Assembly: GCA_001897355.1 (NCBI GenBank) | Contig: MKST01000002.1 | Span: 27,519-91,518, forward strand | Length of the DNA: 64,000 nucleotides | Reading direction: 5' to 3' | Source: Solirubrobacterales bacterium 67-14 | GTDB lineage: Bacteria; Actinomycetota; Thermoleophilia; Solirubrobacterales; 70-9 | In this document: positions 1-64,000 of the stretch, one piece after another | How the letters are laid out: every line of letters starts with the position of its first letter | Numbering within the stretch: the stretch's first letter is position 1 | Position numbers and translations under genes: made by a program | The notes under the pieces: generated by a model | What the model was told of the DNA's origin: nothing | Database searches by the model: none | What the model saw: only the letters and a program-made list of their open reading frames with translations

Positions 1-1041
1 GTGACGCCGGTCCGGCGAGACCAGCCGCTGGTAGAAGTGGGCTGTGGTGAAGGAGAACTGGACGGTGCGCGGACGGCAGTGCCGGGGCAGTCGGGAAAGG
101 TACTTCGCCATGGCCAGCATCGCGAGCGGGCCGTTGTCCTCGACCGCCGAGGTGCCGTCGGTGTGGCTGTCGACCACGACCTTCTGCTTCCGGCGCCCCG
201 GCAGGGTCGCGAGGATGGTCTTGGTGGTGGTGTTGGTGAGCTTGGTCTCGAGCCGCATGCTGACGCTGGCGCCGCCGGCCGCGGCGTCGATCAGCTGCTG
301 GCCCTCGTCCGCGCCGAGGAACATCGCCGGCACTCCCCAGCGCGTGCCCTCGTAGGGCTCGTAGTGGCCGATGATCTGCCGACGGGGCAGCGGCTTGACG
401 AAGAGCAGCCCCTTCGCTCCGGCCGCCTTTGCGTCGCGCAGGTCCTGGACGACCTTGTTGTAGTTGAGGAAGTCGCCCCGGTAGAGGTCGGTCGACTTGA
501 CCTGGTCCTGGGGGTTGTGAAGATAGGTGCCGAGCGCGCCCGGGAAGAAGACCGCATAGGGGACCGCCCCGGGATCGGCCCGGCGGATCACGATCGAACC
601 GGCGGAGTTCGCGGCCGAGATCGATTCCTCGGGCGCGACGTAGCTGAGCGGAGCGGACACGCCACCCTTGCCGGTGCCGGCTGAGTACGGCACCGGACCG
701 GCGATCGGCACCCGCTGGCCACCGGTGGCCAGGGTGGCCTTCTTGTAGTTCCAGCGCTTGATCCGATAGGGAATCGAGGAGATGCGCATGCCCGGCAGTC
801 GTTTGACCCGCTTGGTCAGCCAGCTGACCAGCTGCCTCTGCGCCTGGCTGCCGGTCGGGCGGGGATGGCCGAACCGGTACTCGATCCGGTTCCAGTCCTT
901 GAGCTGCCGGGCCGAGAAGCTGCTCGCCGCGGCCCGGTCCGCGCATGTCTTGGCCACGCCGGTTGCCGGAATCATCACCAAGCCCGCCACGACGACCAGC
1001 GTCGCCGCACCGAGAAGCCCTGCCCTGCCAAATCTCGTCAT
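1..1041 (-). CDS. Secreted M28-type metallopeptidase with PA domain (3' end beyond window)
   Basis: The reading frame runs from ATG at 1041 to the window edge, giving 347 codons with no stop, so the C-terminus is missing. A GGAGGG ribosome site sits about 9 bases before the ATG. Residues 1-30 form a signal peptide (MTRFGRAG then a hydrophobic run ending near ATGVAKT). The middle, roughly residues 110-270, looks like a protease-associated (PA) domain, with LRDAKAAGAKGLLFVK and WGVPAMFLGADEGQQL. The last part holds VVVDSHTDGTSAVEDNGPLAML, matching the HxD and downstream D zinc ligands of M28 aminopeptidases; the remaining ligands would lie outside the window. The likely role is an exported or surface zinc aminopeptidase. 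It is transcribed alone from the promoter and operator at 1062-1108. The family call is from motif recognition only. Confidence 0.7.
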   Translation of the reverse strand, partial: MTRFGRAGLLGAATLVVVAGLVMIPATGVAKTCADRAAASSFSARQLKDWNRIEYRFGHPRPTGSQAQRQLVSWLTKRVKRLPGMRISSIPYRIKRWNYKKATLATGGQRVPIAGPVPYSAGTGKGGVSAPLSYVAPEESISAANSAGSIVIRRADPGAVPYAVFFPGALGTYLHNPQDQVKSTDLYRGDFLNYNKVVQDLRDAKAAGAKGLLFVKPLPRRQIIGHYEPYEGTRWGVPAMFLGADEGQQLIDAAAGGASVSMRLETKLTNTTTKTILATLPGRRKQKVVVDSHTDGTSAVEDNGPLAMLAMAKYLSRLPRHCRPRTVQFSFTTAHFYQRLVSPDRRH

Positions 1042-1061
1042 CTCTCCATCCCTCCGATAAC

Positions 1062-1082
1062 TAACTAACTGTCAGTTAGTTA
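1062..1082. promoter_or_regulatory. Perfect 10-bp inverted repeat, TetR-type operator candidate
   Basis: The arms TAACTAACTG and CAGTTAGTTA are perfect complements around a single T. The palindrome touches the -10 hexamer of the peptidase promoter and lies between it and the ribosome site, so a bound repressor would block transcription. CTAACTG/CAGTTAG half-sites are typical of TetR-family operators. No TetR gene lies in the window. Confidence 0.6.
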
Positions 1083-1108
1083 TATACGGAAGCCCGGAAA
1101 GATTGCAA
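1081..1108 (-). promoter_or_regulatory. Candidate sigma-70-type promoter of the M28 peptidase gene
   Basis: Read on the minus strand there is TTGCAA (1103-1108), a 16-base spacer, then TATATA (1081-1086), about 40 bases before the ATG at 1041. It stands out in a GC-rich background. The -10 overlaps the palindrome at 1062-1082. The promoter starts just past the stop of the upstream GH114 gene. Confidence 0.5.
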
Positions 1109-1110
1109 GC

Positions 1111-1932
1111 TCACCCGGTCGCGCAGGGCCTCCAAGGCCGGGCGAAGAGGTCGTATTCCTTGCCGATCGCGCTGAAGCGGATCTTCTTCGCGCGGGCGCA
1201 GAAGGCCGAGTTGCGGAGCTCGTACTCGACCGAGTAGACCGCCTTGCCCCGGCGGACGAAGGGTCGGTACTGGCCGCATTCGTGGTACTGGAAGCATTGT
1301 TCGACCACCGCGAAATCGAAGTTCCCGACCAGTTTGCGAGCCTGTCGCCCATCGTTCTTGAGGCCCACCGCGAGGCCGTTGCGGTGGGCGATCCGGGCGA
1401 TCCAGCGGTTGAAGCGGAGCTGGTCCCGCGCGGTCAGCGGGAAGCCGGTCGGGTTCTCCCAGCCGTTGATGTTGTCCGGCTCGAGCCCGTCGAAGCCCTT
1501 GCGGGCACACATCCGGATCCGTGACTTGATCGGCCCGGCGAACTTGTGAAACCGCCGTATGTCGAGCCAGCGCTCGTTCGGATAGCCCTCGTACTTCTTG
1601 CCGATCACCGAACGGGGGAAGCGTTTCGCATCGGGCCGGTAGTTCTCCCAGCTGCCGACGTCGATGTAACAGATCACTTTGCGACCGAGGGCGTGGAGCT
1701 TCTTCACGGTCGCCTTGGGGACGTTGAAGCCGTCGACCTCATAGACCGGGGCGTCGATCGAGGTGTCGATCTTCCCCTGGAGCTGGAACTGCCAGCTCGC
1801 GGTGGTCGGCTTCGGCTGCCAGCGGGCTTCCGCCTGGCCCGGCGACCCGTCCGAGCAGGCGGCCAGGACGAAGGCGGCCAGTCCCGCGGTGAGCAGAGCG
1901 ATCTTTCTGAGTCCATATGAGGTGCTTTCCAT
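1111..1932 (-). CDS. GH114-type endo-alpha-1,4-polygalactosaminidase-like lipoprotein
   Basis: 273 aa. The N-terminus has a lipoprotein signal (KIALLTAGLAAFVLAAC, lipobox LAAC near residue 26). The rest is a small TIM-barrel like the GH114/TM1410 family: WQFQLQGKID, VYEVDGFN, KVICYIDVGSWENYRPD, ERWLDIR, then GFDGLEPDNINGW with the acidic residues expected at the active site, and FDFAVVEQCF. Members are associated with cleavage of galactosamine-containing exopolysaccharide, and many bacterial ones are uncharacterised. It should sit on the outer face of the cytoplasmic membrane. It starts at ATG 1932, with only a weak ribosome site visible. It lies 78 bases downstream of the MFS gene and could share its transcript. 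Confidence 0.75.
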   Translation of the reverse strand: MESTSYGLRKIALLTAGLAAFVLAACSDGSPGQAEARWQPKPTTASWQFQLQGKIDTSIDAPVYEVDGFNVPKATVKKLHALGRKVICYIDVGSWENYRPDAKRFPRSVIGKKYEGYPNERWLDIRRFHKFAGPIKSRIRMCARKGFDGLEPDNINGWENPTGFPLTARDQLRFNRWIARIAHRNGLAVGLKNDGRQARKLVGNFDFAVVEQCFQYHECGQYRPFVRRGKAVYSVEYELRNSAFCARAKKIRFSAIGKEYDLFARPWRPCATG

Positions 1933-2010
1933 AAGGCGAAGTTACCGGCCTCGGCCTCGCCGCCGCTCTGGATCTCGTCCAGCGCGCCCGACCGGGTCGA
2001 GCCTGAACCC

Positions 2011-3233
2011 CTACTCCTCGCCGAAGTCGGCGCGATCGATCGTCGCCGGGCTGCCCGCCACGGCACCGACCACCGTCTGCACGACCACGACCAGCGCCAA
2101 GCCGACCAGGACCGCTTTCCAGCCCCCGGTCGCGTCGTGGACGATTCCCGCCAAGAAGGGGCTGGCGGCGGCGATCAGATACCCGACCGACTGACCGGTG
2201 CCCGACATCTCGGCCGCAACATGGGCATCGGCGGACCGACTCGCGAAGAACGAGAGGGCTAGCGCGAAGGCGGTTCCCTGACCCGCCCCGACGAGGCAAG
2301 CTCCGACGATCGCCCCGCCCAGTCCCGAACCGCCGACGATCAGGACGATCGCTCCGACGATGGTGGCCGAGCAGGCGGCGAACACCACCGGACGGTCGTC
2401 TCCGATCCGATTTCCGTAGACCGAGAGCAGGATGATCGGGAGTGCTCCGACCAGGTTGGCCCCGGCGAAGACGAAGGCGGCGACGCTCTGGCTCAGCCCG
2501 AAGTTGACCAGCATCTCAGGCAGCCAGGTCAAGATGATGTAGAAGCCGAATGCCTGGAGCCCCATGAACAGGGTCACCGCCACCGCCAGGCGAGATCGGA
2601 TCAGAGACTTCACACCGATCCTCGGAGGAGTCTCCGGCCGGCTCGCCGGACCACTCCGCGCCAACTTGACCCAGACCAGGGCCGCAGCCAGGGCCGGGAG
2701 TGCCCAGACGGCCAGCGACCACCGCCAACCGAGCCCGGCGTCAGCCAACGGCACCGCGATCGCGGCAGCCAGCGAAGCCGCCAGGCTGAGCACGACCACG
2801 TACATGTTGGAGACGCGTTTCGCCTGCCCGGAGAACGAACGCTTGATCTGGACCGGAAGCAAGACATTGCCGATCGCAATCGCCATGCCGATCAGGATGG
2901 TACCGACAAAGAAGACGGCCGTGCCGGGAACAACCGGACCATGATCCCGGCCGAAAGGACGATCAAGGCGAGGCAGAGGACCTCTTCCGTGCCCAAGCGC
3001 CGGGCCAGTCTCGGCGCAGTGGCGGAAAATATCCCGAAGCAGAGCACCGGCAGAGTGCCGAGTACACCGATCGCCGCGGCGCTCACCCCGGTGTCGGAGC
3101 GAATCTCGCCGACCATCGGTCCGAACGAGGCGATCGCCGGCCTTAGGTTGACCGCGACCAGGATGATCCCTACCAGCAGCAGACCATGACCGGTCGGTCC
3201 AATCCGCTCCGACCGCACGGCCCTGCCTGCCAC
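2011..3233 (-). pseudogene. CynX/NimT-family MFS transporter, frameshifted near 2926-2928
   Basis: Two adjacent minus-strand frames together give one MFS protein of about 407 aa. The first (3233 to about 2928) encodes TM1-3, with VNLRPAIASFGPMVGEI, the signature of the CynX/NimT cyanate-type branch. It leaves the frame after GIMVRLFP and would end at 2892. The second continues as GTAVFFVGTILIGMAIAIGN and runs through the remaining helices to 2011. One missing C in the CCC run (GGG on the plus strand, 2926-2928) explains the break. The substrate is unknown. The gene begins 6 bases after the ThyX-like gene ends. This may be a real mutation or a homopolymer sequencing error. The second half alone could start at ATG 2886, but would lack the first helices. 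Confidence 0.75.
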
Positions 3234-3239
3234 GGTGGA

Positions 3240-4880
3240 TCAGCCCAGCTCTGAGAAGCCCGGCGGCGCCTTGGATGTCTGGGCGGCAGCCAACTGCTTG
3301 TGGTGGGTGCGGATCTCCGAGAGCATGCGCTCCAGGCGCGGCTCCATCGAGATGTCGAGGTGGCTCATCGCGCCGGCGACCGCGGGATGGACGTCGGCGA
3401 TCTCGTCGTGCATGGCCTGGGCCACGGCCCGGTAGGTCGGGTGTCCCTCCCTGCCCGATCGGAGTTCGATCAGCTGCATCGCCTCCCTCGCGTTCAAGTC
3501 GAGCACGTAACGGATCCGGTAGCCGAGGCAGAGCGCGTACGGCGCAGCCTCTGGATGGCCGATCTCGCGTAGGCGCTCGTACTCGCCCCGGGAGATCTCC
3601 AGGGCACGCTCATAGGCATCGCCGGCCCCGGATTCGCGGACCTCGTCCGGCACCCCGGTCCCGAGGTCCGGGGTCAGTGACTGCCACTGGCAGGTCAGCA
3701 TGCGGTGGCGCTGCAGGTCACGGAAGGCGCCGTAGTCGGAGACGATCTCGAAGCGGTAGCTGACTGACTCGAAGCCACGCCCGGGCCGGTGGCGACGGTT
3801 CTTGCGCTCGCCGACCATCGCCGCCATCAGCTCTTCCCGCTGGCGTGCATCGAGCCGGGCGACCCGTTCGCGGATCCGCGCCTCGGAGGCATCCGACTCT
3901 TCGAACAGGCAGGCGGAGAGCAGGTCGTCCTCGCTGCCGTGGACCCTGGTCAGCTCGACCGTCGGGCCGGCGTCCTCCTCCTCGCGGTCGGCCAAGCCGA
4001 GCCGCTGAACCCAGTCCTCGGTGGCCTGGCGCCGGGCCTCGAGAAAGGAGATCCACTCGCCGCCGCGGTCAGGCCGCCCGACCCGGGATACGAAGCTGGG
4101 GATCACCTTGTTCAACTCGTCGAGGATCATGCCGCCGAAGCGACGGGCCTCCGGAAGGGGCGAGGCCATCATCCGGAAGAGCAGCTGCTCCCAGGCCTGG
4201 CCGGAGGCGTAGATGCCGACATGGCTGAGGGTCGAGGCCGGCAGGAGCCCTCGCAGCAGGTCCAGCGCCTTGGCCCTGATCGAGCGGCGCCAGGGACCCT
4301 CCGGTTCGTCGTCGCCGCGCGGCCAGCGCTCGGCCGCCCAGGCTTCGACCACCGAAAGCGAGTCCGAGTAGATGCGGAAGATCTCGTCCATCGCCGATTC
4401 GAACTCGCCGTCGAGGGCGTCGCCGCGCAGGTAGCGGTAGCCGCCGCCGGGCATCTCCTGGTCGTAGGCGATGTACCGCGTGGACTGCTCGAGGTAGGCG
4501 GCCAGGCGGCCGCGCTGAAGCACCTTGGTCAGGATGTTCGAAACCCACTCGCAGGCGACGTGGGCGCCGCCGAGCTGGGCGATCGAGTCGTCACCGAATC
4601 CGACGAAAACGCTCTGGTAGAGCCGGGCCGCACGCTGGCCCTCCTCCCCGTCGAAAGGCTTGAGACGGCCTTCCGGGTCGGCCGCCGCAGCATCGGCCGC
4701 GAACTCGTCCAGGTAGAGGCGACGCAGGGTGCCCCCGTAACGGGAGTAACGGGCGAAAAGCGCGCCCTTCACCGTCTCCGGCAGGTTGGTCAGCGCGAAC
4801 ACGGGCTGGTCGAGATTCGTGAAGTAAGGAGCGAGCAGACGCTGCTCTTCCTCCGTGAAGTTCTCGACCGGGTAGCGCAC
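3240..4880 (-). CDS. Two-domain FAD-dependent thymidylate synthase (ThyX)-like protein
   Basis: 546 aa, about twice the usual ThyX length of 220-250 aa, consistent with a tandem ThyX-fold protein. The N-terminal half (residues 123-140) has RGRLAAYLEQSTRYIAYD, keeping the E-x-S-T-R-Y part of the ThyX signature but with RGR for RHR. The C-terminal half (about residues 390-403) has QRHRMLTCQWQSLTPD, keeping RHR but losing the final S-x-R-Y. The classic RHRxxSxxxxSxR motif is therefore split between the halves. True ThyX converts dUMP to dTMP with methylenetetrahydrofolate, FAD and NADPH; whether this protein does so is uncertain. ATG start at 4880. The MFS gene follows after 6 bases. Confidence 0.7.
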   Translation of the reverse strand: MRYPVENFTEEEQRLLAPYFTNLDQPVFALTNLPETVKGALFARYSRYGGTLRRLYLDEFAADAAAADPEGRLKPFDGEEGQRAARLYQSVFVGFGDDSIAQLGGAHVACEWVSNILTKVLQRGRLAAYLEQSTRYIAYDQEMPGGGYRYLRGDALDGEFESAMDEIFRIYSDSLSVVEAWAAERWPRGDDEPEGPWRRSIRAKALDLLRGLLPASTLSHVGIYASGQAWEQLLFRMMASPLPEARRFGGMILDELNKVIPSFVSRVGRPDRGGEWISFLEARRQATEDWVQRLGLADREEEDAGPTVELTRVHGSEDDLLSACLFEESDASEARIRERVARLDARQREELMAAMVGERKNRRHRPGRGFESVSYRFEIVSDYGAFRDLQRHRMLTCQWQSLTPDLGTGVPDEVRESGAGDAYERALEISRGEYERLREIGHPEAAPYALCLGYRIRYVLDLNAREAMQLIELRSGREGHPTYRAVAQAMHDEIADVHPAVAGAMSHLDISMEPRLERMLSEIRTHHKQLAAAQTSKAPPGFSELG

Positions 4881-4935
4881 CCGTCGAACCTAACAGGCCC
4901 GTCCGACGGTCGCCGGCCGGGGTTATGTACACCCG

Positions 4936-6444
4936 TCAGGCGGGCGCTACGCGCCGCAGTCCACCGCCGGGACCGGCGACGAAGACCGAAACGTGGTTGT
5001 GACCTCGACGCATCACCGGGGGCGGCACCATCGCTCCGAACTGGACATGGCCGGCGTAGGTGAAGGTGCGGGTCGTGGCGACGACCTTCCCGTTCCAGGC
5101 AAGGGCGAGCAGCTTGCCGCTGCCCACCCCGGTCAGCCGGCCGGAGATCAGGGACGGCACCGAGTTGCTGGAGGCGTTGGCCCGGCGGATCTTGGCGGCC
5201 GACACGTACAGGCCGTAGCCAGCGCCGGCGAGGGCCTTGACCCGGCCGGGCCGGCGGCCGATCAGCTTGCTGCGCGGACCGAGGTGCCAGAGGTCGCCAT
5301 CACCGAGCCGGCGGTACTGATCGGCCAGCACCCCCGCCCGGTCCTTGCGGATGTCCTCGGCCGTGACCTTGAGCTGCCGGACCTGGTCCTTCATCACGGT
5401 CATCACCCGGTTGGGCTGGGCTTGGTCGACCGGCTTGCCGTCGGTCCGCGGGATCTCCGCCCCGAGCTGCTCGGCAATCGTCGGGTAGATGTCGATGTTC
5501 TGCGTCGAGGCGGTCGAGATCGTTCCCTTGCGCTGGCCCGGGTACTTGATCATCAGCGGCGGGTTGACCGTGGCACCGGGATTGGTGGCGGTGGCGTCGC
5601 GCCGCAGGTCACCGGGGTCGTAGGAAATCCCGTGGTCAGCGGTCAGCACGATCATCGCGTCGTCGAAGTCGCCGTTCTGCCTGATCTTCTTCATGATCCG
5701 GCCGACCAGGCGGTCCGCGTACCCGGCCTGGAGCATGTGGCGTCCCTGGACGAAGGCGGCCGCCGCGTCCCCGGTCGTCCAGCCGTTCTTCGTGAGGTCG
5801 GTCGGCATGGCCAGCGGTCCGGGCTTGTAGACCTGGCCGGAAGGCACGAACCGCAGCGGCTGGTGGGGCGATTCGACGTGGACGAAGGAGAGCGTGCCGG
5901 GCCCGGCGGGGACGCCCTTGATCCATTCCTTCACTTCCTTCGGCGCAAAGGGCTTGAACTTGGCCTTGATGAACGCGTCGGCCCGATCGATTCCCGGCGC
6001 CTCGCCCTGATGCCCGTCGGGGCAGATCGCGACCGGACAGAGCTCGGTCACCGTTTCCAGGCTGTGCACGGTCCGGCCCGGGCCGAGCTTGGTGAAGATG
6101 CTGTTCGGTTGGGCCGCGGCAGTGGGGATGGTCAGCTCGTTGACCAGGTTGCCGGTGAGGATGCCCGGCACGGCCCAGGCGGTGAAATCTCCGGCGGCCA
6201 CGTTGTCGCGATACCAGGTCGCCCCGGAAGCGAAAGCCGCGATGTTGGGAAAGCGTCGCGTGTTGATCCGCTTGCCGTCGGCGGTCATCAGTTCGGCGGT
6301 CGGCAACTCGTCGAGAACGACCAGGACCACCGGCGTGTCGTCGCCCAGCCGGGTTCCCCCGGCAACGCCTGCACCTGCCTGGCTCGCCAGGCCGGCGAGC
6401 GTGAGCACGGCGAGAATCGCCGCGAAGGCGGCTTTGCCCTTCAT
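4936..6444 (-). CDS. Secreted sulfatase/alkaline-phosphatase-superfamily hydrolase (paralogue A)
   Basis: 502 aa with an N-terminal signal peptide (residues 1-25). PVVLVVLDELPTAEL carries the first metal-binding Asp of the superfamily. NVAAGDFTAWAVPGILTG holds the likely nucleophile region with Thr or Ser rather than sulfatase Cys. VLTADHGISYDPGDLRRD gives the Asp-His metal ligands. The C-terminal 130 residues form a separate domain rich in basic residues (PRSKLIGRRPGRVKAL). The family cleaves or transfers phosphate or sulfate esters; the substrate cannot be told. The gene is a clear paralogue of 6866-8413, with a VOC gene between them. The VOC stop lies 2 bases before its ATG, so all three are probably one transcript. 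Confidence 0.75.
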   Translation of the reverse strand: MKGKAAFAAILAVLTLAGLASQAGAGVAGGTRLGDDTPVVLVVLDELPTAELMTADGKRINTRRFPNIAAFASGATWYRDNVAAGDFTAWAVPGILTGNLVNELTIPTAAAQPNSIFTKLGPGRTVHSLETVTELCPVAICPDGHQGEAPGIDRADAFIKAKFKPFAPKEVKEWIKGVPAGPGTLSFVHVESPHQPLRFVPSGQVYKPGPLAMPTDLTKNGWTTGDAAAAFVQGRHMLQAGYADRLVGRIMKKIRQNGDFDDAMIVLTADHGISYDPGDLRRDATATNPGATVNPPLMIKYPGQRKGTISTASTQNIDIYPTIAEQLGAEIPRTDGKPVDQAQPNRVMTVMKDQVRQLKVTAEDIRKDRAGVLADQYRRLGDGDLWHLGPRSKLIGRRPGRVKALAGAGYGLYVSAAKIRRANASSNSVPSLISGRLTGVGSGKLLALAWNGKVVATTRTFTYAGHVQFGAMVPPPVMRRGHNHVSVFVAGPGGGLRRVAPA

Positions 6445-6446
6445 CG

Positions 6447-6812
6447 TCAGTTTCCTCCTGTCTGGGGTGGGAACTCCATCAGCTCGACCACGTAGCCGGC
6501 CGGGGTCACCGATTTGGCCCGCCGGGCTCCCCAGTGGGGGCGGCCTTCGTCGACCTCGAAACCGCGCGCCCGGAGCCGGGTGACGGTTTCGTCGAATTCC
6601 GGTGCGACAACGGCGACGTGCCCCCTGGCCGCGGGCTTCGACGGCTCGGCTGTTTCCATCAGATGGATTTGGGTCCCCTCCCTCTCATACCAGTCGTAAC
6701 CCTCGCCCAGTGAGCGAGGTGCGGCCGCCTTTTCGAATCCGGCGGCCGACCAGAACTCCCCTTCGGCGGCGATGTCTGCGGGCCGCACCTCCAACGCGAC
6801 GTGATGAAGCAT
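6447..6812 (-). CDS. VOC (glyoxalase/bleomycin-resistance fold) protein
   Basis: 121 aa from ATG 6812. It starts MLHHVALEVRPADI, the usual first strand of a VOC domain with a metal-ligand-type His, and continues GEGYDWYEREGTQIHLMET, GHVAVVAPEFDETVTRLRARGFEV and GYVVELMEF, where the final Glu is the usual last ligand. This is one complete VOC domain; the substrate is unknown. An in-frame ATG at 6869 overlaps the stop of the upstream sulfatase (ATGA) and would add 19 residues by translational coupling. I prefer 6812 because the protein then starts at the conserved strand. It lies between two paralogous sulfatases. Confidence 0.75.
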   Translation of the reverse strand: MLHHVALEVRPADIAAEGEFWSAAGFEKAAAPRSLGEGYDWYEREGTQIHLMETAEPSKPAARGHVAVVAPEFDETVTRLRARGFEVDEGRPHWGARRAKSVTPAGYVVELMEFPPQTGGN

Positions 6813-6865
6813 CGCTGGATCGTCCCAAATGGGCGCCGGCACGGTCCTCCCGAGGGTGGCCTGGC

Positions 6866-8413
6866 TCATCGGATCCGGTACAGCCCGTTGGCGGGACCGA
6901 CCGCAAAGACCTTGATCCGGTTCTTGCCCCGGACCATCACCGATGGCGGAACCATCGCCCCGAAGCGCACCTTGCCGAGATGAAGGAAGGTGCGGGTGGT
7001 GGCGACGATCCGCCCGTTCCACGAAAGCGCGATGACCTTGCCCGGGTCCATGCCCTTGACCCATCCGCCGACCAGCGCGGGCACCCTGGCCCGAGAGTGG
7101 TCGGCCTTGCGCAAGGCCGCGGGAGCCTCGAACTTGACCTTGACCCCGAGTTGCCACGGAACCCGCCCAGGATGCCGGCCGAAGAGCTTGCTGCGCGGAC
7201 CGAGCCGCCAGAGGTCGAGCTTGCCGAAGCGCTGGTACTGGGTGGCGAGCACCTGCCTGCGGTCTTCGCGCATCTGCTCGGTGGTGAAGGTGATCTGGCT
7301 CATCAGGTCCTTGCTCACGGTCATCACCCGGTCGGGACGGGCCTGACGCACGGGCCGCCCCTCGGTCGGCGGGATCTCGGCCCCGAGCGTGTCGGCGATG
7401 GTCGGGAGGATGTCGATCGACTGGGTCGAGGCGGTGGAAACGACGCCTCTCGTCTGGCCGGGGTACTTGATGATCAGTGGCGGGTTGACCGTGGCGCCGG
7501 GATTGGTTGCGGTGGCGTCGCGCCGCAGGTCACCGGGGTCGTAGGAAATCCCGTGGTCAGCGGTCAGCACGATCATCGCGTTCTCGAAATCCCCGTTCTG
7601 GCGGATCTTGTCCAGGATCCGCCCGACCAGGAGGTCCGCATAGCCCGCCTGCAGCAGATGGCGTTGCTGGATGAAGGAGATCGCCGCCGGGCCGGCGGTC
7701 CAGTGTTTGACCGAAAGGTCGTTCGGCATCAGCAGCGACCGCCCCGGATAGACGCGACCGTCGGGCAGGTAGCGCAGGGGCAGGTGTGGCAGTTCGAGGT
7801 GCATGAAGGAAAGGGTGTTCTCGCCCGACGGGATGCCGGTGATCCAGCCGTTGATCTGAGCGGGATCGAGCCGGTAGAACTTGGCCTTCACGAACTCATT
7901 GGCGAACTTGGCGTCGGGCGCTTCTCCCTGATGCCCGTCCGGACAGATCGCGACCGGGCAGAGCTCGGTCACCGTCTCCAGGCTGTGCACGGTCCGGCCG
8001 GGGCCGAAGAGAGTGAAGAGGTTGTCCGGGAAGACCTGGGCGGTCGGGATCTTGAGGCGATTGCTCAAGCTGCCGGTCAGGATCGAGGGAACGGCCCAGC
8101 CGGTGAAGTCGCCCCCGGCCACGTTGTCCCGATACCAGGTCGCCCCGTCCGCGAACTCCGCGATCCGCGGAAAGCGGTTGCGCTTGATCCGCTGCCCGTC
8201 GGCGGTCATCAGTGACGCGGTCGGCAGCTCGTCGAGCAGGATCAGGACCACCGGGTTGCCGGCTCCGAGGCGTGGCGAGCCCGGTTCGGATGCGTGGCCC
8301 TCCGAACCCCCGAACGGCAGCGCGATCAGCCCTGCCACCAAGGCTAGAAATGACAACAGCGCAAGGCCGCCCCAGCGACCTATCCCCCCGCTTCGACTAA
8401 CGGTCCGTTCCAC
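6866..8413 (-). CDS. Secreted sulfatase/alkaline-phosphatase-superfamily hydrolase (paralogue B)
   Basis: 515 aa, GTG start at 8413. An N-terminal hydrophobic signal or anchor (GGLALLSFLALVAGLIALPF) precedes the catalytic domain: NPVVLILLDELPTASLM, NVAGGDFTGWAVPSILTG, AICPDGHQGE, and VLTADHGISYDPGDLRRD. Domain order and C-terminal domain match paralogue A. Nucleotide identity between the two is uneven, with a 103-base tract differing at only two positions (7479-7581 here against 5558-5660). It is first of a three-gene set with the VOC gene and paralogue A. Substrate unknown; it should act outside the membrane. Confidence 0.75.
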   Translation of the reverse strand: MERTVSRSGGIGRWGGLALLSFLALVAGLIALPFGGSEGHASEPGSPRLGAGNPVVLILLDELPTASLMTADGQRIKRNRFPRIAEFADGATWYRDNVAGGDFTGWAVPSILTGSLSNRLKIPTAQVFPDNLFTLFGPGRTVHSLETVTELCPVAICPDGHQGEAPDAKFANEFVKAKFYRLDPAQINGWITGIPSGENTLSFMHLELPHLPLRYLPDGRVYPGRSLLMPNDLSVKHWTAGPAAISFIQQRHLLQAGYADLLVGRILDKIRQNGDFENAMIVLTADHGISYDPGDLRRDATATNPGATVNPPLIIKYPGQTRGVVSTASTQSIDILPTIADTLGAEIPPTEGRPVRQARPDRVMTVSKDLMSQITFTTEQMREDRRQVLATQYQRFGKLDLWRLGPRSKLFGRHPGRVPWQLGVKVKFEAPAALRKADHSRARVPALVGGWVKGMDPGKVIALSWNGRIVATTRTFLHLGKVRFGAMVPPSVMVRGKNRIKVFAVGPANGLYRIR

Positions 8414-8553
8414 TCGACTGGCCCACCCTTTCCCTACAGATTCACGCTTCCATTCGCTACCTGCCAGCTACAACACGGTTCCGGCCCCGAGGTGCGGTGC
8501 CCTCGCCTGAATCCAGAACCGGTTCGATTCTCCCAGACCGGGCCGGGACCGGC

Positions 8554-9474
8554 TCAGCTCAACACGGTCCAGGCGGCGAGGCCGAGCAGGAAGATCGTGG
8601 TCGTGTAGACGATCGACTCGGCCGCCGTGCGGAGGTCGAGGCCGTAGGCGTGGCCGACGATCATCGAGTTGAGCCCGGTCGGCATCACGGCCAGCACGTA
8701 GTAGGAACTCGGCACGCCGCTGAACGGCAGGGTGAAGAGCATCAGCAGCGCGGGGGCGGCGACCAGGCGGCAGGCGATCACCGCCCCGAGCGGCCGGTGG
8801 GGGCGGGGCGGGACCTTCATCACGCCGCCCCGGACCTCTTCGGTCAGGATCGCCCCGACCGCGAAGAAACCGACCACCAACGGGATCAGCACGAGGATCC
8901 GTGAAATCTCGACCGCGATATCCGGCGCGAAGGATGCGGGCGCGAGCAGGGCCAGCACGGTCGCGACCAGCAGCGGGTTCTTGAAGAAGAACGACTTCAG
9001 GCGCTGACGGAACCCTTCCCCCGCCTTGGTGCCGAAGGCGGCCCCGACCCCGAAAGCGCCGATCATCAGGGTCAGGTAGCTGACCACCACGTCGAAGAGC
9101 ACGGCATCGGGCAGCGCGTCGCCGCCCATCAGCGTGTAGATCAGCGGGTACCCCAGGTAGGAAGTGTTGGCGAGGATCGAGGAGACGATCACCGCCCCGG
9201 CCACCGGCCGGTCCAGCTTCAGCAGGGGAACCGAGATGAACCAGGCCAGTAGCCCGACGCAGGCCGCGGTGAGCACGCCGGCCGCGATCCCGGCACCGCC
9301 CCCGAAGCTCAACTCGACGTGGACCAGGTTGAAGAAGACGATCGGCGGCAGGACGAAATAGAGGATCAGCAGCAGACCACGCCGCGACCCGACCCCAGCC
9401 TGCTCAGGCCAGCGATGCTCCCCGTAGATCCCGGCCGCAACCGAGCCGACTATCGCGATCAGGATCCAGAGCAC
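8554..9474 (-). CDS. AEC (auxin efflux carrier) family permease
   Basis: 306 aa, GTG start. About ten hydrophobic helices in two five-helix halves. FVLPPIVFFNLV in the first half and ILANTSYLGYPLIYTLMG, then VMPTGLNSMIVGHAYGLD, near the discontinuous helices are typical of AEC transporters. The family exports or exchanges organic anions such as malonate or malate in bacteria; the substrate here is unknown. It is followed by 140 bases before the sulfatase gene, so may be transcribed alone. The 35-bp perfect hairpin at 9496-9572 separates it from the DUF559 gene upstream. Confidence 0.8.
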   Translation of the reverse strand: MLWILIAIVGSVAAGIYGEHRWPEQAGVGSRRGLLLILYFVLPPIVFFNLVHVELSFGGGAGIAAGVLTAACVGLLAWFISVPLLKLDRPVAGAVIVSSILANTSYLGYPLIYTLMGGDALPDAVLFDVVVSYLTLMIGAFGVGAAFGTKAGEGFRQRLKSFFFKNPLLVATVLALLAPASFAPDIAVEISRILVLIPLVVGFFAVGAILTEEVRGGVMKVPPRPHRPLGAVIACRLVAAPALLMLFTLPFSGVPSSYYVLAVMPTGLNSMIVGHAYGLDLRTAAESIVYTTTIFLLGLAAWTVLS

Positions 9475-9495
9475 CAGATAACCCTAGAGGGAGGT

Positions 9496-9572
9496 GCCGG
9501 CCCCGGAGTGCCGAGGTTGAAGTTATTCGCACATGGAGCGAATAACTTCAACCTCGGCACTCCGGGGCCGGC
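9496..9572. repeat. R3 palindromic repeat, copy 1 (35-bp perfect stem)
   Basis: The arms at 9496-9530 and 9538-9572 are perfect 35-bp complements around the 7-base loop ACATGGA. It begins 3 bases after the stop of the DUF559 gene. The inner 46 bases (9510-9555) recur without change at 10624-10669. It could end the DUF559 transcript, but there is no U-run. Confidence 0.85.
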
Positions 9573-9575
9573 GAT

Positions 9576-10535
9576 TCACCTACGAACCTGATGGGCGAGG
9601 ACACGATCGACCACACCGTCCGGGTCCGCGGCAAACTCCTTGTAGGTCGCCCGGAGCACAGTCATCCCCTGAGATTCCAGAAACCGCTGTTTCTCCAGGT
9701 CAATCTGCTTCTGGACGGGATCGCTGTGGAACGCATCACCGTCCAGTTCCAAGACCAGCCGATACTCGGGCCAGTAGAAGTCGACTTCTTTGCCGAAGAC
9801 CTTGACGTTCACCTGCGGTGTCTCCAGTTTGCGCCGAACCCAAACCAAGAGAAACCACCCCTCCAGAACGGACCTGATCCGATTCAACTCCGGCACCCAG
9901 AGCGCTAGATACGGACGCAGCTTCCTCGCGCCCCTCCTACCCCTGAGCCTCAGGTGGCAGTACTCAAGGTCCGGCTTGCCGAAAAGCTTCAGGCGGCAGG
10001 CCTCCAGAAACGCGAACCGGACCTCGCGATCAGAGGCATTCATGGCGAAGTCGATCAGAGCCAAGGCAGGATTGGTCACGGGGACCTCATCCACCTGACG
10101 AATATCGCCGGGCTCGAAGCAACGCCGGACCACTTGCACAACTGTGTGACGAAGGGCCGGCGAGCGTCCGCGAAGATGCTTCGCTTGCCCCAACGGAGCG
10201 CCGACTTCCACGACGGTTGGAATTCCGTTTGGCGGGGTCACCATCCCCCACTTCTCGCAGGCGCTTCGTCCGATCAAAGCAGAGCCTTCACCGGCGGCCA
10301 GAGTAGCCGCACGCCACGCAGCGTCCCGACTCTCGATGTCCCGTCCGTATGCGTAGACGGAACGCAGAACCCTGATCAGTCGGCCGTTTCTGATCCAGCT
10401 GTCTATTTGCCGCCAGCCGAAGCCGATGCCGGTCAGTTCGTCCCTGTGGGCAACGAATCGGTGCCGGGACATGAAGCCGTAGAGGCGGCGCAAGCGGTCT
10501 CGCGGCCGTTCGTATATCTCGGGACCGGTATCCAT
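9576..10535 (-). CDS. AbiEi-type winged-helix plus DUF559 (Vsr-like) endonuclease-domain protein
   Basis: 319 aa, ATG at 10535. Residues about 15-75 resemble the N-terminal winged helix of AbiEi-type proteins (MSRHRFVAHRDELTGIGFGWRQIDSWIRNGRLIRVLRSVYAYG). Residues about 215-319 form a DUF559/Vsr-like nuclease fold: VDFYWPEYRLVLELDGDAFH gives the D...E-x-D acidic cluster, and LEKQRFLESQGMTVLRATYKE follows, as in that family. Such proteins are common single genes in actinobacteria and are often labelled AbiEi-like antitoxin; function is unproven and a defence or DNA-processing role is only a guess. No partner toxin is adjacent. The gene has visibly lower GC than its neighbours and is bracketed by R3 repeats, suggesting acquisition. 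Confidence 0.75.
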   Translation of the reverse strand: MDTGPEIYERPRDRLRRLYGFMSRHRFVAHRDELTGIGFGWRQIDSWIRNGRLIRVLRSVYAYGRDIESRDAAWRAATLAAGEGSALIGRSACEKWGMVTPPNGIPTVVEVGAPLGQAKHLRGRSPALRHTVVQVVRRCFEPGDIRQVDEVPVTNPALALIDFAMNASDREVRFAFLEACRLKLFGKPDLEYCHLRLRGRRGARKLRPYLALWVPELNRIRSVLEGWFLLVWVRRKLETPQVNVKVFGKEVDFYWPEYRLVLELDGDAFHSDPVQKQIDLEKQRFLESQGMTVLRATYKEFAADPDGVVDRVLAHQVRR

Positions 10536-10623
10536 CTGCCGACCATGTCAAGAATCTGCTCACACGTGGCACGACAGGTGTGACAATTCTGCAACACGAA
10601 GCCAGGCCCTTTGGCCGAGGTGC

Positions 10624-10669
10624 GCCGAGGTTGAAGTTATTCGCACATGGAGCGAATAACTTCAACCTC
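10624..10669. repeat. R3 palindromic repeat, copy 2
   Basis: Identical over 46 bases to 9510-9555, loop included: 18-bp arms at 10627-10644 and 10652-10669 around ACATGGA. It lies 20 bases beyond the nuoN stop codon, at the end of the complex I operon, and so may serve as its terminator. The outer stem of copy 1 is absent here. Confidence 0.85.
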
Positions 10670-10689
10670 AAGCGGGTGGCGAGGGCCGG

Positions 10690-12264
10690 TTAGCTGATCC
10701 AGACGCTGAGGGCGTCGCCGGCGTGTTGGGCGAAGTCGACCAGGGGCTGGGGGATGATGCCGAAGAAGAGGGCGGCGGCCATCGCGATGATCGCCGGGGC
10801 GAGCAGGTACCAGCGGCGGTCGGCCTGGGGGTCGGCGAAGGGATCGGCCTGAGCGCCCGCGATCTGCGGGGGCAGGGAGGCGGTGTCGATCCCGGCCGCA
10901 GCCGCGGCGGCGTCCGAGGGGGTGCCGTCGGCGGGGACGGCCTCGTCGCCCTCGGCCGGGCTCATCCAGAGGGCCGCGACGACCCGCAGGTAGTAGCCGA
11001 GCGAGATCATCGTCCCGATCGCGATCATCACCGCGAGCCAGGTCCAGTCGTCGTCGACCAAAGCCTGGATCAGATAGAGCTTGCCGATGAAGCCGGCGGT
11101 CGGCGGCAGGCCGGCCAAGGCCAGCATGGCGATGGTCAGCGGCCAGGCCAGCAGCGGCTTCTCGCGGCCGAGGCCACGCAGGGTCGAGATGTCATCCGAG
11201 AAGCCAGACTGGCGTTCGCGGATCACGACCACGGCGAAGGCGGCGACGTTCATTGCCACGTAGGCGGCGAGGTAGAAGACCAGGGCGTCCACCCCGGCCT
11301 GGGTCGCGGTGACGATGCCGGCCAGCATGTAGCCGGCCTGGGCGACGCCGGAGTAGCCGAGCATCCGCTTGAGCGAGGTCTGGGCCAGGGCGCCGACGTT
11401 GCCGACCACGATCGAGAGTGCGGCCAGGGCGGCCAGCATCACATCCCACTGATCGACCAGCGGGCCGAGCGCGACCAGGAAGAAACGGATGAAGATCGCG
11501 AACCCGGCGGCCTTGGTCGCGACCGCCATGAAGGCGGTGACCGGGGTCGGGGCGCCCTGGTAGACGTCGGGCGTCCACTGGTGGAAGGGGGCGATCGAGA
11601 TCTTGAAGGCGAGCCCGACCGCGACCATGCCGACCCCGACCAGAGTCAGCGAGTCGGTCAACATGCCGTCGCCTGCCTGCAGCCCGTCGGCGATCTCCTG
11701 GAAGCCGGTCGCGCCGGAGGCACCGTAGATCATGGCCAGGCCGTAGAGCAGGGTGGCCGAGCCGACCGAGCCGACGATCAGGTACTTGAGTCCGGATTCG
11801 AGCGATTCGCGGCGCCGGAGGTTGGTGCCGCAGAGCGCGTAGAGCGGGATCGAAAGCAACTCGAGACCGACGAAGAAGGTCAGCATGCTGGTCGCCTGGG
11901 TGAGGATCACCATGCCCAGCAGGGAACCGGTCAGGAGGGCCAGCCAGTCGCTGCGGCCGGCCTGCGTTTCCGAGGGGTCGCCGATCGCCAGCAACACCGC
12001 CACGGCGGCCGAGACCACCGCCAGCAGCGAGAGGACCACGGCGAGCCCGTCGAGGCGAAGCGCGCCGGAGACCAGGTCGACGTCGGCGTCCCACTGCCAG
12101 ATCAGGCAGCCGGCGGTGACCGCATAGGCCAGCAACGCGAGGGCCGGGCCGAAGCGCTTGATCCGGTCGAAGACCGCGGCCAGGACGAGCACGACCAGGC
12201 CGGTGGTCAACGCGATGATCGGCGAGAGGCCGGCGTAGTCCATGGTCGGCGCGTCGAAGCTCAC
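10690..12264 (-). CDS. nuoN: NADH-quinone oxidoreductase subunit N
   Basis: 524 aa, GTG start overlapping the nuoM stop by 4 bases (GTGA). One of three antiporter-like membrane subunits of complex I. About 14 helices; GLELLSIPLYALCG carries the conserved TM5-type Glu, FKISIAPFHQWTPDVYQGAPTPVTAFMAVATKAA has the central Lys residues of the proton channel, and LKRMLGYSGVAQAGYML follows. A loop of about 45 residues before the last helix is rich in Ala, Asp and Pro. It is the last gene of the nuo operon, followed by an R3 palindrome. It pumps protons and helps form the membrane arm. Confidence 0.95.
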   Translation of the reverse strand: MSFDAPTMDYAGLSPIIALTTGLVVLVLAAVFDRIKRFGPALALLAYAVTAGCLIWQWDADVDLVSGALRLDGLAVVLSLLAVVSAAVAVLLAIGDPSETQAGRSDWLALLTGSLLGMVILTQATSMLTFFVGLELLSIPLYALCGTNLRRRESLESGLKYLIVGSVGSATLLYGLAMIYGASGATGFQEIADGLQAGDGMLTDSLTLVGVGMVAVGLAFKISIAPFHQWTPDVYQGAPTPVTAFMAVATKAAGFAIFIRFFLVALGPLVDQWDVMLAALAALSIVVGNVGALAQTSLKRMLGYSGVAQAGYMLAGIVTATQAGVDALVFYLAAYVAMNVAAFAVVVIRERQSGFSDDISTLRGLGREKPLLAWPLTIAMLALAGLPPTAGFIGKLYLIQALVDDDWTWLAVMIAIGTMISLGYYLRVVAALWMSPAEGDEAVPADGTPSDAAAAAAGIDTASLPPQIAGAQADPFADPQADRRWYLLAPAIIAMAAALFFGIIPQPLVDFAQHAGDALSVWIS

Positions 12265-13766
12265 TTCGCCACCTCCCTCACCACGGCGACCGAGGAATCG
12301 ACCGCCTGCTCGGAACTGTGGACGATCAGCTGCGGGCAGAAGGCGAGCACGACGACGATCGCCACCATCGGGATCAGGACCAGGGCGTCACGCAGCGAGA
12401 GCTCGCGCGAGTCGGCCCCATCCGGCAGCGGGTTGTGCATGGTCAGCTGGTACATGCGGAGCGCGTAGAAGGCGGCCAGCGCGACGCCGGAGGAGGCGAT
12501 GATCGCCCAGGCGGCGTCGACCTGGAAGAGGCCGTTGAGGATGTAGAACTCGCCGATGAAGTTGGCCGAGGCGGGGATCGCCAGGGTGGCCATGGTCACG
12601 ATCAGGAAGATCGCCGCGAAGACCGGCGCCTTCTTGGCCAGGCCGCCCATCGGGCCCAGTTCCTCGCTGCCGGTCCGCTCGGCGATCATCGCCACGATCA
12701 GGAAGGCCGGCACGACGACCAGGCCGTGGTTGACCATCTGCAGCACCGCGCCCTCGGCGCCGGACGAGTTGAAGGCGAAGATGCCGGCGGTGATGAAGCC
12801 GAGCTGGGCGACCGAGGAGAACCCGAGCACGAGGCGCAGGTCGGTCTTGGTGAAGGCCATCGCCGAGCCGTAGATGATCGAGCCGACCGCGAGGACCAGG
12901 ATGGTCGTCTGGAAGAGGTCGGAGGCGTCCGGCATCATCGGCAGCACGACCCGCAGGAAGCCGTAGGCGCCGACCTTGGAGAGCACGGCGGAGAAGACCG
13001 CGAGCGCCGGCAGCGGGGCGGCCCGGTAGGCGTCGGGCATCCAGCCGTGCAGCGGGAAGGCGGGCATCTTGACCAGGAAGGCGGCAGCGAAGAACCAGAA
13101 GATCCAGTTCTGCGAGCCCCCCGGCAGGCCGCGGGCGACGATCGTCTGGATCGAGAAGGTGATCGTTCCCCCGTCAGCCGAGATCACTGCCGCGGCGATC
13201 GCGCCGACCAGCATCAGCAGCGATCCGATCAGGGTGAAGACGATCATCTTCAAGGTCGCCGACTGGACCGTGACCAGGCCGTTGCCCGGACTTCCTTCGG
13301 GATCGCCCTCCCCGCCCCGGTCGCGACCCCAGATCCCGAACAGGAAGTAGAAGGGCACGATCATCAGGTCGAAGAAGAGGACGAAGAGCAGCAGGTCCTG
13401 GGCCAGGAAGGCGCCCAGGGTCGAGGTCTCGCCGGCCAGCAGCATCAGGTAGTAGAGCGCCGGCCGCTCGGTGCCCCGGATCGCCGAGAAGCAGATCGCC
13501 GGGATCCAGGCGACCGTGGTCAATAGCACCAGGAAGATCGAGACCCCGTCGATGCCGAGGCTGTAATCGACCCCGAGACCGGGGATCCAGTTGACGTCGG
13601 TGACGAACTGCATGCCACCGTCGGGGTCGAAGCCGGCCAAGACGCCGATCGAGAGCCCCAGCGTGATCACCGCACCGAAGACCGCAACCCAGGCGGCGAA
13701 GCGCTTCGGGACCAGCAGGCCGATCAGGCCGAAGAGGAGCGGAGTCCAGATGATCGAGCTGAGCAT
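12261..13766 (-). CDS. nuoM: NADH-quinone oxidoreductase subunit M
   Basis: 501 aa, ATG start sharing one base with the nuoL stop (TGATG). An antiporter-like proton-pumping subunit with about 14 helices. Seen motifs are LFFDLMIVPFYFLFGIWG (TM5 Glu replaced in position by Asp-containing DLM), FLVKMPAFPLHGWMPDAYRAAPLPALAVFSAVLSKVGAYG with the conserved TM7/TM8 Lys residues, and DLRLVLGFSSVAQLGFITAG. Length is normal. Translationally coupled to nuoL and nuoN. Confidence 0.95.
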   Translation of the reverse strand: MLSSIIWTPLLFGLIGLLVPKRFAAWVAVFGAVITLGLSIGVLAGFDPDGGMQFVTDVNWIPGLGVDYSLGIDGVSIFLVLLTTVAWIPAICFSAIRGTERPALYYLMLLAGETSTLGAFLAQDLLLFVLFFDLMIVPFYFLFGIWGRDRGGEGDPEGSPGNGLVTVQSATLKMIVFTLIGSLLMLVGAIAAAVISADGGTITFSIQTIVARGLPGGSQNWIFWFFAAAFLVKMPAFPLHGWMPDAYRAAPLPALAVFSAVLSKVGAYGFLRVVLPMMPDASDLFQTTILVLAVGSIIYGSAMAFTKTDLRLVLGFSSVAQLGFITAGIFAFNSSGAEGAVLQMVNHGLVVVPAFLIVAMIAERTGSEELGPMGGLAKKAPVFAAIFLIVTMATLAIPASANFIGEFYILNGLFQVDAAWAIIASSGVALAAFYALRMYQLTMHNPLPDGADSRELSLRDALVLIPMVAIVVVLAFCPQLIVHSSEQAVDSSVAVVREVAK

Positions 13767-15772
13767 CAGAGGCTCCGGATCAGGAAGTAGACGGCGATGG
13801 CGAGGATGCCGAAGAGCATCAGCAGGGCGTAGCCACGGAGCATGCCGGACTGGATGTCACGGACCGCCGCCCCGGCCGAACGGGTCAACCCGGCGACTCC
13901 GGCGGTGGCGCCGTCGATGGCGAAGCGCTCGAAGACGCGGTTGCAGAACCGGCCGACCGCCTTGACCGGGTTGGTGACCAGGAAGTCGACCAGCTCGTCG
14001 CCGTACCACTTGTTGACGCAGAGGGTGTGGATCGCCGAGAACCGCTGGCGGAACTTGCCCGGGAGGTCGGGGCGCTTGATGTAGAGCAGCCAGGCGATGG
14101 CGATGCCGGCGATCGAGATCAGTCCGCCCTCGGTCAGCCCGAGCCAGGCCTCACCGGTGCTCGGATGCATGTGGGCGAAGACCGAGTTCTCGAAAGTCGG
14201 TTCGAGGAACTTGGTGACCACCTCGTCGACCCCGGGGATCTGGAGCACGCCGGCGACGATCGAGAGGAAGGCCAGAATGGCCATCGCGAACTTCATGCCG
14301 CCGGCCTGCTCGGCGATGTGGTGCTCCTCGCCCGGGTAGCCGACCTCGGTGTCCTCCACCTCATTGGTGGCCGGGTTCTTCGGCTCGCCGTGGATCACAT
14401 GCCCCTTGTCGATCAGGTACTGGGCCTCTTCACAGGCCGGGCCGGGCAGGATCCGGAAGATGATCCGGAAGGAGTAGATCGCGGTCATCAGGGCGCCGAT
14501 CAGCATGCCGACCCACATCCAGTCGTACATGCCGCGGCGGAAGTGGGCGAAGTCGATGATCTCGTCCTTCGAGAACCAGCCCGACATGCCGGGGAAGCCG
14601 GAGAGGGCGAGGGCGCCGATGATCAGGGTCGCTGCGGTGAAGGGCATCGCCTTGCGGAAGCCCTTCATCTTGTCGATGTCCTGCATGTTGGCCATCGCCG
14701 AGATGATCGAACCGGCCGCCATGAACAGGAGCGCCTTGAAGAAGGCGTGGGTCATCAGGTGGAACATCCCGGCCGAGTAGGCGCCGATCCCGACCCCGAC
14801 GAACATGTAGCCGATCTGGCTCATGGTCGAGTAGGCGATGATCCGTTTCAGGTCGGTCACCGCCAGCGCGATCGTGCCGGCGATCAGCAGGGTGGCGAGG
14901 CCGACGAAGGCGGCAACGTCGGCCGCGGTCGGAGCCAACTCGAAGAGCGTGTGGCAGCGGGCGATCAGGTAGACGCCGGCGGTGACCATGGTCGCGGCGT
15001 GGATCAGGGAGGAGACCGGGGTCGGGCCTTCCATCGCGTCGGCGAGCCAGGTGTGGAACGGCATCTGGGCCGACTTGGCGAAGGCGCCGACCAACAGGCA
15101 GAGGCAGATCGCGACGATCTCCCACTGGTTGGTGCTGAACACCTCGGGCGCCTTCTCGAAGACGGTCCCGTAATCGACCGAGCCGAGGTTCTTGAAGATC
15201 AGAATCGCCGCTATGTACAGGCCGATGTCACCGATCACGTTGATCACGAAGGCCTTCATGCCCGCCTTGGTTGCGGTGTTGCGGCGGTACCAGTAGCTGA
15301 TCAGGGCGTAAGAGGCGAAGCCGACCAGCGCCCAGCCGACGATCAGCATCACGAAGTTGCCGGCCAGGACCAGGACCAGCATCGAGAAGACGAAGAAGTT
15401 CAGGTAGCTGAAGAAGCGGTGGTAGCCCTGATCCGACTTCATGTAGCTGTACGAGTAGATGTGGATCAGGCTGGAGACCCCGGTCACGACCAGGACCATG
15501 AAGATCGAAAGCGGGTCGACGTAGATGCCGAGGTCGATCTTCAGACCGCCGACGTTGGCGTACTCCCAGAGGCTGGAGGCGACGTGGCGCGACTCGCTCG
15601 GCTCGCCCTGCAGCCCGATCAGGGCGAGGACGCCGCAGACGAAGGCGGCCACGATCGCGGCCACGCCGATCAGGCCGGCAGTGCGGTCGGGCAGCGCCTT
15701 GAAGGTCAGCCCGATGGTCAGCGAACCGAGCAGGGGAAAGAGCAGGACCAGCCAGGCCCAGGTTGCGGTCAT
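13766..15772 (-). CDS. nuoL: NADH-quinone oxidoreductase subunit L
   Basis: 668 aa, ATG at 15772 overlapping the nuoK stop by 4 bases. The largest antiporter-like subunit, with the long C-terminal lateral helix that spans the membrane arm. Motifs: GWALVGFASYALISYWY, AKSAQMPFHTWLADAMEGPTPVSSLIHAATMVTAGVYLIAR (channel Lys and His residues), DLKRIIAYSTMSQIGYMFVGVG. A charged loop near residues 455-485 (EPKNPATNEVEDTEVGYPGEEHH) lies between late helices. Normal length. Confidence 0.95.
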   Translation of the reverse strand: MTATWAWLVLLFPLLGSLTIGLTFKALPDRTAGLIGVAAIVAAFVCGVLALIGLQGEPSESRHVASSLWEYANVGGLKIDLGIYVDPLSIFMVLVVTGVSSLIHIYSYSYMKSDQGYHRFFSYLNFFVFSMLVLVLAGNFVMLIVGWALVGFASYALISYWYRRNTATKAGMKAFVINVIGDIGLYIAAILIFKNLGSVDYGTVFEKAPEVFSTNQWEIVAICLCLLVGAFAKSAQMPFHTWLADAMEGPTPVSSLIHAATMVTAGVYLIARCHTLFELAPTAADVAAFVGLATLLIAGTIALAVTDLKRIIAYSTMSQIGYMFVGVGIGAYSAGMFHLMTHAFFKALLFMAAGSIISAMANMQDIDKMKGFRKAMPFTAATLIIGALALSGFPGMSGWFSKDEIIDFAHFRRGMYDWMWVGMLIGALMTAIYSFRIIFRILPGPACEEAQYLIDKGHVIHGEPKNPATNEVEDTEVGYPGEEHHIAEQAGGMKFAMAILAFLSIVAGVLQIPGVDEVVTKFLEPTFENSVFAHMHPSTGEAWLGLTEGGLISIAGIAIAWLLYIKRPDLPGKFRQRFSAIHTLCVNKWYGDELVDFLVTNPVKAVGRFCNRVFERFAIDGATAGVAGLTRSAGAAVRDIQSGMLRGYALLMLFGILAIAVYFLIRSL

Positions 15773-16068
15773 CCCTTGAGCTCCTTCATCTCGTCCACGT
15801 CGAGCGGCAGGCGGCGGCGGTACATCGCCACGACCAGGCCGAGCCCGACCACCACCTCACAGGCGGCGACGACGAGCACGATCAGCACGAAGACCTGGCC
15901 GTCCTGGTTGCCGAGCATGCGGCTGAAGGCGAGCAGGGAGAGCGCCCCGGCGCTCAGCATCAATTCCAGGCAGAGCAGCACGACGACCGGGTTGCGGCGG
16001 ACCAGCACCCCGATGAAGCCGACCGTGAAGAGTAGGGCGGAAAGGACGATGTACCACTCGATGTCCAT
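15769..16068 (-). CDS. nuoK: NADH-quinone oxidoreductase subunit K
   Basis: 99 aa, standard NuoK length, three helices. GVLVRRNPVVVLLCLELMLSAGALSLLAF contains the conserved Glu in helix 2 (CLELML), and FVLIVLVVAACEVVVGLGLVVAMYRRR carries the helix 3 Glu (ACEVVVG). These line the proton path near the quinone site. ATG shares one base with the nuoJ stop. Confidence 0.95.
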   Translation of the reverse strand: MDIEWYIVLSALLFTVGFIGVLVRRNPVVVLLCLELMLSAGALSLLAFSRMLGNQDGQVFVLIVLVVAACEVVVGLGLVVAMYRRRLPLDVDEMKELKG

Positions 16069-16667
16069 CAGGCACCCTCCCCGTTCCCGGCGACCTGGGC
16101 GTTGGCCTGCTCATCGGCCTTGACCAGCACCTTGCGCTGTTCGGTGCCGGACCCCTTGTCCCCCCGACGGCGGCCGGCCAGCACGATCGCGGCGACCGCG
16201 GCGACCAGAAGCAGCAGCGAAGCGGCTTCGAAGGCGATCAGGAAGTCCTCCATCATCAAGTGGCCGATCGCCTCCGGCGTCCCGAAACCGGCGGGAATGT
16301 CATCCGGGCCGGGGGTGCCCAGCGCGGCGAGGCCGGAACCGAGCACGGCGATCGAGATCGCGACGAAAAGGGCGACCGCCATGATCGGGCCGATCACCCT
16401 CAGCTCGGGCGACGCATCCCATTTCGGTTCCTCTATCCCGCCGACATAGGCGGCGACGAAGACGTAGAGCACCATCACCGCGCCGGCATAGACGACGATC
16501 AGCGAGGCGGCCAGGAACTGGGCCATGAGCAGCAGGAAGATGCCGGCCAGGAAGACCAGGTGGATGACCAGGGCGAGCACGCTGTAGAACGGGTTCTTCA
16601 GCGCGACCACCGCGGCCGCGGCACCGAGGGCGCCGATCGCGCCGATGAAGAAAGCGACCTCTTCCAC
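16068..16667 (-). CDS. nuoJ: NADH-quinone oxidoreductase subunit J
   Basis: 199 aa from GTG 16667, which shares a base with the nuoI stop (TAGTG); upstream in-frame codons overlap nuoI and are not used. Five helices. ALVIHLVFLAGIFLLLMAQFLAASLIVVYAGAVMVLYVFVAAYVG includes the pi-bulge helix 3 region typical of NuoJ. A polar C-terminal tail of about 35 residues (RRRGDKGSGTEQRKVLVKADEQ) is cytoplasmic. Needed for coupling in the membrane arm. Confidence 0.93.
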   Translation of the reverse strand: MEEVAFFIGAIGALGAAAAVVALKNPFYSVLALVIHLVFLAGIFLLLMAQFLAASLIVVYAGAVMVLYVFVAAYVGGIEEPKWDASPELRVIGPIMAVALFVAISIAVLGSGLAALGTPGPDDIPAGFGTPEAIGHLMMEDFLIAFEAASLLLLVAAVAAIVLAGRRRGDKGSGTEQRKVLVKADEQANAQVAGNGEGA

Positions 16668-17197
16668 TACTCGCCCTCTCCCCGCAGCGGCGTACGCTCG
16701 ATCGACTCGGCCAGCAGCATCTCCTTGGTGAAGATCAGGTCCGAGCGGTTGTAGTCGGCCATCTCGTAGTCGTGGCCCATGGTGATCGCGTCGAAGGGGC
16801 AGGCGATCTCGCAGTAGCCGCAGAAGATGCAGCGGGCGAGGTTGATCTCGTAGACCGCGGCGTAACGCTCGCCACCGGAGACCCGGTTCTCGGGGTCGTT
16901 CTCGGCCGCGACCACGCGAATGCATTCGGCCGGGCAGGCCGCCGCGCAGAGCGAGCAGCCGACGCATTTCTCCAGGCCGGAATCCTCGAACTTATGCAGC
17001 TTGTGGCGGCCGCGGAAACGCGGATAGACCGGGGTCTTCTCCTCCGGGTACTGGATCGTGACCGGCTTCTCGAAGAGTCGGCCCATCGTCGTCCGGAGCC
17101 CGCGCAGGGTCTCACCGAAGGCACGGTAGGTGCCACCGAGCCCGCCGGGTTCGGGACCGCGGGGAACGACCTTGATCTCGTCGGGACGAATGCTCAT
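16667..17197 (-). CDS. nuoI: NADH-quinone oxidoreductase subunit I (2x 4Fe-4S ferredoxin-like)
   Basis: 176 aa from ATG 17197, which overlaps the nuoH stop by 4 bases (ATGA). Two 8-iron ferredoxin motifs are present: [12 protein letters not shown] and [12 protein letters not shown], binding clusters N6a and N6b that pass electrons from NuoG to NuoB. The preceding [22 protein letters not shown] is the usual NuoI lead-in. The first 25 residues are polar. Confidence 0.96.
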
Positions 17198-18210
17198 GTG
17201 GTCACCACCAATACCGCTGTGACAAGGACGTTCAAGGTGCCGAGGGGGATCAGGATCTTCCAGCCGAAGCTCATGAGCTGGTCGTAACGGAAACGGGGCA
17301 GCGTGGCGCGGATCCAGATGAAGAACATGCAGAGCATCCACATCTTGAAGAGCATCCAGATCGGGTCGAGCCAGCCCGGTCCGGGGCCCATCCAGCCGCC
17401 CAGGAACATGGTCGAGGCGATGCCGGAGACGATCAGCATCTCCATGTACTCGGCGAACATGAAGGAGCCGAAGCGCATTCCGCCGTACTCGGTGCCGTAG
17501 CCGGCGACCAGCTCGGCGTCGGCCTCAGGGAGATCAAACGGCGGGCGGTTGGTCTCGGCGAAGCCGGCGACCATGAAGATCAGGAAGCCGACGATCTGCG
17601 GCACCACGTACCAGACCTCGCCCTGGGCCTTGACGATGTCGACCAGCGAGAGCGAGCCGGCCATCAGCACCACGCCGAGCAGCGAGAGGCCCATCGCGAT
17701 CTCGTAGGAGATCAGCTGGGCGGCGGAGCGCATCGCCCCGAGGAAGGAGTACTTCGAACCGGAGGCCCAGCCGCCGAGCAGCAGGCCGTAGAAGGCGATC
17801 GAGCTGAAGGCGAAGAAGTAGAGGATGCCGATCGGCACGTCGATGCCGTAGAAGCCGACGTCGCCCTTGACGTCGCCGAAGGGCAGGATCGCCAGGGTCA
17901 GGACAGCCGAGATGATGGTCAGGGCCGGGGCCAGCTCGTAGAGGAACGGGACCGCGCCCTTGGGCCGGAAGGCCTGTTTGGAGAGCAGCTTGCCGACGTC
18001 GGCCAGCGGCTGGATCAGTCCGTAGGGGCCGACCCGGTTCGGGCCGTAACGCTGCTGGAAGCGGCCCAGCAACTTGCGCTCGACCAGCAGCAGGATCGGC
18101 ACGATCTGCAGCAGGACCAGGAAGATCACGATCGACTTGACGATCATGATCCAGGTTGCGTCAACAAAGTTCGTGTCTGCCAGCGGCAGCCCCGGGACGA
18201 GATCGAGCAC
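17194..18210 (-). CDS. nuoH: NADH-quinone oxidoreductase subunit H
   Basis: 338 aa, GTG start sharing a base with the nuoG stop (TAGTG). About eight helices. [34 protein letters not shown] and [40 protein letters not shown] are the acidic and quinone-chamber signatures. The subunit joins the peripheral and membrane arms and holds the quinone entry site. Confidence 0.96.
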
Positions 18211-20717
18211 TACTCTCCCCCGTTCCCGTTTCCGGCCAGTACTTCCAGCTTCGGGCTCGCCTTGCCGATCTCGACGACCGCGGGCTTTCCGTTCGTGAAC
18301 ACATTGGCGTTGCCCTGCTGGGTTCCCTCCATCAGGAAGCAGGTCCCCTCGGGCAGCGCGGCGCGGACTGCCACGAATGCCGTCACCTCGGTGTCACCCG
18401 ACTTGACCGCAACCTCATCACCCTTGCTCAGGCCCAAGCGTTCGGCGTCGGCAACCGACACCTCGAGACGCTGAGCCGGAATCAAATAGCTGAGCGCGGG
18501 GCTGAGGTCGGTGGTGCTGTTGGCCCACAGGTCGCGGTAGGTACCAAGGATCAACCCGCTGTCCGGACCATCAGCGGGGGTCGAGGGGGGTACCGGCGGA
18601 ACTCCCGGCGAAGTCCGGCCGACGGTGCCCCCCTCGGCCCCCGCCGGAGAGTTCAAGGACCAGGAACTCGCGGCTTCCCTTTCCTGCCACCTGATTCCTC
18701 GACCGCCGATTTCGGCGTCGGTGATGCCGGCGTAGAAGGGGACGGACTCGGTGATGGCCTTGAGGGCTTCGGGTACGGCGTGGATTCCGGTTTCGTGGTC
18801 GAGGGCGGCGGATAGCTCGGCCAGGACGTGCCAGCCGCCGCGGATGTCTCCGGGGCGGGCGGCGGCGGGGCGGACGCGCTGGAGGCGACCCTCGGTGTGG
18901 GTGACCGTGCCGTCCTTCTCGGCGTGGGACTCGAGCGGGAAGACGACGTCACTGAGCTCGGTGGTGTCGGTCGAGGCCATCGTGAAGTGGATCACGAAAT
19001 CGGCGTTCTCCAGGGCCTCGCGCCAGCCTTCGGTGTCGGGGAAGTCGCGCAGCGGGTCGACCCCGTAGAGGACGACCGCCCTGAGGTCACCGGAGGTCAG
19101 GGCTGCCTTGATCTCGTCGACGTCGCGGCCGGCTTCGACCTCCGCGAGGCCGGGGCCGGCGTCGGGCAGGCAGCCGACCTCCCGCAGGCCGCGGGCGTTG
19201 GCGACGTCGGGGATCTCGATCAGGCCGGACTCTTCCTGGCCGGCGAGGTCGAGCGCGGCGGTGAGCTCGAGCAGCGACTCGATCGCGGCCGGGCCGTCTA
19301 CGCCGCGGCCGATCCGCTCGCCCCAGATCACCACGGTGTGGCTGGAGTCCTTGAGCAGCCCGGCGATGCCGTCGGTCGAACCCGACTTGACCTGATCGAG
19401 CAGCCCGGCGAGGTAGGCGGCGGACTGGCCGGGGGCGATCCTTTCCACTTCCGAGGCTCCCCCGTCCAGGGCGGAGGGCCGCTCGGTCGCGACCGCCAGG
19501 GCGGTGCCGTTGCGGCGGACCGCCTTGCGGACCCGCAGGTCGAAGGCGGGCGCCGAGTGGATCGGGTCGGTGCCGAGCACCAGCACCACATCGGCGTGGT
19601 CGATGTCGGCGACCCTGGCCTGGGTGGCGGGGTCGTCGAGGCGGACCCGCTGGCCGCGGCCGATCGTCGGCGCCTGGCGCGAATCGATGTCATTCGAGCC
19701 GAGCCCGTTCCGGATCAGGTCCTGCAGCATGAAGGCTTCCTCGTTCGAAGCGTCACCGACCAGGGCGGCGACCTTGCCTTCGGCGGCCGCGAGGCCGACC
19801 TGTGCGGCTTCCAGCGCCTCGCCCCACTGGGCCGGAACCGGGTGGCCGTCGACGTAGCGGAGCGGATTCATGACCCGGTCCTGCGAGTACATCGCCTGGA
19901 AGCCGTAGCGGCCGCGGTCGCAGAGCCAGCCGTCGTCGACCGCGTCGTTCTCGCGGTCGAGCACCCGCTTGACCTGCTCGTCGCGGATCGTGAAGCTCAC
20001 GTTGCATTGGCTCGGGCAGAGGGTGCAGACCGAACCGCCCTGCTCGATGTCCCAGGGCCGGGCCTGGAAGCGGTAGGTGTAGGAGGTCAGCGCGCCGACC
20101 GGGCAGAGTTCGGTGATGTTGCCCTGGAAGGGGGCGATGTAAGGCCGGTCGTCGAAGGTGCCGATGTAGGACTCGGCGCCGCGCTCGAGCAGCTGCAGCT
20201 GGCCGTCCTCGGAGACTTCCTGACTGAAGCGGGCACAGCGATAACAGAGGATGCAGCGCTCGCGGTCGATCGCGATCAGCGGCGAAAGCGGGACCGGCTT
20301 CTCGAAGTGGCGCTTGGGGTCGACCACGCGGCTGCGGTCGGTACCCCAGCCCATCGAGATGTCCTGCAGCGGGCACTCGCCGCCCTTGTCGCAGACGGGA
20401 CAGTCGAGCGGGTGGTTGACCAGCAGGAACTCGACCACGGCGTTCTGGGCTTCCTTGACCTGCTCGGTCCGGGTGTGGACGACCATGCCGTCGCGGACCG
20501 GGGTCGAGCAGGCGGTCTGCAGCTTCGGGATGCCCTCGATCTCGACCAGGCACATGCGGCAGGCGCCGACCGGGGCGCCGAGCTTCGGCTCGTAACAGAA
20601 GACCGGGATCTCGATGTCGCCCTGCTTGGCCGCGTCGACCAGCATCGCGCCCTCGACCGCCTCGATCTCGCGGCCGTCGACGGTCAGGGTGATCAGGTTC
20701 CGCTTCGGCGCGGGCAT
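18210..20717 (-). CDS. nuoG: NADH-quinone oxidoreductase subunit G, carrying an in-frame R1 element
   Basis: 835 aa, ATG sharing a base with the nuoF stop. The N-terminus binds 2Fe-2S (CYEPKLGAPVGACRMC), then HPLDCPVCDKGGECPLQD and CILCYRC for 4Fe-4S clusters. CTLCPSQCNVSF starts the molybdopterin-oxidoreductase-like domain with the extra N7-type site. Iron-sulfur chain from NuoF to NuoI. Near residues 692-715 the protein contains the Gly/Pro-rich [15 protein letters not shown], encoded exactly by an R1 palindrome (18574-18644). The insert falls just before the C-terminal beta-barrel domain (LEVSVADAERLGLSKGDEV), probably in a linker. The frame is intact on both sides. Confidence 0.95.
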   Translation of the reverse strand: MPAPKRNLITLTVDGREIEAVEGAMLVDAAKQGDIEIPVFCYEPKLGAPVGACRMCLVEIEGIPKLQTACSTPVRDGMVVHTRTEQVKEAQNAVVEFLLVNHPLDCPVCDKGGECPLQDISMGWGTDRSRVVDPKRHFEKPVPLSPLIAIDRERCILCYRCARFSQEVSEDGQLQLLERGAESYIGTFDDRPYIAPFQGNITELCPVGALTSYTYRFQARPWDIEQGGSVCTLCPSQCNVSFTIRDEQVKRVLDRENDAVDDGWLCDRGRYGFQAMYSQDRVMNPLRYVDGHPVPAQWGEALEAAQVGLAAAEGKVAALVGDASNEEAFMLQDLIRNGLGSNDIDSRQAPTIGRGQRVRLDDPATQARVADIDHADVVLVLGTDPIHSAPAFDLRVRKAVRRNGTALAVATERPSALDGGASEVERIAPGQSAAYLAGLLDQVKSGSTDGIAGLLKDSSHTVVIWGERIGRGVDGPAAIESLLELTAALDLAGQEESGLIEIPDVANARGLREVGCLPDAGPGLAEVEAGRDVDEIKAALTSGDLRAVVLYGVDPLRDFPDTEGWREALENADFVIHFTMASTDTTELSDVVFPLESHAEKDGTVTHTEGRLQRVRPAAARPGDIRGGWHVLAELSAALDHETGIHAVPEALKAITESVPFYAGITDAEIGGRGIRWQEREAASSWSLNSPAGAEGGTVGRTSPGVPPVPPSTPADGPDSGLILGTYRDLWANSTTDLSPALSYLIPAQRLEVSVADAERLGLSKGDEVAVKSGDTEVTAFVAVRAALPEGTCFLMEGTQQGNANVFTNGKPAVVEIGKASPKLEVLAGNGNGGE
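18574..18644. repeat. R1 palindromic element, copy 1 (inside nuoG)
   Basis: 71 bp: arms 18574-18599 and 18619-18644 (26 bases each) around the 19-base core AACTCCCGGCGAAGTCCGG at 18600-18618 on the plus strand. Read on that strand the arms form 23 Watson-Crick pairs, two T.G wobbles and one G-A mismatch. It lies antisense to nuoG. The nuoG strand reads it as GRTSPGVP plus Gly/Pro-rich flanks, in frame. Confidence 0.9.
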
Positions 20718-22138
20718 CAGTAGCCGCCTCCGTTCATCGCCGACGGGATCTCCCGGCCCGCGAGACGCTTGCGGCGGATCACTTCCGGGCTCTCGCCGCC
20801 CGGGCCGGGCTGCTGGGAGTCGGGCACGTAGCGACCCGACTGGGCGCCGGCGGATTCCATTACCGAGGCCGACCAGGCCGCGCTGGCCTCGCTGGCGATC
20901 GCCTCTTCGAACTCGTCGCGAAACTTCTTGACCATCGAGCTGACCGGCATCGCCATCGCGTCGCCGAGCACGCAGAGGCAGTTGCCCATGATGTTGTTCT
21001 GGACCGAGGCGATGATGTCGAGGTCCATCGGCGTCGCCTCACCGTTCACGACCCGCTCGAGCATCTTGTCGGTCCAGCTCGTGCCCTCGCGGCAAGGAGT
21101 GCATTTGCCGCAGGATTCGTGCCGGTAGAACTTCGAGGTGCGCTTGGCCATGCGCGGGATCGAGACCGAGTCGTCGGCGACGATGATCGAGCCGGAGCCG
21201 AGCATCGAGCCGGCTTCCGCCATCGCCTCGAACGAGTACGGCAGGTCGAGTTCGGCCGGGGTCAGGACCGGCGAGGAGGAACCACCGGGGTAGAAGGCCT
21301 TGATCTCGCGACCGTCGAGCGGTCCGCCGGCCAGGCCGAAAATCAGGTCGCGCAGGGTCACGCCGAGCTCGACCTCGTAGTTGCCGGGCCGCTTGACGCA
21401 GCCGGAGACCGAGACGACCTTGGTGCCGGGCGACTGCTCGGTGCCGAAGCCCTTGAACCAGTCGGCCCCGTTGGCGACGATGTGACTGACGTTGCTGAGC
21501 GTCTCGACGTTGTTGATCAACGTCGGCCCACCGTAGAGGCCCTGGACCGCCGGGAAGGGCGGCTTCAGGCGCGGGTTGCCACGCTTGCCTTCGAGGGCGT
21601 CCAGCAGGGCGGTTTCCTCGCCGCAGATGTAGGCGCCGGCCCCGCGGTGGACGACCAGTTCGAGGTCGAAGCCGGAACCGAGGATGTTCTTACCGAGATA
21701 GCCGGCCCCGTAGGCCTCCTCGACCGCGCGGTCCAGCACGTCGGCCTGGTCGTCGTACTCGCCGCGGATGAAGATGAAGGCGTGGCCGATCCCCGCCGCG
21801 AAGCTGGAGATGATCATGCCCTCGATCAGCTGATGCGGATTGCGCTGCATCAGTTCGCGGTCCTTGAAGGCGCCGGGCTCGGATTCGTCGGCGTTGCAGC
21901 AGAGGTACTTGGCGTCGTCGGTGTGGGGCAGGAAGGAGACCTTCTTGCCCATCGAGAAGCCGGCGCCGCCACGGCCCCGCAGGCCGGACTCTTCCAGTTC
22001 GCCCACGATCCACTCGGGATCGATTTCCTTCAGCGCCTTCTTCAGGGTCTCGTAGCCGCCGTAGGACTCGTAGCCGGAGATGGTCGCCATCTTCGGATCC
22101 TCGGCGTGGCGGAGCAGGACTCGGGTTTCCTCGATCAC
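20717..22138 (-). CDS. nuoF: NADH-quinone oxidoreductase subunit F
   Basis: 473 aa, GTG start overlapping the nuoE stop by 4 bases. GLRGRGGAGFSMGKK is the NADH-binding Gly-rich loop, CNADESEPGAFKDRELM and IRGEYDDQADVLDRAVEEAY belong to the FMN site, and ESCGKCTPCREG with a later Cys holds 4Fe-4S cluster N3. The C-terminal 50 residues (GAQSGRYVPDSQQPGPGGESP) extend past the usual end and are low-complexity. Oxidises NADH and passes electrons to NuoG and NuoE. Confidence 0.96.
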   Translation of the reverse strand: MIEETRVLLRHAEDPKMATISGYESYGGYETLKKALKEIDPEWIVGELEESGLRGRGGAGFSMGKKVSFLPHTDDAKYLCCNADESEPGAFKDRELMQRNPHQLIEGMIISSFAAGIGHAFIFIRGEYDDQADVLDRAVEEAYGAGYLGKNILGSGFDLELVVHRGAGAYICGEETALLDALEGKRGNPRLKPPFPAVQGLYGGPTLINNVETLSNVSHIVANGADWFKGFGTEQSPGTKVVSVSGCVKRPGNYEVELGVTLRDLIFGLAGGPLDGREIKAFYPGGSSSPVLTPAELDLPYSFEAMAEAGSMLGSGSIIVADDSVSIPRMAKRTSKFYRHESCGKCTPCREGTSWTDKMLERVVNGEATPMDLDIIASVQNNIMGNCLCVLGDAMAMPVSSMVKKFRDEFEEAIASEASAAWSASVMESAGAQSGRYVPDSQQPGPGGESPEVIRRKRLAGREIPSAMNGGGY

Positions 22139-22890
22139 CGGTTCGGCCCCTTTCCTTCGGTCACCCGCGGATCAGACGATTCGGCCACCCCGCCGGCCAG
22201 GCCGCGCTTCTCCAGCGCCTTCTCCGGCAGCACCTCTTCGCCTGCCTCGAGCTGGTCGACGATGGTCTCCGCGTCGGCGTTCTCCAGCGGGCCGAAGTAG
22301 CGCTCGTCAACCGAGGCCATCGGGGCGAGGTCACAGGCGCCGAGGCACTCGAAGCCGGAAACGAGCACCTGCCCGTCTGCGGACAATGCTCCACCGTGGC
22401 CGGCGGCTTCCCGGTCGGCCCCGGTCTTCTCGCAGAACGCGTCGAGCAGTTCGTCGCCGCCCCGCATCCAGCAGGCGAGGTTGGTGCAGACCAGCACCTG
22501 ATGCTCGCCCTGGGGGCTGGTCCGGAGCAGGTCGTAGAAGGTGGCGACCGATTCGAGATAGGCCGGGGTCACCTGCATCACGCAGGCCGCCTGGACGATC
22601 CCCTCCGGGGTGCACCAGCCGTAGCGGCGCTGGATGATCCAGAGCACCGGGATCGCCGCCGACTTGGGCGAGCCCTTGTGGTCGCGGTCCGGGTACTTGT
22701 CGACGATTGCCTGAATCTGCTCACGCAGATCCTCGGGAATCTCGACGTCAGCCGGGTCGGGGATCTTCTCCGGGTCGCCGAGCGGCACCCGACCGGTGGT
22801 ATTCGCTTCATCGACCGGCAGGCCGGGCGAGACGAAATCCTCGGGCGCGGCGTTCTCGGGGTCGAAGTCCGAAGGCATCACGGGGGTCAT
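22135..22890 (-). CDS. nuoE: NADH-quinone oxidoreductase subunit E
   Basis: 251 aa from ATG 22890, which overlaps the nuoD stop by 4 bases. Thioredoxin-fold 2Fe-2S subunit: VATFYDLL, VLVCTNLACWMRGG and FECLGACDLAPMASV supply the four cluster Cys residues (N1a). Longer than the usual 160-180 aa owing to an acidic N-terminal stretch of about 60 residues and a C-terminal tail of about 35 residues. Forms the NADH-oxidising module with NuoF. Confidence 0.94.
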   Translation of the reverse strand: MTPVMPSDFDPENAAPEDFVSPGLPVDEANTTGRVPLGDPEKIPDPADVEIPEDLREQIQAIVDKYPDRDHKGSPKSAAIPVLWIIQRRYGWCTPEGIVQAACVMQVTPAYLESVATFYDLLRTSPQGEHQVLVCTNLACWMRGGDELLDAFCEKTGADREAAGHGGALSADGQVLVSGFECLGACDLAPMASVDERYFGPLENADAETIVDQLEAGEEVLPEKALEKRGLAGGVAESSDPRVTEGKGPNR

Positions 22891-24227
22891 CGGTCGATGC
22901 CTCCCAGGATCGGGTCGAGCATGGCCAGGGTCTGGATCAGGTCGGCCACGTACTCGCCGACCGTCATGTCGGCCAGGGCCTGCAGGTTGACGAAAGACGG
23001 TTCGCGGAAATGCACCCGGGCCGGCTTCGAGGAGCCGTCGGCCATCACGAAACAGCCAAGCTCGCCGCGGGGCGACTCGATCGGGTTGTAGACCTCGCCC
23101 GGCTCGACCCGGAAGCCCTCGGTGACCAGCTTGAAGTGATGGATCAGCGATTCCATCGAAGTCGAGAGCTCGGCCCGCGGCGGCAGCGCGTACTTGCGGT
23201 CGTCGGCGATCCAAGGTCCTTCCGGCAGGCCGTCGAGGCACTGCTCGATGATCTTGAGCGACTCGCGCATCTCGGTCAGGCGGACCCGGTAGCGGTCGTA
23301 GCCGTCGCCGACCGTACCGACCGGGACGTCGAAGTCGAGTTCCGGATAGGCGAGATATCCGCCTTCCTTGCGCAGGTCCCAGGGGTCGCCGGCGGCCCGT
23401 AGCAACGGACCGGTCACCCCGAGTTCGACCAGGCGCTCGCGCGAGACGACGCCGACGTCCTTGGTCCGGATCAGGAAGATCTCGTTCTTGTCGAGCAGCG
23501 CCTCATACTGGTTGATGCCGGTCTTCATCTGCTCGATCAGGGTGCGGACCTTCTGCTCGAAGCCGGCCGGGATGTCCTCGGCCACGCCGCCGATCTGGAA
23601 GTAGCGGGTGTGCATGCGCTGACCGGTCGACATCTCGAAGGTGTCGAGCACCCGGTCGCGATCGCGGAAGCAGTAGAAGTAAACGCCCATCGCGCCGAGG
23701 TCGAGGGCCGAGGTACCGAGCCAGACCAGGTGCGAGTGGAGCCGGTTCAGCTCCATGTGCAGGACGCGGAGCCACTGCGCGCGCCGCGGCACCTCGAGGC
23801 CGACCAGCTTCTCGACCGCGCCGACGTAGGCCTGCATGTTGAAGAAGTAGGAGAGGTAATCCATCCGCTCCACGAACGGGATGACCTTCCAGTACTGCAT
23901 GGTCTCGCAGGACTTCTCGATCCCGGTGTGGACATAGCCGATCACCGGCTTCAAGTCCTTGACGACCTCGCCCTCGAGGTCGACCACCAGGCGCAGCACC
24001 CCGTGGGTGGCGGGATGGTGCGGACCCATGTTGACCGTGAGCATCTCCTGCTCCGGCTCGAGTTCGAACTCGACCCCGGGGATGCGGTCGGCCAGCTCGG
24101 CGGTGAAGTCGGCGACCGTGACCTCCTGGTCGCGGAGCGGCGCCTCGTCGGGCAGCGTCCCGGCGGCGCCGGCCGCGCCGGCCTGGCGCAGCTCGCGATC
24201 GTAGAGGGTGTCCTCGACGCGGGCCAT
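22887..24227 (-). CDS. nuoD: NADH-quinone oxidoreductase subunit D
   Basis: 446 aa from ATG 24227 (TGATG overlap with the nuoC stop); an ATG at 24239 would add four residues. TVNMGPHHPATHGVLRLVVDLEGE has the His residues at the quinone site, and GYVHTGIEKSCETMQYWKVIPFVERMDYLSYF and ESPRGELGCFVMADG match the 49-kDa family. The first 60 residues are a polar extension. Forms the quinone-binding pocket with NuoB. Confidence 0.96.
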   Translation of the reverse strand: MARVEDTLYDRELRQAGAAGAAGTLPDEAPLRDQEVTVADFTAELADRIPGVEFELEPEQEMLTVNMGPHHPATHGVLRLVVDLEGEVVKDLKPVIGYVHTGIEKSCETMQYWKVIPFVERMDYLSYFFNMQAYVGAVEKLVGLEVPRRAQWLRVLHMELNRLHSHLVWLGTSALDLGAMGVYFYCFRDRDRVLDTFEMSTGQRMHTRYFQIGGVAEDIPAGFEQKVRTLIEQMKTGINQYEALLDKNEIFLIRTKDVGVVSRERLVELGVTGPLLRAAGDPWDLRKEGGYLAYPELDFDVPVGTVGDGYDRYRVRLTEMRESLKIIEQCLDGLPEGPWIADDRKYALPPRAELSTSMESLIHHFKLVTEGFRVEPGEVYNPIESPRGELGCFVMADGSSKPARVHFREPSFVNLQALADMTVGEYVADLIQTLAMLDPILGGIDR

Positions 24228-24955
24228 CACTGCCACCAACCCGGGTTGTTGACCTCGTCGCGGGTGAAGATCACCGGTTCGCCACCGACCGGGAAGTCGC
24301 GACGTTGCGGCCAGCCGACGTAGTCTTCCGGCATCAGGATCCGGCGCAGGTCGGGATGGCCTTCGAAGACGATCCCGAAGAAGTCGTAGACCTCGCGCTC
24401 CTGGAAGTCCGCGGTCGGGAACAGATCGACCACCGACGGCATAACAGGAAGCCGTTTCCCGTCCATTTCCACGAACGTGGGGGCGGGGTCCGTGGGGGGC
24501 ACCCCGGGCCGGACTTCGCCGGGAGTTCCCGGGGTACCCCCCACGAACCCCGCTTCCAAAGTAGAAGCTCCCGGGTCTGCAGCGGTCGCCGTTGGGGGTC
24601 CCGACGGAACTCCCGGCGAAGTCCGGCCGTCGGGATCCCCAACGGTGGCCGCCCCAACCTCAGGGTCAGCGATCACGGCTTTTACCCGGAGGCGTTCGTA
24701 GCGTTCGCGGTTGAGGAGTTCGTAGTGGACTGCGAAGCGGGGAGTGTGGGGGAAGTAGTCGGCTCCGTGAACCGAGCTGAGGAAGCCGTACTCCTGGCCG
24801 GGGGTTTCCTTCAGCCAGGTCAGGACCTCCCGGACCTTGGTCGGATCGACGATCAGGGCCGCCTGCTCCCGGTCGAAGCTCGTGTCGAGCACGGCACCGG
24901 GGGTTTCGCGGTTGATCTCGGCCAGGATCAATTCCAGTCCGGGCGCGTCAGGCAC
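24227..24955 (-). CDS. nuoC: NADH-quinone oxidoreductase subunit C, expanded by two in-frame R1 elements
   Basis: 242 aa from GTG 24955, overlapping the nuoB stop by 8 bases. The N-terminal half ([41 protein letters not shown]) and the C-terminal signature (VPSV-like [54 protein letters not shown]) are normal 30-kDa subunit. Between them, about residues 100-160, is a Gly/Pro/Thr-rich insert encoded largely by two R1 palindromes in opposite orientation (24582-24652 and 24484-24552), giving [12 protein letters not shown] and [16 protein letters not shown]. The insert lies just before the usual VPSV-type segment, in a place where NuoC normally has a short loop. The frame is preserved. Confidence 0.94.
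24484..24552. repeat. R1 palindromic element, copy 2 (inside nuoC, inverted relative to copies 1 and 3)
   Basis: 69 bp: 25-base arms at 24484-24508 and 24528-24552 around the 19-base core at 24509-24527, which on the minus strand reads AACTCCCGGCGAAGTCCGG. On that strand all 25 positions pair, two as T.G wobble. Here the core strand is the same strand as the nuoC mRNA, unlike the other three copies. It encodes [16 protein letters not shown]. Confidence 0.9.
24582..24652. repeat. R1 palindromic element, copy 3 (inside nuoC)
   Basis: 71 bp: 26-base arms at 24582-24607 and 24627-24652 around the core AACTCCCGGCGAAGTCCGG at 24608-24626 on the plus strand. All 26 positions pair on this strand, three as G.T wobble. 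It lies 29 bp from copy 2 in the opposite orientation. nuoC reads it as [16 protein letters not shown]. Confidence 0.9.
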
Positions 24956-25658
24956 CGAGCACCTCCCGGGCCTTCGCGTAGGCCTCCAGCGCTTCCTCGG
25001 AAGGCTGCGAGGCGGGTCCGCCACGGGCCCATTCCTCGGTCCCGTGAGCGTTGTAGCGGCTGCGCCAACCCGGCTCGGGGTTGCCCATGATCTTCTGCTG
25101 CAGCTTGGTGAAGCCGTAAAGCAAAGCTTCGGGCCGGGGCGGGCAGCCGGGCACGTGGACGTCGACCGGCATGAACTTGTCGGCCCCCTGCACCACCGCG
25201 TAGTTCTGGAACATGCCGCCGGAGGAGGAGCAGGCGCCCATCGAGATCGCCCACTTCGGTTCCAGCATCTGGTCGTAGATGCGGCGCACGATCGGGGCCA
25301 TCTTGATCGAGACCCGGCCGGAAAGGATCAGCAGGTCGGCCTGTCGGGGCGAGGCGCGGAAGGCCTCGGCGCCGAAGCGGGCGATGTCGTAGCGCGGCGA
25401 AACGGTCGACATCATCTCGATCGCGCAGCAAGCGAGGCCGAAGGTCGCCGGGAAGACCGAGTGGGCGCGGGCCGAGTTGAGCACCTTCTCGAGGGTGGTC
25501 GTGACGACCCGCTCCTCGACGTACTTCTCGAGATCCTCACCGGTCAGGTCGCCGCGCAGCATGTCGCGGGCCTTGAGCTGGCGGGCGCGCAGCTCTTCCG
25601 GGGACTTGGGCTGCTCGAGCGGAGCGTGGACGCGGAGCTTCTGGCGTTCTATCTCCAA
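24948..25658 (-). CDS. nuoB: NADH-quinone oxidoreductase subunit B
   Basis: 236 aa. No ATG or GTG fits the start. TTG at 25658 overlaps the nuoA stop by 10 bases and has AAGGGGG 8 bases upstream, so I take it as the start. [20 protein letters not shown] and [15 protein letters not shown] supply the four Cys ligands of cluster N2, the last cluster before quinone. The first 55 residues and the last 45 ([21 protein letters not shown]) are extensions. Works with NuoC and NuoD in the connecting module. Confidence 0.94.
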
Positions 25659-26029
25659 TCCAGTGCCCCCTTCCGCCAAACGTAGATCAGCGCCACGAAG
25701 AGCAGGGCCACGAAGAGGACCACCTCGGCCAGCACGAAGATCGAATCGGTCGACTTGAGGATCGCCCCCACCGGGTAGAGGAAGACGACTTCGATGTCGA
25801 ACAGGATGAACAGCATCGCCACCAGGTAGAAGCTGACCCCGAAGCGGAAGGTCTTGGAGATCTCCGAGGGCAGTCCACACTCGTAGGGGTCCAGCTGACG
25901 GATCGCGGCACTCGACTCGTCCCCCTTCAGCCGCTTCGGGCCGAGGACCAGGTTCAGGGTCGCGAAGGCTCCACCGACGAGGATGCCGAGGGCTGCGAAG
26001 ACTAGAACTGGGAGGAACTGATGGAGCAA
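25649..26029 (-). CDS. nuoA: NADH-quinone oxidoreductase subunit A
   Basis: 126 aa, TTG start at 26029 with AGGA 7 bases upstream; no ATG or GTG is available nearby. Three helices. [42 protein letters not shown] is the NuoA signature (the YECG loop and the FDIE acidic pair). First gene of the operon, which runs without gaps to nuoN. Confidence 0.94.
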
Positions 26030-26180
26030 GTGTGGATCCTGGTGGGAGGTACAGCGGGGAACTAGGGTGTCCCCTGACTATGGGTTATACACCTCAGAGC
26101 CCAGACTTTGTATCAAGTCGTTACATAGTGATTTTTCGCATAAAAAAGCCGAATTCCGACCCCCTCGGGCGGGATTAGAG
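26030..26180. promoter_or_regulatory. AT-rich divergent promoter region between nuoA and a membrane-protein gene
   Basis: This 151-base gap is the most AT-rich stretch in the area, especially 26105-26150 (runs of T at 26131-26136 and of A at 26142-26147). On the minus strand TATAAC (near 26085-26090) resembles a -10 for nuoA, with TTGATA upstream but a spacer of about 21 bases, longer than normal. For the plus-strand gene no convincing pair of hexamers is seen. The region must carry the nuo promoter, but the exact site is uncertain. Confidence 0.4.
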
Positions 26181-26660
26181 ATGTCCACCGCCTACACAGC
26201 GCTGGGCCTTGCGGTCATCGCCCTCAACCTGATAGCCGGAATCACCGGCGCTGTCGCGTGGCGGCAGGGCCGTCCCTCGGTCGCCTTCTGGTACCTGTTG
26301 CGGGCCGCCCAGATCCTCACCGGGCTCTTCGTGCTCTTCGCCTGCGTGGTCTACGCGGCGGGCGACCGGGCCGACGACGAGCTCCACTACCTCTACGTCT
26401 TCCTACCGATCGCGGTCTCGTTCATGGCCGAGCTGATGCGCGGCTCCTCGGCCAGCCAAGAACTCGGCGACCGCCTCAGCCCGACCGAGCCGAAGACCAA
26501 CCAGGAACTCAGCGACCTCTTCGCCGAGCTCGAATCCGGTCAGCAGGAAACGATCGGCCTGGCGATCATCCGCCGCGAGACCGCGATCATGACCCTCGCC
26601 TGCCTGGTCATCGCCTTCCTGATGTGGCGGGCCCTGGAGACCACCGCCGGGATGTTCTGA
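26181..26660 (+). CDS. Four-helix membrane protein divergent from nuo operon
   Basis: 159 aa from ATG 26181. Hydrophobic segments at about 5-27, 37-58, 68-87 and 135-156 (TLACLVIAFLMWRALETTAGMF) are separated by a polar cytoplasmic-type loop (RGSSASQELGDRLSPTEPKTNQELSDLFAEL). No enzyme motif. I do not recognise a named family. An in-frame upstream start at 26067 would add a poorly coded stretch through the promoter region and is not preferred. Its place opposite nuoA hints at a membrane or respiratory link, but only by position. Confidence 0.7.
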   Translation: MSTAYTALGLAVIALNLIAGITGAVAWRQGRPSVAFWYLLRAAQILTGLFVLFACVVYAAGDRADDELHYLYVFLPIAVSFMAELMRGSSASQELGDRLSPTEPKTNQELSDLFAELESGQQETIGLAIIRRETAIMTLACLVIAFLMWRALETTAGMF

Positions 26661-26666
26661 CCCCGG

Positions 26667-27314
26667 TCAGGCGAAGGCGCGGCTGACCGGCCCTTCGCCC
26701 GAGCTGAGGTACCAGGTCCCGGATGCTTCCGGATGGTCGGAGATCGCTTCGGCGAGGACGGCGGCCACGTCGGCGCGGGGAACGACGCCGGATTCGAGCC
26801 GGCCGGCCTCACGGACCAGGCTGACCAGACCGGCAGCCGGTTCGTTGGTGAGGCTGACCGGGCGAATGATCAGGTGGTCCAGACCACTGTCGGCTACGGC
26901 GCCGTCGGCGCGACCCTTGGCCCGCAAATAGACGTCATACACCTCCTCGCCCGGGTGATCCGGATCCGCGCTGACCGCCGAGACCATCAGGTAACGGGGA
27001 GAGTCGCCACGTCGAGCCGCCTCGATCAAACGAACCGCGGCGCCGTAATCGACCGACTCCTTGCGCTCCGCCCCGCTGCCGGGCCCGGCCCCGGCCGCGA
27101 AGACGACCACGTCGCTGCCGGCGATCGCCGCGTCGATCTCCTGATCGGCTGCCGATTCGAAATCGACCAGGATCGGGCTGCCCCCGACCTCGGTCACGTC
27201 CCCCGAATGCGCGGGGTTGCGAATCAACGAGCGAACCTCGGTCCCGTCTAGGGCGAGGAGGCGGGTCAGCTCGAGAGCGATCTGTCCGTGTCCACCAACG
27301 ATTGCTACGACCAT
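26667..27314 (-). CDS. NmrA/SDR-like NAD(P)-binding protein
   Basis: 215 aa from ATG 27314. VVAIVGGHGQIALELTRLLALDG is an atypical Rossmann nucleotide loop (GGHGQIA) of the atypical SDR/NmrA type, with VRSLIRNP giving the Arg residues that favour NADP(H). SDVVVFAAGAGPGSG, YLMVSAVSAD and LDHLIIRPVSLTNEPAAG follow in the family order; YDVYLRAKGRAD holds a Y-x(3)-K-like pair. The role is unknown; relatives are often sugar-epimerase-like or redox sensors. Convergent with the membrane protein (6-base gap). Confidence 0.75.
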   Translation of the reverse strand: MVVAIVGGHGQIALELTRLLALDGTEVRSLIRNPAHSGDVTEVGGSPILVDFESAADQEIDAAIAGSDVVVFAAGAGPGSGAERKESVDYGAAVRLIEAARRGDSPRYLMVSAVSADPDHPGEEVYDVYLRAKGRADGAVADSGLDHLIIRPVSLTNEPAAGLVSLVREAGRLESGVVPRADVAAVLAEAISDHPEASGTWYLSSGEGPVSRAFA

Positions 27315-27340
27315 GGTCCGAGTGTAACCCGGCGCGCTCG

Positions 27341-28213
27341 TCAGCCCGGAAGGTTCGCCCGGCCGCTCATCACCACCTGGACCTGGCCGCTGACCCTCGG
27401 GCGGCCCGAGTCCATGCGGGCTTCGATCAGGCTGGGGCGGCCCATCTGCTCGCCCTGCCGGATCTCGATCCGGTCGATGTCGAGGATGTCCTGCAGGTAG
27501 GCGACCAGGGAGCCGGCGGCCGAGCCGGTCGCCGGATCCTCGAAATCGCCGAGGTCGAGGGCGAAGCAACGTGAGTGCGCGGTACGGGAAGGGACGTCGA
27601 AAACGAAGGGATAGAGGTTCAGGGTGAGCCCCAGGCCGAGCTCGGCCAGAGCTTCCGAGTCACCTCGGCAAGCGGCCAGGGCGTCGCGGTCCCGGACCGG
27701 CACCAGCAGTGCCGGGAGCCCGGTAGAAACGATCTGGGAAGAGAAGCGGTCGTCGATCATTTCGGGATCGATTCCGAGCGCCGGTGCCACCTTTGCCGGC
27801 GGGAAGACTTCGCCGAACAGGGCCGGATCCTGATGGACCGAGGCTCGCCAAGCGCCATCGTGGTCGCGTTCCGCGTCGACCGCCTGGAGGCCGACCTCGG
27901 TTTCCTGGGTGAAAGACGTCTGTCCGAGCTCGCGGTCGATCGCGACCGCCACCGCCGTTCCGAGGGATGGGTGACCTGCGAATGGGATCTCCCCGCTGAT
28001 CGTCCAGATCCGGTTGCGGTAGTCAGCCCCCTCGGCCACCGCCTTCTCCGAGGCACTCTGGACGAAAGTGGTCTCCGAGAGACCCGTTTCCCGGGCGAAG
28101 GCGAGCATGGTCTCGTCATCGACCCCGTCGGCGTCAAGCACGACCGCCAGTCCGTTGCCGGCCAGTGGGGCCTCGGCGAAGACGTCGAGCCAGTAGACCG
28201 GGTGGCTGCTCAT
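27341..28213 (-). CDS. PhzF-family isomerase
   Basis: 290 aa. PhzF/DAP-epimerase-like fold: VFAEAPLAGNGLAVVLDADG and FARETGLSETTFVQ near the N-terminus hold the conserved Glu of the active site (SETTFV), IPFAGHPSLGTAVAVA is the middle signature, and FEDPATGSAAGSLVAYL is the C-terminal one. The family catalyses proton shifts such as in phenazine biosynthesis, but most members are uncharacterised and no other phenazine genes are present. Its ATG overlaps the flavin reductase stop by 4 bases, so the two are co-translated. Confidence 0.85.
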   Translation of the reverse strand: MSSHPVYWLDVFAEAPLAGNGLAVVLDADGVDDETMLAFARETGLSETTFVQSASEKAVAEGADYRNRIWTISGEIPFAGHPSLGTAVAVAIDRELGQTSFTQETEVGLQAVDAERDHDGAWRASVHQDPALFGEVFPPAKVAPALGIDPEMIDDRFSSQIVSTGLPALLVPVRDRDALAACRGDSEALAELGLGLTLNLYPFVFDVPSRTAHSRCFALDLGDFEDPATGSAAGSLVAYLQDILDIDRIEIRQGEQMGRPSLIEARMDSGRPRVSGQVQVVMSGRANLPG

Positions 28214-28704
28214 CCCTCCCCCGCATCCAGGCGACGGAACAACCCGCCGTGGTAGATCAGCGGCTCGCCCGGTTCGTCCTCGGCCTCCACCTCGAGCACT
28301 TCACCGGTCACGATCACATGATCCCCGCCGGGGATCACCTCGGCCAGCTCGCAGACCACGCGGGCCAGGCTGCCCTCGATGATCGGGACGCCAAGGCGCT
28401 CGCGCCACCCGACCGAAGCCCACTTCTCCTCCTGCGGCGACTTGGTGGCAAACATCTCCGCCGCCGCCCGCTGCGACTCGCCGAGCACCGAGATACCGAA
28501 GCGGCCGGCTTCCCTGACCGCTTCCAGGGAGCGGGATCCGAGATCTAGGCAGACCAGCATCATCATCGGCTCCAGGGAAAGCGAGCAGACCGCGGAAGCG
28601 GTCGCGCCGGCCGGCCCAGATGCCTGAAAGGCGGAGACGACAGTGACCCCGGTCGGCAACAATCCAACCGTCTGGCGGAACTCGTTTCGATCCGGAGCAG
28701 CCAT
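28210..28704 (-). CDS. Flavin reductase-like FMN-binding protein
   Basis: 164 aa. RQTVGLLPTGVTVVSAFQASGPAGATASAVCSLSLEPMMMLVCLDLGSRSLEAVREAGRFGISVLGESQ is the FMN-binding split-barrel of the HpaC/flavin-reductase family (Pfam Flavin_Reduct). GDHVIVTGEVLEVEAE with a late YHGGLFRRL closes the domain. It reduces free FMN or FAD with NAD(P)H, usually for a partner monooxygenase; none is adjacent. Upstream of and coupled to PhzF, and divergent from the cytochrome c gene 32 bases away. Confidence 0.85.
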   Translation of the reverse strand: MAAPDRNEFRQTVGLLPTGVTVVSAFQASGPAGATASAVCSLSLEPMMMLVCLDLGSRSLEAVREAGRFGISVLGESQRAAAEMFATKSPQEEKWASVGWRERLGVPIIEGSLARVVCELAEVIPGGDHVIVTGEVLEVEAEDEPGEPLIYHGGLFRRLDAGEG

Positions 28705-28736
28705 CGTTTCGCCGCAGACAATATGATGCGCTCGCT

Positions 28737-29189
28737 GTGCGTGCCGTAGCCATCACAACACTTGTCATAGCCGCCGCCTTCAGCCTGTCCGCTTGCGGAT
28801 TCGGCGAGGAGGGGATCACGGTTTCGAAGGACTCGCCCGATCACGAGGGTGCTCAGCTCTTCGCTGCCAACTGCGCCGGCTGCCACACCCTTACCCCGGC
28901 CGGGGCGCTCGGCACGGGCAACCGCGGGACCAGGACCCAGGGCCCGAACCTGGACCAGCGCACGGAGACCTATGAGTCTGCCCTGCACGCGATCCAGAAC
29001 GGTGGATTCTCCGGCGCGATCATGCCGCAGAACATCGTGGTCGGCGAAGAGGCCGAAAAGGTCGCCCGCTTCGTTGCCGATTACGCCGGTTCCGACGCCG
29101 GTGAGGCCGGAGCCGAGGATTACACGCAGGAACAGGACGCTTCTTCTCCCCAGGACGAGAAGCCCACTACCGGCACCCACGGCGAGTAA
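28737..29189 (+). CDS. Class I cytochrome c lipoprotein
   Basis: 150 aa, GTG start. Lipoprotein signal TTLVIAAAFSLSAC (lipobox SLSAC near residue 20). FAANCAGCHTLTPAG contains the CxxCH heme-binding motif, and SGAIMPQNIV carries the likely distal Met ligand. The last 30 residues (QEQDASSPQDEKPTTGTHGE) are a disordered tail. Expected to be a small c-type electron carrier tethered outside the membrane, possibly feeding a terminal oxidase. It sits 15 bases before serS. Confidence 0.88.
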   Translation: MRAVAITTLVIAAAFSLSACGFGEEGITVSKDSPDHEGAQLFAANCAGCHTLTPAGALGTGNRGTRTQGPNLDQRTETYESALHAIQNGGFSGAIMPQNIVVGEEAEKVARFVADYAGSDAGEAGAEDYTQEQDASSPQDEKPTTGTHGE

Positions 29190-29204
29190 CCGGCGGCGGG
29201 GGCC

Positions 29205-30470
29205 GTGCTCGACCTCAAACTGATCCGCTCCGAACCCGAGCGGATCAAGGCTGCCCTCGCCCGTCGCGGGGCCGCCGACCAGGTGGACGAACTGCTCGCG
29301 CTCGACGAGCGTCGGCGCCGGCTGCTGCCCGAGATCGAGGGCGCCCGCAGCGAGCGCAAGCAGGAATCCGAGAAGATCGGCGCCCTGAAGAAGGCCGGTG
29401 AGGACGCAACCGCCCAGATGGAGGCGGTCCGCCAGCTGAAGTCCCGCCTCGAGGAGATGGAGGGCGAGCTCGAAGGCGTCGAGTCCCGCCTCAACGAGGT
29501 CGCCGCCACCCTGCCCAACCTGCCCGACCCTTCGAGCCCGGACGGCTTCACGGACGACGACGCGGAGCTGGTCCGCGAGGTCGGTGAGATCCCCGAGTTC
29601 GGCTTCGAGCCGAAGGACCACGTCGAACTGGCCGGCGACGCGATCGAACTGGAAGCCGCAGCCCGGGTCTCAGGCGCCCGGTTCGCCTATCTCAAGGGTG
29701 ACCTGGTCATGCTCGAGTTCGCGCTGGTCCGCTGGGCGTTGGAGAAGCTCCGGGCCGAGGGCCACGAGCCGGTCGTGCCACCGATCCTGGTTCGCGAAGA
29801 GGCGCTTTTCGGGACCGGTTTCCTGCCCGGCGACCGCGACCAGATCTACGAACTCGAGAAGGACGAGCTCTTCCTGGCCGGCACCTCCGAGGTGCCACTG
29901 GCCGGCCTCCACGCCGGGCAGATCCTCGAAGCCGACCAACTGCCGCTGCGCTACGCGGGCTTCTCCAGCTGCTTCCGCCGTGAGGCCGGCGCGGCCGGGC
30001 GCGACACCCACGGGATCTTCCGGGTGCATCAGTTCGACAAGGTCGAGATGTTCTCGTTCGTCAAGCCGGAGGACGCGGTCGCCGAGCACGAGCGGATCCT
30101 GGCGATCGAGGAAAGCGTCCTGGCCGAGCTCGGCCTGCCCTACCGGGTGGTCAACGTCGCGGCCGGTGACCTCGGCGGGTCCGCCGCCAAGAAGTACGAC
30201 TGCGAAGCCTGGATCCCGAGCCAGGGCCGCTACCGCGAACTGACCTCCTGCTCCAACACCACCGACTTCCAGGCTCGGCGGATCGGCTGCCGCTACCGGC
30301 CCGAACCCGGGGCGCAGCCGGAGTTCGCCAACACGCTGAACGGCACCGCGGTCGCGGTCGGCCGCACGATCATCGCCCTGCTCGAGAACCACCAGCAGGC
30401 CGACGGCACGGTCAGGCTTCCCGAGGCGTTGCTGCCGTTCGGGGCGCCGGCCACCATCGGGCCGGCGTGA
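29205..30470 (+). CDS. serS: Serine--tRNA ligase
   Basis: 421 aa, GTG start, normal length. The N-terminal coiled-coil arm (about residues 30-100: RRRLLPEIEGARSERKQESEKIGALKKAGED) binds the long variable arm of tRNA-Ser. Class II motifs follow: motif 2 FSSCFRREAGAAGRDTHGIFRVHQFDKVEMF, and motif 3 LNGTAVAVGRTIIALLENHQQ. TSEVPLAGLH gives the serine pocket. The only SerRS seen here. The next gene overlaps its stop by 4 bases. Confidence 0.96.
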   Translation: MLDLKLIRSEPERIKAALARRGAADQVDELLALDERRRRLLPEIEGARSERKQESEKIGALKKAGEDATAQMEAVRQLKSRLEEMEGELEGVESRLNEVAATLPNLPDPSSPDGFTDDDAELVREVGEIPEFGFEPKDHVELAGDAIELEAAARVSGARFAYLKGDLVMLEFALVRWALEKLRAEGHEPVVPPILVREEALFGTGFLPGDRDQIYELEKDELFLAGTSEVPLAGLHAGQILEADQLPLRYAGFSSCFRREAGAAGRDTHGIFRVHQFDKVEMFSFVKPEDAVAEHERILAIEESVLAELGLPYRVVNVAAGDLGGSAAKKYDCEAWIPSQGRYRELTSCSNTTDFQARRIGCRYRPEPGAQPEFANTLNGTAVAVGRTIIALLENHQQADGTVRLPEALLPFGAPATIGPA

Positions 30471-31135
30471 GTGGCAGCCGGGTACTGATTTGTGACGACC
30501 ACTGGATCGTAAGGCAGGCGATCCGACAGCAGATCGAGTCGATCCCCGGTTTCGAGGTGGTCGGCGAGGCGGCCGACGGCGCCGCCGCGGTCGCGGCGGT
30601 CGGGGAGCATCGACCGGACCTGCTCCTGATCGACGTCGAGTTGCCGGAGCTGAACGGGATCGAGGCGATGATCAAGGTGCTCGACCGCTGGCCCCATACC
30701 AGGGTGCTCGTATTCACCGCCCACGAGGAAGACGACCTGGTCAGGCTCGCCGCCCGCGAGGGAGCGGCCGGGTTCCTGGTCAAGTCGGCCGACACCGACC
30801 AGATCCGCAAGGCCTGCGAGACGGTGGTCGACGGCGGGCGTTGGTTCCTCCACTTCGACGGCCGGCTGGACGAAGACGAAGACGACGAGCTGCAGCGGCT
30901 CAGGTCGCTATCCGATCGAGAACGCGAGATCCTCTCGCTGCTCGCCAGCGGGATGCGGGCCCAGGGAGTTGCCGACAAGACCGGCCTCCGGCCCACCACC
31001 GTCTACACCCACGTCAGGAACGTTGTCTCGAAGCTGGGCGTCGAAACTCGCACCCAAGCGGTTGCCATCGCGACCCGCTACGCCTTCCTCGACCCAGACC
31101 CGGAGACCCCGGCCACGGGCTCGACGAAGAAGTAG
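30467..31135 (+). CDS. NarL/FixJ-type response regulator (orphan)
   Basis: 222 aa, GTG start overlapping serS by 4 bases. Receiver domain: VLICDDHWIVRQAI (acidic pair), LLLIDVELPELNG (phospho-Asp), VLVFTAHEEDD (Thr) and GFLVKSAD (Lys). C-terminal LuxR-type helix-turn-helix: LSDREREILSLLASGMRAQGVADKTGLRPTTVYTHVRNVVSKLGV. No histidine kinase lies nearby, so its partner is encoded elsewhere. Translational coupling to serS is unusual for a signalling gene. Confidence 0.92.
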   Translation: MSGSRVLICDDHWIVRQAIRQQIESIPGFEVVGEAADGAAAVAAVGEHRPDLLLIDVELPELNGIEAMIKVLDRWPHTRVLVFTAHEEDDLVRLAAREGAAGFLVKSADTDQIRKACETVVDGGRWFLHFDGRLDEDEDDELQRLRSLSDREREILSLLASGMRAQGVADKTGLRPTTVYTHVRNVVSKLGVETRTQAVAIATRYAFLDPDPETPATGSTKK

Positions 31136-31148
31136 ACCCGGTCTCGGC

Positions 31149-31550
31149 TCAGGACTCCTCGAACTCCAGCGCGCAGCCGTTGATGCAATAGCGCTGCCCC
31201 GCAGGCCCGGGGCCGTCGGGGAATACGTGGCCGAGATGCGCGTCGCAGTTCTTGCAGACGACCTCGGTCCTGACCATCCCGTGGCTTTGGTCCTGCCTCA
31301 GCTCGACGTGTTCCAGATTGGCCGGCTCGGTGAAGCTGGGCCACCCGGTGCCGGAATCAAATTTTGCATCGGAAGAGAAGAGTTCCTGGCCGCAACATAC
31401 GCATACATAGGATCCGCTACCCTTATTCGCCAGTAATTCGCTCGTGAAAGGCCGCTCCGTCGCGGCATTGCGGGTTACTTCATACGCCTCGGGAGAAAGT
31501 CTCCCCTTCCAGTCAGTTTCACCCGTGACACGCCTTGGACCGTTCGACAT
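31149..31550 (-). CDS. msrB: Peptide-methionine (R)-S-oxide reductase
   Basis: 133 aa from ATG 31550. SYVCVCCGQELFSSDAKFDSGTGWPSFTEP and VCKNCDAHLGHVFPDGP carry the two CxxC pairs of the structural zinc, and RYCINGCALEFEES carries the catalytic Cys. Repairs methionine-R-sulfoxide in proteins. No signal peptide, so cytosolic. Its start overlaps the divergently read CAP-domain gene by up to 16 bases. Confidence 0.95.
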   Translation of the reverse strand: MSNGPRRVTGETDWKGRLSPEAYEVTRNAATERPFTSELLANKGSGSYVCVCCGQELFSSDAKFDSGTGWPSFTEPANLEHVELRQDQSHGMVRTEVVCKNCDAHLGHVFPDGPGPAGQRYCINGCALEFEES

Positions 31551-32161
31551 TGCCTGAACTCGCTTTCTTTTCGCCTGCTTCAAGACTAGCCAACCGTTCT
31601 TTCCTCCTTCCTGGTCTGGCATTGCTCGCCGTCGTCTTTGCGGCGCTGCTGGTGGGGAACTCGCTGGCCCCGGCCAGGGCTGAGGCCCGAAGCCTGATCG
31701 CTCCCGCCAAAGCCTGCCCCGTCGGCGCCCAAGGGGCCGGCAAGGCCCAGCTGGGCAAAGCCCGGCGGGCGATGACCTGCATGGTCAACTATGCCCGCCG
31801 CAAGAAAGGCCTCTGGCGTTACCACCGCCGTTCCCAGCTCGCCTGGTCGGCCGAGCGGAAGGCCAAGGACATCCAGCGCTGCGGTTTCGCGCACAGCGCC
31901 TGCGGTCGGCAGTTCGACTACTGGATCAAGCGTTCCGGCTACCTCGGCCGCTCCGGCTGGGCGACCGGCGAGAACATCGCCTGGGGCGGCGGCAGCCTCG
32001 GCAACGTGCGCTCGATCTTCGTCGCCTGGATGAAGTCCAGCGGCCATCGTGAGGCGATCCTCAGCCGCACTTACACCGATGTCGGCGCGGGCCTGGTCAA
32101 GGGCCGCTTCGATGGCGTCCCCGGGGCCGGGATCTGGGTCCTGCATTTCGGTCGCAACTGA
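31535..32161 (+). CDS. Secreted CAP/SCP-domain protein
   Basis: 208 aa if the TTG at 31535 is used; a TTG at 31550 is an alternative, and no ATG or GTG is available before the domain. A hydrophobic signal (SFLLPGLALLAVVFAALLV) ends near ARAEA. The CAP domain runs from about residue 75: MVNYARRKKGLWRYHRRSQLAWSAERKAKDI, FAHSACG, ATGENIAWGGG, WMKSSGHREAIL and AGIWVLHFG are the family motifs including the His and Glu pocket residues. Bacterial CAP proteins are exported; function is mostly unknown. Start region is uncertain. Confidence 0.85.
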   Translation: MDRSTLPELAFFSPASRLANRSFLLPGLALLAVVFAALLVGNSLAPARAEARSLIAPAKACPVGAQGAGKAQLGKARRAMTCMVNYARRKKGLWRYHRRSQLAWSAERKAKDIQRCGFAHSACGRQFDYWIKRSGYLGRSGWATGENIAWGGGSLGNVRSIFVAWMKSSGHREAILSRTYTDVGAGLVKGRFDGVPGAGIWVLHFGRN

Positions 32162-32243
32162 TCCAAAACGATCAGACCCGTTTCTCGCGGGTTTAGCATT
32201 GAGCCAACGAGGAGTACCGGACCCCGACCGGAGGAGAAACCGC

Positions 32244-34238
<1,995 letters not shown>

Positions 34239-34243
34239 CCAGA

Positions 34244-34281
34244 GCCCCGCCCAATCATCCGTTGCTTCGCATGGGCGGGGC
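34244..34281 (+). terminator. R2 hairpin, copy C, downstream of acs
   Basis: 10-bp perfect arms GCCCCGCCCA (34244-34253) and TGGGCGGGGC (34272-34281) around the 18-base loop ATCATCCGTTGCTTCGCA. It begins 6 bases past the acs stop and is followed by GGGTT. Arms differ from copies A and B by a compensated pair change while the loop is conserved. It lacks the second hairpin found in A and B. Confidence 0.65.
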
Positions 34282-34297
34282 GGGTTATGCTCGAAGC

Positions 34298-34888
34298 GTG
34301 TCCGAACCGTCCGTTCCGCCGGAGCTTTCCGAGCGGTTCTCCCAGATCCCGAAAAATGAGTCTTCGCCGGTAGTCGGCTACGTCGTCATGTTCATCGGGG
34401 TGGCCATGGTCGCCTACGGGATAACGGCGCTCTGGTTCGGGATGAGGGAGGTGATGGACGTCGGCGGTTACTGCGCCGAAGGTGGCCCCTACGTGATCCA
34501 GCAGCATTGCCCCGACGGGGCGGAGACGCTGATGCTCACCGGGATCCCGATCGGCATCATCGGCCTCTTCGTGGCGATGTTCGGCTGCGCGAGATCCTCC
34601 CCCGGAGCGGTGGCCTTGCTCCTCCTCGGCTGGCCGGCCCTGTTCATCTCGCTCGGCTACAACTTCATCGACTACGCGATCAACCCGCCCGAGAACATGG
34701 GCAGCACCGCCGGCTGGTGGGTCTGCGGGATCGTTTTCGCGCTGATGGGCCTGCCCGCCCTGGCCGGCATTCCCTGGTTGGTCAAGGCGATCAGGCCGGA
34801 TCGCCGCAACGCCATCCTGGCGGTCTTCCTGCTCGCAATCGCTGTCGGCATCGTGATCGGCATCCAGATCGCCAACTCGGTGGACTAG
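34298..34888 (+). CDS. Multi-pass membrane protein of unknown function
   Basis: 196 aa from GTG 34298. A polar N-terminus (SEPSVPPELSERFSQIPKNES) precedes about five hydrophobic segments: VGYVVMFIGVAMVAYGITALWFG, ETLMLTGIPIGIIGLFVAMFG, AVALLLLGWPALFISLGYNFI, AGWWVCGIVFALMGLPALAGIPWLV and AILAVFLLAIAVGIVIGIQIA. An outward loop YCAEGGPYVIQQHC has two Cys that may form a disulfide. No recognised family. Followed by an R2 repeat. Confidence 0.7.
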   Translation: MSEPSVPPELSERFSQIPKNESSPVVGYVVMFIGVAMVAYGITALWFGMREVMDVGGYCAEGGPYVIQQHCPDGAETLMLTGIPIGIIGLFVAMFGCARSSPGAVALLLLGWPALFISLGYNFIDYAINPPENMGSTAGWWVCGIVFALMGLPALAGIPWLVKAIRPDRRNAILAVFLLAIAVGIVIGIQIANSVD

Positions 34889-34905
34889 CCTTCGAAGAAC
34901 CGGGG

Positions 34906-34983
34906 GCGGAGCCCCTCCCAACTATCTGTTACTGCGAGTGGGAGGGGCGGGTTTCCGTTGTCATCCGGCGAAGACCGGATGAC
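34906..34983 (+). terminator. R2 repeat, copy A, between convergent genes
   Basis: Hairpin 1 has arms GCCCCTCCCA (34911-34920) and TGGGAGGGGC (34939-34948) around the loop ACTATCTGTTACTGCGAG. GGGTTTCC follows, then hairpin 2 with arms GTCATCCGG (34960-34968) and CCGGATGAC (34975-34983) around CGAAGA. By eye, 71 of 78 positions match copy B on the opposite strand. It lies 17 bases after the membrane-protein stop and 1 base before the pucR-type stop. Confidence 0.7.
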
Positions 34984-34984
34984 G

Positions 34985-36604
34985 TCAATGATGCAGGAGG
35001 CGGCGGATCATGACCGCCAGGTGCAGGGCGAGGATGGTGTCGCCGTCGCGGAGGTCCACGTCGAGCACTTCCTCGATCCGGGCCAGCCGGTGGTAGAGCG
35101 ACTGGCGTTCGATCTCGAGGGTGGCTGCCGTTTCGGTCTTGCGGCCACCGCTGTGCAGGTACGCCTCCAGCGTGTCCAGCAGGTCGCGGCCCCGTTCCCC
35201 GGGCAGTTCACGAAGGGGGCCGAGGCGCTCGTCACTGAACTGGAGCAGTTCCGGGGTGCCTCGCATCGAAAGCAGCAGCTGGCCGATCTCGGTCCGGCTC
35301 GCGTCATGCCAGGCACGGACCGGGCCGGCCGCCCCCGCCTCGGCCGCGAAGCGGGCCCGGACCAGCGCCGGCGAGAGTTCCTCCCAGCTTCCGGCCGCAC
35401 CGCCGATCGCCAGCGCCACCGCGGCGGGATCGATCTCATGCCGGTTGAGGACGCCGGCGAAGCGCCGGGCCAACCGTTCCCGAGAGGCGACGTCATCCGG
35501 TTCCGACCCCAGAGTGCCCCGGTCGAGCACGCCGAGCACGCAGTTGCCCCGTGACCCGAGCAGGGCTGGCCGGTCCGGTTCCGCCATCGCCGCCCGGATC
35601 GCCGGCAGCAGGGACGCCCAGGCTTTCTCGTAACCGAGGTCATCCTCGATCGCGCCGGTCCGCCAGACCGCCGCGACCGGCACCAGTTGGCCGTGGCGGC
35701 GCGGGAAACCGAGCGTCGAGGCCCGCCGGGCCGCGGCCAGCGGCTCCATCAGGCCGGCCGCCAGTTCGAAGAGCAGGTTGCCGCGCGAGCGGGCCCGGAG
35801 CTCCGCCTCCTCGCCCCCGCGCATCAGGCCGAGGCCGACCGCGACCGAGGCCCGTTCGAGGGCGATCGGGGTGAACCGGTCGAACTCCGCGTCAGTCTGC
35901 AGCGCGATCACCCGGCCCCAGCTCCGGCCGCGGACCATCACCGCCGCCGCCATCGCGCCCTCGGCCTCCCCCGGGTTGCGATCCGACCACTTGAGGCCAG
36001 ACCACGTATCGACCACCTCGTCTTCGCGGCGGGTGACCGAACCGAGGGCGACCAGTTCTCCCCGCGCGTCTTCCAACACGACCGGGTTGCCGATCCGCCT
36101 CGAGACCTCGGCCAGGATCGATTCCGCCGCCTCGCCCTCCAGCACCAGCCGGTCGAGGCTGCGATGGAGCTCCTCGCCGCGTCGGGCGAGCGCGTGGCCG
36201 GAATCGAGCAGGTTGCCGTTGACCACCTCGGAGACCTCGACGAAGCGGATGCCCCGGCGGAAGGCGACCATCGGGATGTGTCGACGGTTGGCCTCGTCGA
36301 CCAGGGCCTTGGGCAGCTCCCGGCTCCAGGCGAAGCCGAGCTCGACCGCGATCCCGACCGCGCCCTCGGCCTCCAGGTCCCGCACGAAGCGCCGCTGCGC
36401 GGCCGCGTCCTCGCCGATCGAGACGCCGGTGGTGAGGATCATCTCGCCGCCCCGGAGCAGGTCGGACACGTCGGGCACGTCGAGGGGATGGACCCAGCGC
36501 ACCTCGGCCCCCAGCCCTTCACGGCCGGCCACGAGTTCGGGCAGCCCGGCCTTGACGATCGGGAGCTCGATGAATTCGGAGACGGTCAGCGACTGCGAGG
36601 CCAT
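34985..36604 (-). CDS. PucR-family transcriptional regulator
   Basis: 539 aa from ATG 36604. Residues 1-125 form the PucR N-terminal ligand domain (SLTVSEFIELPIVKAGLPELVAGREGLGAEVRWVHPLDVPDVSDLLRGGEMILTTG, a near-perfect family start). The middle is a GGDEF-like/CdaR module. The C-terminal helix-turn-helix is YLHSGGRKTETAATLEIERQSLYHRLARIEEVLDVDLRDGD (HTH_30). Such regulators control catabolic genes such as purine use in Bacillus. No clear target operon is next to it. Its 3' end faces an R2 repeat. Confidence 0.88.
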   Translation of the reverse strand: MASQSLTVSEFIELPIVKAGLPELVAGREGLGAEVRWVHPLDVPDVSDLLRGGEMILTTGVSIGEDAAAQRRFVRDLEAEGAVGIAVELGFAWSRELPKALVDEANRRHIPMVAFRRGIRFVEVSEVVNGNLLDSGHALARRGEELHRSLDRLVLEGEAAESILAEVSRRIGNPVVLEDARGELVALGSVTRREDEVVDTWSGLKWSDRNPGEAEGAMAAAVMVRGRSWGRVIALQTDAEFDRFTPIALERASVAVGLGLMRGGEEAELRARSRGNLLFELAAGLMEPLAAARRASTLGFPRRHGQLVPVAAVWRTGAIEDDLGYEKAWASLLPAIRAAMAEPDRPALLGSRGNCVLGVLDRGTLGSEPDDVASRERLARRFAGVLNRHEIDPAAVALAIGGAAGSWEELSPALVRARFAAEAGAAGPVRAWHDASRTEIGQLLLSMRGTPELLQFSDERLGPLRELPGERGRDLLDTLEAYLHSGGRKTETAATLEIERQSLYHRLARIEEVLDVDLRDGDTILALHLAVMIRRLLHH

Positions 36605-36632
36605 GCCTCGAATCGTGCCAGATGCCGGGTGA

Positions 36633-37652
36633 CTAGCTGCGCTTCTTGCGCTTGCGACGCTCGCCCTGCGGTCCGTCGTCGGATCTGTCGGGGGCATCTT
36701 GCGCGTCAGGCGCATCGAGGGCATCGGGAGCGTTGACAGCGCCGCGAGGATCGGGATCGTCCGGGTCCAGTTCGTCAGCGGTGCCTTCGATGACGTCTTC
36801 GTCATCGTCGTCATCGTCGCCGCCGAATCCCGGATCGCCCGGTTTCGGCCAGGGTCTCGCCTCGCCGGAAGCCCAGGCCGGCGGTCGCCCTCCCGGCACC
36901 CAGCCGGCCAGCAGCAAGCCGGCGTAGATGAACCAGATCAGGGTGAAGAGCGTGAAGAAGGCGAAGACCACGCCCAGCGCGATGCCGAGCGAGCCCCAGA
37001 ACCGGGTCAGGAGCCCGGTCCTCATGGCCCAGAGCGAGACGTAGACGACGGCGACCGTGAAGCCGAGCAACCCCGCCAGGCTGATCCCCGTTTCGAGCGG
37101 GGCCAATGAGGCTGACCCGCGGATGTCCTTCGCCTCTTCGTCTTCACAGTCGCTGGTGAAATCGGAGCGCTCTTCGTCGGTGACCGCGCCGCCCGTGTCG
37201 GAAGAGCCGGTCGCCTCGGTCTGGTCGGCAACCTTGTCGGCCACGCATTTCTCGATCGTCGCGTGGTCGACGTCCTTGAAATCGGTGGCCGCCTGCAGGA
37301 TCGAACCGGCACTGACCATGCTGCCGGCGCCGATCAGGATCGGGGCGATGACCATGACCCCGATCAGGGCGCGGCGCACCTGGGGCGCGCGGGCGGCAGC
37401 GGCCCGGAAGAGGAAGACCAAGGGGACCGCGAGCAGCGACCAGCCGAGGAATTGGCCGAAGCTGGCCAACAACAGGCCAGACCGGTCGCCATCGACCTCA
37501 CGCAACCGCTCGGCCAGGCCCGATGCGGCCCGGACCGCGGCCGAGGAATCGCTGTACGTAGCGAGGATGACCGCGACCCCCATCACCGACGCGATGCCGG
37601 CGACCAGGGACCAGCGCTTCTCGCGCTCGAGTATCTGGGCTTTGGGAGTCAT
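36633..37652 (-). CDS. Membrane protein with acidic low-complexity tail
   Basis: 339 aa. Hydrophobic helices at about 18-36, 66-84, 95-117, 195-215 and 220-250, with a loop containing two Cys (CVADKV and DCEDEE) between. The last 85 residues are an acidic, probably disordered tail: a run GDDDDDDEDV, Asp/Pro/Ala repeats (APDALDAPDAQDAPD) and a basic end RRKRKKRS. No catalytic motif and no named family recognised. It lies 28 bases before the PucR gene and may share its transcript. Confidence 0.7.
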   Translation of the reverse strand: MTPKAQILEREKRWSLVAGIASVMGVAVILATYSDSSAAVRAASGLAERLREVDGDRSGLLLASFGQFLGWSLLAVPLVFLFRAAAARAPQVRRALIGVMVIAPILIGAGSMVSAGSILQAATDFKDVDHATIEKCVADKVADQTEATGSSDTGGAVTDEERSDFTSDCEDEEAKDIRGSASLAPLETGISLAGLLGFTVAVVYVSLWAMRTGLLTRFWGSLGIALGVVFAFFTLFTLIWFIYAGLLLAGWVPGGRPPAWASGEARPWPKPGDPGFGGDDDDDDEDVIEGTADELDPDDPDPRGAVNAPDALDAPDAQDAPDRSDDGPQGERRKRKKRS

Positions 37653-37704
37653 TTGCGAAATGCCGGACCGGAACCGGCCGGAGGCCAGCGAAGCCTACCG
37701 GCGC

Positions 37705-37878
37705 TCAGGCCGCGGGGCTTTCCTGATCGTCCTCGTCACGGACCGGGTAGTACTCGTAATCGACCGGCTCGGCGATGCGGGAGATCCGCTCACCGACCGA
37801 AAGGACGAGGTCGAGCAGGGGTGAAACGGCGACGATCGCCGATTCGATCTTCCCGGCGGCAGGGTCAGGTGCATCCAT
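37705..37878 (-). CDS. Small hypothetical protein (57 aa)
   Basis: Reads ATG 37878 to TGA 37705, 57 codons: MDAPDPAAGKIESAIVAVSP, then an amphipathic LLDLVLSVGERISRIAEPV, then DYEYYPVRDEDDQ. The composition looks like a real acidic protein: it has a coherent helix and an aromatic patch, and it fills an otherwise empty gap. It starts 28 bases from the divergent GTG at 37907. No strong ribosome site is visible. Function unknown. Confidence 0.5.
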   Translation of the reverse strand: MDAPDPAAGKIESAIVAVSPLLDLVLSVGERISRIAEPVDYEYYPVRDEDDQESPAA

Positions 37879-37906
37879 TGGTCAATACGCTACAGAGACC
37901 TTGGCC

Positions 37907-38671
37907 GTGAATCTCCCCCACGTTCCCCTCGAAGCCGGGGCCAGCCCCGAGAACCCGCCCTGCCCGGCCTGCGGCGAGCCGCTCTTCCCCTGGGTCGGCA
38001 TGCCGGTCGCCTCGGGGATCGCCCACCGCTGCGAGGCCTGCGGGCTCGGCGTGCTCAGTCACGGCGAGAAGTTCGACTTTCCGCGTAGAGCGGGCGAAGA
38101 CGAGGCGGAGGCACCGGTGGGGGGTGCCCCCGGCCGGACTTCGCCGGGAGTTCCGGGGACACCCCCCACCGGCACCTCCGCTGACGTAGTCGTCGACAAT
38201 TCATTCGATCCCGGGACGGCTGAGGATGCGCTCGCTGAGTTGGAGTTGGATCGGGATGGGGATGGCTCTTATCTGTTCGACAACCGGGCTTCGTTCGCTT
38301 GCTGGCTGACCGGTGGGGCCTGGGCCGGGTTGGGCACCGACCGTCGTTACCGGTTCACGCCCCACGCGGTCACCGACCTGGTCGCGAGCCGCGACCAGGT
38401 GGTCACCCGGACCCGGCAGCGGCCGCTGCGTGGCATCGCGGTCATGTGGCAGTCGGGGTTGAACATGTTCACCTTCGGCCAGAACATCGTCATGGGCGCC
38501 TTCGGCAAGGCGCACAGGGTCGAGGGCGACCGGCCCTGGAAGCGTGGGCTCGACTGGTTCATCTCGATCGCCGTGGCGATTCCCGCGATCGTCGTCGCCG
38601 TCCCGTTCGAGCTGATCGCGATCCTCTTCCGGCGCGGCGCCGCCAGCAGAGCCGAAATCCAGGTTCTCTGA
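37907..38671 (+). CDS. Zinc-ribbon membrane-anchored protein carrying an in-frame R1 element
   Basis: 254 aa from GTG 37907. An N-terminal rubredoxin-like zinc ribbon (CPACGEPLFPWVG then HRCEACGLGVL) precedes a Gly/Pro-rich linker at about residues 67-92 ([20 protein letters not shown]) encoded by the R1 element at 38105-38181. The rest includes SYLFDNRASFACWLTGGAWAG and a helix pair near the C-terminus (WFISIAVAIPAIVVAVPFELIAILFRRG). The middle domain is not recognised; a methyltransferase-linked role has no support. It ends 14 bases before an R2 repeat. Confidence 0.7.
   Translation: MNLPHVPLEAGASPENPPCPACGEPLFPWVGMPVASGIAHRCEACGLGVLSHGEKFDFPRRAGEDEAEAPVGGAPGRTSPGVPGTPPTGTSADVVVDNSFDPGTAEDALAELELDRDGDGSYLFDNRASFACWLTGGAWAGLGTDRRYRFTPHAVTDLVASRDQVVTRTRQRPLRGIAVMWQSGLNMFTFGQNIVMGAFGKAHRVEGDRPWKRGLDWFISIAVAIPAIVVAVPFELIAILFRRGAASRAEIQVL
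38105..38181. repeat. R1 palindromic element, copy 4 (inside zinc-ribbon gene)
   Basis: 77 bp: 29-base arms at 38105-38133 and 38153-38181 around the core at 38134-38152, which on the minus strand reads AACTCCCGGCGAAGTCCGG. On that strand all 29 positions pair, three as G.T wobble. Antisense to the host gene, which reads GRTSPGVP as in nuoG and nuoC copy 3. These are the longest arms of the four copies. Confidence 0.9.
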
Positions 38672-38685
38672 GCAAGCATCCGCAT

Positions 38686-38763
38686 GTCATCCGGTCTTCG
38701 CCGGATGACCACGGAAACCCGCCCCTCCCACTCGAAGCAAAGGATGGTTGGGAGAGGCTCCGC
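38686..38763 (-). terminator. R2 repeat, copy B, downstream of degenerate hydrolase gene
   Basis: Minus-strand copy of the 78-base R2 unit. Hairpin 1 pairs 38749-38758 with 38721-38730, one pair being a G.U wobble on the minus strand, around the loop ACCATCCTTTGCTTCGAG. Hairpin 2 (38686-38709) has perfect 9-bp arms. It begins at the last base of the hydrolase stop codon and ends 14 bases from the zinc-ribbon gene. Confidence 0.7.
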
Positions 38764-39503
38764 TAGGTGAGCAACTCGGGGACGGCTTGGATTCCGTCGC
38801 GGTTTGCGTGGACCGTTTCCGCGCCGGGGACCCGGTCGGCCACCGCTTCGGCGGCCCGTCCCAGCAGGGCCGGGGTCGAAGGCAGGGTGACCACGGTGAC
38901 CTCCGATTCGAGCCCGGCCAGCCGGACCGGGTCCAACGGCCAGGCCGGGACGGCAGGCAACTCGACCAGGAAGGACCGGGCCGCAGCCGGACCCCGATCG
39001 GCGTAGTCGGCGAAGCGCTCGGCTCCGATCCCGAGGGTGTGAAGCCGACCCGCCAGGAACAGCTCGTATGCCGCTTCTTCGCCGCCCTCAGCGGCGGCCG
39101 CCCGGATCGCCTCGACGTCGGCCGACATGCCTTCGGTCGCGGCGCTGACCGCCCCGAAGACCGGGGGCTCGACCAGGAACGCGCGGGCGACGAGCGCCGG
39201 TTCCGCCAACGCCATCTCGAGCGCCACCACGGCGCCGAAGCCGAGGCCGACCAGGGTCGCGCCTTCGATCCCGAGCTCCTGCATCAGCGACGAGATCTCG
39301 ATCGCCTGCTCGGGGATCGAGGTGCGACGGTACTCATCGGCCGGAACCGACTGGCCCCAGCCACGGCGGTCCGGGGTGATCAGGCGCCAGGATCCGGCCA
39401 GCGAGCCGACCGCCTGGTCGAAAACCGACGAGTCGGTACCGGTGCCATGGATCAGCAGAACCGGGGAGCCTTCTCCCCGGTCGATGAAGTGGAGTTCGTT
39501 CAG
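38763..39503 (-). CDS. Alpha/beta-hydrolase-fold protein lacking the catalytic triad
   Basis: About 246 aa if it starts at CTG 39503, which overlaps the stop of the upstream gene by 4 bases (CTGA), with AGGGA 7 bases before; no ATG, GTG or TTG precedes the domain. The fold is clear: ELHFIDRGEGSPVLLIHGTGTDSSVFDQAV and WRLITPDRRGWGQS. The nucleophile elbow reads VGLGFGAVVALEMA, with Gly where Ser is expected (G-x-S-x-G). The usual late Asp and GxGH are not seen (LPSTPALL and ANRDGIQAVP). It is probably inactive as a hydrolase and may bind a ligand. An R2 repeat follows. Confidence 0.7.
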   Translation of the reverse strand: MNELHFIDRGEGSPVLLIHGTGTDSSVFDQAVGSLAGSWRLITPDRRGWGQSVPADEYRRTSIPEQAIEISSLMQELGIEGATLVGLGFGAVVALEMALAEPALVARAFLVEPPVFGAVSAATEGMSADVEAIRAAAAEGGEEAAYELFLAGRLHTLGIGAERFADYADRGPAAARSFLVELPAVPAWPLDPVRLAGLESEVTVVTLPSTPALLGRAAEAVADRVPGAETVHANRDGIQAVPELLT

Positions 39504-39769
39504 CGGAGTCCCTGGCGGGCTTCCCGGACCAGGGTCACGGCCTCGGGAAACACCACGCGGATCGCATCGCGGACCTGCATCGCCTGCTCGTCGGAGCTGC
39601 CGTTGAGGTCGAGACGGCCGATCGAGGCGACGGTCATCTCGACGGCGAGCCTGATCGCGTTGTCGGCCCAGGCGACTTCCTGGGAGGACTGCATCTGGTC
39701 TGCCATCTCCTGCATCCGCGCACGGAGCTCGTCCGGGTCGCCAAACATGTTGAACGGGGAACCTTCCAT
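39500..39769 (-). CDS. Small conserved-looking protein (89 aa)
   Basis: 89 aa, ATG 39769. All-helical: MFGDPDELRARMQEMADQMQSSQEVAWADNAIRLAVEMTVASIGRLDLNGSSDEQAMQVRDAIRVVFPEAVTLVREARQ. No signal peptide or membrane segment and no family recognised. Its TGA overlaps the proposed CTG start of the alpha/beta-hydrolase-like protein, so the two form a coupled pair. Confidence 0.6.
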   Translation of the reverse strand: MEGSPFNMFGDPDELRARMQEMADQMQSSQEVAWADNAIRLAVEMTVASIGRLDLNGSSDEQAMQVRDAIRVVFPEAVTLVREARQGLR

Positions 39770-39899
39770 GAGACCAATCTAGCGCCCTCGGGGCGTCGGG
39801 TCGGAACTTGGGGCGATCTCACGGCCGCAGAGGCGCCCTGTTGCACAATCGTTGCGGTTGTCGAGCCACATGTGAGCAAATTCTCCGTAGCTTCGGACC

Positions 39900-40580
39900 A
39901 TGCTCCGCCTCGGACCTTCAGCGACCCGTGGATCGGCGACCGTCGAACAGGTCGGCGTGGTCCTGCTCCTGGCCGCGACCTTCGCCGGGCTGGTCGCCGC
40001 TTGCCTGGCCGGGCTGGTCGAACCGCCCGGTCACGGGCTCGGGATCAGGATCGCCAACCGGATCGCCTGCGGCCCCCGTGAGCCCGGCGTCTGCCGCCAG
40101 CATCCGGCGGTCTCGGCCTACGGCTGGGACGTGGCCCGGGCCGTGCGCTGGCTGGCCCCGGAGCCGACCGCCCGCAACGGCCCGGGCGGCGAAGCCGTCG
40201 GGCCGGTCGATTTTCGCTACTGCCAACGACCGAGCTGCGCGGTCCCGGCCGGGGAAGCCGGACTGACCACCGCCAACCGCCGGCTCACCCTGTTCACCGA
40301 GGTCAGACGGCTGGGTTCTGCCGAGTCCGGTGCCGGCCGGACGACCTGGGAGATCGCGTACTGGTTCTACCGTCCCTCCCTGGGCTGGCAGCGAGTGGTC
40401 CGCCGGGCCGGGCCGGCCGAGATCGAGGCGGCCTCCGGAACCCGTCTGCTGCTGGAGGACAGCCCGCGCCTGGTGCCGCTGGAGATCCTCCCGGGCCGCA
40501 ACCACTACGACCTGCCGCCGGGTGACGAACCGCCCTGGCGCTGGAAGGTGAAGCCGACCTATGACGGCTGGTCGGCCTGA
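39900..40580 (+). CDS. TadE/pseudopilin-like secreted protein (weak)
   Basis: 226 aa. RGSATVEQVGVVLLLAATFAGLVAACLAGL resembles the Gly-Ser/Thr-x-x-E + hydrophobic helix of TadE/Flp prepilins cut by a prepilin peptidase, with the conserved Glu after the cleavage region (ATVEQ). The remainder is soluble and includes Cys residues (IACGPREPGVCRQH, RYCQRPSC). No other tad genes are in the window. The call rests on the N-terminus only; otherwise it is a hypothetical exported protein. It ends 3 bases from the convergent DUF2804 gene. Confidence 0.45.
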   Translation: MLRLGPSATRGSATVEQVGVVLLLAATFAGLVAACLAGLVEPPGHGLGIRIANRIACGPREPGVCRQHPAVSAYGWDVARAVRWLAPEPTARNGPGGEAVGPVDFRYCQRPSCAVPAGEAGLTTANRRLTLFTEVRRLGSAESGAGRTTWEIAYWFYRPSLGWQRVVRRAGPAEIEAASGTRLLLEDSPRLVPLEILPGRNHYDLPPGDEPPWRWKVKPTYDGWSA

Positions 40581-40583
40581 GCC

Positions 40584-41477
40584 TCACCAGACGACCTTGT
40601 GTTCCTCCATGACGCCGGCTCCGTCAGCGAGTTCGATTCCGTCGAGGGTTCCGGTGAAAGTGCCGAAGCGGTGCACGTAGTCGGAGCGGACCAGCCAGAA
40701 GTTGTCGTGACGGCGGCGTTCGGCCTCGCCGAACTGGAACCGAAGCCCGGTTCCCGGGTTCCCTTCCCCGCCTTCGGAACGGACCGCATCGAGTCCCTCG
40801 AACTCGACCGGGGCGGGTTCATGGGGCACCCCGTCGATCCAGATCGCCCGTTCGCTGCTCGTCACCGAGTCGTTGATCCCCTCGGTCAGGTTCCAGCCCA
40901 GGGCCCGGCCGTCGACCGATTGGCCGATGCCCGCGGACCAGCTCCATTCCACGTTTCGCTGGTGATAGCCGGCGGACTCGTCGTCCACGCCGAAACCCTC
41001 GACCTGGTGGGTCTCCCCGTCCAGGACCACCCTGCCCGTCACCGGGACCCCGGCCCGTTTCCGGGTCCAGCCCCAACCGCGGCCGCTCGGGGAGACCACC
41101 TCGATCGGCTCGCTCTCGCCGAACCGGAGCGCGGCCCGCACGTTGCCGGTGCGGATCTCTACCACCGGCCCGTCGAGCACGACCTCGGGGCCGCCGGGCC
41201 GCAGCCTCGTGTGCTCCCAGACCTTGCCCTCGACCCGGTCCCAGACGGACCAGAAGGTGTGGTTCGAAATGCCGATCCGAACCACGCCGGCGCAGAGCAT
41301 GATCTCCTCACCGTAGAAGCCGACATAGCGCCAGCGTTTGCGCATCAGACCCTTGTGAAGCAGGGGTTGGCGGGCCGGGGGAATCGGAAGATCGGGGCGA
41401 CCGGGACCGGGACCGCGCCACGAAAGCGCCTGGCCAGCCCGGTCGTCAGCCGTGGCGGAAGGGATCGTGCCTGCCAT
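40584..41477 (-). CDS. DUF2804 family protein
   Basis: 297 aa. The C-terminus FGTFTGTLDGIELADGAGVMEEHKVVW and GWNLTEGINDSVTSSERAIWIDG are typical of DUF2804, a family of unknown function with a lipocalin-like all-beta fold related to AttH. MRKRWRYVGFYGEEIMLCAGVVRIG near residue 45 is the usual beginning of the domain. Starts 21 bases from the divergent sulfotransferase gene. No signal peptide. Confidence 0.75.
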   Translation of the reverse strand: MAGTIPSATADDRAGQALSWRGPGPGRPDLPIPPARQPLLHKGLMRKRWRYVGFYGEEIMLCAGVVRIGISNHTFWSVWDRVEGKVWEHTRLRPGGPEVVLDGPVVEIRTGNVRAALRFGESEPIEVVSPSGRGWGWTRKRAGVPVTGRVVLDGETHQVEGFGVDDESAGYHQRNVEWSWSAGIGQSVDGRALGWNLTEGINDSVTSSERAIWIDGVPHEPAPVEFEGLDAVRSEGGEGNPGTGLRFQFGEAERRRHDNFWLVRSDYVHRFGTFTGTLDGIELADGAGVMEEHKVVW

Positions 41478-41498
41478 TCCCGGTTACACTACTCCGCC

Positions 41499-42491
41499 GT
41501 GTCTGAAACCGCCGATACAAACGTGACCGCCCCCGAGGCCACCTACGACCCCGCCGACGATGCGATGTGCTCGCGCGCCCGCGAGCGTTTCACTTCGGAT
41601 CGCAACCGTCGCCTGCCGCGCCGCAAGAGCAAGACGGCGACCCTGCCGAACATGATCATCATCGGCGGGCTCAAGTGCGGGACCACCTCGATCCACCACT
41701 ACCTCGGTCTGCATCCCGAGATCCACATGTCGAAGCCGAAGGAACTCAACTTCTTCGCCGCCGAACAGAACTGGGATCTCGGCTTCGACTGGTACGAGAA
41801 CCGCTTCGACTCGACCGTCAAGATCAACGGCGAGTCCTCCCCGCATTACACGAACCGGCCCCGTTTCAACGGCGTCGCCGAGCGGATCCACAAGCACGTT
41901 CCCGACGTCAAGCTGATCTACATGGTGCGCGACCCGATCAAGCGGATCCTCTCCCACTGGGTACACGCGACCGGTGCCGGCTATGAGACCCGTGAGTTCG
42001 TCCCGACCCTCGAGCTCCCGGACACGGCCTACATCCAGCGCTCGCAGTACTGGATGCAGCTCCAGCCCTACCTCGAGTACTTCGACCGCGACCAGATCGA
42101 GATCATCACCCAGGAGGATCTCGGCAAGAAGCGTGACGAGACGATGAAGCAGGCCTTCAGCTTCCTCGGGGTCGACGAGAACTTCACCTCCGAGCAGTGG
42201 GACCGTCAGTGGGAGAAGTCCTCGGCCAAGCACGACGACAAGTACCAGTTCATGGAGAAGCTGATCAAGCTGCCGGGATTCCGGGCCTTCGACCGTAACT
42301 TCGACCGGCTGCCGGAATCGATGCGCTGGATGGTCGAGAAGGTGGTCCACGACCCGGACAAGCCCCCGGCCCCGAAGCCGGAGATCCCGGACGACCTGAT
42401 GGAAACCCTGAAGGGCCGCTTCCGCGACGACGTGGCCGGCCTGAAGGAATGGTCCGGCCGCGATTTCGACGGCTGGTACGACTACTCCTGA
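41499..42491 (+). CDS. PAPS-dependent sulfotransferase
   Basis: 330 aa from GTG 41499. NMIIIGGLKCGTTSIHHYLGLHPEIHMS is the 5'-phosphosulfate-binding loop, and LIYMVRDPIKRILSHWVH is the 3'-phosphate-binding motif, both textbook for sulfotransferases. SKPKELNFFA follows the P-loop as in heparan-type and bacterial enzymes. It transfers sulfate from PAPS to an unknown alcohol or sugar. The 45-residue N-terminus is polar and not a signal peptide. It shares a 21-base divergent gap with DUF2804. Confidence 0.9.
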   Translation: MSETADTNVTAPEATYDPADDAMCSRARERFTSDRNRRLPRRKSKTATLPNMIIIGGLKCGTTSIHHYLGLHPEIHMSKPKELNFFAAEQNWDLGFDWYENRFDSTVKINGESSPHYTNRPRFNGVAERIHKHVPDVKLIYMVRDPIKRILSHWVHATGAGYETREFVPTLELPDTAYIQRSQYWMQLQPYLEYFDRDQIEIITQEDLGKKRDETMKQAFSFLGVDENFTSEQWDRQWEKSSAKHDDKYQFMEKLIKLPGFRAFDRNFDRLPESMRWMVEKVVHDPDKPPAPKPEIPDDLMETLKGRFRDDVAGLKEWSGRDFDGWYDYS

Positions 42492-42528
42492 TCCGGATCA
42501 CGGGCGAGCGGGCAGATAACGTAGCCCC

Positions 42529-43257
42529 ATGCGTCGCCTGATCCCGGACCCCGGTCCGACCGACCTGGAAACGGAAATCGAGGCCTACCGGCCGCTCGAG
42601 GACCCGCCGGAAGGCCGGCCCCGGGTGGCCGTCAACATGGTCACCACGCTGGACGGCCGGGCTTCCCTCCAGGGTGACACCAAGCAGCTCGGTTCGAGCG
42701 CGGACACCGAGCATCTGCTCGCCCTCCGAACCCGTTTCGACGCGGTGATGATCGGCGGCGGGACGATGCGGGCCGAGCGCTACGGCCGGATCATCTCCCG
42801 GCCCGCGTTCCGCGAGCAGCGCCGGAGGGCCGGGCTCGAGGGCGATGCGCTGGCGGTGATCATCAGTGGTGATCTCGACCTCCCCTTCGACGCGCCACTG
42901 TTCACCGACGGCAACGGCAGGGTGCTGATCTTCACCCGCAAGAGGACGGCCCCGGAGACCGCGACCCCGGTCGAGCTGGTCACGATCGACGGGCTGATCG
43001 ACAACGCCGACGTGCTGGCCCACCTGCGCCGGGAGGAAGGGGTGCGAGCGCTGCTCTGCGAAGGCGGACCGCATCTGTTCGGCCAGTTGGTCGCCGGCGG
43101 CCTGGTCGACGATCTGTTCCTGACCATCACCCCGGTCGCGATCGGCGGCGATGCCCCCCACATCCTCGAAGCGAACCTCCCCGAGCAGTCACGTTTCGAG
43201 CTGGTCGGCCTGACCGAAGCCGAGGGCGACCTCTTCGCGCGCTACGGCATGGCTTGA
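42529..43257 (+). CDS. RibD C-terminal-like (pyrimidine/dihydrofolate reductase-fold) protein
   Basis: 242 aa. RPRVAVNMVTTLDGRASLQGDTKQLGSSADTEHLLALRTRFDAVMIGGGTMRAERYG is the RibD_C/DHFR-like nucleotide and substrate site; GVRALLCEGGPHLFGQLVAGGLVDDLFLTITPVAIGG is the second half. No deaminase domain, so it is a stand-alone reductase. The 5-amino-6-ribosylamino-pyrimidine reductase step of riboflavin synthesis is possible, but no other rib gene is nearby and many such proteins have unknown substrates. It follows the sulfotransferase by 37 bases on the same strand. Confidence 0.85.
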   Translation: MRRLIPDPGPTDLETEIEAYRPLEDPPEGRPRVAVNMVTTLDGRASLQGDTKQLGSSADTEHLLALRTRFDAVMIGGGTMRAERYGRIISRPAFREQRRRAGLEGDALAVIISGDLDLPFDAPLFTDGNGRVLIFTRKRTAPETATPVELVTIDGLIDNADVLAHLRREEGVRALLCEGGPHLFGQLVAGGLVDDLFLTITPVAIGGDAPHILEANLPEQSRFELVGLTEAEGDLFARYGMA

Positions 43258-43332
43258 CCCGGTTGCGGCTTTCTACGAGCCTTTCCCGTCCTGGAGCGCT
43301 GCAACACTTCGGCGGGTAGTAGCGTCCCGGCC

Positions 43333-44559
43333 ATGGATTTCGAAGCCGGTTCGGAAGTTGAAGGGCTCCTCGAGCGTGTCCGTTCGTTCATGGACGAGCA
43401 CATCTATCCGCGCGAAGCAGAGCTTCACCAAGCGCTCGACGACGAGGTCAAGGCCGGGGTTCCCTACCCGGTCGCCCTGGTCGAGATCCGCGAGCAGGCC
43501 AAGGCGGCCGGCCTCTGGAACCTCTTCCTGCCGGACGAGGAGTACGGCGCCGGCCTGAACAACTGGCAGTACGCCTTCCTCTGCGAAGAGATGGGCCGCA
43601 GTCCACTGGTCGCCCCGATGGCCTTCAACAGCGCCGCGCCCGACACCGGCAACATGGAGATCCTGCTCGAACACGGCAGCGACGAGCAGAAGGCGAAGTA
43701 CCTGGCGCCGCTGGCCGGGGGCGAGATCCGCAGCTGCTTCTCGATGACCGAGCCGGATACCGCCGGCTCCGACCCGACCGGCCTCGCCGCCCGGGCCGAC
43801 CTCGATGGCGGCGAGTGGGTGATCAACGGCCACAAGTGGTTCACCTCGGGCGCGGTCGGGGCCGAGTTCGCGATCGCGATGGTCAACACCGAGCAGACCG
43901 AGAACCCGTACGCGAATGCCTCGATGATCATCGTCCCGACGGACAATCCGGGCTTTGACCTGGTCCGGCCGGTGCCGGTGATGGGGCACGACAAGGGCCC
44001 CGGCCACTGCGAGATCCGCTACGAGGACTGCCGGGTGCCGGAGGAGAACCTGCTCGGCGCCCGGGGTGCCGGCTTCGTGGTCGCCCAGGACCGGCTCGGC
44101 CCCGGACGCATCCATCACTGCATGCGGGCGATCGGCACCGCCGAACGGGCGCTCGAGCTGATGTGCCTGCGGGCGGCCGACCGCGAGGCCTTCGGAGGCC
44201 CGCTGGCCGACAAGCAGTTCGTCCAGGACTTCATCGCCAAGTCACGGATGGAGATCGACCAGGCCCGCCTGCTCTCCCTGAACGCCGCCTGGAAGATGGA
44301 CACGGTGGGCAAGCATGCCGCCCGCCAGGAGATCTCGATGATCAAGGTGGTTGCCGCGAACATGGTCATGGACGTGCTCGACCGGGCGCTGCAGGTCCAC
44401 GGTGCGCTCGGCATGTCCGACGACACGCCCCTGGCCGCGATGTGGCGCTACAGCCGCATGCTGAAGCTGGCCGACGGCCCTGACGAGGTCCACAAGATGG
44501 TCATCGCCAGAAGGGAAGTTGGCCGCTTCCTGAAGAAGCGGGCAACCGCCGAAGCCTAG
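43333..44559 (+). CDS. ACAD10/11-type acyl-CoA dehydrogenase
   Basis: 408 aa. EPDTAGSDPTGLAARADLDGGEWVINGHKWFTSGA is the FAD-binding acyl-CoA dehydrogenase middle domain. GFVVAQDRLGPGRIHHCMRAIGTAERALELM, ARQEISMIKVVAANMVMDVLDRALQVHGALGMS and ADGPDEVHKMVIARREV closely follow the ACAD11 subgroup, whose members process 4-phosphorylated acyl-CoA made by a linked kinase. A kinase of that type starts at the far end of this window (62996). Substrate is inferred only. Confidence 0.9.
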   Translation: MDFEAGSEVEGLLERVRSFMDEHIYPREAELHQALDDEVKAGVPYPVALVEIREQAKAAGLWNLFLPDEEYGAGLNNWQYAFLCEEMGRSPLVAPMAFNSAAPDTGNMEILLEHGSDEQKAKYLAPLAGGEIRSCFSMTEPDTAGSDPTGLAARADLDGGEWVINGHKWFTSGAVGAEFAIAMVNTEQTENPYANASMIIVPTDNPGFDLVRPVPVMGHDKGPGHCEIRYEDCRVPEENLLGARGAGFVVAQDRLGPGRIHHCMRAIGTAERALELMCLRAADREAFGGPLADKQFVQDFIAKSRMEIDQARLLSLNAAWKMDTVGKHAARQEISMIKVVAANMVMDVLDRALQVHGALGMSDDTPLAAMWRYSRMLKLADGPDEVHKMVIARREVGRFLKKRATAEA

Positions 44560-44583
44560 GAAAGCGCTCCGGCGGCCTCGCTT

Positions 44584-45057
44584 CTAGCTGGACTGGGTTT
44601 CGACGGCCGTGCCGTCGCCGCCCTGATCGCCGTCGGGCGCCTGGCCGCCCTGCGGGAGGTCCGGCATGTCGACGCCGCACTCCTCCATCGCCGACTGGAG
44701 ATCCTGCATTCCTTCGGGCACCTGACCGCCGCCTGGAGGTCCGGTCGCTCCGGAAGCGCCGGTCGCGCCGTCCGGCGGGGTCATGCCTTCTGGCGGCTGG
44801 CCCTGCGGCATGTCGCCGTCCTGGGGCGCGTCACCGCTGGGAGCTTCCGGCAGGGTCACGCCGGCCTCCTCGAGGCACTGCTTCTGGTCGTCGGTGAGGC
44901 TGGCGAACATGCCGCCCGGCCCGCCGGCCTGTTCGGTCGAGGTCGAGTCATCCGAGCTCGAGTCGGAACCGCCGCAGCCGGCGATGAAGACCACCCCGGC
45001 CAGCAGGGCCACGATGGCCAGGCCGGTGATCCCGAATTTTTTGATGCTTCCGTTCAT
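44584..45057 (-). CDS. Small lipoprotein, paralogue of 49391-49912
   Basis: 157 aa. Signal FGITGLAIVALLAGVVFIAGCGGS with lipobox IAGC near residue 28. The mature part is mostly disordered (Gly, Pro, Asp, Gln) with two Cys-containing motifs: LTDDQKQCLEEAGVTLPE and LQSAMEECGVDMPDLP. The first resembles LTAKQEKCLAEQGVETP and the second AAFAACGIDLPEPP in the lipoprotein at 49391. A short collagen-like stretch, GATGASGATGPPGGG, is present. Last gene of the macAB-like operon. Function unknown, perhaps an export substrate or accessory. Confidence 0.7.
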   Translation of the reverse strand: MNGSIKKFGITGLAIVALLAGVVFIAGCGGSDSSSDDSTSTEQAGGPGGMFASLTDDQKQCLEEAGVTLPEAPSGDAPQDGDMPQGQPPEGMTPPDGATGASGATGPPGGGQVPEGMQDLQSAMEECGVDMPDLPQGGQAPDGDQGGDGTAVETQSS

Positions 45058-45082
45058 GTTTATTTCTCCTTTTGAGGTCTGG

Positions 45083-45643
45083 TCACTGGCCTGAGCCGGT
45101 CGTGTCGCCGCCGGGGGCCGACATGCCCGAAGGCATGCCGCCGCCGAATGACGGCATCGCGGACTGGACGCCGCTCTGTGTCGCGGTCACATCGGTCGCC
45201 TTCACGGCTCCCGCCTTGTTCTTCTTTCCGGTCACGGTGACCGTGTCACCGGGGTGAAGCTGGCTCGCCTTGGCTTTCGCGTTCCTGGTGACCGTGGCCT
45301 TGCCCGCCTTCACCTTGATCGTGGTCCCGTCGGAAGTCTCGACGTAGAGCACGTCGCCCGCGACACTGGTGATCTCGCCTTGAGTCGAGTCGCCACCGGA
45401 GCCGGCGGCGCCCGGGAAGCCGCCCATTCCCGACCCAGAGTCGGAACCGGCCGACATCGAAGGCATTCCCGCGGGCAGGCCCGAAGCAGCCGAATCATCG
45501 TCGCCCTTCAGCTTTCCGCCCAGCCAGAAGGCGACCACGGCGATCAAGATCGCGCCCAGGGCCAGGTTTACCGGCGTGTTCAGTTTCCGCTTCGGCCGCC
45601 TGGGCCGGCGGACGCTGCTTTCGGTTGCTGCTTCGCTGCTCAT
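45083..45643 (-). CDS. Single-span protein with DUF5666-like domain
   Basis: 186 aa. A basic cytoplasmic N-terminus (RRPRRPKRKLN) leads to one helix (VNLALGAILIAVVAFWLGG), then a Gly/Ser/Met-rich linker. The compact domain GEITSVAGDVLYVETSDGTTIKVKAGKATVTRNAKAKASQLHPGDTVTVTGKKNKAGAVKATDV is a small beta-barrel like DUF5666. The end is Gly/Met-rich (SFGGGMPSGMSAPGGD). It lies between the permease and lipoprotein genes of the export operon and is presumably on the outer face. Confidence 0.7.
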   Translation of the reverse strand: MSSEAATESSVRRPRRPKRKLNTPVNLALGAILIAVVAFWLGGKLKGDDDSAASGLPAGMPSMSAGSDSGSGMGGFPGAAGSGGDSTQGEITSVAGDVLYVETSDGTTIKVKAGKATVTRNAKAKASQLHPGDTVTVTGKKNKAGAVKATDVTATQSGVQSAMPSFGGGMPSGMSAPGGDTTGSGQ

Positions 45644-45670
45644 TTGTCTTCCTTTTTCATCGCTGCTTGC

Positions 45671-46885
45671 TCATTCAAATCTCAGGGCGTCGATCGGCCT
45701 CAGCCGCGCGGCCCGGCTCGCCGGGTAGGTGCCGAAGACGAGTCCGGAAAGGGTCGCCGCGGCGAAGGCGAGGATGACCGCGTAGGTCGCGACCACCGGC
45801 TGGACCCCGGCGATCTCGAACCGGCTGCCGATCAGCCCCGCCGCGACCCCGACCACCCCGCCGAAGCCGGAGATCAGGACCGCCTCGGTCACGAACTGGG
45901 CCATGATGTCGCTGCGCCGGGCGCCGATCGCCTTGCGGATGCCGATCTCCCTGGTCCGCTCGGTGACGCTGACCAGCATGATGTTCATCACGCCGATGCC
46001 GCCGACCAGCAGGGAGATCGCGGCCACCGCGCCGAGCAGGGTGGTGAAGACCGAGTTCGATTCGTCCGAGGCTTCGAGCACCGACCCCTGGTTGATGATC
46101 GAGTAGCCGGGGTTCGACGGGTCGGTCACGTCAAGCTCCTCGTTGAGGATCGAGGTCACCTGCGCCTGCGCGGCATCGAGGGTGTCGCGGGAGGTGGCCT
46201 GGACGACGATCTGGTCGACCGCTCCGTAGCCGGCCAGGGTGTCCTGCACCGCCTTGTACGGGGCCATGACCACGTCATCCTGATCCTCGCTTCCGTTCGA
46301 ACCCTTCGATTCGGTGATCCCGATCGCCTGGAAGCTCACCCCGTTGATCTGGATCATCGAGCCGACGCCGCCGCCGGTGGCGAAGAGATTGGCCGCGACC
46401 GTGGGGCCGATCACGGCAACCCGTTCGCGGCTCTTGACCTGCTCCTCGGTGAAGCCGGTGCCCTGGGCGATCGCGTACCCCTTCGATTCCAGGTAGGAAG
46501 GCGTGGTTCCGACCATCTGCGAGGGCTCGTAGCTGACCTCGTCGCTGACCAGGGTGGGGCTCGAAACGTTGATCACCGGTGAAGCCGCGAGGACGTCCGG
46601 AGCCAGGGCCTTGTCATTCAACGCCTCCGCGTCTTCGACGGTCAGCGAGGAAGCCGAGGAAGACGCGCCGGGCATGATGCCGCCCGCGGTCGAGGTGACC
46701 TGCAGGACGTTGGTGCCCAGGCCCTCGATGCTCGACGCCACCGCCTGCGAGGAACCCTTGCCGACCGCGACCAGGATGATCACCGAGGCAACCCCGATCG
46801 TGATGCCGAGGATGGTGAGCGCCGCCCGGAGGCGGTTGGCCGCAAGACCTGCGGCGGCGATGCGGACCGTCTCGGTGAACCCCAT
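45671..46885 (-). CDS. MacB-type ABC transporter permease
   Basis: 404 aa from ATG 46885 (ATGA overlap with the ATPase gene). The N-terminal helix with ANRLRAALTILGITIGVASVIILVAVGKGSSQAV starts a MacB periplasmic core domain (about residues 50-275). Then three C-terminal FtsX helices: LLGAVAAISLLVGGIGVMNIMLVSVTERTREIGIRKAIGAR, VTEAVLISGFGGVVGVAAGLIG and VILAFAAATLSGLVFGTYPASRAARLRPIDALRFE. The family uses a mechanotransmission cycle to move substrates across the envelope. Partners are the ATPase and adaptor upstream. Confidence 0.93.
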   Translation of the reverse strand: MGFTETVRIAAAGLAANRLRAALTILGITIGVASVIILVAVGKGSSQAVASSIEGLGTNVLQVTSTAGGIMPGASSSASSLTVEDAEALNDKALAPDVLAASPVINVSSPTLVSDEVSYEPSQMVGTTPSYLESKGYAIAQGTGFTEEQVKSRERVAVIGPTVAANLFATGGGVGSMIQINGVSFQAIGITESKGSNGSEDQDDVVMAPYKAVQDTLAGYGAVDQIVVQATSRDTLDAAQAQVTSILNEELDVTDPSNPGYSIINQGSVLEASDESNSVFTTLLGAVAAISLLVGGIGVMNIMLVSVTERTREIGIRKAIGARRSDIMAQFVTEAVLISGFGGVVGVAAGLIGSRFEIAGVQPVVATYAVILAFAAATLSGLVFGTYPASRAARLRPIDALRFE

Positions 46886-47610
46886 CAGGCGACACTCTCG
46901 AGAACTTCGTTTCGGTAGTCGGCGGCGATCAGGCCGTCCTCGACCCGGATCACCCGTCGGGCCCGCGCCGCGACGTCGTCCTCGTGGGTGATCAACAGGA
47001 CGGTCCGGCCGTAGTCGTTCAGGTCCTGGAAAATCTGGAGGACGTCTTCGGTCGAGTGGGAATCGAGGTTGCCGGTCGGCTCGTCGGCCAGCACGATCGA
47101 AGGCTCGGTCACGATCGCCCGGGCGATCGCCACCCGCTGCTGCTGGCCGCCGGAGAGCTCGGCCGGCACGTGGTCGAGCCGGTCGCCCATGCCGACGCTT
47201 TCGAGCGCGATGGTAGCCATTCTCCGGCGCTCGCCCTTGCCGTACCCGGCATAGGCCAGGGGCAGCTCTACGTTGGCCAGGGCGGTCGTCCTGGGAATCA
47301 GGTTGAAGCCCTGGAAGACGAAGCCGATCTTCTGGTTGCGGAGATCCGAGAGTCCGTCCTCGTCGATGTCCCGCACGTCGGTGCCGTCGATCCGGTAGCG
47401 GCCGGAGGTCGGCGCGTCGAGGCAGCCGATCATGTTCATCAGGGTCGACTTGCCGCTGCCCGAGCTGCCGACGATCGCCATGTACTCGCCTTCTTCGATC
47501 GAGAGCGTGATCCCAGCGAGGGCCCGAACCTCGTGCCCGCCCAGGTGGTAGACCCGGGTCAGGTCGGTGAGGTCGATGACCGGTGTCGCCTTTCCCGGGG
47601 CGTCCATCAT
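46885..47610 (-). CDS. MacB/LolD-type ABC transporter ATPase
   Basis: 241 aa. Walker [17 protein letters not shown]-loop [26 protein letters not shown], signature [15 protein letters not shown], Walker [14 protein letters not shown], and H-loop [12 protein letters not shown]. The [21 protein letters not shown] start and [16 protein letters not shown] place it with LolD/MacB ATPases. Its ATGATG start overlaps the adaptor stop. Powers the MacB-type permease. Confidence 0.96.
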
Positions 47611-49247
47611 CCGCCTCCCGGGAAGCCGGCGGGCGGTTCCCCGCTCGGCATGCCGCCACCGGAGGGGAAGCCTCCTCCGCCGCCGAAGCCGCCACCAAAG
47701 CCGCCGGCCGCATCATCACCGCCCGCGTCCATCCCGGTGCTGCTCACCGTGGTCTGCGGGATCACGACCGTGTCACCGGCTTCGAGGCCGGAAACGATCT
47801 CGGTGGTGCTGTCACCGGCCAGTCCCGTCTCGACGGTCTTGGTCTCGGTGTCGCCGTCCGAGTTCACGACCTGGATCGAGCTGCCGGTCAGCGCCTGGTT
47901 GGGCACGGTCACCACCCCGGAGACCTGGTCGATCACGATCGAGACGCTGGCCGACATGCCCGGCTTCACGTCCTCGGAGTTCTGGGTGATGTGGACGGTC
48001 ACCGGGTAGGTGACGACGCCACTGCTGTCCGTGCTGGCCAGCAAGCCGACGGTGCTGACCCTCGCGGCAAGCTGCTCGCCGTCGGCCGACTCGATCGTCA
48101 CGGTGGAACGCTGGCCGACCTGAATCTGGTTGATGTCCGCCTCGGAGACGTCAACTTCCATCTCGAGCGAGTCGAGCTGCTGGATCACGGCGAAGGCCGA
48201 GCTGTCGGAAGAACTCGATGAACTCGAGGTGGCCCCCATCGCTCCGGTCGCCGAATCGTCGCTCGAGGTACCCGAGGACGACGAGCTTGAGGTCGCATCG
48301 CCGCTGACCGTGTCACCGACCGCTCCTTCGAGGGAGACGATGGTGCCCGAGTAGGGAGCCCGGAGCGTGGTGGCCCGGAGGTCCTCGCGAGCGCTGCGGA
48401 GGTCGAGCTTGGCGCTCTTGATCGCGGTCTCAGAATCCTCGGTGCTGGTGGTGCCACCGGTGGAACCACCGCTCATGCTGCCGGTGCCACCTCCGGACAT
48501 CGACCCTCCCGAGGGGACCGAGCCGTCCTCACCGGTGGTGCCGCCCGGGGTGCCGCCGTTTTCGCTGCCGCCGCCATCCGAAGGACCGACCGGACCGGTC
48601 GCACCGGTGGCGCCGGTGTCGCCGGTCGGGCCGGTCTCGCCGGTCGGCCCAGTTTCTCCCGTGGTCTCCAGAATCGTGCCGTCGTCGGCCATGACCGAGA
48701 TCGTGTCGTTCGACGATCCGCCGTAGTACACGGCCGTGCTGAGCCCCATGTCCTGACCGTCGGCGTACGAGACGCCGGTCGTGGTCGAAGTGGTCGTCTC
48801 GCCGTTCTCGGCCGCTTCGAGGTTGTTCTCGGCTTCTTCTACGGCGAGCGCGGCTTCGCTGCGATCGAGCTGGGCGATCGCCTCGCCCTTCTTGACGTGG
48901 TCGCCTTCCTCGACGTAGACCGCGACGACCTTGCCACTGGTCTCGAAGTTCAGGTCGGCCGCCTTGGCCGATTCGATCGAACCACTGCCGGTCGAGGTCA
49001 GCTCTACTACGCCCTTGGCCGCCTCGACCTTGGTCTCCTGGGTTTCTCCGCTGGCGCTGTCGCCACCGCTGAGCGCGATCGCCAGGAGCACGATCAGCAG
49101 CAGCCCTCCGAGCAGCCAGGTCGCCGGGTCGATCCGGGAAAGGTCGATCGTGTGGCCGCGAACCCGGAACGAGGGCAGGTGGGCCGACCGGAGGGGGAGA
49201 CGACGCCTGAGGGACTTCAGAGCAGGGGAAATTCTTGGTTTGGACAT
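47607..49247 (-). CDS. MacA/HlyD-type efflux adaptor with collagen-like insert
   Basis: 546 aa from ATG 49247. One N-terminal helix (WLLGGLLLIVLLAIALSGG) anchors it. LNFETSGKVVAVYVEEGDHVKKGEAIAQLDRSEA is the first half-lipoyl motif and LRAPYSGTIVSLEGAVGDTVSG the second, followed by a beta-barrel and RND-type membrane-proximal domain (VTVPNQALTGSS). The coiled-coil hairpin between the lipoyl halves is expanded by about 120 residues containing Gly-x-Thr triplets (GETGPTGETGPTGDTGATG) and Ser/Gly-rich repeats. A second Ser-rich run precedes the barrel. The C-terminus is Gly-rich. First gene of the export operon. Confidence 0.88.
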   Translation of the reverse strand: MSKPRISPALKSLRRRLPLRSAHLPSFRVRGHTIDLSRIDPATWLLGGLLLIVLLAIALSGGDSASGETQETKVEAAKGVVELTSTGSGSIESAKAADLNFETSGKVVAVYVEEGDHVKKGEAIAQLDRSEAALAVEEAENNLEAAENGETTTSTTTGVSYADGQDMGLSTAVYYGGSSNDTISVMADDGTILETTGETGPTGETGPTGDTGATGATGPVGPSDGGGSENGGTPGGTTGEDGSVPSGGSMSGGGTGSMSGGSTGGTTSTEDSETAIKSAKLDLRSAREDLRATTLRAPYSGTIVSLEGAVGDTVSGDATSSSSSSGTSSDDSATGAMGATSSSSSSSDSSAFAVIQQLDSLEMEVDVSEADINQIQVGQRSTVTIESADGEQLAARVSTVGLLASTDSSGVVTYPVTVHITQNSEDVKPGMSASVSIVIDQVSGVVTVPNQALTGSSIQVVNSDGDTETKTVETGLAGDSTTEIVSGLEAGDTVVIPQTTVSSTGMDAGGDDAAGGFGGGFGGGGGFPSGGGMPSGEPPAGFPGGG

Positions 49248-49390
49248 CGGCGTCAACCCTGTCGGCCGAAGCTGGGATTCACCTGAGATCCCGCCCAGAA
49301 TTCGCCGGGTCCGGCAACTCTCAGCACTCACTCAGCGATCTCCGAGGTTCGGACTCCAGCATGGGCTCGGCAACCGACCGAAGGAGAATC

Positions 49391-49912
49391 GTGGATACCG
49401 ACCTCAAGGAAAATCGACCGAGCCTGAGCACCCGCAGTCGCAAAGTCGCCTGCGTGGCGACCCTGACAGCGGCCGGACTCAGCTTCGGGCTCGTCGCCTG
49501 CGGCGGCGGCAGCGCAACCGACGCTGCCGCCCAGGCGGAGACGACCGCCCAGGCACAGACCCCGGCCGATGCCTCGGCCTCGACCGGATCGACGGGCGCG
49601 ACCGGATCGGCCGGCCAGGCATCGCAAGGAATGCCGCCAGGTGGTCCCGGCGGGGGCATGGAGCTCACGGCGAAGCAGGAGAAATGCCTGGCCGAGCAGG
49701 GTGTCGAGACACCCAGCGGTGGCGACTCCGGCGACGGTTCGCAATCCACGCCGCCGGACCAGGGATCGATGCCCGATCAGGACGCGATGTCCGCCGCATT
49801 CGCGGCCTGCGGGATCGACCTGCCGGAGCCGCCCGGCGGTTCGGGCGATACGACTCAGCCCTCCGGGCAAGGCCCAACGAGCGGGGCTCCGGTTCGTGGA
49901 TCCGACGATTGA
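49391..49912 (+). CDS. Small lipoprotein with paired Cys motifs
   Basis: 173 aa from GTG 49391 with AAGGAG 5 bases upstream. Lipobox LVAC near residue 35 after VACVATLTAAGLSFGLVAC. The mature part is Ala/Thr/Gly-rich with collagen-like GSTGATGSAG, then LTAKQEKCLAEQGVETPSG and SAAFAACGIDLPEPPGG, the same two motifs in the same order as the lipoprotein at 44584. It is divergent from the export operon (143-base gap). Presumably functionally tied to it. Confidence 0.65.
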   Translation: MDTDLKENRPSLSTRSRKVACVATLTAAGLSFGLVACGGGSATDAAAQAETTAQAQTPADASASTGSTGATGSAGQASQGMPPGGPGGGMELTAKQEKCLAEQGVETPSGGDSGDGSQSTPPDQGSMPDQDAMSAAFAACGIDLPEPPGGSGDTTQPSGQGPTSGAPVRGSDD

Positions 49913-49943
49913 AGATGGGGGCCGGGGTTGACACCCTGAGGCC

Positions 49944-51131
49944 ATGCCTGCGCCCGATCCTCTCGACTTCATCGATATTTCCTCACGGCTCTCTGACGAG
50001 GAGCGCCTGATTCAGGACACGGTCTCCTCGTTCGTCGCCAATGAGCTCCTACCCGACGTCCCCGAGTGGTTCGAAGAGGCACGCCTGCCACGCGAGGTCG
50101 CGAACGGCCTCGGAGGCATCGGCGTGCTCGGGATGCACCTCGAGGGCTACGGCTGCGCCGGCTCGAGCGCGACCAGCTACGGGCTCGCCTGTCTCGAACT
50201 GGAGGCGGGAGACAGCGGGCTGCGCAGCTTCATGTCCGTGCAGGGCTCACTGGCGATGTTCGCGATCTGGCGTTACGGCAGCGAAGCGCAGAAGGAGCAG
50301 TGGCTGCCTCGCATGGCGCGTGGCGAGGCAGTCGGCTGCTTCGGCCTGACCGAGCCCGATGCCGGCAGCGACCCCGGTTCGATGCGCACGCGGGCTCGTC
50401 GCGACGGCGACGACTGGGTGCTCAATGGGCAGAAGATGTGGATCACCAACGGTTCGATGGCTGACGTAGCGGTGGTCTGGGCGAAGACGGATGAGGGGGT
50501 ACGCGGCTTCCTCGTGCCGCGGGGAACCCAGGGATTCTCGACCCAGGACATTCACAACAAGCTCTCGCTGCGCGCATCCGTCACCTCCGAGCTGCTGCTC
50601 GACGATTGCCGCCTCCCGGGTGACGCACTCCTCAGCGATGCCGGCGGGCTCGGGGCGCCGCTCTCCTGCCTCGACGAGGCCCGCTACGGCATCGTCTGGG
50701 GAGCGATCGGGGCCGCCCGCTCCTGTTACGAAGCAGCCCGCGAGTACGCGATGACTCGCGAACAGTTCGGCCAGCCGATCGGCGGCTTCCAGCTGACCCA
50801 GGCAAAACTCGCAGACATGGCGGTCGAGGTAAACCGAGGCCTGCTCTTGGCCCTGCATCTGGGCAGGCTAAAAGACGAGAACCGGCTGCGGCCCGAGCAA
50901 GTGAGTCTGGGTAAGTTGGCCAACGTGAATGCCGCCCTCAACGTCGCCCGCCAGGCGAGGACGGTGCTAGGAGCAAATGGGATCACGCTCGAGTATCCGG
51001 TGATCCGGCACATGAACAACCTCGAATCCGTACTCACCTACGAGGGAACCGCGGACATCCACGCGTTGGTCGTCGGCGGCAGCGTGACCGGCATGCAAGC
51101 GTTCCGCGCCACCGCCAAGCGATCTGGCTAG
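49944..51131 (+). CDS. gcdH: Glutaryl-CoA dehydrogenase
   Basis: 395 aa. It follows the glutaryl-CoA dehydrogenase subgroup along its length: LEGYGCAGSSATSYGLACLELEAGDSGLRSFMSVQGSLAMF, CFGLTEPDAGSDPGSMRTRAR, GQKMWITNGSMADVAVVWAKT, and the C-terminal TYEGTADIHALVVGGSVTGMQAF with the catalytic Glu. The family oxidises and decarboxylates glutaryl-CoA to crotonyl-CoA, passing electrons to ETF. The gene ends tail to tail with the regulator gene, sharing the bases CTAG as both stop codons. The nearby CaiB gene fits as glutarate CoA-transferase. Confidence 0.85.
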   Translation: MPAPDPLDFIDISSRLSDEERLIQDTVSSFVANELLPDVPEWFEEARLPREVANGLGGIGVLGMHLEGYGCAGSSATSYGLACLELEAGDSGLRSFMSVQGSLAMFAIWRYGSEAQKEQWLPRMARGEAVGCFGLTEPDAGSDPGSMRTRARRDGDDWVLNGQKMWITNGSMADVAVVWAKTDEGVRGFLVPRGTQGFSTQDIHNKLSLRASVTSELLLDDCRLPGDALLSDAGGLGAPLSCLDEARYGIVWGAIGAARSCYEAAREYAMTREQFGQPIGGFQLTQAKLADMAVEVNRGLLLALHLGRLKDENRLRPEQVSLGKLANVNAALNVARQARTVLGANGITLEYPVIRHMNNLESVLTYEGTADIHALVVGGSVTGMQAFRATAKRSG

Positions 51132-52348
51132 AGGGTCTCGGTGGCCAGCGCGACGTACAGGGTGGCGATCACCGCCGGGTCCTTGAGCGATCCGCCGACT
51201 ATCGTCTCGGCCTTGTCCAGCCGGTAGCGCAGCGAGTTCGGGTGTAGGTAGAGCGACTTCGCCGCCGCCGAGACGCTCTGCTGGTTGCGCAGGAAGGCGA
51301 CGAGGGCGTCGTAGGCAAGCGGGTCCGATCTGAGGTCCTCGATCAGCGATCGGAGCCTCAGGCCAACACGGCTCCCAGCGCTCTCGGTGGCGATCAGTCC
51401 TCCCAGGTCGAGCTCTTCGAATGACATGACGGCGGATCCACCGTCCCGGAGGACCTGGTCGATCGCGACGATCGCGTCGCGCTTCGATTCACAGACGAGC
51501 GCAAACTCAACGATCTCGCGTCCGATCCCGATCACAAGCTCAGGCCAGAAACCGGGCAGCGGATCCAGCGCGAGCCCGATCGCCGAGCCGGAACCCTGCG
51601 CGAGCCCGATCAGCTCGCCTTCTTCCGTCGCCACGATCAGGTGGCGGAGGCCGGCGGCCGAGAGGGCTTCTTCGACACAGCCGAGAAGAAGTTCCGTGTC
51701 CTGCCGCTCGGATGCGGCGATCCTGGCGACCACGGCGCGGGTGGGTTGTCCGCGGTCGAGTCCGGCCGCGACGGCCTGGGCGCTCAGGGATTCTTCCTCG
51801 GCCCGATCCCGGGCCGGGCGTCTTTGCATCAGTCGCCGGACCAGGGCCTGCCGGTAAGCCGTCCGTCCGTCCCGCTCGATCTGCTCGAGCTGCCTGACCG
51901 CGGCGATCAGCGGTGCCGTGCTCCCGACGATCATCCGTACCAGGTTCCTGCTCTCGTTGCCCCAACCACGACGACGGCAGGCGACGAGCCAACCATGCCG
52001 GGCTTGCTTTCCGATCGGGGCCAACTGAGCGCCCCACTCGGGTGTGGATCTGCTCCGCGGATCGCGGGGGCGATCCTCGACCAAACGGCGGGCGACATCC
52101 GAAGGACTCCTGACTGACGACCTGATCACGGTCAGGTCCGCCCCGTAGACGGTGACCTCGGCCTGGAGCAGATCGGCCAGACGGGACATGATCACCGCTT
52201 CGGGATCGCCTTCGTAAAGCGAGCTGGACAGGTGCTCGTAGGCGAATGCCAGGCGCCGGCCGAGAGAGAGGTCGGGCGCGAACTCGAACTGCATCCCGTC
52301 GATATCACTGCCCGGCGTGTCCGGCCGGAGTTCGAGCGGGACGGTCAT
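51128..52348 (-). CDS. PucR/CdaR-like transcriptional regulator
   Basis: 406 aa from ATG 52348, which overlaps the CaiB stop by 4 bases. The C-terminal helix-turn-helix is VAFLRNQQSVSAAAKSLYLHPNSLRYRLDKAETIVG (HTH_30 type). The middle carries a weak GGDEF-like/CdaR module (TRAVVARIAASERQDTELLLGCVEEAL). The N-terminal 100 residues are unassigned, without the PucR purine domain. Being last in the transport and CoA-transferase operon, it probably controls this catabolic cluster and itself. Confidence 0.85.
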   Translation of the reverse strand: MTVPLELRPDTPGSDIDGMQFEFAPDLSLGRRLAFAYEHLSSSLYEGDPEAVIMSRLADLLQAEVTVYGADLTVIRSSVRSPSDVARRLVEDRPRDPRSRSTPEWGAQLAPIGKQARHGWLVACRRRGWGNESRNLVRMIVGSTAPLIAAVRQLEQIERDGRTAYRQALVRRLMQRRPARDRAEEESLSAQAVAAGLDRGQPTRAVVARIAASERQDTELLLGCVEEALSAAGLRHLIVATEEGELIGLAQGSGSAIGLALDPLPGFWPELVIGIGREIVEFALVCESKRDAIVAIDQVLRDGGSAVMSFEELDLGGLIATESAGSRVGLRLRSLIEDLRSDPLAYDALVAFLRNQQSVSAAAKSLYLHPNSLRYRLDKAETIVGGSLKDPAVIATLYVALATETL

Positions 52349-53523
52349 GCCGCTGGTTCCCAACCGGCGCTGCGGATCTCTGCCGTGTGCTGCCCGAGCA
52401 TCGGGGGCGGGAGCTCGGTCCGGGGAGCCACGCCATTGATTCGGAACGGGGACTTGACCAGCTCCAGATCGCCGGCCACCGGGTGGAAGATCGAAAATAC
52501 CGGTGACTCTCCCGCCGCCCCCGCGGCACGGATCGCATCCAGCACACCGCGGATCCGCCCCACCGGGACACCCGCTTCTTCGAGTCGGCTGATCCATTCG
52601 TCGGCCGATTCCTCGCGGAACCGCTCGGCCAGGATCGGGACCAACTCGTCGACGTGTTCGAGCCGATCCGAGTTGGTCGCGAAGCGCGGCTCCTCGCCGG
52701 CTTGGTCCAAGCCCATGGCCCTACAGAGCGAGCGGAACGTACGGTCGTTCCCGACTGCGACTGCGATCTCGCCGGAGGCGGTCTCGAAGGTCTGGTACGG
52801 CACGATGTTGGGGTGCGCGTTGCCCCAGCGACGCGGCTCCTCACCGGTTGCCAGCGAGTTGGCCGCAACGTTGACCATCGCCGCGATCCCGGCGTCCAGG
52901 AGCGAGACCTCGATCCGCTGAGCCCCTTCGCCTCGATCCCTGGCCCGGAGTGCCGCCAGCAAGGCGATGGTGAGCTGCTGACCCGCGATCACGTCGATGA
53001 TCGCGACCCCGACCTTGGTCGGGGAATCGGATCCAGTTGCCGCCATCATGCCGCTCTCGGCTTGGGCGAGGAAGTCATACCCGGGGCGATCTGACGGGTG
53101 CCGGGCACTCCCGAAGCCGCTCACCGAGCAGTAGACCACATCGGGGTTCCGGCGCCGCATCTCTTCGAAGCCGACCCCGAGCCTTTCGGCCCTCCCCGGG
53201 AGGAAATTCTCGATCACCACATCGGCCTCGGCGCCCAGGTCCAGGGCGAGGCCGCGGTCGCCCGGGTCTGACAGATCCAGCTCGCAGCTCCGTTTGCCCC
53301 GGTTCAGGGCGAGGAAGTAGCTCGACTCTCCACCCTGGTAGGGAGGTCCCCAACCGCGCGTTTCATCGCCCTCGCCCTGGCGCTCGACCTTGATCACCTC
53401 TGCGCCGAGATCGGCCAGCAGCATCGAGCAATAGGGGCCGGCCAGGACCCGCGAGAGGTCGAGAACCCGAAGCCCTTCGAGCGGCCTCGGTCCCGCCGTT
53501 TCGGATCGAGACGGCGCCGTCAC
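52345..53523 (-). CDS. CaiB/BaiF-type CoA-transferase
   Basis: 392 aa, GTG start sharing a base with the livM stop (TAGTG). GLRVLDLSRVLAGPYCSMLLADLGAEVIKVERQGEGDETR is the family N-terminus, NRGKRSCELDLSDPGDR and DVVIENFLPGRAERLG follow, and IEVSLLDAGIAAMVN holds the catalytic Asp that forms the acyl-anhydride. Class III CoA-transferases swap CoA between acids; human SUGCT and bacterial partners of gcdH belong here. Activation of glutarate is therefore plausible. Confidence 0.9.
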   Translation of the reverse strand: MTAPSRSETAGPRPLEGLRVLDLSRVLAGPYCSMLLADLGAEVIKVERQGEGDETRGWGPPYQGGESSYFLALNRGKRSCELDLSDPGDRGLALDLGAEADVVIENFLPGRAERLGVGFEEMRRRNPDVVYCSVSGFGSARHPSDRPGYDFLAQAESGMMAATGSDSPTKVGVAIIDVIAGQQLTIALLAALRARDRGEGAQRIEVSLLDAGIAAMVNVAANSLATGEEPRRWGNAHPNIVPYQTFETASGEIAVAVGNDRTFRSLCRAMGLDQAGEEPRFATNSDRLEHVDELVPILAERFREESADEWISRLEEAGVPVGRIRGVLDAIRAAGAAGESPVFSIFHPVAGDLELVKSPFRINGVAPRTELPPPMLGQHTAEIRSAGWEPAA

Positions 53524-54620
53524 TACGTGGCCGCTTCCGGATCGTCCGCCGGGACCACGGGGGTCGGTCGGTCCTCCTCGTCGGCCGGGCCCTCGTCATC
53601 GGTATCGCGATGGCCCATGAGCCCCGACGGCCGGAAGATCATCACCGCGATCACGATGCAGGCGAGCACGATCGCGGTGACGCCGTCATGCAGCGTGGCG
53701 TGAATGGGGCCAAGGCCTTCTCCGTTCTCGAGTCGGCCCAGCATCTCCTGGATGGTGGAGATGAGCAGCGCCCCGACCACGGCACCCTCGAGCGAGTACA
53801 AGCCACCCACCACCAGCATGGCCAGCGTGGTGAACGTGATCTCGAAGTAGAAGTCGTCCGGTGAGAATGAACCGACGAAATGGGCGTAGAAAGCCCCGGC
53901 CAGTCCGATCAATGCGCCGCTGATCCCGAACGCCACGACCCGTTCCTTGGTCACGCTCACCCCGGCGGCGCGGGCGGCCGGCTCGTCGTCGCGGGACGCT
54001 CGCAGCAACAGGCCGATCCGGCTGCGTCGGAACCAGATCGCAACGAAGATCGCCAGGATCGCGCCGACCAGGGCAACCTCGGTGGTCGTCGTGACCGGCA
54101 CCCCGATGAAGGTTTGGTTGCCGCCCGTGATCGAACTCGACTGGGTGATCAGCACGTTGGAGATGATCAGCAGTGAGAGGGTCGCGATACTGGCCGACAG
54201 ACCCGACAGACGCATCAAGGGAATCCCGAGCAGGGCCGCTATCAGCCCCACCAGCACCACGACTATGACCAAAGCCGGCAAGGTGCCGAGGTGAAGCGAG
54301 GAGAGCCAACCGGGTAGATCGGGAAGCAGGAACTCCTTGCGAGATGCCTCCACGGTGATCAGTCCCGTCATGTAGGCGCCGAGCGCCATGAAGCTGATCT
54401 GACCGAAGGAGACCACGCCCGAGTTGCCGATCAGGATGTAGAGACCGACCACGATCATGACGTTGATTAAGGTCGTGATCACGAAGGACTCGACCGCGGG
54501 CGACCAGTTGCTGAGCAACTCAGCCGCCACGATCAACCCGACCAGGCCCAGGGCGAGTCGGGCTCGCCCGTCATGCCGCAGCGCCGATCGAACGGAACGG
54601 CTCCTCTTCTCATCCGCCAT
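53523..54620 (-). CDS. Branched-chain-amino-acid-type ABC permease, LivM-like
   Basis: 365 aa. Around ten helices; YILIGNSGVVSFGQISFMALGAYMTGLITVEA is the LivM signature, and RRSRIGLLLRASRDDEPAARAAGVSVTKERVVAFGISGALIGLAGAFYAHF is the cytoplasmic coupling region. The polar tail (HRDTDDEGPADEEDRPTP) is cytoplasmic. Second permease of the five-part importer. One-base overlaps join it to livH and CaiB. Confidence 0.92.
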   Translation of the reverse strand: MADEKRSRSVRSALRHDGRARLALGLVGLIVAAELLSNWSPAVESFVITTLINVMIVVGLYILIGNSGVVSFGQISFMALGAYMTGLITVEASRKEFLLPDLPGWLSSLHLGTLPALVIVVVLVGLIAALLGIPLMRLSGLSASIATLSLLIISNVLITQSSSITGGNQTFIGVPVTTTTEVALVGAILAIFVAIWFRRSRIGLLLRASRDDEPAARAAGVSVTKERVVAFGISGALIGLAGAFYAHFVGSFSPDDFYFEITFTTLAMLVVGGLYSLEGAVVGALLISTIQEMLGRLENGEGLGPIHATLHDGVTAIVLACIVIAVMIFRPSGLMGHRDTDDEGPADEEDRPTPVVPADDPEAAT

Positions 54621-55495
54621 CAGACCCTCTCCTCCGCTGCTCGGTTTGCGAACAACCCCTGTGGCCAGGCGAGCAGCACCAGGATCACGAACGAGAAGAC
54701 GAACGCGTCGCGATAGCTCACCACCGATTCAGGTAGCACGACCTGTAAGAGCACCGTGACCGCGCCGAGTGCGAAGCCACCGACGGCCGCACCGATCAGG
54801 CTGCCCATCCCGCCGATCACGGTCGCGACGAAGCCGATCAGCACCGGCTGCAAGCCCATGTACGGACTCACCGAGCCGGTGGTGGCAACCAGCAGCAGGG
54901 CGGCGATTGCGGCTAGCACGCCGCTCGCCACGAACGCTGCGACGATCACCGAATCGGCCCGGACGCCCATCAGGCGAGCCATCCGGAAATCCTCGGCGGC
55001 GGCCCGCATCTGGACGCCGAGCTCGGTCTTGCGCATGATGAAAACGAAGAGGATCAGCGATGCCGCCACGACGCCCAGGGTGACCGGCTCGACGATCGGG
55101 ACCGAAGCGCCGGCGATGTCCACCGGCTCGGAGAGCGACGATCCAAACGAAACCCCCTTGGGACGGCGCCCGGCGATCCAGACCGCGATGTTCTGCAGCA
55201 GGATGCTCACCGCGAACGAGGTGATCAACATCGTGGTCGGGTCGGCCTCACGGACGGGCCGGAAGGCGATCCTCTCCATGAGGAAGGCGACGATGCCCAC
55301 CGCAGCCAAGGTGCAGGCGACTATCAACGGCCACGGGAGGCCGGCGGTCAACAGGACGACGTAGCCACCGACCATCAACAGCTCTCCATAGGCGAAGTTG
55401 ACGAGCCTCATCACCCCGAAGACCAGCGCGATGCCGAGTGCGATGACCGCATAGAGGCTGCCGGTCGCCGCCGCGTCGAAGATGTGCTGGAGCAT
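54620..55495 (-). CDS. Branched-chain-amino-acid-type ABC permease, LivH-like
   Basis: 291 aa. AATGSLYAVIALGIALVFGVMRLVNFAYGELLMVGGYVVLL is the LivH N-terminal signature, and RKTELGVQMRAAAEDFRMARLMGVRADSVIVAAFVASGVLAAIAALLL the coupling loop. About eight helices. It pairs with LivM to form the channel. Overlaps LivF by one base. Confidence 0.92.
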   Translation of the reverse strand: MLQHIFDAAATGSLYAVIALGIALVFGVMRLVNFAYGELLMVGGYVVLLTAGLPWPLIVACTLAAVGIVAFLMERIAFRPVREADPTTMLITSFAVSILLQNIAVWIAGRRPKGVSFGSSLSEPVDIAGASVPIVEPVTLGVVAASLILFVFIMRKTELGVQMRAAAEDFRMARLMGVRADSVIVAAFVASGVLAAIAALLLVATTGSVSPYMGLQPVLIGFVATVIGGMGSLIGAAVGGFALGAVTVLLQVVLPESVVSYRDAFVFSFVILVLLAWPQGLFANRAAEERV

Positions 55496-56226
55496 CAGAA
55501 AGCCCCTCCTTCACCGAAATATGCGGCATCGAAATCTTCCTGCGACTTCAGGCTTTCGGCACTGCTGGCCGTCTCGACCTCCCCGTTGCTGAGGATGTAC
55601 GCGTCGTCCGCGACTTCCAGGGCCTTGCCCGCGTTCTGTTCCACCATCAGTACCGTCATCCCTTCTTCCTTGAGCCGGACCAGCTCCTCGAATACGCCTT
55701 CGACCGTGAGCGGAGCCAGACCGAATGACGGCTCGTCAAGCAACAGAATGAGCGGCTTGGTCAAGAGCGCCCTGGCGATCGCCAGTTGCTGCGCCTCGCC
55801 GCCTGAGAGCTGGCTGGCGGGCGAGTCGAGCCGGTCCCTCAAGACGGGAAACCGGTCGAGCGTCCGTTCGTAGAGCGCCTCGTCACCTCCGCGCCTCCGG
55901 CCGGCGATCTGTGCCAACCTGAGATTGTCCGCAACGGTGAGAGAGAGAAAGTTGTGCCGCCCCTCGGGCACGATCGCGAGACCCCTACGGGCGATCGTCT
56001 CGGGCTTGAGCCCGGAGATCACTTCGCCCTCCAGCTCGACCGATCCCGCGGCCGGCTTCAGCAGGCCGGTGATCGTCCAGAGCAAGGTCGACTTTCCCGC
56101 GCCGTTGGGACCGATCACGCTGACCGTGCGCCCGCGCCGGACCTCGATGCTAACTCCGCGAAGGGCTCGCACCGGGCCGTAAGCGACGCTCAGGCCATCG
56201 ACTTTGAGTATCGGCTGGTCATTCAT
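55495..56226 (-). CDS. Branched-chain-amino-acid-type ABC ATPase, LivF-like
   Basis: 243 aa. Walker A IGPNGAGKSTLLWTITG, GLAIVPEGRHNFLSLTVADNLRLA (the LivF-type Q-loop region), signature LSGGEAQQLAIARALL, Walker B LILLLDEPSFGLAP, and VLMVEQNAGKALEVAD. VRALRGVSIEVRRGRTVSV begins the domain. Powers the importer with LivG. Overlaps LivG by 4 bases. Confidence 0.94.
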   Translation of the reverse strand: MNDQPILKVDGLSVAYGPVRALRGVSIEVRRGRTVSVIGPNGAGKSTLLWTITGLLKPAAGSVELEGEVISGLKPETIARRGLAIVPEGRHNFLSLTVADNLRLAQIAGRRRGGDEALYERTLDRFPVLRDRLDSPASQLSGGEAQQLAIARALLTKPLILLLDEPSFGLAPLTVEGVFEELVRLKEEGMTVLMVEQNAGKALEVADDAYILSNGEVETASSAESLKSQEDFDAAYFGEGGAF

Positions 56227-57002
56227 GTTGCCCCCAGATATGCGGCGCGGACGTCGGGGTCATTCCGCACCTCTTCGGGTGTGCCCTCCATCAGGGTCTG
56301 GCCGCCGTCGAGCACGTGGATGCGCCGGCAGAGACGCATGATCACCGGCATCGAGTGCTCGACGATCACGACCCCGCACCTGCCCTCGTCGCTGATCTCC
56401 TGCACCAGGCCGACCAGCTCTGCCCGTTCCGAGTCATTGAGTCCCGCGGCCGGTTCGTCGAGCAGCAGGAACCGGGGCTGCGAGGCCAAGGCCCGTGCGA
56501 TGCCGAGGCGGCGACGCAAACCGGCCGGAAGCGTCTCCGCCCGCCTCTGCGCGTATTCCCCAAGCCCGTAATGGCGGACCAGCGCGTCGGCCTGCTCGCC
56601 GGCCTCGGCCCGCGACGCGCCGACCGCGACCGCGCCGACCTCGACGTTTTCGCGAACCGTCAAGCGCCCGAACACCCGCGCTCCCTGAAACGTCCTCGCC
56701 ACCCCTTTCCGCACCCATTGTTGGGGCGTCCACCGGGAACCGGTCTCGCCGTCCAGATGGACCTGACCCGCGGTCGGCCGTTGAAATCCGGTCAGAACGT
56801 TGAGCAAGGTCGTCTTCCCGGCTCCGTTGGGACCGATCAATCCCAAGAGATCACCCGTGGAGAGCGCCAGGGTGACGTCGTTCAACGCCCTCAGACCCCC
56901 GAAGTCGACGCTCACGCTCTCGGCGCGCAGTTCCGCGACGTGCTGTCGCGGAACTGCGTCGCCGGTTCGCGTTGCGGAGCCGGTATCCGAAATCGCCAAC
57001 AT
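56223..57002 (-). CDS. Branched-chain-amino-acid-type ABC ATPase, LivG-like
   Basis: 259 aa from ATG 57002 (ATGA overlap with the binding-protein stop). VSVDFGGLRALNDVTLALSTGDLLGLIGPNGAGKTTLLNVLTGFQRPTAG is the LivG start with Walker A. GVARTFQGARVFGRLTVRENVEVGA is the Q-loop region. The signature reads LPAGLRRRLGIARALA instead of LSGGxxRR, a divergent signature motif. FLLLDEPAAGLNDSE is Walker B, and VIVEHSMPVIMRLCRRIHVLD holds the H-loop. The Ser-Gly-Gly loss in the signature is notable for an active ATPase but is seen in some LivG proteins (LPYGxQRR). Confidence 0.92.
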   Translation of the reverse strand: MLAISDTGSATRTGDAVPRQHVAELRAESVSVDFGGLRALNDVTLALSTGDLLGLIGPNGAGKTTLLNVLTGFQRPTAGQVHLDGETGSRWTPQQWVRKGVARTFQGARVFGRLTVRENVEVGAVAVGASRAEAGEQADALVRHYGLGEYAQRRAETLPAGLRRRLGIARALASQPRFLLLDEPAAGLNDSERAELVGLVQEISDEGRCGVVIVEHSMPVIMRLCRRIHVLDGGQTLMEGTPEEVRNDPDVRAAYLGAT

Positions 57003-58213
57003 CAACCTTCGAGAGTCGGCGGCTGTCGGATCTGCCACATCTGCAGGAAGCTGATCTTGCCGTTTTGGATCTGCATGATCCGCATCGGTCGATCGAGCGC
57101 GATGTGCGCTTCCTTCGTGTACGTGGTGTCGCCGACGATGGTCTTGACCTTCTTGAACTTCTCGAGGGTCTCGACCAGCTTGGAACTGTCCGTCGTGCCG
57201 GCCTCTTCCACGGCCGTCTTGTAGAGGTCGAGCAGAGCCGGGCCGAACAGCGAGTAGGACGTGTCCGGGGGCGCGCCGGTCTCCGACTTGATCTTGGCGA
57301 CGAACTCGTTCACCCGCGGATCGGGGTCGTCGCCGAAGATCGAGGCGGCGGCCGGGTAGTAGAAGTCGGAAAGGTTCGGGACCGACTTCAACCAGTAGGT
57401 GCCATCGATGGCCATGTCCGAGAGGATCGGCTGATTGACCCCCGCTGCCCGAATCTGGCGCAGCCAAGTCGCTTCGCCTGGCGTCTGCGAGCAGATGTAG
57501 ACGAACTCGGGATTGGTCTCCTTGATGTCGGTGATCGTCGATGCGATCGACGAGTCCTCATTGTGGACATCAGCGGTGTCTATGACGTTGCCACCAAGGC
57601 TCTTCCAACGGTTGAGGAACCCGGTGCAAGCGTCGATCGTGTAGGTGAAGCTCTTGTCGCGAATCACGTACGCGTTCTTCCACTTCTTCGCCATGGAAGC
57701 CCACTCGGCCATCACGTAGCCCTCGAGGTACACGGCCTGGCTCGGGGTGAACACGTACTCGCCGATGCTCTGGGGGCCGACCCTGGTGGACGCCTGACAG
57801 AGCGAGAAGGAGAGAATCCCCCGATCCTGGCCGACCGAGGCACCGGGAGCGGCGAGATCAGGATCGCAAGGAAGCAGCAGCAAGTCTGCCCCTTCGTCGA
57901 TCACCGCATTGGCGGCGCGGGCCGCCTGATTGGTCTCGCTGCGCATGTCTCGAACGATGAACTCGACCTTGCGGCCGTCGATCCCTCCCTTGGCGTTGAG
58001 CTCATCAGCGGCAAGCTGCATCGCTTCGAGAGGCGGCTTGTCATAGGGCTCGTTGATGCCCGTCAGCGCCACAGCGGCTCCGATCGTGATCGGCCCCGAA
58101 TCATCGTCACCCGATTCGGATGACCCGCAGCCGATCGCCAGTCCGGCCAGTAAGACCGCCATGAATGCAGACGCCACCAGCCGTGAAATCTTTGTCCTCT
58201 TTCCTACCCTCAT
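57002..58213 (-). CDS. Liv-type ABC substrate-binding lipoprotein
   Basis: 403 aa. Lipoprotein signal LVASAFMAVLLAGLAIGCGSSESGDD (lipobox AIGC near residue 29). Type I periplasmic-binding fold (Peripla_BP_6): ITIGAAVALTGINEPYDKPPLEAMQLAADELNAKGGIDGRKVEFIVRDMRSE, DLLLLPCDPDLAAPGAS, and EFVYICSQTPGEATWLRQIRAAGVNQPILSDMAIDG. These proteins bind branched-chain or other amino acids, and amides. The ligand here is unknown but, given the cluster, could be an omega-amino acid. It is first of the transporter genes. Confidence 0.92.
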   Translation of the reverse strand: MRVGKRTKISRLVASAFMAVLLAGLAIGCGSSESGDDDSGPITIGAAVALTGINEPYDKPPLEAMQLAADELNAKGGIDGRKVEFIVRDMRSETNQAARAANAVIDEGADLLLLPCDPDLAAPGASVGQDRGILSFSLCQASTRVGPQSIGEYVFTPSQAVYLEGYVMAEWASMAKKWKNAYVIRDKSFTYTIDACTGFLNRWKSLGGNVIDTADVHNEDSSIASTITDIKETNPEFVYICSQTPGEATWLRQIRAAGVNQPILSDMAIDGTYWLKSVPNLSDFYYPAAASIFGDDPDPRVNEFVAKIKSETGAPPDTSYSLFGPALLDLYKTAVEEAGTTDSSKLVETLEKFKKVKTIVGDTTYTKEAHIALDRPMRIMQIQNGKISFLQMWQIRQPPTLEG

Positions 58214-58281
58214 TGAACTTCACCTCTCTAGTCGTTTCAACAAACCGAGCGGCCTCGTGGACGAGACCAATTCATCCAGGT

Positions 58282-58695
58282 TCAGACCGAATTGCCACCT
58301 TCCCCGGGATTCGAATCCCGTTCGACTACATGAATCCCGACATGCTCCAGGCACCGTTTGAGCGCGGTGACCAGTGCCGGGCCGGTGTGTCCGTGGTATT
58401 GCGTGTCAAGCCGGGTGATGACCGCGCTGACTTCGGTTCGGATCGACCGGCCTTCCACCACTCCGCGGAAAAACGCTCTCGCCGCGTTGGTGACCAGCGT
58501 GGCGTCGGCGGCGACGATCAGGTCGGTGCTGGTATCGATGACCAGGATCACACCGATCTGCTCCCATTGCGCATGGGAGGAAACCTTCTCCGGCAACCTC
58601 GCATAGCCCGATATGAGAACCAGGTTCTCGTCGGTCGCCACCCGGTCGCGCAACCAGTCCCACTCGCCGTTTCCGTTGTCCAGGTCAGGACGCAT
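58282..58695 (-). CDS. DUF3870 family protein
   Basis: 137 aa; ATG 58695 overlaps the end of the aminotransferase gene by 11 bases. LVLISGYARLPEKVSSHAQWEQIGVILVIDTSTDLIVAADATLVTNAARAFFRGVVEGRSIRTEVSAVITRLDTQYHGHTGPALVTALKRCLEHV looks like DUF3870 as I remember that family: the GYARLP start, the GV-D core and the YHG helix. The function is unknown. The last 15 residues are polar. Position between the aminotransferase and the importer genes suggests a small role in the same pathway. Confidence 0.6.
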   Translation of the reverse strand: MRPDLDNGNGEWDWLRDRVATDENLVLISGYARLPEKVSSHAQWEQIGVILVIDTSTDLIVAADATLVTNAARAFFRGVVEGRSIRTEVSAVITRLDTQYHGHTGPALVTALKRCLEHVGIHVVERDSNPGEGGNSV

Positions 58696-60109
58696 TCGCA
58701 GCTCCGGGCAGCAGGCTGTCGAGCACCGAGAAAGCCGACTCCAACGCCCCCATCGCGGTGTCTATCTCCTCGCGGGTGATCCTGAGCGGCGGCGCGATGG
58801 TCACCGTATTGGGCAGGAAGTTGAAAAGCAGCACCCCTTGCTTGGCGCACTCGTCGGCGATCAGTACTCCGGGTCTGAACTCAGGATCGCCGTCGACGCT
58901 CGGGGTGAGCCAGCGGTCGGTCGGGATCCACTTCTCGCCGGTTTCCGGATCCTTGACCAGTTCGACCGCGTAGGCGAGCCCGGTTCCGGAGAGACCGCCG
59001 GCCGAGGGATGCCGGTCGACCAGGTCCAAGAGCTTGGACTTGAAGTACTCGCCGACCTCCGCCGCGTGCTCGACCACCCGGTCTTCCAACATGATCTCGA
59101 TGTTGGCGCTGACCGCCGCCGTGGCCAGCGGATGGCCGCCGAAGGTCGAGACGGCGGCCCAGCTGCCGCCGCGCAGGTACTCGGCGATCTCCTTTGACAT
59201 CACCACTGCCCCGGCCGGCACGGACGAGCTCGAAAGCCCCTTGGCCGTGCAAAGAATGTCGGGGTTCACCCCGTAATGCTGGTAGGCCCACCACTTGCCG
59301 GTCCGGCCGGCACCGGCGATCACCTCGTCGTCGATCCAGAGGATGCCGAGGCGGTCGCACATCTCGCGCAGCATCTGCGGATACCCGTCGGGGACCAGCA
59401 ACCCTCCGGCGCCGTAGTAGAGCTCGGTGATGATCCCGGCCACGTTCTCGACCCCGGCGGCGCGGATCGAACGTTCGGTCTGCTCGATCACCTTGCGCAC
59501 CGACTCCTCGTCGGGACAGTCGATCGGCGCCGGAGCCGCGTGGAACTCGGGGTGCGGGGTCGGCACGGTCCTGACTTCGCCGGTCCTGGAGTCGTGAAAC
59601 ACGTTGCGTAGATAGGGCAGCGTGGTCGCGGCCGCGGCCGCGGTGGTCCAGCCGTGGTAGGCGTTCTCGGTGGTGAAGACCACGGGCCGGTTCTTGAACA
59701 GCCGGGCGATCAAGATCGCCATCTCGACCGCCTCCGAGCCGGAGCTCACGAACTTGGCGGCACCCGCCCAGGTCGGTTCTCCGATCGTGTCCTCGCAAAG
59801 AAGTTTCGCGGCGTAGCCCTTGCGCTCGTGACTTAAGACCTCGCAGACGAAATCGAGACCATCAACGGCCTCGTGAATGGCGGTCCGCAGACGAGGCTCA
59901 CCGTGCCCCTGACCGACACACATGTACTGGCCGTGCAGGTCGAGCATCTTCTGTCCGTCCGCAAACTCGACCCAACAGCCAGAAGCACCGGTCACGATCT
60001 TCGGCTCATACTCCGAGGCTGCGGCCTCGAACGGAATCGAGTATTCGAGTTCCAGCTTTGCGGCATCAGCCGGCTCTACCCGCGAGAGCGGGTTTCCTTC
60101 AGCACTCAT
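58685..60109 (-). CDS. Class III pyridoxal-phosphate aminotransferase
   Basis: 474 aa, ATG 60109 with GGAGGAG upstream. VSSGSEAVEMAILIARLF, TTENAYHGWTTAAAAAT, ILWIDDEVIAGAGRTGKWWAYQHYGVNPDILCTAKGLSSSSVPAGAVVMS (Asp, and the PLP Lys in TAKG), and STFGGHPLATAAVSA are the class III (omega-aminotransferase) motifs. This class moves amino groups from omega-amino acids such as GABA, 5-aminovalerate or beta-alanine to a keto acid, giving a semialdehyde. It is first in the operon with the Liv importer; the divergent aldehyde dehydrogenase would use its product. Confidence 0.92.
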   Translation of the reverse strand: MSAEGNPLSRVEPADAAKLELEYSIPFEAAASEYEPKIVTGASGCWVEFADGQKMLDLHGQYMCVGQGHGEPRLRTAIHEAVDGLDFVCEVLSHERKGYAAKLLCEDTIGEPTWAGAAKFVSSGSEAVEMAILIARLFKNRPVVFTTENAYHGWTTAAAAATTLPYLRNVFHDSRTGEVRTVPTPHPEFHAAPAPIDCPDEESVRKVIEQTERSIRAAGVENVAGIITELYYGAGGLLVPDGYPQMLREMCDRLGILWIDDEVIAGAGRTGKWWAYQHYGVNPDILCTAKGLSSSSVPAGAVVMSKEIAEYLRGGSWAAVSTFGGHPLATAAVSANIEIMLEDRVVEHAAEVGEYFKSKLLDLVDRHPSAGGLSGTGLAYAVELVKDPETGEKWIPTDRWLTPSVDGDPEFRPGVLIADECAKQGVLLFNFLPNTVTIAPPLRITREEIDTAMGALESAFSVLDSLLPGAANAS

Positions 60110-60460
60110 TCAGAGTCTCCTCCGGTCGTCGTGTCGGGCGAGAACCCGCCGACGAGCAGGCTCGGCCGCGCAATGTGGATGTCCTCTTCGCCTCGGTCAA
60201 CAAGATTCACTCAGTACAGGCAGGTCGAATCAATAAAAGACCGGGATGCGCGTGCGTATCCCTGTTGCCTGTGCTGGATTCCCTCGTTCGCGGGAGCCTG
60301 ACGACCCCTCAACTCAAGAAGAGCACGGCCCCAGGCTAACCAGCCGCCAATCGGCTGTCAAGTTGCCTGGCCTCAAGATCGTCGTCTGGACGAAGAGCGG
60401 CCCTGATCTTCGGGTAACCACCGATTGCCTCCACGGGCTCGCGGGCCGAGACTCCAGACC
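60110..60460. other. Intergenic region between divergent aminotransferase and aldehyde dehydrogenase operons
   Basis: 351 bases with no convincing gene. It must hold two divergent promoters. On the minus strand I see TTGACC with CACATT 17 bases on (near 60170-60200), a weak match. A short AT-rich patch at 60230-60240 stands out. No clear long inverted repeat for the PucR-like regulator was found by eye. Confidence 0.4.
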
Positions 60461-61933
60461 ATGCGTCACGCCGTACCCGAGAGCCCGCCCGAAGGGATAC
60501 ATGTCGCCGGCCGGTGGCGACGGCGTGAGACGATCTCGCTGCCGAACCCAGCACTGCCCGCAGAGGTCTCGGACCTCTGCCCGGTCGCAGACCTGGACGA
60601 TGTCGAAGACGCGGTAGCCGCGGCCACCGAGGCCGCGCCGGCCTGGAACGAGGCCGGTGCCTTCGCGCGCGGCGAGATCCTACGGCGAGCTGCTGTCCTC
60701 GTCTCCGAGAGGCGCGAGCTGCTGGCCGAGTCGATGACGCTCACCGTCGGCAAGACCATCCGTGACTCGCGCGCCGAGGTGAGCCGAGCCGCGGCGATCC
60801 TGCACCACTTTGCGGCCGAGGCCGGACAGCCGAAGGGGGAGGTCTATGAAAGTTCCGACCGGGACACGTTCCTGTTCACGGAAGAGTCCCCGCTGGGCGT
60901 CGTGGGCGCGATCACGCCCTGGAACTTTCCACTGGCGATACCTGCCTGGAAGATCGCCCCCGCGCTCGCGTTCGGAAACGCGATCATCTGGAAGCCGGCT
61001 GAGATCGCTTCCCGCTCCGCTCGGCAGCTGACCGCCATCCTGCTTGAGGCGGGCGTGCCTCCCAAGGCGCTCAATCTCGTCACCGGGCCGTCCAGCAACT
61101 TCGGTGACCGGCTCATTGCCCACCCGGGTCTGGACGGGATCACTTTCACGGGCTCCAACCAGGTCGGCGAACTGATCCGGCAGCGATCCGTCGCCAGTTC
61201 GCCTCGGCTGCAGCTGGAACTCGGTGGGAACAACCCCGCCATCGTCCTGGCCGACGCAGATCTTGAGTTCGCGGCCCGCACGATCGTGACCGGAGCAATG
61301 GGCCAGAGCGGCCAACGCTGCACTGCCACCCGCCGGATAATTGCCGTCGCGCCGATCGCCGAGAGAATTGGCCAGCTGATTGCCGCCGGGATCGAAGGGC
61401 TCGAGGTCGGGGATCCGCGGTCGGAAAGTTCGGACGTCGGCCCACTGTCTTCGGCTGCGGCCCAAGCCGAAGTCTCGGATCACATCGATCAGGCGATCGA
61501 GGAAGGCCACGAATTCTTGGCCGGAGGAAAGCGGCGCCGTCCAGATGACGGTTTCTACGTCGACCCGACATTTCTTTTCGACGTCGACGCCTCCGCGGCG
61601 ATCGCCCGCGAGGAAGTGTTCGGGCCAGTCACCTCTCTCATCGTGGCCGCGGATACGGATCAGGCGCTCGACCTCGCGAACGACACTCCTTTCGGCCTCT
61701 CGGCCGCGGTGTTCACGGAGAACCTGCACGACGGGCTTGCGCTGGGACGACGGCTGGAGGCGGGCGTGGTCCACGTGAACGGACCCACCACCGGGGCCGA
61801 GCCCCATGTGCCCTTCGGAGGCAGGAAGGCATCCGGCGGCCACTTTCGCGAACAGGGGAGGGCGGCAAGACGTTTCTTCACCAAGGACAAGACCACCTAC
61901 GTCTCACCCGGAGGTGAAAGGAAAGTTGAGTGA
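60461..61933 (+). CDS. NAD(P)-dependent aldehyde dehydrogenase
   Basis: 490 aa from ATG 60461; an upstream TTG or GTG frame opening would add a poorly conserved lead. GVVGAITPWNFPLAIPAWKIAPALAFGNAIIWKPAE is the nucleotide-binding region, ITFTGSNQVGELI the Gly motif, LQLELGGNNPAIVL the catalytic Glu, QSGQRCTATRR the catalytic Cys. VFGPVTSLIVA and PFGGRKASGGHFREQGRAARRFFTKDKTTYV finish the fold. Likely oxidises the semialdehyde made by the aminotransferase. First of a three-gene plus-strand operon. Confidence 0.92.
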   Translation: MRHAVPESPPEGIHVAGRWRRRETISLPNPALPAEVSDLCPVADLDDVEDAVAAATEAAPAWNEAGAFARGEILRRAAVLVSERRELLAESMTLTVGKTIRDSRAEVSRAAAILHHFAAEAGQPKGEVYESSDRDTFLFTEESPLGVVGAITPWNFPLAIPAWKIAPALAFGNAIIWKPAEIASRSARQLTAILLEAGVPPKALNLVTGPSSNFGDRLIAHPGLDGITFTGSNQVGELIRQRSVASSPRLQLELGGNNPAIVLADADLEFAARTIVTGAMGQSGQRCTATRRIIAVAPIAERIGQLIAAGIEGLEVGDPRSESSDVGPLSSAAAQAEVSDHIDQAIEEGHEFLAGGKRRRPDDGFYVDPTFLFDVDASAAIAREEVFGPVTSLIVAADTDQALDLANDTPFGLSAAVFTENLHDGLALGRRLEAGVVHVNGPTTGAEPHVPFGGRKASGGHFREQGRAARRFFTKDKTTYVSPGGERKVE

Positions 61934-62786
61934 GCCAAAAGACGTGAAAGTCGGTGTGGTCGGTGCGGGATTCATGGGGACGGGTATCGCCGAATGCACC
62001 GCCAAGGCCGGATATCGAACCGTCGTCCACGAACCGGACGGTGGGGTATTGAGGCGATCGGAGCAACGTCTCCTGAAATCGCTCGAACGAGCCGCCGACG
62101 CCGGAAAGATCGAGGGGCCGGCAGTCGCTGACACCTTCGAGAGGATCGAGTACTCGGCCCGGATCGACGCTCTTGGCGGATGCGAAGTAGTCCTTGAGGC
62201 AGTGAGCGAAGACGTCGACCTCAAGACCTCCCTGTTTCGCTCCTTGGAGGAGATAGTGCCACCCGATGCGCTGCTGGCGAGCAATACATCGAGTATCCCG
62301 ATCGCCCGGCTGGCGGCCGCGGTTGCCAACCGTGAACGGGTGGTGGGCCTCCACTTCTTCTCGCCGGTCCCGATGATGAGCCTGGTCGAAGTAGTGGTGG
62401 CGATATCGAGCGACGAGCGTGCGGTCAGTCAGGCGCACACGTTTGCCGAAAGCCTCGGAAAGACCCCGATCCGGACCAAGGACCGCTCCGGCTTCGTCGT
62501 GAACATGCTGCTGGTGCCGTACCTGATGGCAGCCGTGCGCATGTTCGAGGAAGGTTTCGCCTCCCGAGAAGACATCGACACCGCGATGAAACTCGGCTGT
62601 GGTCACCCGATGGGCCCCCTGGCCCTCTGCGATCTGATCGGCCTCGATGTCCTTGACTCGGTCTGCTCCTCGCTCTTCGACGAGTTCAAGCGACCCGAAT
62701 ATGCTCCCCCGCCTTTGCTCGAACGCATGGTGATCGTGGGTCACACCGGGCGTAAGGCGGGACGCGGCTTCTACGAATACGACTGA
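61926..62786 (+). CDS. 3-Hydroxyacyl-CoA dehydrogenase (3-hydroxybutyryl-CoA type)
   Basis: 286 aa if it starts at TTG 61926, which overlaps the aldehyde dehydrogenase stop by 8 bases with AAAGGA nearby; GTG 61914 is the alternative. KVGVVGAGFMGTGIAECTAKAGYRTVVHE is the NAD-binding loop. LLASNTSSIPIARLAAAV, GLHFFSPVPMMSLVEVV (catalytic His) and DRSGFVVNMLLVPYLMAAVRMFEEGFASREDIDTAMKLGCGHPMGPLALCDLIGLDV (C-terminal dimer domain) match single-domain HBD. Oxidises L-3-hydroxyacyl-CoA to 3-ketoacyl-CoA, a fit after GcdH and a hydratase not seen in the window. Confidence 0.92.
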   Translation: MSEPKDVKVGVVGAGFMGTGIAECTAKAGYRTVVHEPDGGVLRRSEQRLLKSLERAADAGKIEGPAVADTFERIEYSARIDALGGCEVVLEAVSEDVDLKTSLFRSLEEIVPPDALLASNTSSIPIARLAAAVANRERVVGLHFFSPVPMMSLVEVVVAISSDERAVSQAHTFAESLGKTPIRTKDRSGFVVNMLLVPYLMAAVRMFEEGFASREDIDTAMKLGCGHPMGPLALCDLIGLDVLDSVCSSLFDEFKRPEYAPPPLLERMVIVGHTGRKAGRGFYEYD

Positions 62787-62813
62787 GACGACAACGACAA
62801 AGGAGAGATGGAC

Positions 62814-62993
62814 ATGCCCGTTATCACCATCGACTGGTTTGGCGGACGAACCAACGAACAAAAGCAGGCGATTGCGACACAGATCACCGATGCGTTAGTG
62901 GAAAAAGGCAACACGAAGCGCGAAGACGTCTGGATTCGCTTCGTTGACACCCCGAAAGAAAACTGGTCTCTCGGCGGCGACCTCCAGGCCTGA
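62814..62993 (+). CDS. 4-Oxalocrotonate-tautomerase-family protein
   Basis: 59 aa from the second ATG (62814), giving Pro-1 after Met removal (PVITIDWFGGRTNEQK). AAGGAG lies 8 bases before this ATG but only 2 bases before the earlier ATG at 62808, so spacing also favours 62814. Pro-1 is the general base in this family and Arg-11 is kept (GGR). The position of Arg-39 is Trp and that of Phe-50 is Trp (KENWSLGGDL). It may isomerise an unsaturated acid in the pathway; substrate unknown. Confidence 0.88.
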   Translation: MPVITIDWFGGRTNEQKQAIATQITDALVEKGNTKREDVWIRFVDTPKENWSLGGDLQA

Positions 62994-62995
62994 TA

Positions 62996-64000
62996 TCAGG
63001 CGATACGGCTTATCGCTTCGTCGGCCTGGCCGACCAGGAGGTCGATCGTGGCCCGTGAGCGCTCGACCACGTCGCCGACGTCCTCGCCGTACTGGCCGGC
63101 GGCGAAGCGGGCCAGCACGCCCTCGGCGATGATCGCCAGCTTCCAGAAGCCGAGGGCGACGAAGTAGTCGAGTTTGGAGATGTCACGGCCGGTGATCTCG
63201 GCGTACTGCTCGGCCAGTTCACGGCGGGTCGGGAATCCCGGCTCGACCGTGGCCGGGGTGATCAGCGGGATCGGCTCGTCGCTGGCCTCGCGCCAGTAGA
63301 CCATCAGCAGGCCGAGGTCGGCCAGCGGCTCGCCGATCGTGCAGAGTTCCCAGTCGACCACCGCCGCGACCTCACCGGTCGGGCTGTAGATCACGTTGTC
63401 GAGCCGGTAGTCGCCGTGCACCAAGGTCGAAGCCGACTGTGGCGGGGCCAGTTCGACCAGGCGGGCGTGGACATCCTCGACCAGGGGCAGTTCGCGGGTC
63501 TTCGACTTCTCCCACTGGCCCGACCAGCGTTTGAGCTGCCGCTGGACGTAACCGTCGTGGCGTCCCAGGTCACCCAGACCGATCTCGGTCACGTCGACCG
63601 AATGGATCTTGGCCATCGTCTCGACCAGACCCTCGCCGAGCCGGCGGCGCTGATCCTCGCCGGGAAAGGCGGCGGCCTGCTCCGGCCCGCGGATCACCGG
63701 CCCCTCGACGAACTCCATCACGTAGAACGGCGCCCCGGTCACTTCCTCGTCCTCGCAGTAGCCGACCACCGGCGGCACCGGTACCCCGGTCCCGTCGAGC
63801 GCGGTCACGACCCTGACTTCACGCCCCATGTCATGGGCCGAACCGAGCGTCTTGCCCAACGGCGGGCGCCTCAGCACCCATCTCGCACCCGACTGGTCGG
63901 TGACCAGATAGGTCAGGTTCGACATGCCACCGTGGATCTTCTCGTAGTCGAGCGGGGGCTCGAGATCGGTGACCCGTTCCCGAAACCATTCCTCGAGCGG
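62996..64000 (-). CDS. APH-family phosphotransferase, ACAD11/LvaA-like (5' end beyond window)
   Basis: The frame is open to the window edge; 334 codons are visible and the N-terminus is missing. The visible start is PLEEWFRERVTDLEPPLDYEKIHGGMSNLTYLVTDQSGARWVLRRPPLGKTLGSAHDMGREVRVV, the nucleotide-binding lobe. LVHGDYRLDNVIYSPTGEVAAVVDWELCTIGEPLADLGLLMVYW gives the catalytic HGD...N and the DWE metal motif. Proteins of this type act as kinases for 4-hydroxyacyl-CoA (LvaA, ACAD11 N-domain). It ends 2 bases from the convergent tautomerase gene. Confidence 0.85.
   Translation of the reverse strand, partial: PLEEWFRERVTDLEPPLDYEKIHGGMSNLTYLVTDQSGARWVLRRPPLGKTLGSAHDMGREVRVVTALDGTGVPVPPVVGYCEDEEVTGAPFYVMEFVEGPVIRGPEQAAAFPGEDQRRRLGEGLVETMAKIHSVDVTEIGLGDLGRHDGYVQRQLKRWSGQWEKSKTRELPLVEDVHARLVELAPPQSASTLVHGDYRLDNVIYSPTGEVAAVVDWELCTIGEPLADLGLLMVYWREASDEPIPLITPATVEPGFPTRRELAEQYAEITGRDISKLDYFVALGFWKLAIIAEGVLARFAAGQYGEDVGDVVERSRATIDLLVGQADEAISRIA

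What the first reader, a model, noticed from the sequence alone, without database searches (positions are those of the whole stretch)
18574..38181. A family of palindromic elements (R1) sits in frame inside coding genes, including nuoG and nuoC
Four elements (18574-18644, 24484-24552, 24582-24652, 38105-38181) share the same 19-base core AACTCCCGGCGAAGTCCGG, flanked by 25-29-base complementary arms. All four lie within open reading frames, keep the frame, and encode a Gly/Pro-rich peptide (GRTSPGVP in three, the other strand in one). Two hosts are core complex I subunits whose conserved sequence resumes on both sides. In principle this matches the in-frame palindromic elements of Rickettsia, but in a high-GC, probably actinobacterial, genome and with an unrelated sequence. 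I know of no described family with this core. A mobile, protein-tolerated repeat is the simplest reading.
Basis: partly seen in the sequence, partly recalled or inferred. Interest (0 to 1): 0.92.

Follow-up and report, generated by a model that had tools for sequence, protein, structure and literature searches.

The report
Mobile hairpin repeats inside coding genes
An actinobacterium and its relatives carry a family of small hairpin-shaped DNA repeats that appear to have spread into essential genes without breaking the reading frame, a rarely seen way in which parasitic DNA adds pieces to working proteins.

Summary
In detail: four exact cores in the window (0.09 expected with 3 mismatches), in frame in NuoG, NuoC (two) and an unassigned ORF; seven in the own genome, exact core in 7 of 18 genus genomes. 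A covariance model finds hits in 26 of 50 family genomes (E up to 0.1). Hosts recur (NuoG, NuoC, NuoF, DnaX, E2, rpS5), at linkers, loops or tails. All 14 bulge-bearing variants with another tip found in genes of this genus keep the tip length in frame; 7 of 10 elsewhere do not. A sister species' NuoC lacks the insert, and one NuoG site holds different orientations and tips. G·T wobbles favour the core strand even in copies antisense to the gene, so the folded strand belongs to the element, not the host mRNA. No Y1 (RAYT-type) transposase or reverse transcriptase was found in 17 of 18 genus drafts. Best reading: a selfish hairpin element that works like Rickettsia palindromic elements but is not shown to be related; its mobilising enzyme is unknown.

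The parts
18574..18644 (+). element 1 (26-bp arms + 19-nt core), core strand +, antisense in nuoG, between the Molybdopterin and Molydop_binding domains
24483..24553 (-). element 2, core strand -, sense in nuoC (TPGEVRP)
24582..24652 (+). element 3, core strand +, antisense in nuoC (GRTSPGVP); inverted pair with element 2
38108..38178 (-). element 4 (38105-38181 with 29-nt arms), core strand -, antisense in an ORF without a Pfam match
18210..20717 (-). host gene nuoG (835 aa)
   Evidence: Pfam
24227..25024 (-). host gene nuoC (265 aa); Complex1_30kDa match in two stretches
   Evidence: Pfam; empty site in G013
37775..38671 (+). host ORF of element 4 (298 aa), function not assigned

Best explanation
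A non-autonomous mobile DNA element of about 71 bases (about 68-126 in relatives that carry the bulge), here called the AACTC hairpin. On one strand it folds into arms of about 26 bp, an asymmetric 5-base bulge AACTC, and a short inner hairpin. The arms may differ in sequence as long as they pair; the bulge and its neighbourhood are kept. Shown: dispersal in unrelated genes, presence/absence between relatives, in-frame retention, pairing biased to the core strand. Inferred: it moves as a folded single strand of the core polarity, probably DNA, recognised by an unidentified enzyme acting in trans at the bulge, with the ends set by arm length; copies that break a frame or fall into a domain core are lost, so what remains sits in linkers, loops and tails, in the phase that encodes a Gly/Pro/Ser/Thr-rich spacer.
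For: 19 exact-core copies: 19 of 26 arm pairs have two-sided changes, 77 such cells against 23.8 in shuffles (0 of 500 reach it), slides of 1-3 columns give 5-17. In the first 17 exact-core copies, which were found without the model, pairing is 17 of 17 at arm position 26, 10 of 17 at 27 and 2 of 17 at 28. Over 67 folded rows, arms of 25-27 bp in 37 while the inner part runs from 16 to 74 nt for all but one row. Bulge AACTC in 35 of the 58 model hits that are not exact-core. G·T 84 against A·C 21 arm cells over 66 copies; 41 copies have more G·T, 8 more A·C, 17 tie; exact-core copies antisense to the gene 21 against 1. Tip length 1 mod 3 in 14 of 14 bulge-bearing non-exact copies in host genes of the genus (and 19 of 19 exact-core ones, by definition of the core) against 3 of 10 others. 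NuoC between anchors: 87 nt in G013 against 282, 216 and 300 nt. G010 copies in nuoG and nuoC differ at 1 of 52 arm positions and one tip base. Label shuffles.
Against: No mobilising gene was found: 20 of 53 listed neighbour ORFs of copies outside recognised genes were scanned, none a recognisable transposase, 3 without any match. No target-site duplication or sharp boundary was established. Only 7 copies in the own genome. Sharing between species is partly vertical (Lhr, MurC, NuoC). The model used to find relatives has 26-bp arms itself, so constant arm length among its hits is partly ascertainment. 9 of its 58 hits lack any of the six bulge motifs. Wobble counts include inherited subfamily states: 15 against 4 distinct column types. 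The 8 copies with more A·C than G·T include 6 from relatives in g9.
Confidence: 0.7

Rival explanations
1. The covariation is a by-product of replication: template switching within the quasi-palindrome corrects one arm from the other and nothing selects the hairpin. Copies spread by ectopic recombination between linkers.
For: Template switching is a proposed way of keeping palindromes perfect (PMC6649704, passages). The G010 nuoC and dnaX pairs share part of their spacer, which fits ectopic exchange. Among close same-site pairs of different genomes, one (dnaX, G000/G009) shows 2 compensated against 2 one-sided changes.
Against: Correction should leave Watson-Crick pairs and does not predict a G·T excess on the core strand in both gene orientations, nor a conserved bulge. 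Three further close same-site pairs show mostly one-sided changes (compensated/one-sided 0/2, 1/4, 0/7), i.e. decay in place (small, non-independent sample).
Confidence: 0.17
2. An mRNA structure that regulates or paces translation of its host gene.
For: Recurrent hosts (NuoG, NuoC, DnaX, E2) and very stable folds (z -5.3 to -8.3; both strands fold).
Against: 10 of 19 exact-core copies lie antisense to the gene, where the mRNA would carry A·C in place of G·T; orientation differs at the NuoG site between species; NuoC of close relatives lacks it.
Confidence: 0.06
3. REP-type repeats moved by a RAYT transposase.
For: Small hairpins, inverted pairs, some in genes; REPs inside genes are known (PMC3733652, passages). 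GACG, the complement of the CGTC tag, occurs near the 5' end in 6 of 67 and CTAC near the 3' end in 4 of 67, against 1.8 expected.
Against: GTAG near the 5' end in 3 of 67 and no tag in more than 6 of 67; Y1 transposase in 1 of 18 genus genomes (G012), none with the exact core, though the drafts are incomplete.
Confidence: 0.05
4. Inserts skipped by the ribosome, as reported for Magnusiomyces mitochondria (mentioned in PMC6649704, passage).
For: Palindromes inside essential genes.
Against: Frame and absence of stops are kept in all 33 bulge-bearing copies in host ORFs of the genus, which bypassing would not need.
Confidence: 0.03

Closest known systems
Rickettsia palindromic elements (RPE) and Wolbachia palindromic elements
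   Same: Palindromic, dispersed, in frame inside unrelated genes, tolerated at the protein level (passages in PMC6649704 and PMC10969869).
   Different: About 71 nt against about 150 bp; Actinomycetota; conserved asymmetric bulge with covarying arms. RPEs are reported to lose arm identity with time (passage). RPE sequences were not compared here.
REP elements (GTAG family with RAYT; CGTC family)
   Same: Hairpins, inverted pairs, some copies in genes; a RAYT cleaves single-stranded REP DNA (PMC3733652, passages).
   Different: No tag in more than 6 of 67 copies, Y1 transposase in 1 of 18 genus genomes, arms of about 26 bp against 8-9 bp stems of the CGTC families.
Bacterial MITEs
   Same: Small, non-autonomous, palindromic, dispersed.
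   Different: Conserved terminal repeats in MITEs (recalled); here the arms vary and the centre is conserved.
Integron attC sites (recalled)
   Same: Imperfect hairpin with unpaired bases and a variable tip, used as one strand.
   Different: Conserved part is central here; no cassette or integrase was examined.
Coding palindromes in Nematomorpha mitochondria (PMC6649704, abstract and passages)
   Same: Palindromes inside functional coding genes, complex I among them.
   Different: There both arms encode conserved protein sequence; here the element is added to a linker or loop.

Membership tests
Rickettsia palindromic elements | palindromic repeat in frame in unrelated coding genes | tested here: met
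Rickettsia palindromic elements | empty orthologous sites in relatives | tested here: met
   NuoC and Lhr; my NuoC anchors matched 6 of 34 genomes, 10 of 11 Lhr loci were readable
Rickettsia palindromic elements | about 150 bp (PMC10969869 passage) | tested here: not met
   about 71 nt in the window; model hits 65-130 nt
Rickettsia palindromic elements | sequence similarity to an RPE family | not tested
   no RPE sequence was fetched; exact-core stretches in named genomes: 12 Solirubrobacterales, 1 Actinomycetota, 1 gammaproteobacterial without arms
REP / RAYT | GTAG or CGTC tag at one end | tested here: not met
   of 67: GTAG 5' 3, CTAC 3' 4, CGTC 5' 2 and 3' 2, GACG 5' 6 and 3' 1; 1.8 expected each
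REP / RAYT | Y1 transposase in carrier genome | tested here: not met
   1 of 18 genus genomes, G012, no exact core; drafts 73-96% complete
MITE | conserved terminal inverted repeats | tested here: not met
   arms covary, centre conserved
MITE | target-site duplication | tested here: inconclusive
   none seen by eye in flanks; no close enough filled/empty pair
Retroelement (retron, group II intron, DGR) | reverse transcriptase in carrier genome | tested here: not met
   RVT_1 in 1 of 18 genus genomes, G012
Known RNA family | Rfam match at gathering score | tested here: not met
   0 matches in the window

The most novel reading that the evidence does not exclude
A kind of transposable element defined by shape rather than by terminal sequence: a single-stranded hairpin recognised at an asymmetric AACTC bulge, with ends set by a ruler of about 26 bp, so that arms can drift freely as long as they pair. 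In one bacterial genus it has become adapted to coding DNA (in-frame tip lengths, one benign reading phase) and repeatedly builds new linkers in core complexes.
Probability: 0.37. Interest if true: 0.85.

Novelty: new variant of a known kind. Interest (0 to 1): 0.72.

Why it matters
In-frame selfish palindromes are best known from Rickettsia and its kin, with some REPs in genes elsewhere. A further set in Actinomycetota suggests that the route is more general, and this set keeps its hairpin through compensatory change and with a strand bias, which gives a handle on how such elements move. It also offers natural experiments on linker growth in complex I, the clamp loader and E2 enzymes.

Tried and rejected
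Disfavoured: REP/RAYT, reverse-transcriptase-borne, known RNA family (window only), mRNA regulator and translational bypass (see rivals). Phage or plasmid carriage: exact core 0 in viral contigs; one element gave no match in phages or plasmids at E 0.01. Neighbours: 20 of 53 ORFs listed were scanned, no transposase. An exact array pattern matched arrays only in G011; two g9 matches look unrelated. Pfam gave nothing for many candidate host ORFs, so I cannot say how many copies outside the genus are intergenic. Literature: searches; in the rows shown (20 of 41, 4 of 4, 6 of 6, 25 of 1647, 15 of 48, 1 of 1) no paper is on such repeats in Solirubrobacterales or on this architecture; most subscription papers are not held. 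Ogata 2002 (PMC186582) was not held.

Rows dropped: of 77 complete elements (19 exact core, 58 model hits) 9 lack the bulge motifs (G006, G007b, G007c, G005e, G008a, G008b, G032e, G037a, G037b) and G012 folds otherwise; one search also lost L015 (66 used); (tags) and 89 used 67. Left out of the alignments: two copies cut by contig ends (G005), the one-mismatch G003 copy, and the one hit outside the family (G071). In 5 of 19 exact-core copies the host frame is not the longest ORF and was chosen by homology. One of the 33 host ORFs (element 4) is unassigned.

Full report
What is there. The window holds four exact copies of AACTCCCGGCGAAGTCCGG, mean 0.09 expected with 3 mismatches, each between paired arms. 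The own genome (3.23 Mb, 12 contigs) has seven exact copies. Of 18 genus genomes 7 hold the exact core (G000, 3, 5, 7, 9, 10, 13); of 50 family genomes none in another genus does. A scan of named genomes found 14 stretches: 12 from Solirubrobacterales MAGs, one from an Actinomycetota MAG and one gammaproteobacterial stretch without arms. The same genus-level carriers make Solirubrobacterales (Thermoleophilia, Actinomycetota) the likely lineage of the window; its genome itself is unnamed.

Anatomy. Four elements were folded on both strands, as RNA and as DNA: all make hairpins (RNA z -5.3 to -8.3). The core strand gives 26-bp arms, a 5' bulge AACTC and an inner hairpin CCGG-CGAAGT-CCGG. On 19 exact-core copies 95.6% of cells pair, 19 of 26 arm pairs have two-sided changes, and none of 500 shuffles reaches the observed covariation. 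The inner stem does not vary in this set and is not tested there. In the first 17 copies, found by pattern and not by model, pairing is 17 of 17 at position 26, 10 of 17 at 27 and 2 of 17 at 28. A covariance model has hits at E up to 0.1 in 26 of 50 family genomes, 3 of 12 genera, and at E up to 0.001 in 24 of 232 order genomes, 4 of 54 genera (stricter filters). Three of the 26 (G006, G008, G037) have only hits without the bulge. Of 77 complete elements 67 were kept: AACTC 54, AACCT 6, CACTT 3, AGCTC 2, TACTT 1, TACTC 1; 19 of the 54 are exact-core by definition, leaving 35 of 58 model hits. Arm length is 25-27 bp in 37 of 67 rows (range 12-40, chance pairs can lengthen it); since the model has 26-bp arms this is partly ascertainment. 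CGAAG is in the tip of 36 of 67, 17 of 48 outside the exact-core set. That GCGAAGC is a very stable DNA mini-hairpin is recalled; I saw only listings.

Strand. Arm wobbles on the core strand are G·T 35 against A·C 5 in the exact-core set: 21 against 1 in copies antisense to the gene, 14 against 4 in sense copies. Over 66 copies it is 84 against 21; 41 copies favour G·T, 8 A·C, 17 tie. A·C on one strand is G·T on the other, so the pairing strand follows the element and not the host gene. Shared descent inflates the counts (15 against 4 distinct column types), and 6 of the 8 exceptions come from g9.

Hosts and frame. Pfam confirms NuoG, NuoC, NuoF, DnaX, E2 acyltransferase and rpS5 in the genus; other g1 hosts were assigned by sequence similarity. 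In g9 and g11 hits lie in ORFs with CysS, MurC, Lhr and GMC matches, and in ORFs with short-chain dehydrogenase, GcvT and GNAT matches where the element precedes the first domain and may be upstream of the true start. Elements lie between domains (NuoG 637-723, DnaX 376-484, E2 417-486), in tails (rpS5 after 168) or inside a domain match (NuoC, MurC, Lhr). In the genus 33 of 33 bulge-bearing copies in host ORFs have an inner length of 1 mod 3; 19 of these are exact-core by definition, so the free test is 14 of 14 (19, 25, 28 or 49 nt) against 3 of 10 copies not placed in a gene. All 19 exact-core copies use one phase in either orientation although other frames are often open. Of nine within-gene pairs seven are in opposite orientation, antisense first each time; some may be orthologous.

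Gain and loss. Between anchors NuoC has 87 nt in G013 and 84 in G026, against 282 (G000), 216 (G007), 300 (G010) and 225 in G008, which has no recognisable element but extra sequence; the anchors matched 6 of 34 genomes for NuoC and 13 of 34 for NuoG. The NuoG site holds an antisense exact-core copy in G000, a sense one in G009, both in G005, other tips in G010 and G013, a decayed copy in G007 and none in G008. Lhr: 63 nt in G036 and G037, 66-75 in three others, 120-129 in five with a whole or decayed element, so some insertions are older and shared. For 33 genic copies, same genome and different gene averages 36.6 of 52 arm identities (51 pairs; 9 of 2000 shuffles of genome labels reach it); same gene and different genome 34.4 (87 pairs; 282 of 2000). 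The G010 nuoG and nuoC copies differ at one arm position.

How it moves. Y1 transposase and reverse transcriptase are each found in 1 of 18 genus genomes, both in G012, which lacks the exact core; the drafts are 73-96% complete, so absence is not proof. No transposase was among 20 of 53 neighbour ORFs. I infer movement as a folded core strand by an unknown trans-acting enzyme. Template switching (PMC6649704 passage) could account for much of the covariation, but not readily for strand bias and bulge. Of the four closest same-site pairs between genomes, compensated/one-sided changes are 0/2, 2/2, 1/4 and 0/7; all ten close same-site pairs give a compensated share of 0.37, 14 same-genome pairs 0.52, 60 other pairs 0.43, distant pairs 0.66. 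This leans to decay in place and selection at movement but is too little to decide.

Known relatives. In function it is closest to Rickettsia palindromic elements (passages of PMC6649704 and PMC10969869) and to REPs found inside genes (passages of PMC3733652). It fails the REP tests and differs from RPEs in size; RPE sequences were not compared. Verdict: real, mobile in the evolutionary sense, a family I found described nowhere in the searches named, and a new variant of a known kind.

Noticed in passing
window 34906-34983 and 38686-38763: A second repeat, with two hairpins (91% complementary copies), whose tip CCGGCGAAGACCGG resembles the core CCGGCGAAGTCCGG. In 22 copies viewed the second hairpin varies in its stem and in several keeps the tip. 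Gene context not tested.
   Followed up: partly
L080:1190-1660; L081:1500-1770 and 2630-2900 (G011): Tandem arrays of half elements (one arm, bulge, tip; spacing about 67-101 nt) 3' of tRNA-Lys and tRNA-Leu and beside what looks like a tRNA-Leu 3' fragment, with an ORF between that looks Fic-like by eye (not searched); only the tRNA-proximal unit has both arms. The exact array pattern was found in no other family genome.
   Followed up: partly
window 9496-9572 and 10627-10669: Perfect palindromes (35-nt and 18-nt arms, 7-nt loop) sharing GAGGTTGAAGTTATTCGC, between long ORFs, terminator-like.
   Followed up: no
L127, L129, L130, L131 (G007, G005, G008): Another palindrome type with arms resembling the main family but a centre like GACTGGG(A/T)CTGTGCACACCAAG and no AACTC bulge; absent from the window.
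   Followed up: no
G005:C23:14-32 and G005:C143:22-40: Two exact-core copies lie at contig ends, so assemblies may break at these palindromes and copy numbers may be lower bounds.
   Followed up: no
window 5240-6351 and 7161-8272: Long direct repeats, 74-84% identical, spaced 1921 bases; looks like a tandem gene duplication.
   Followed up: no
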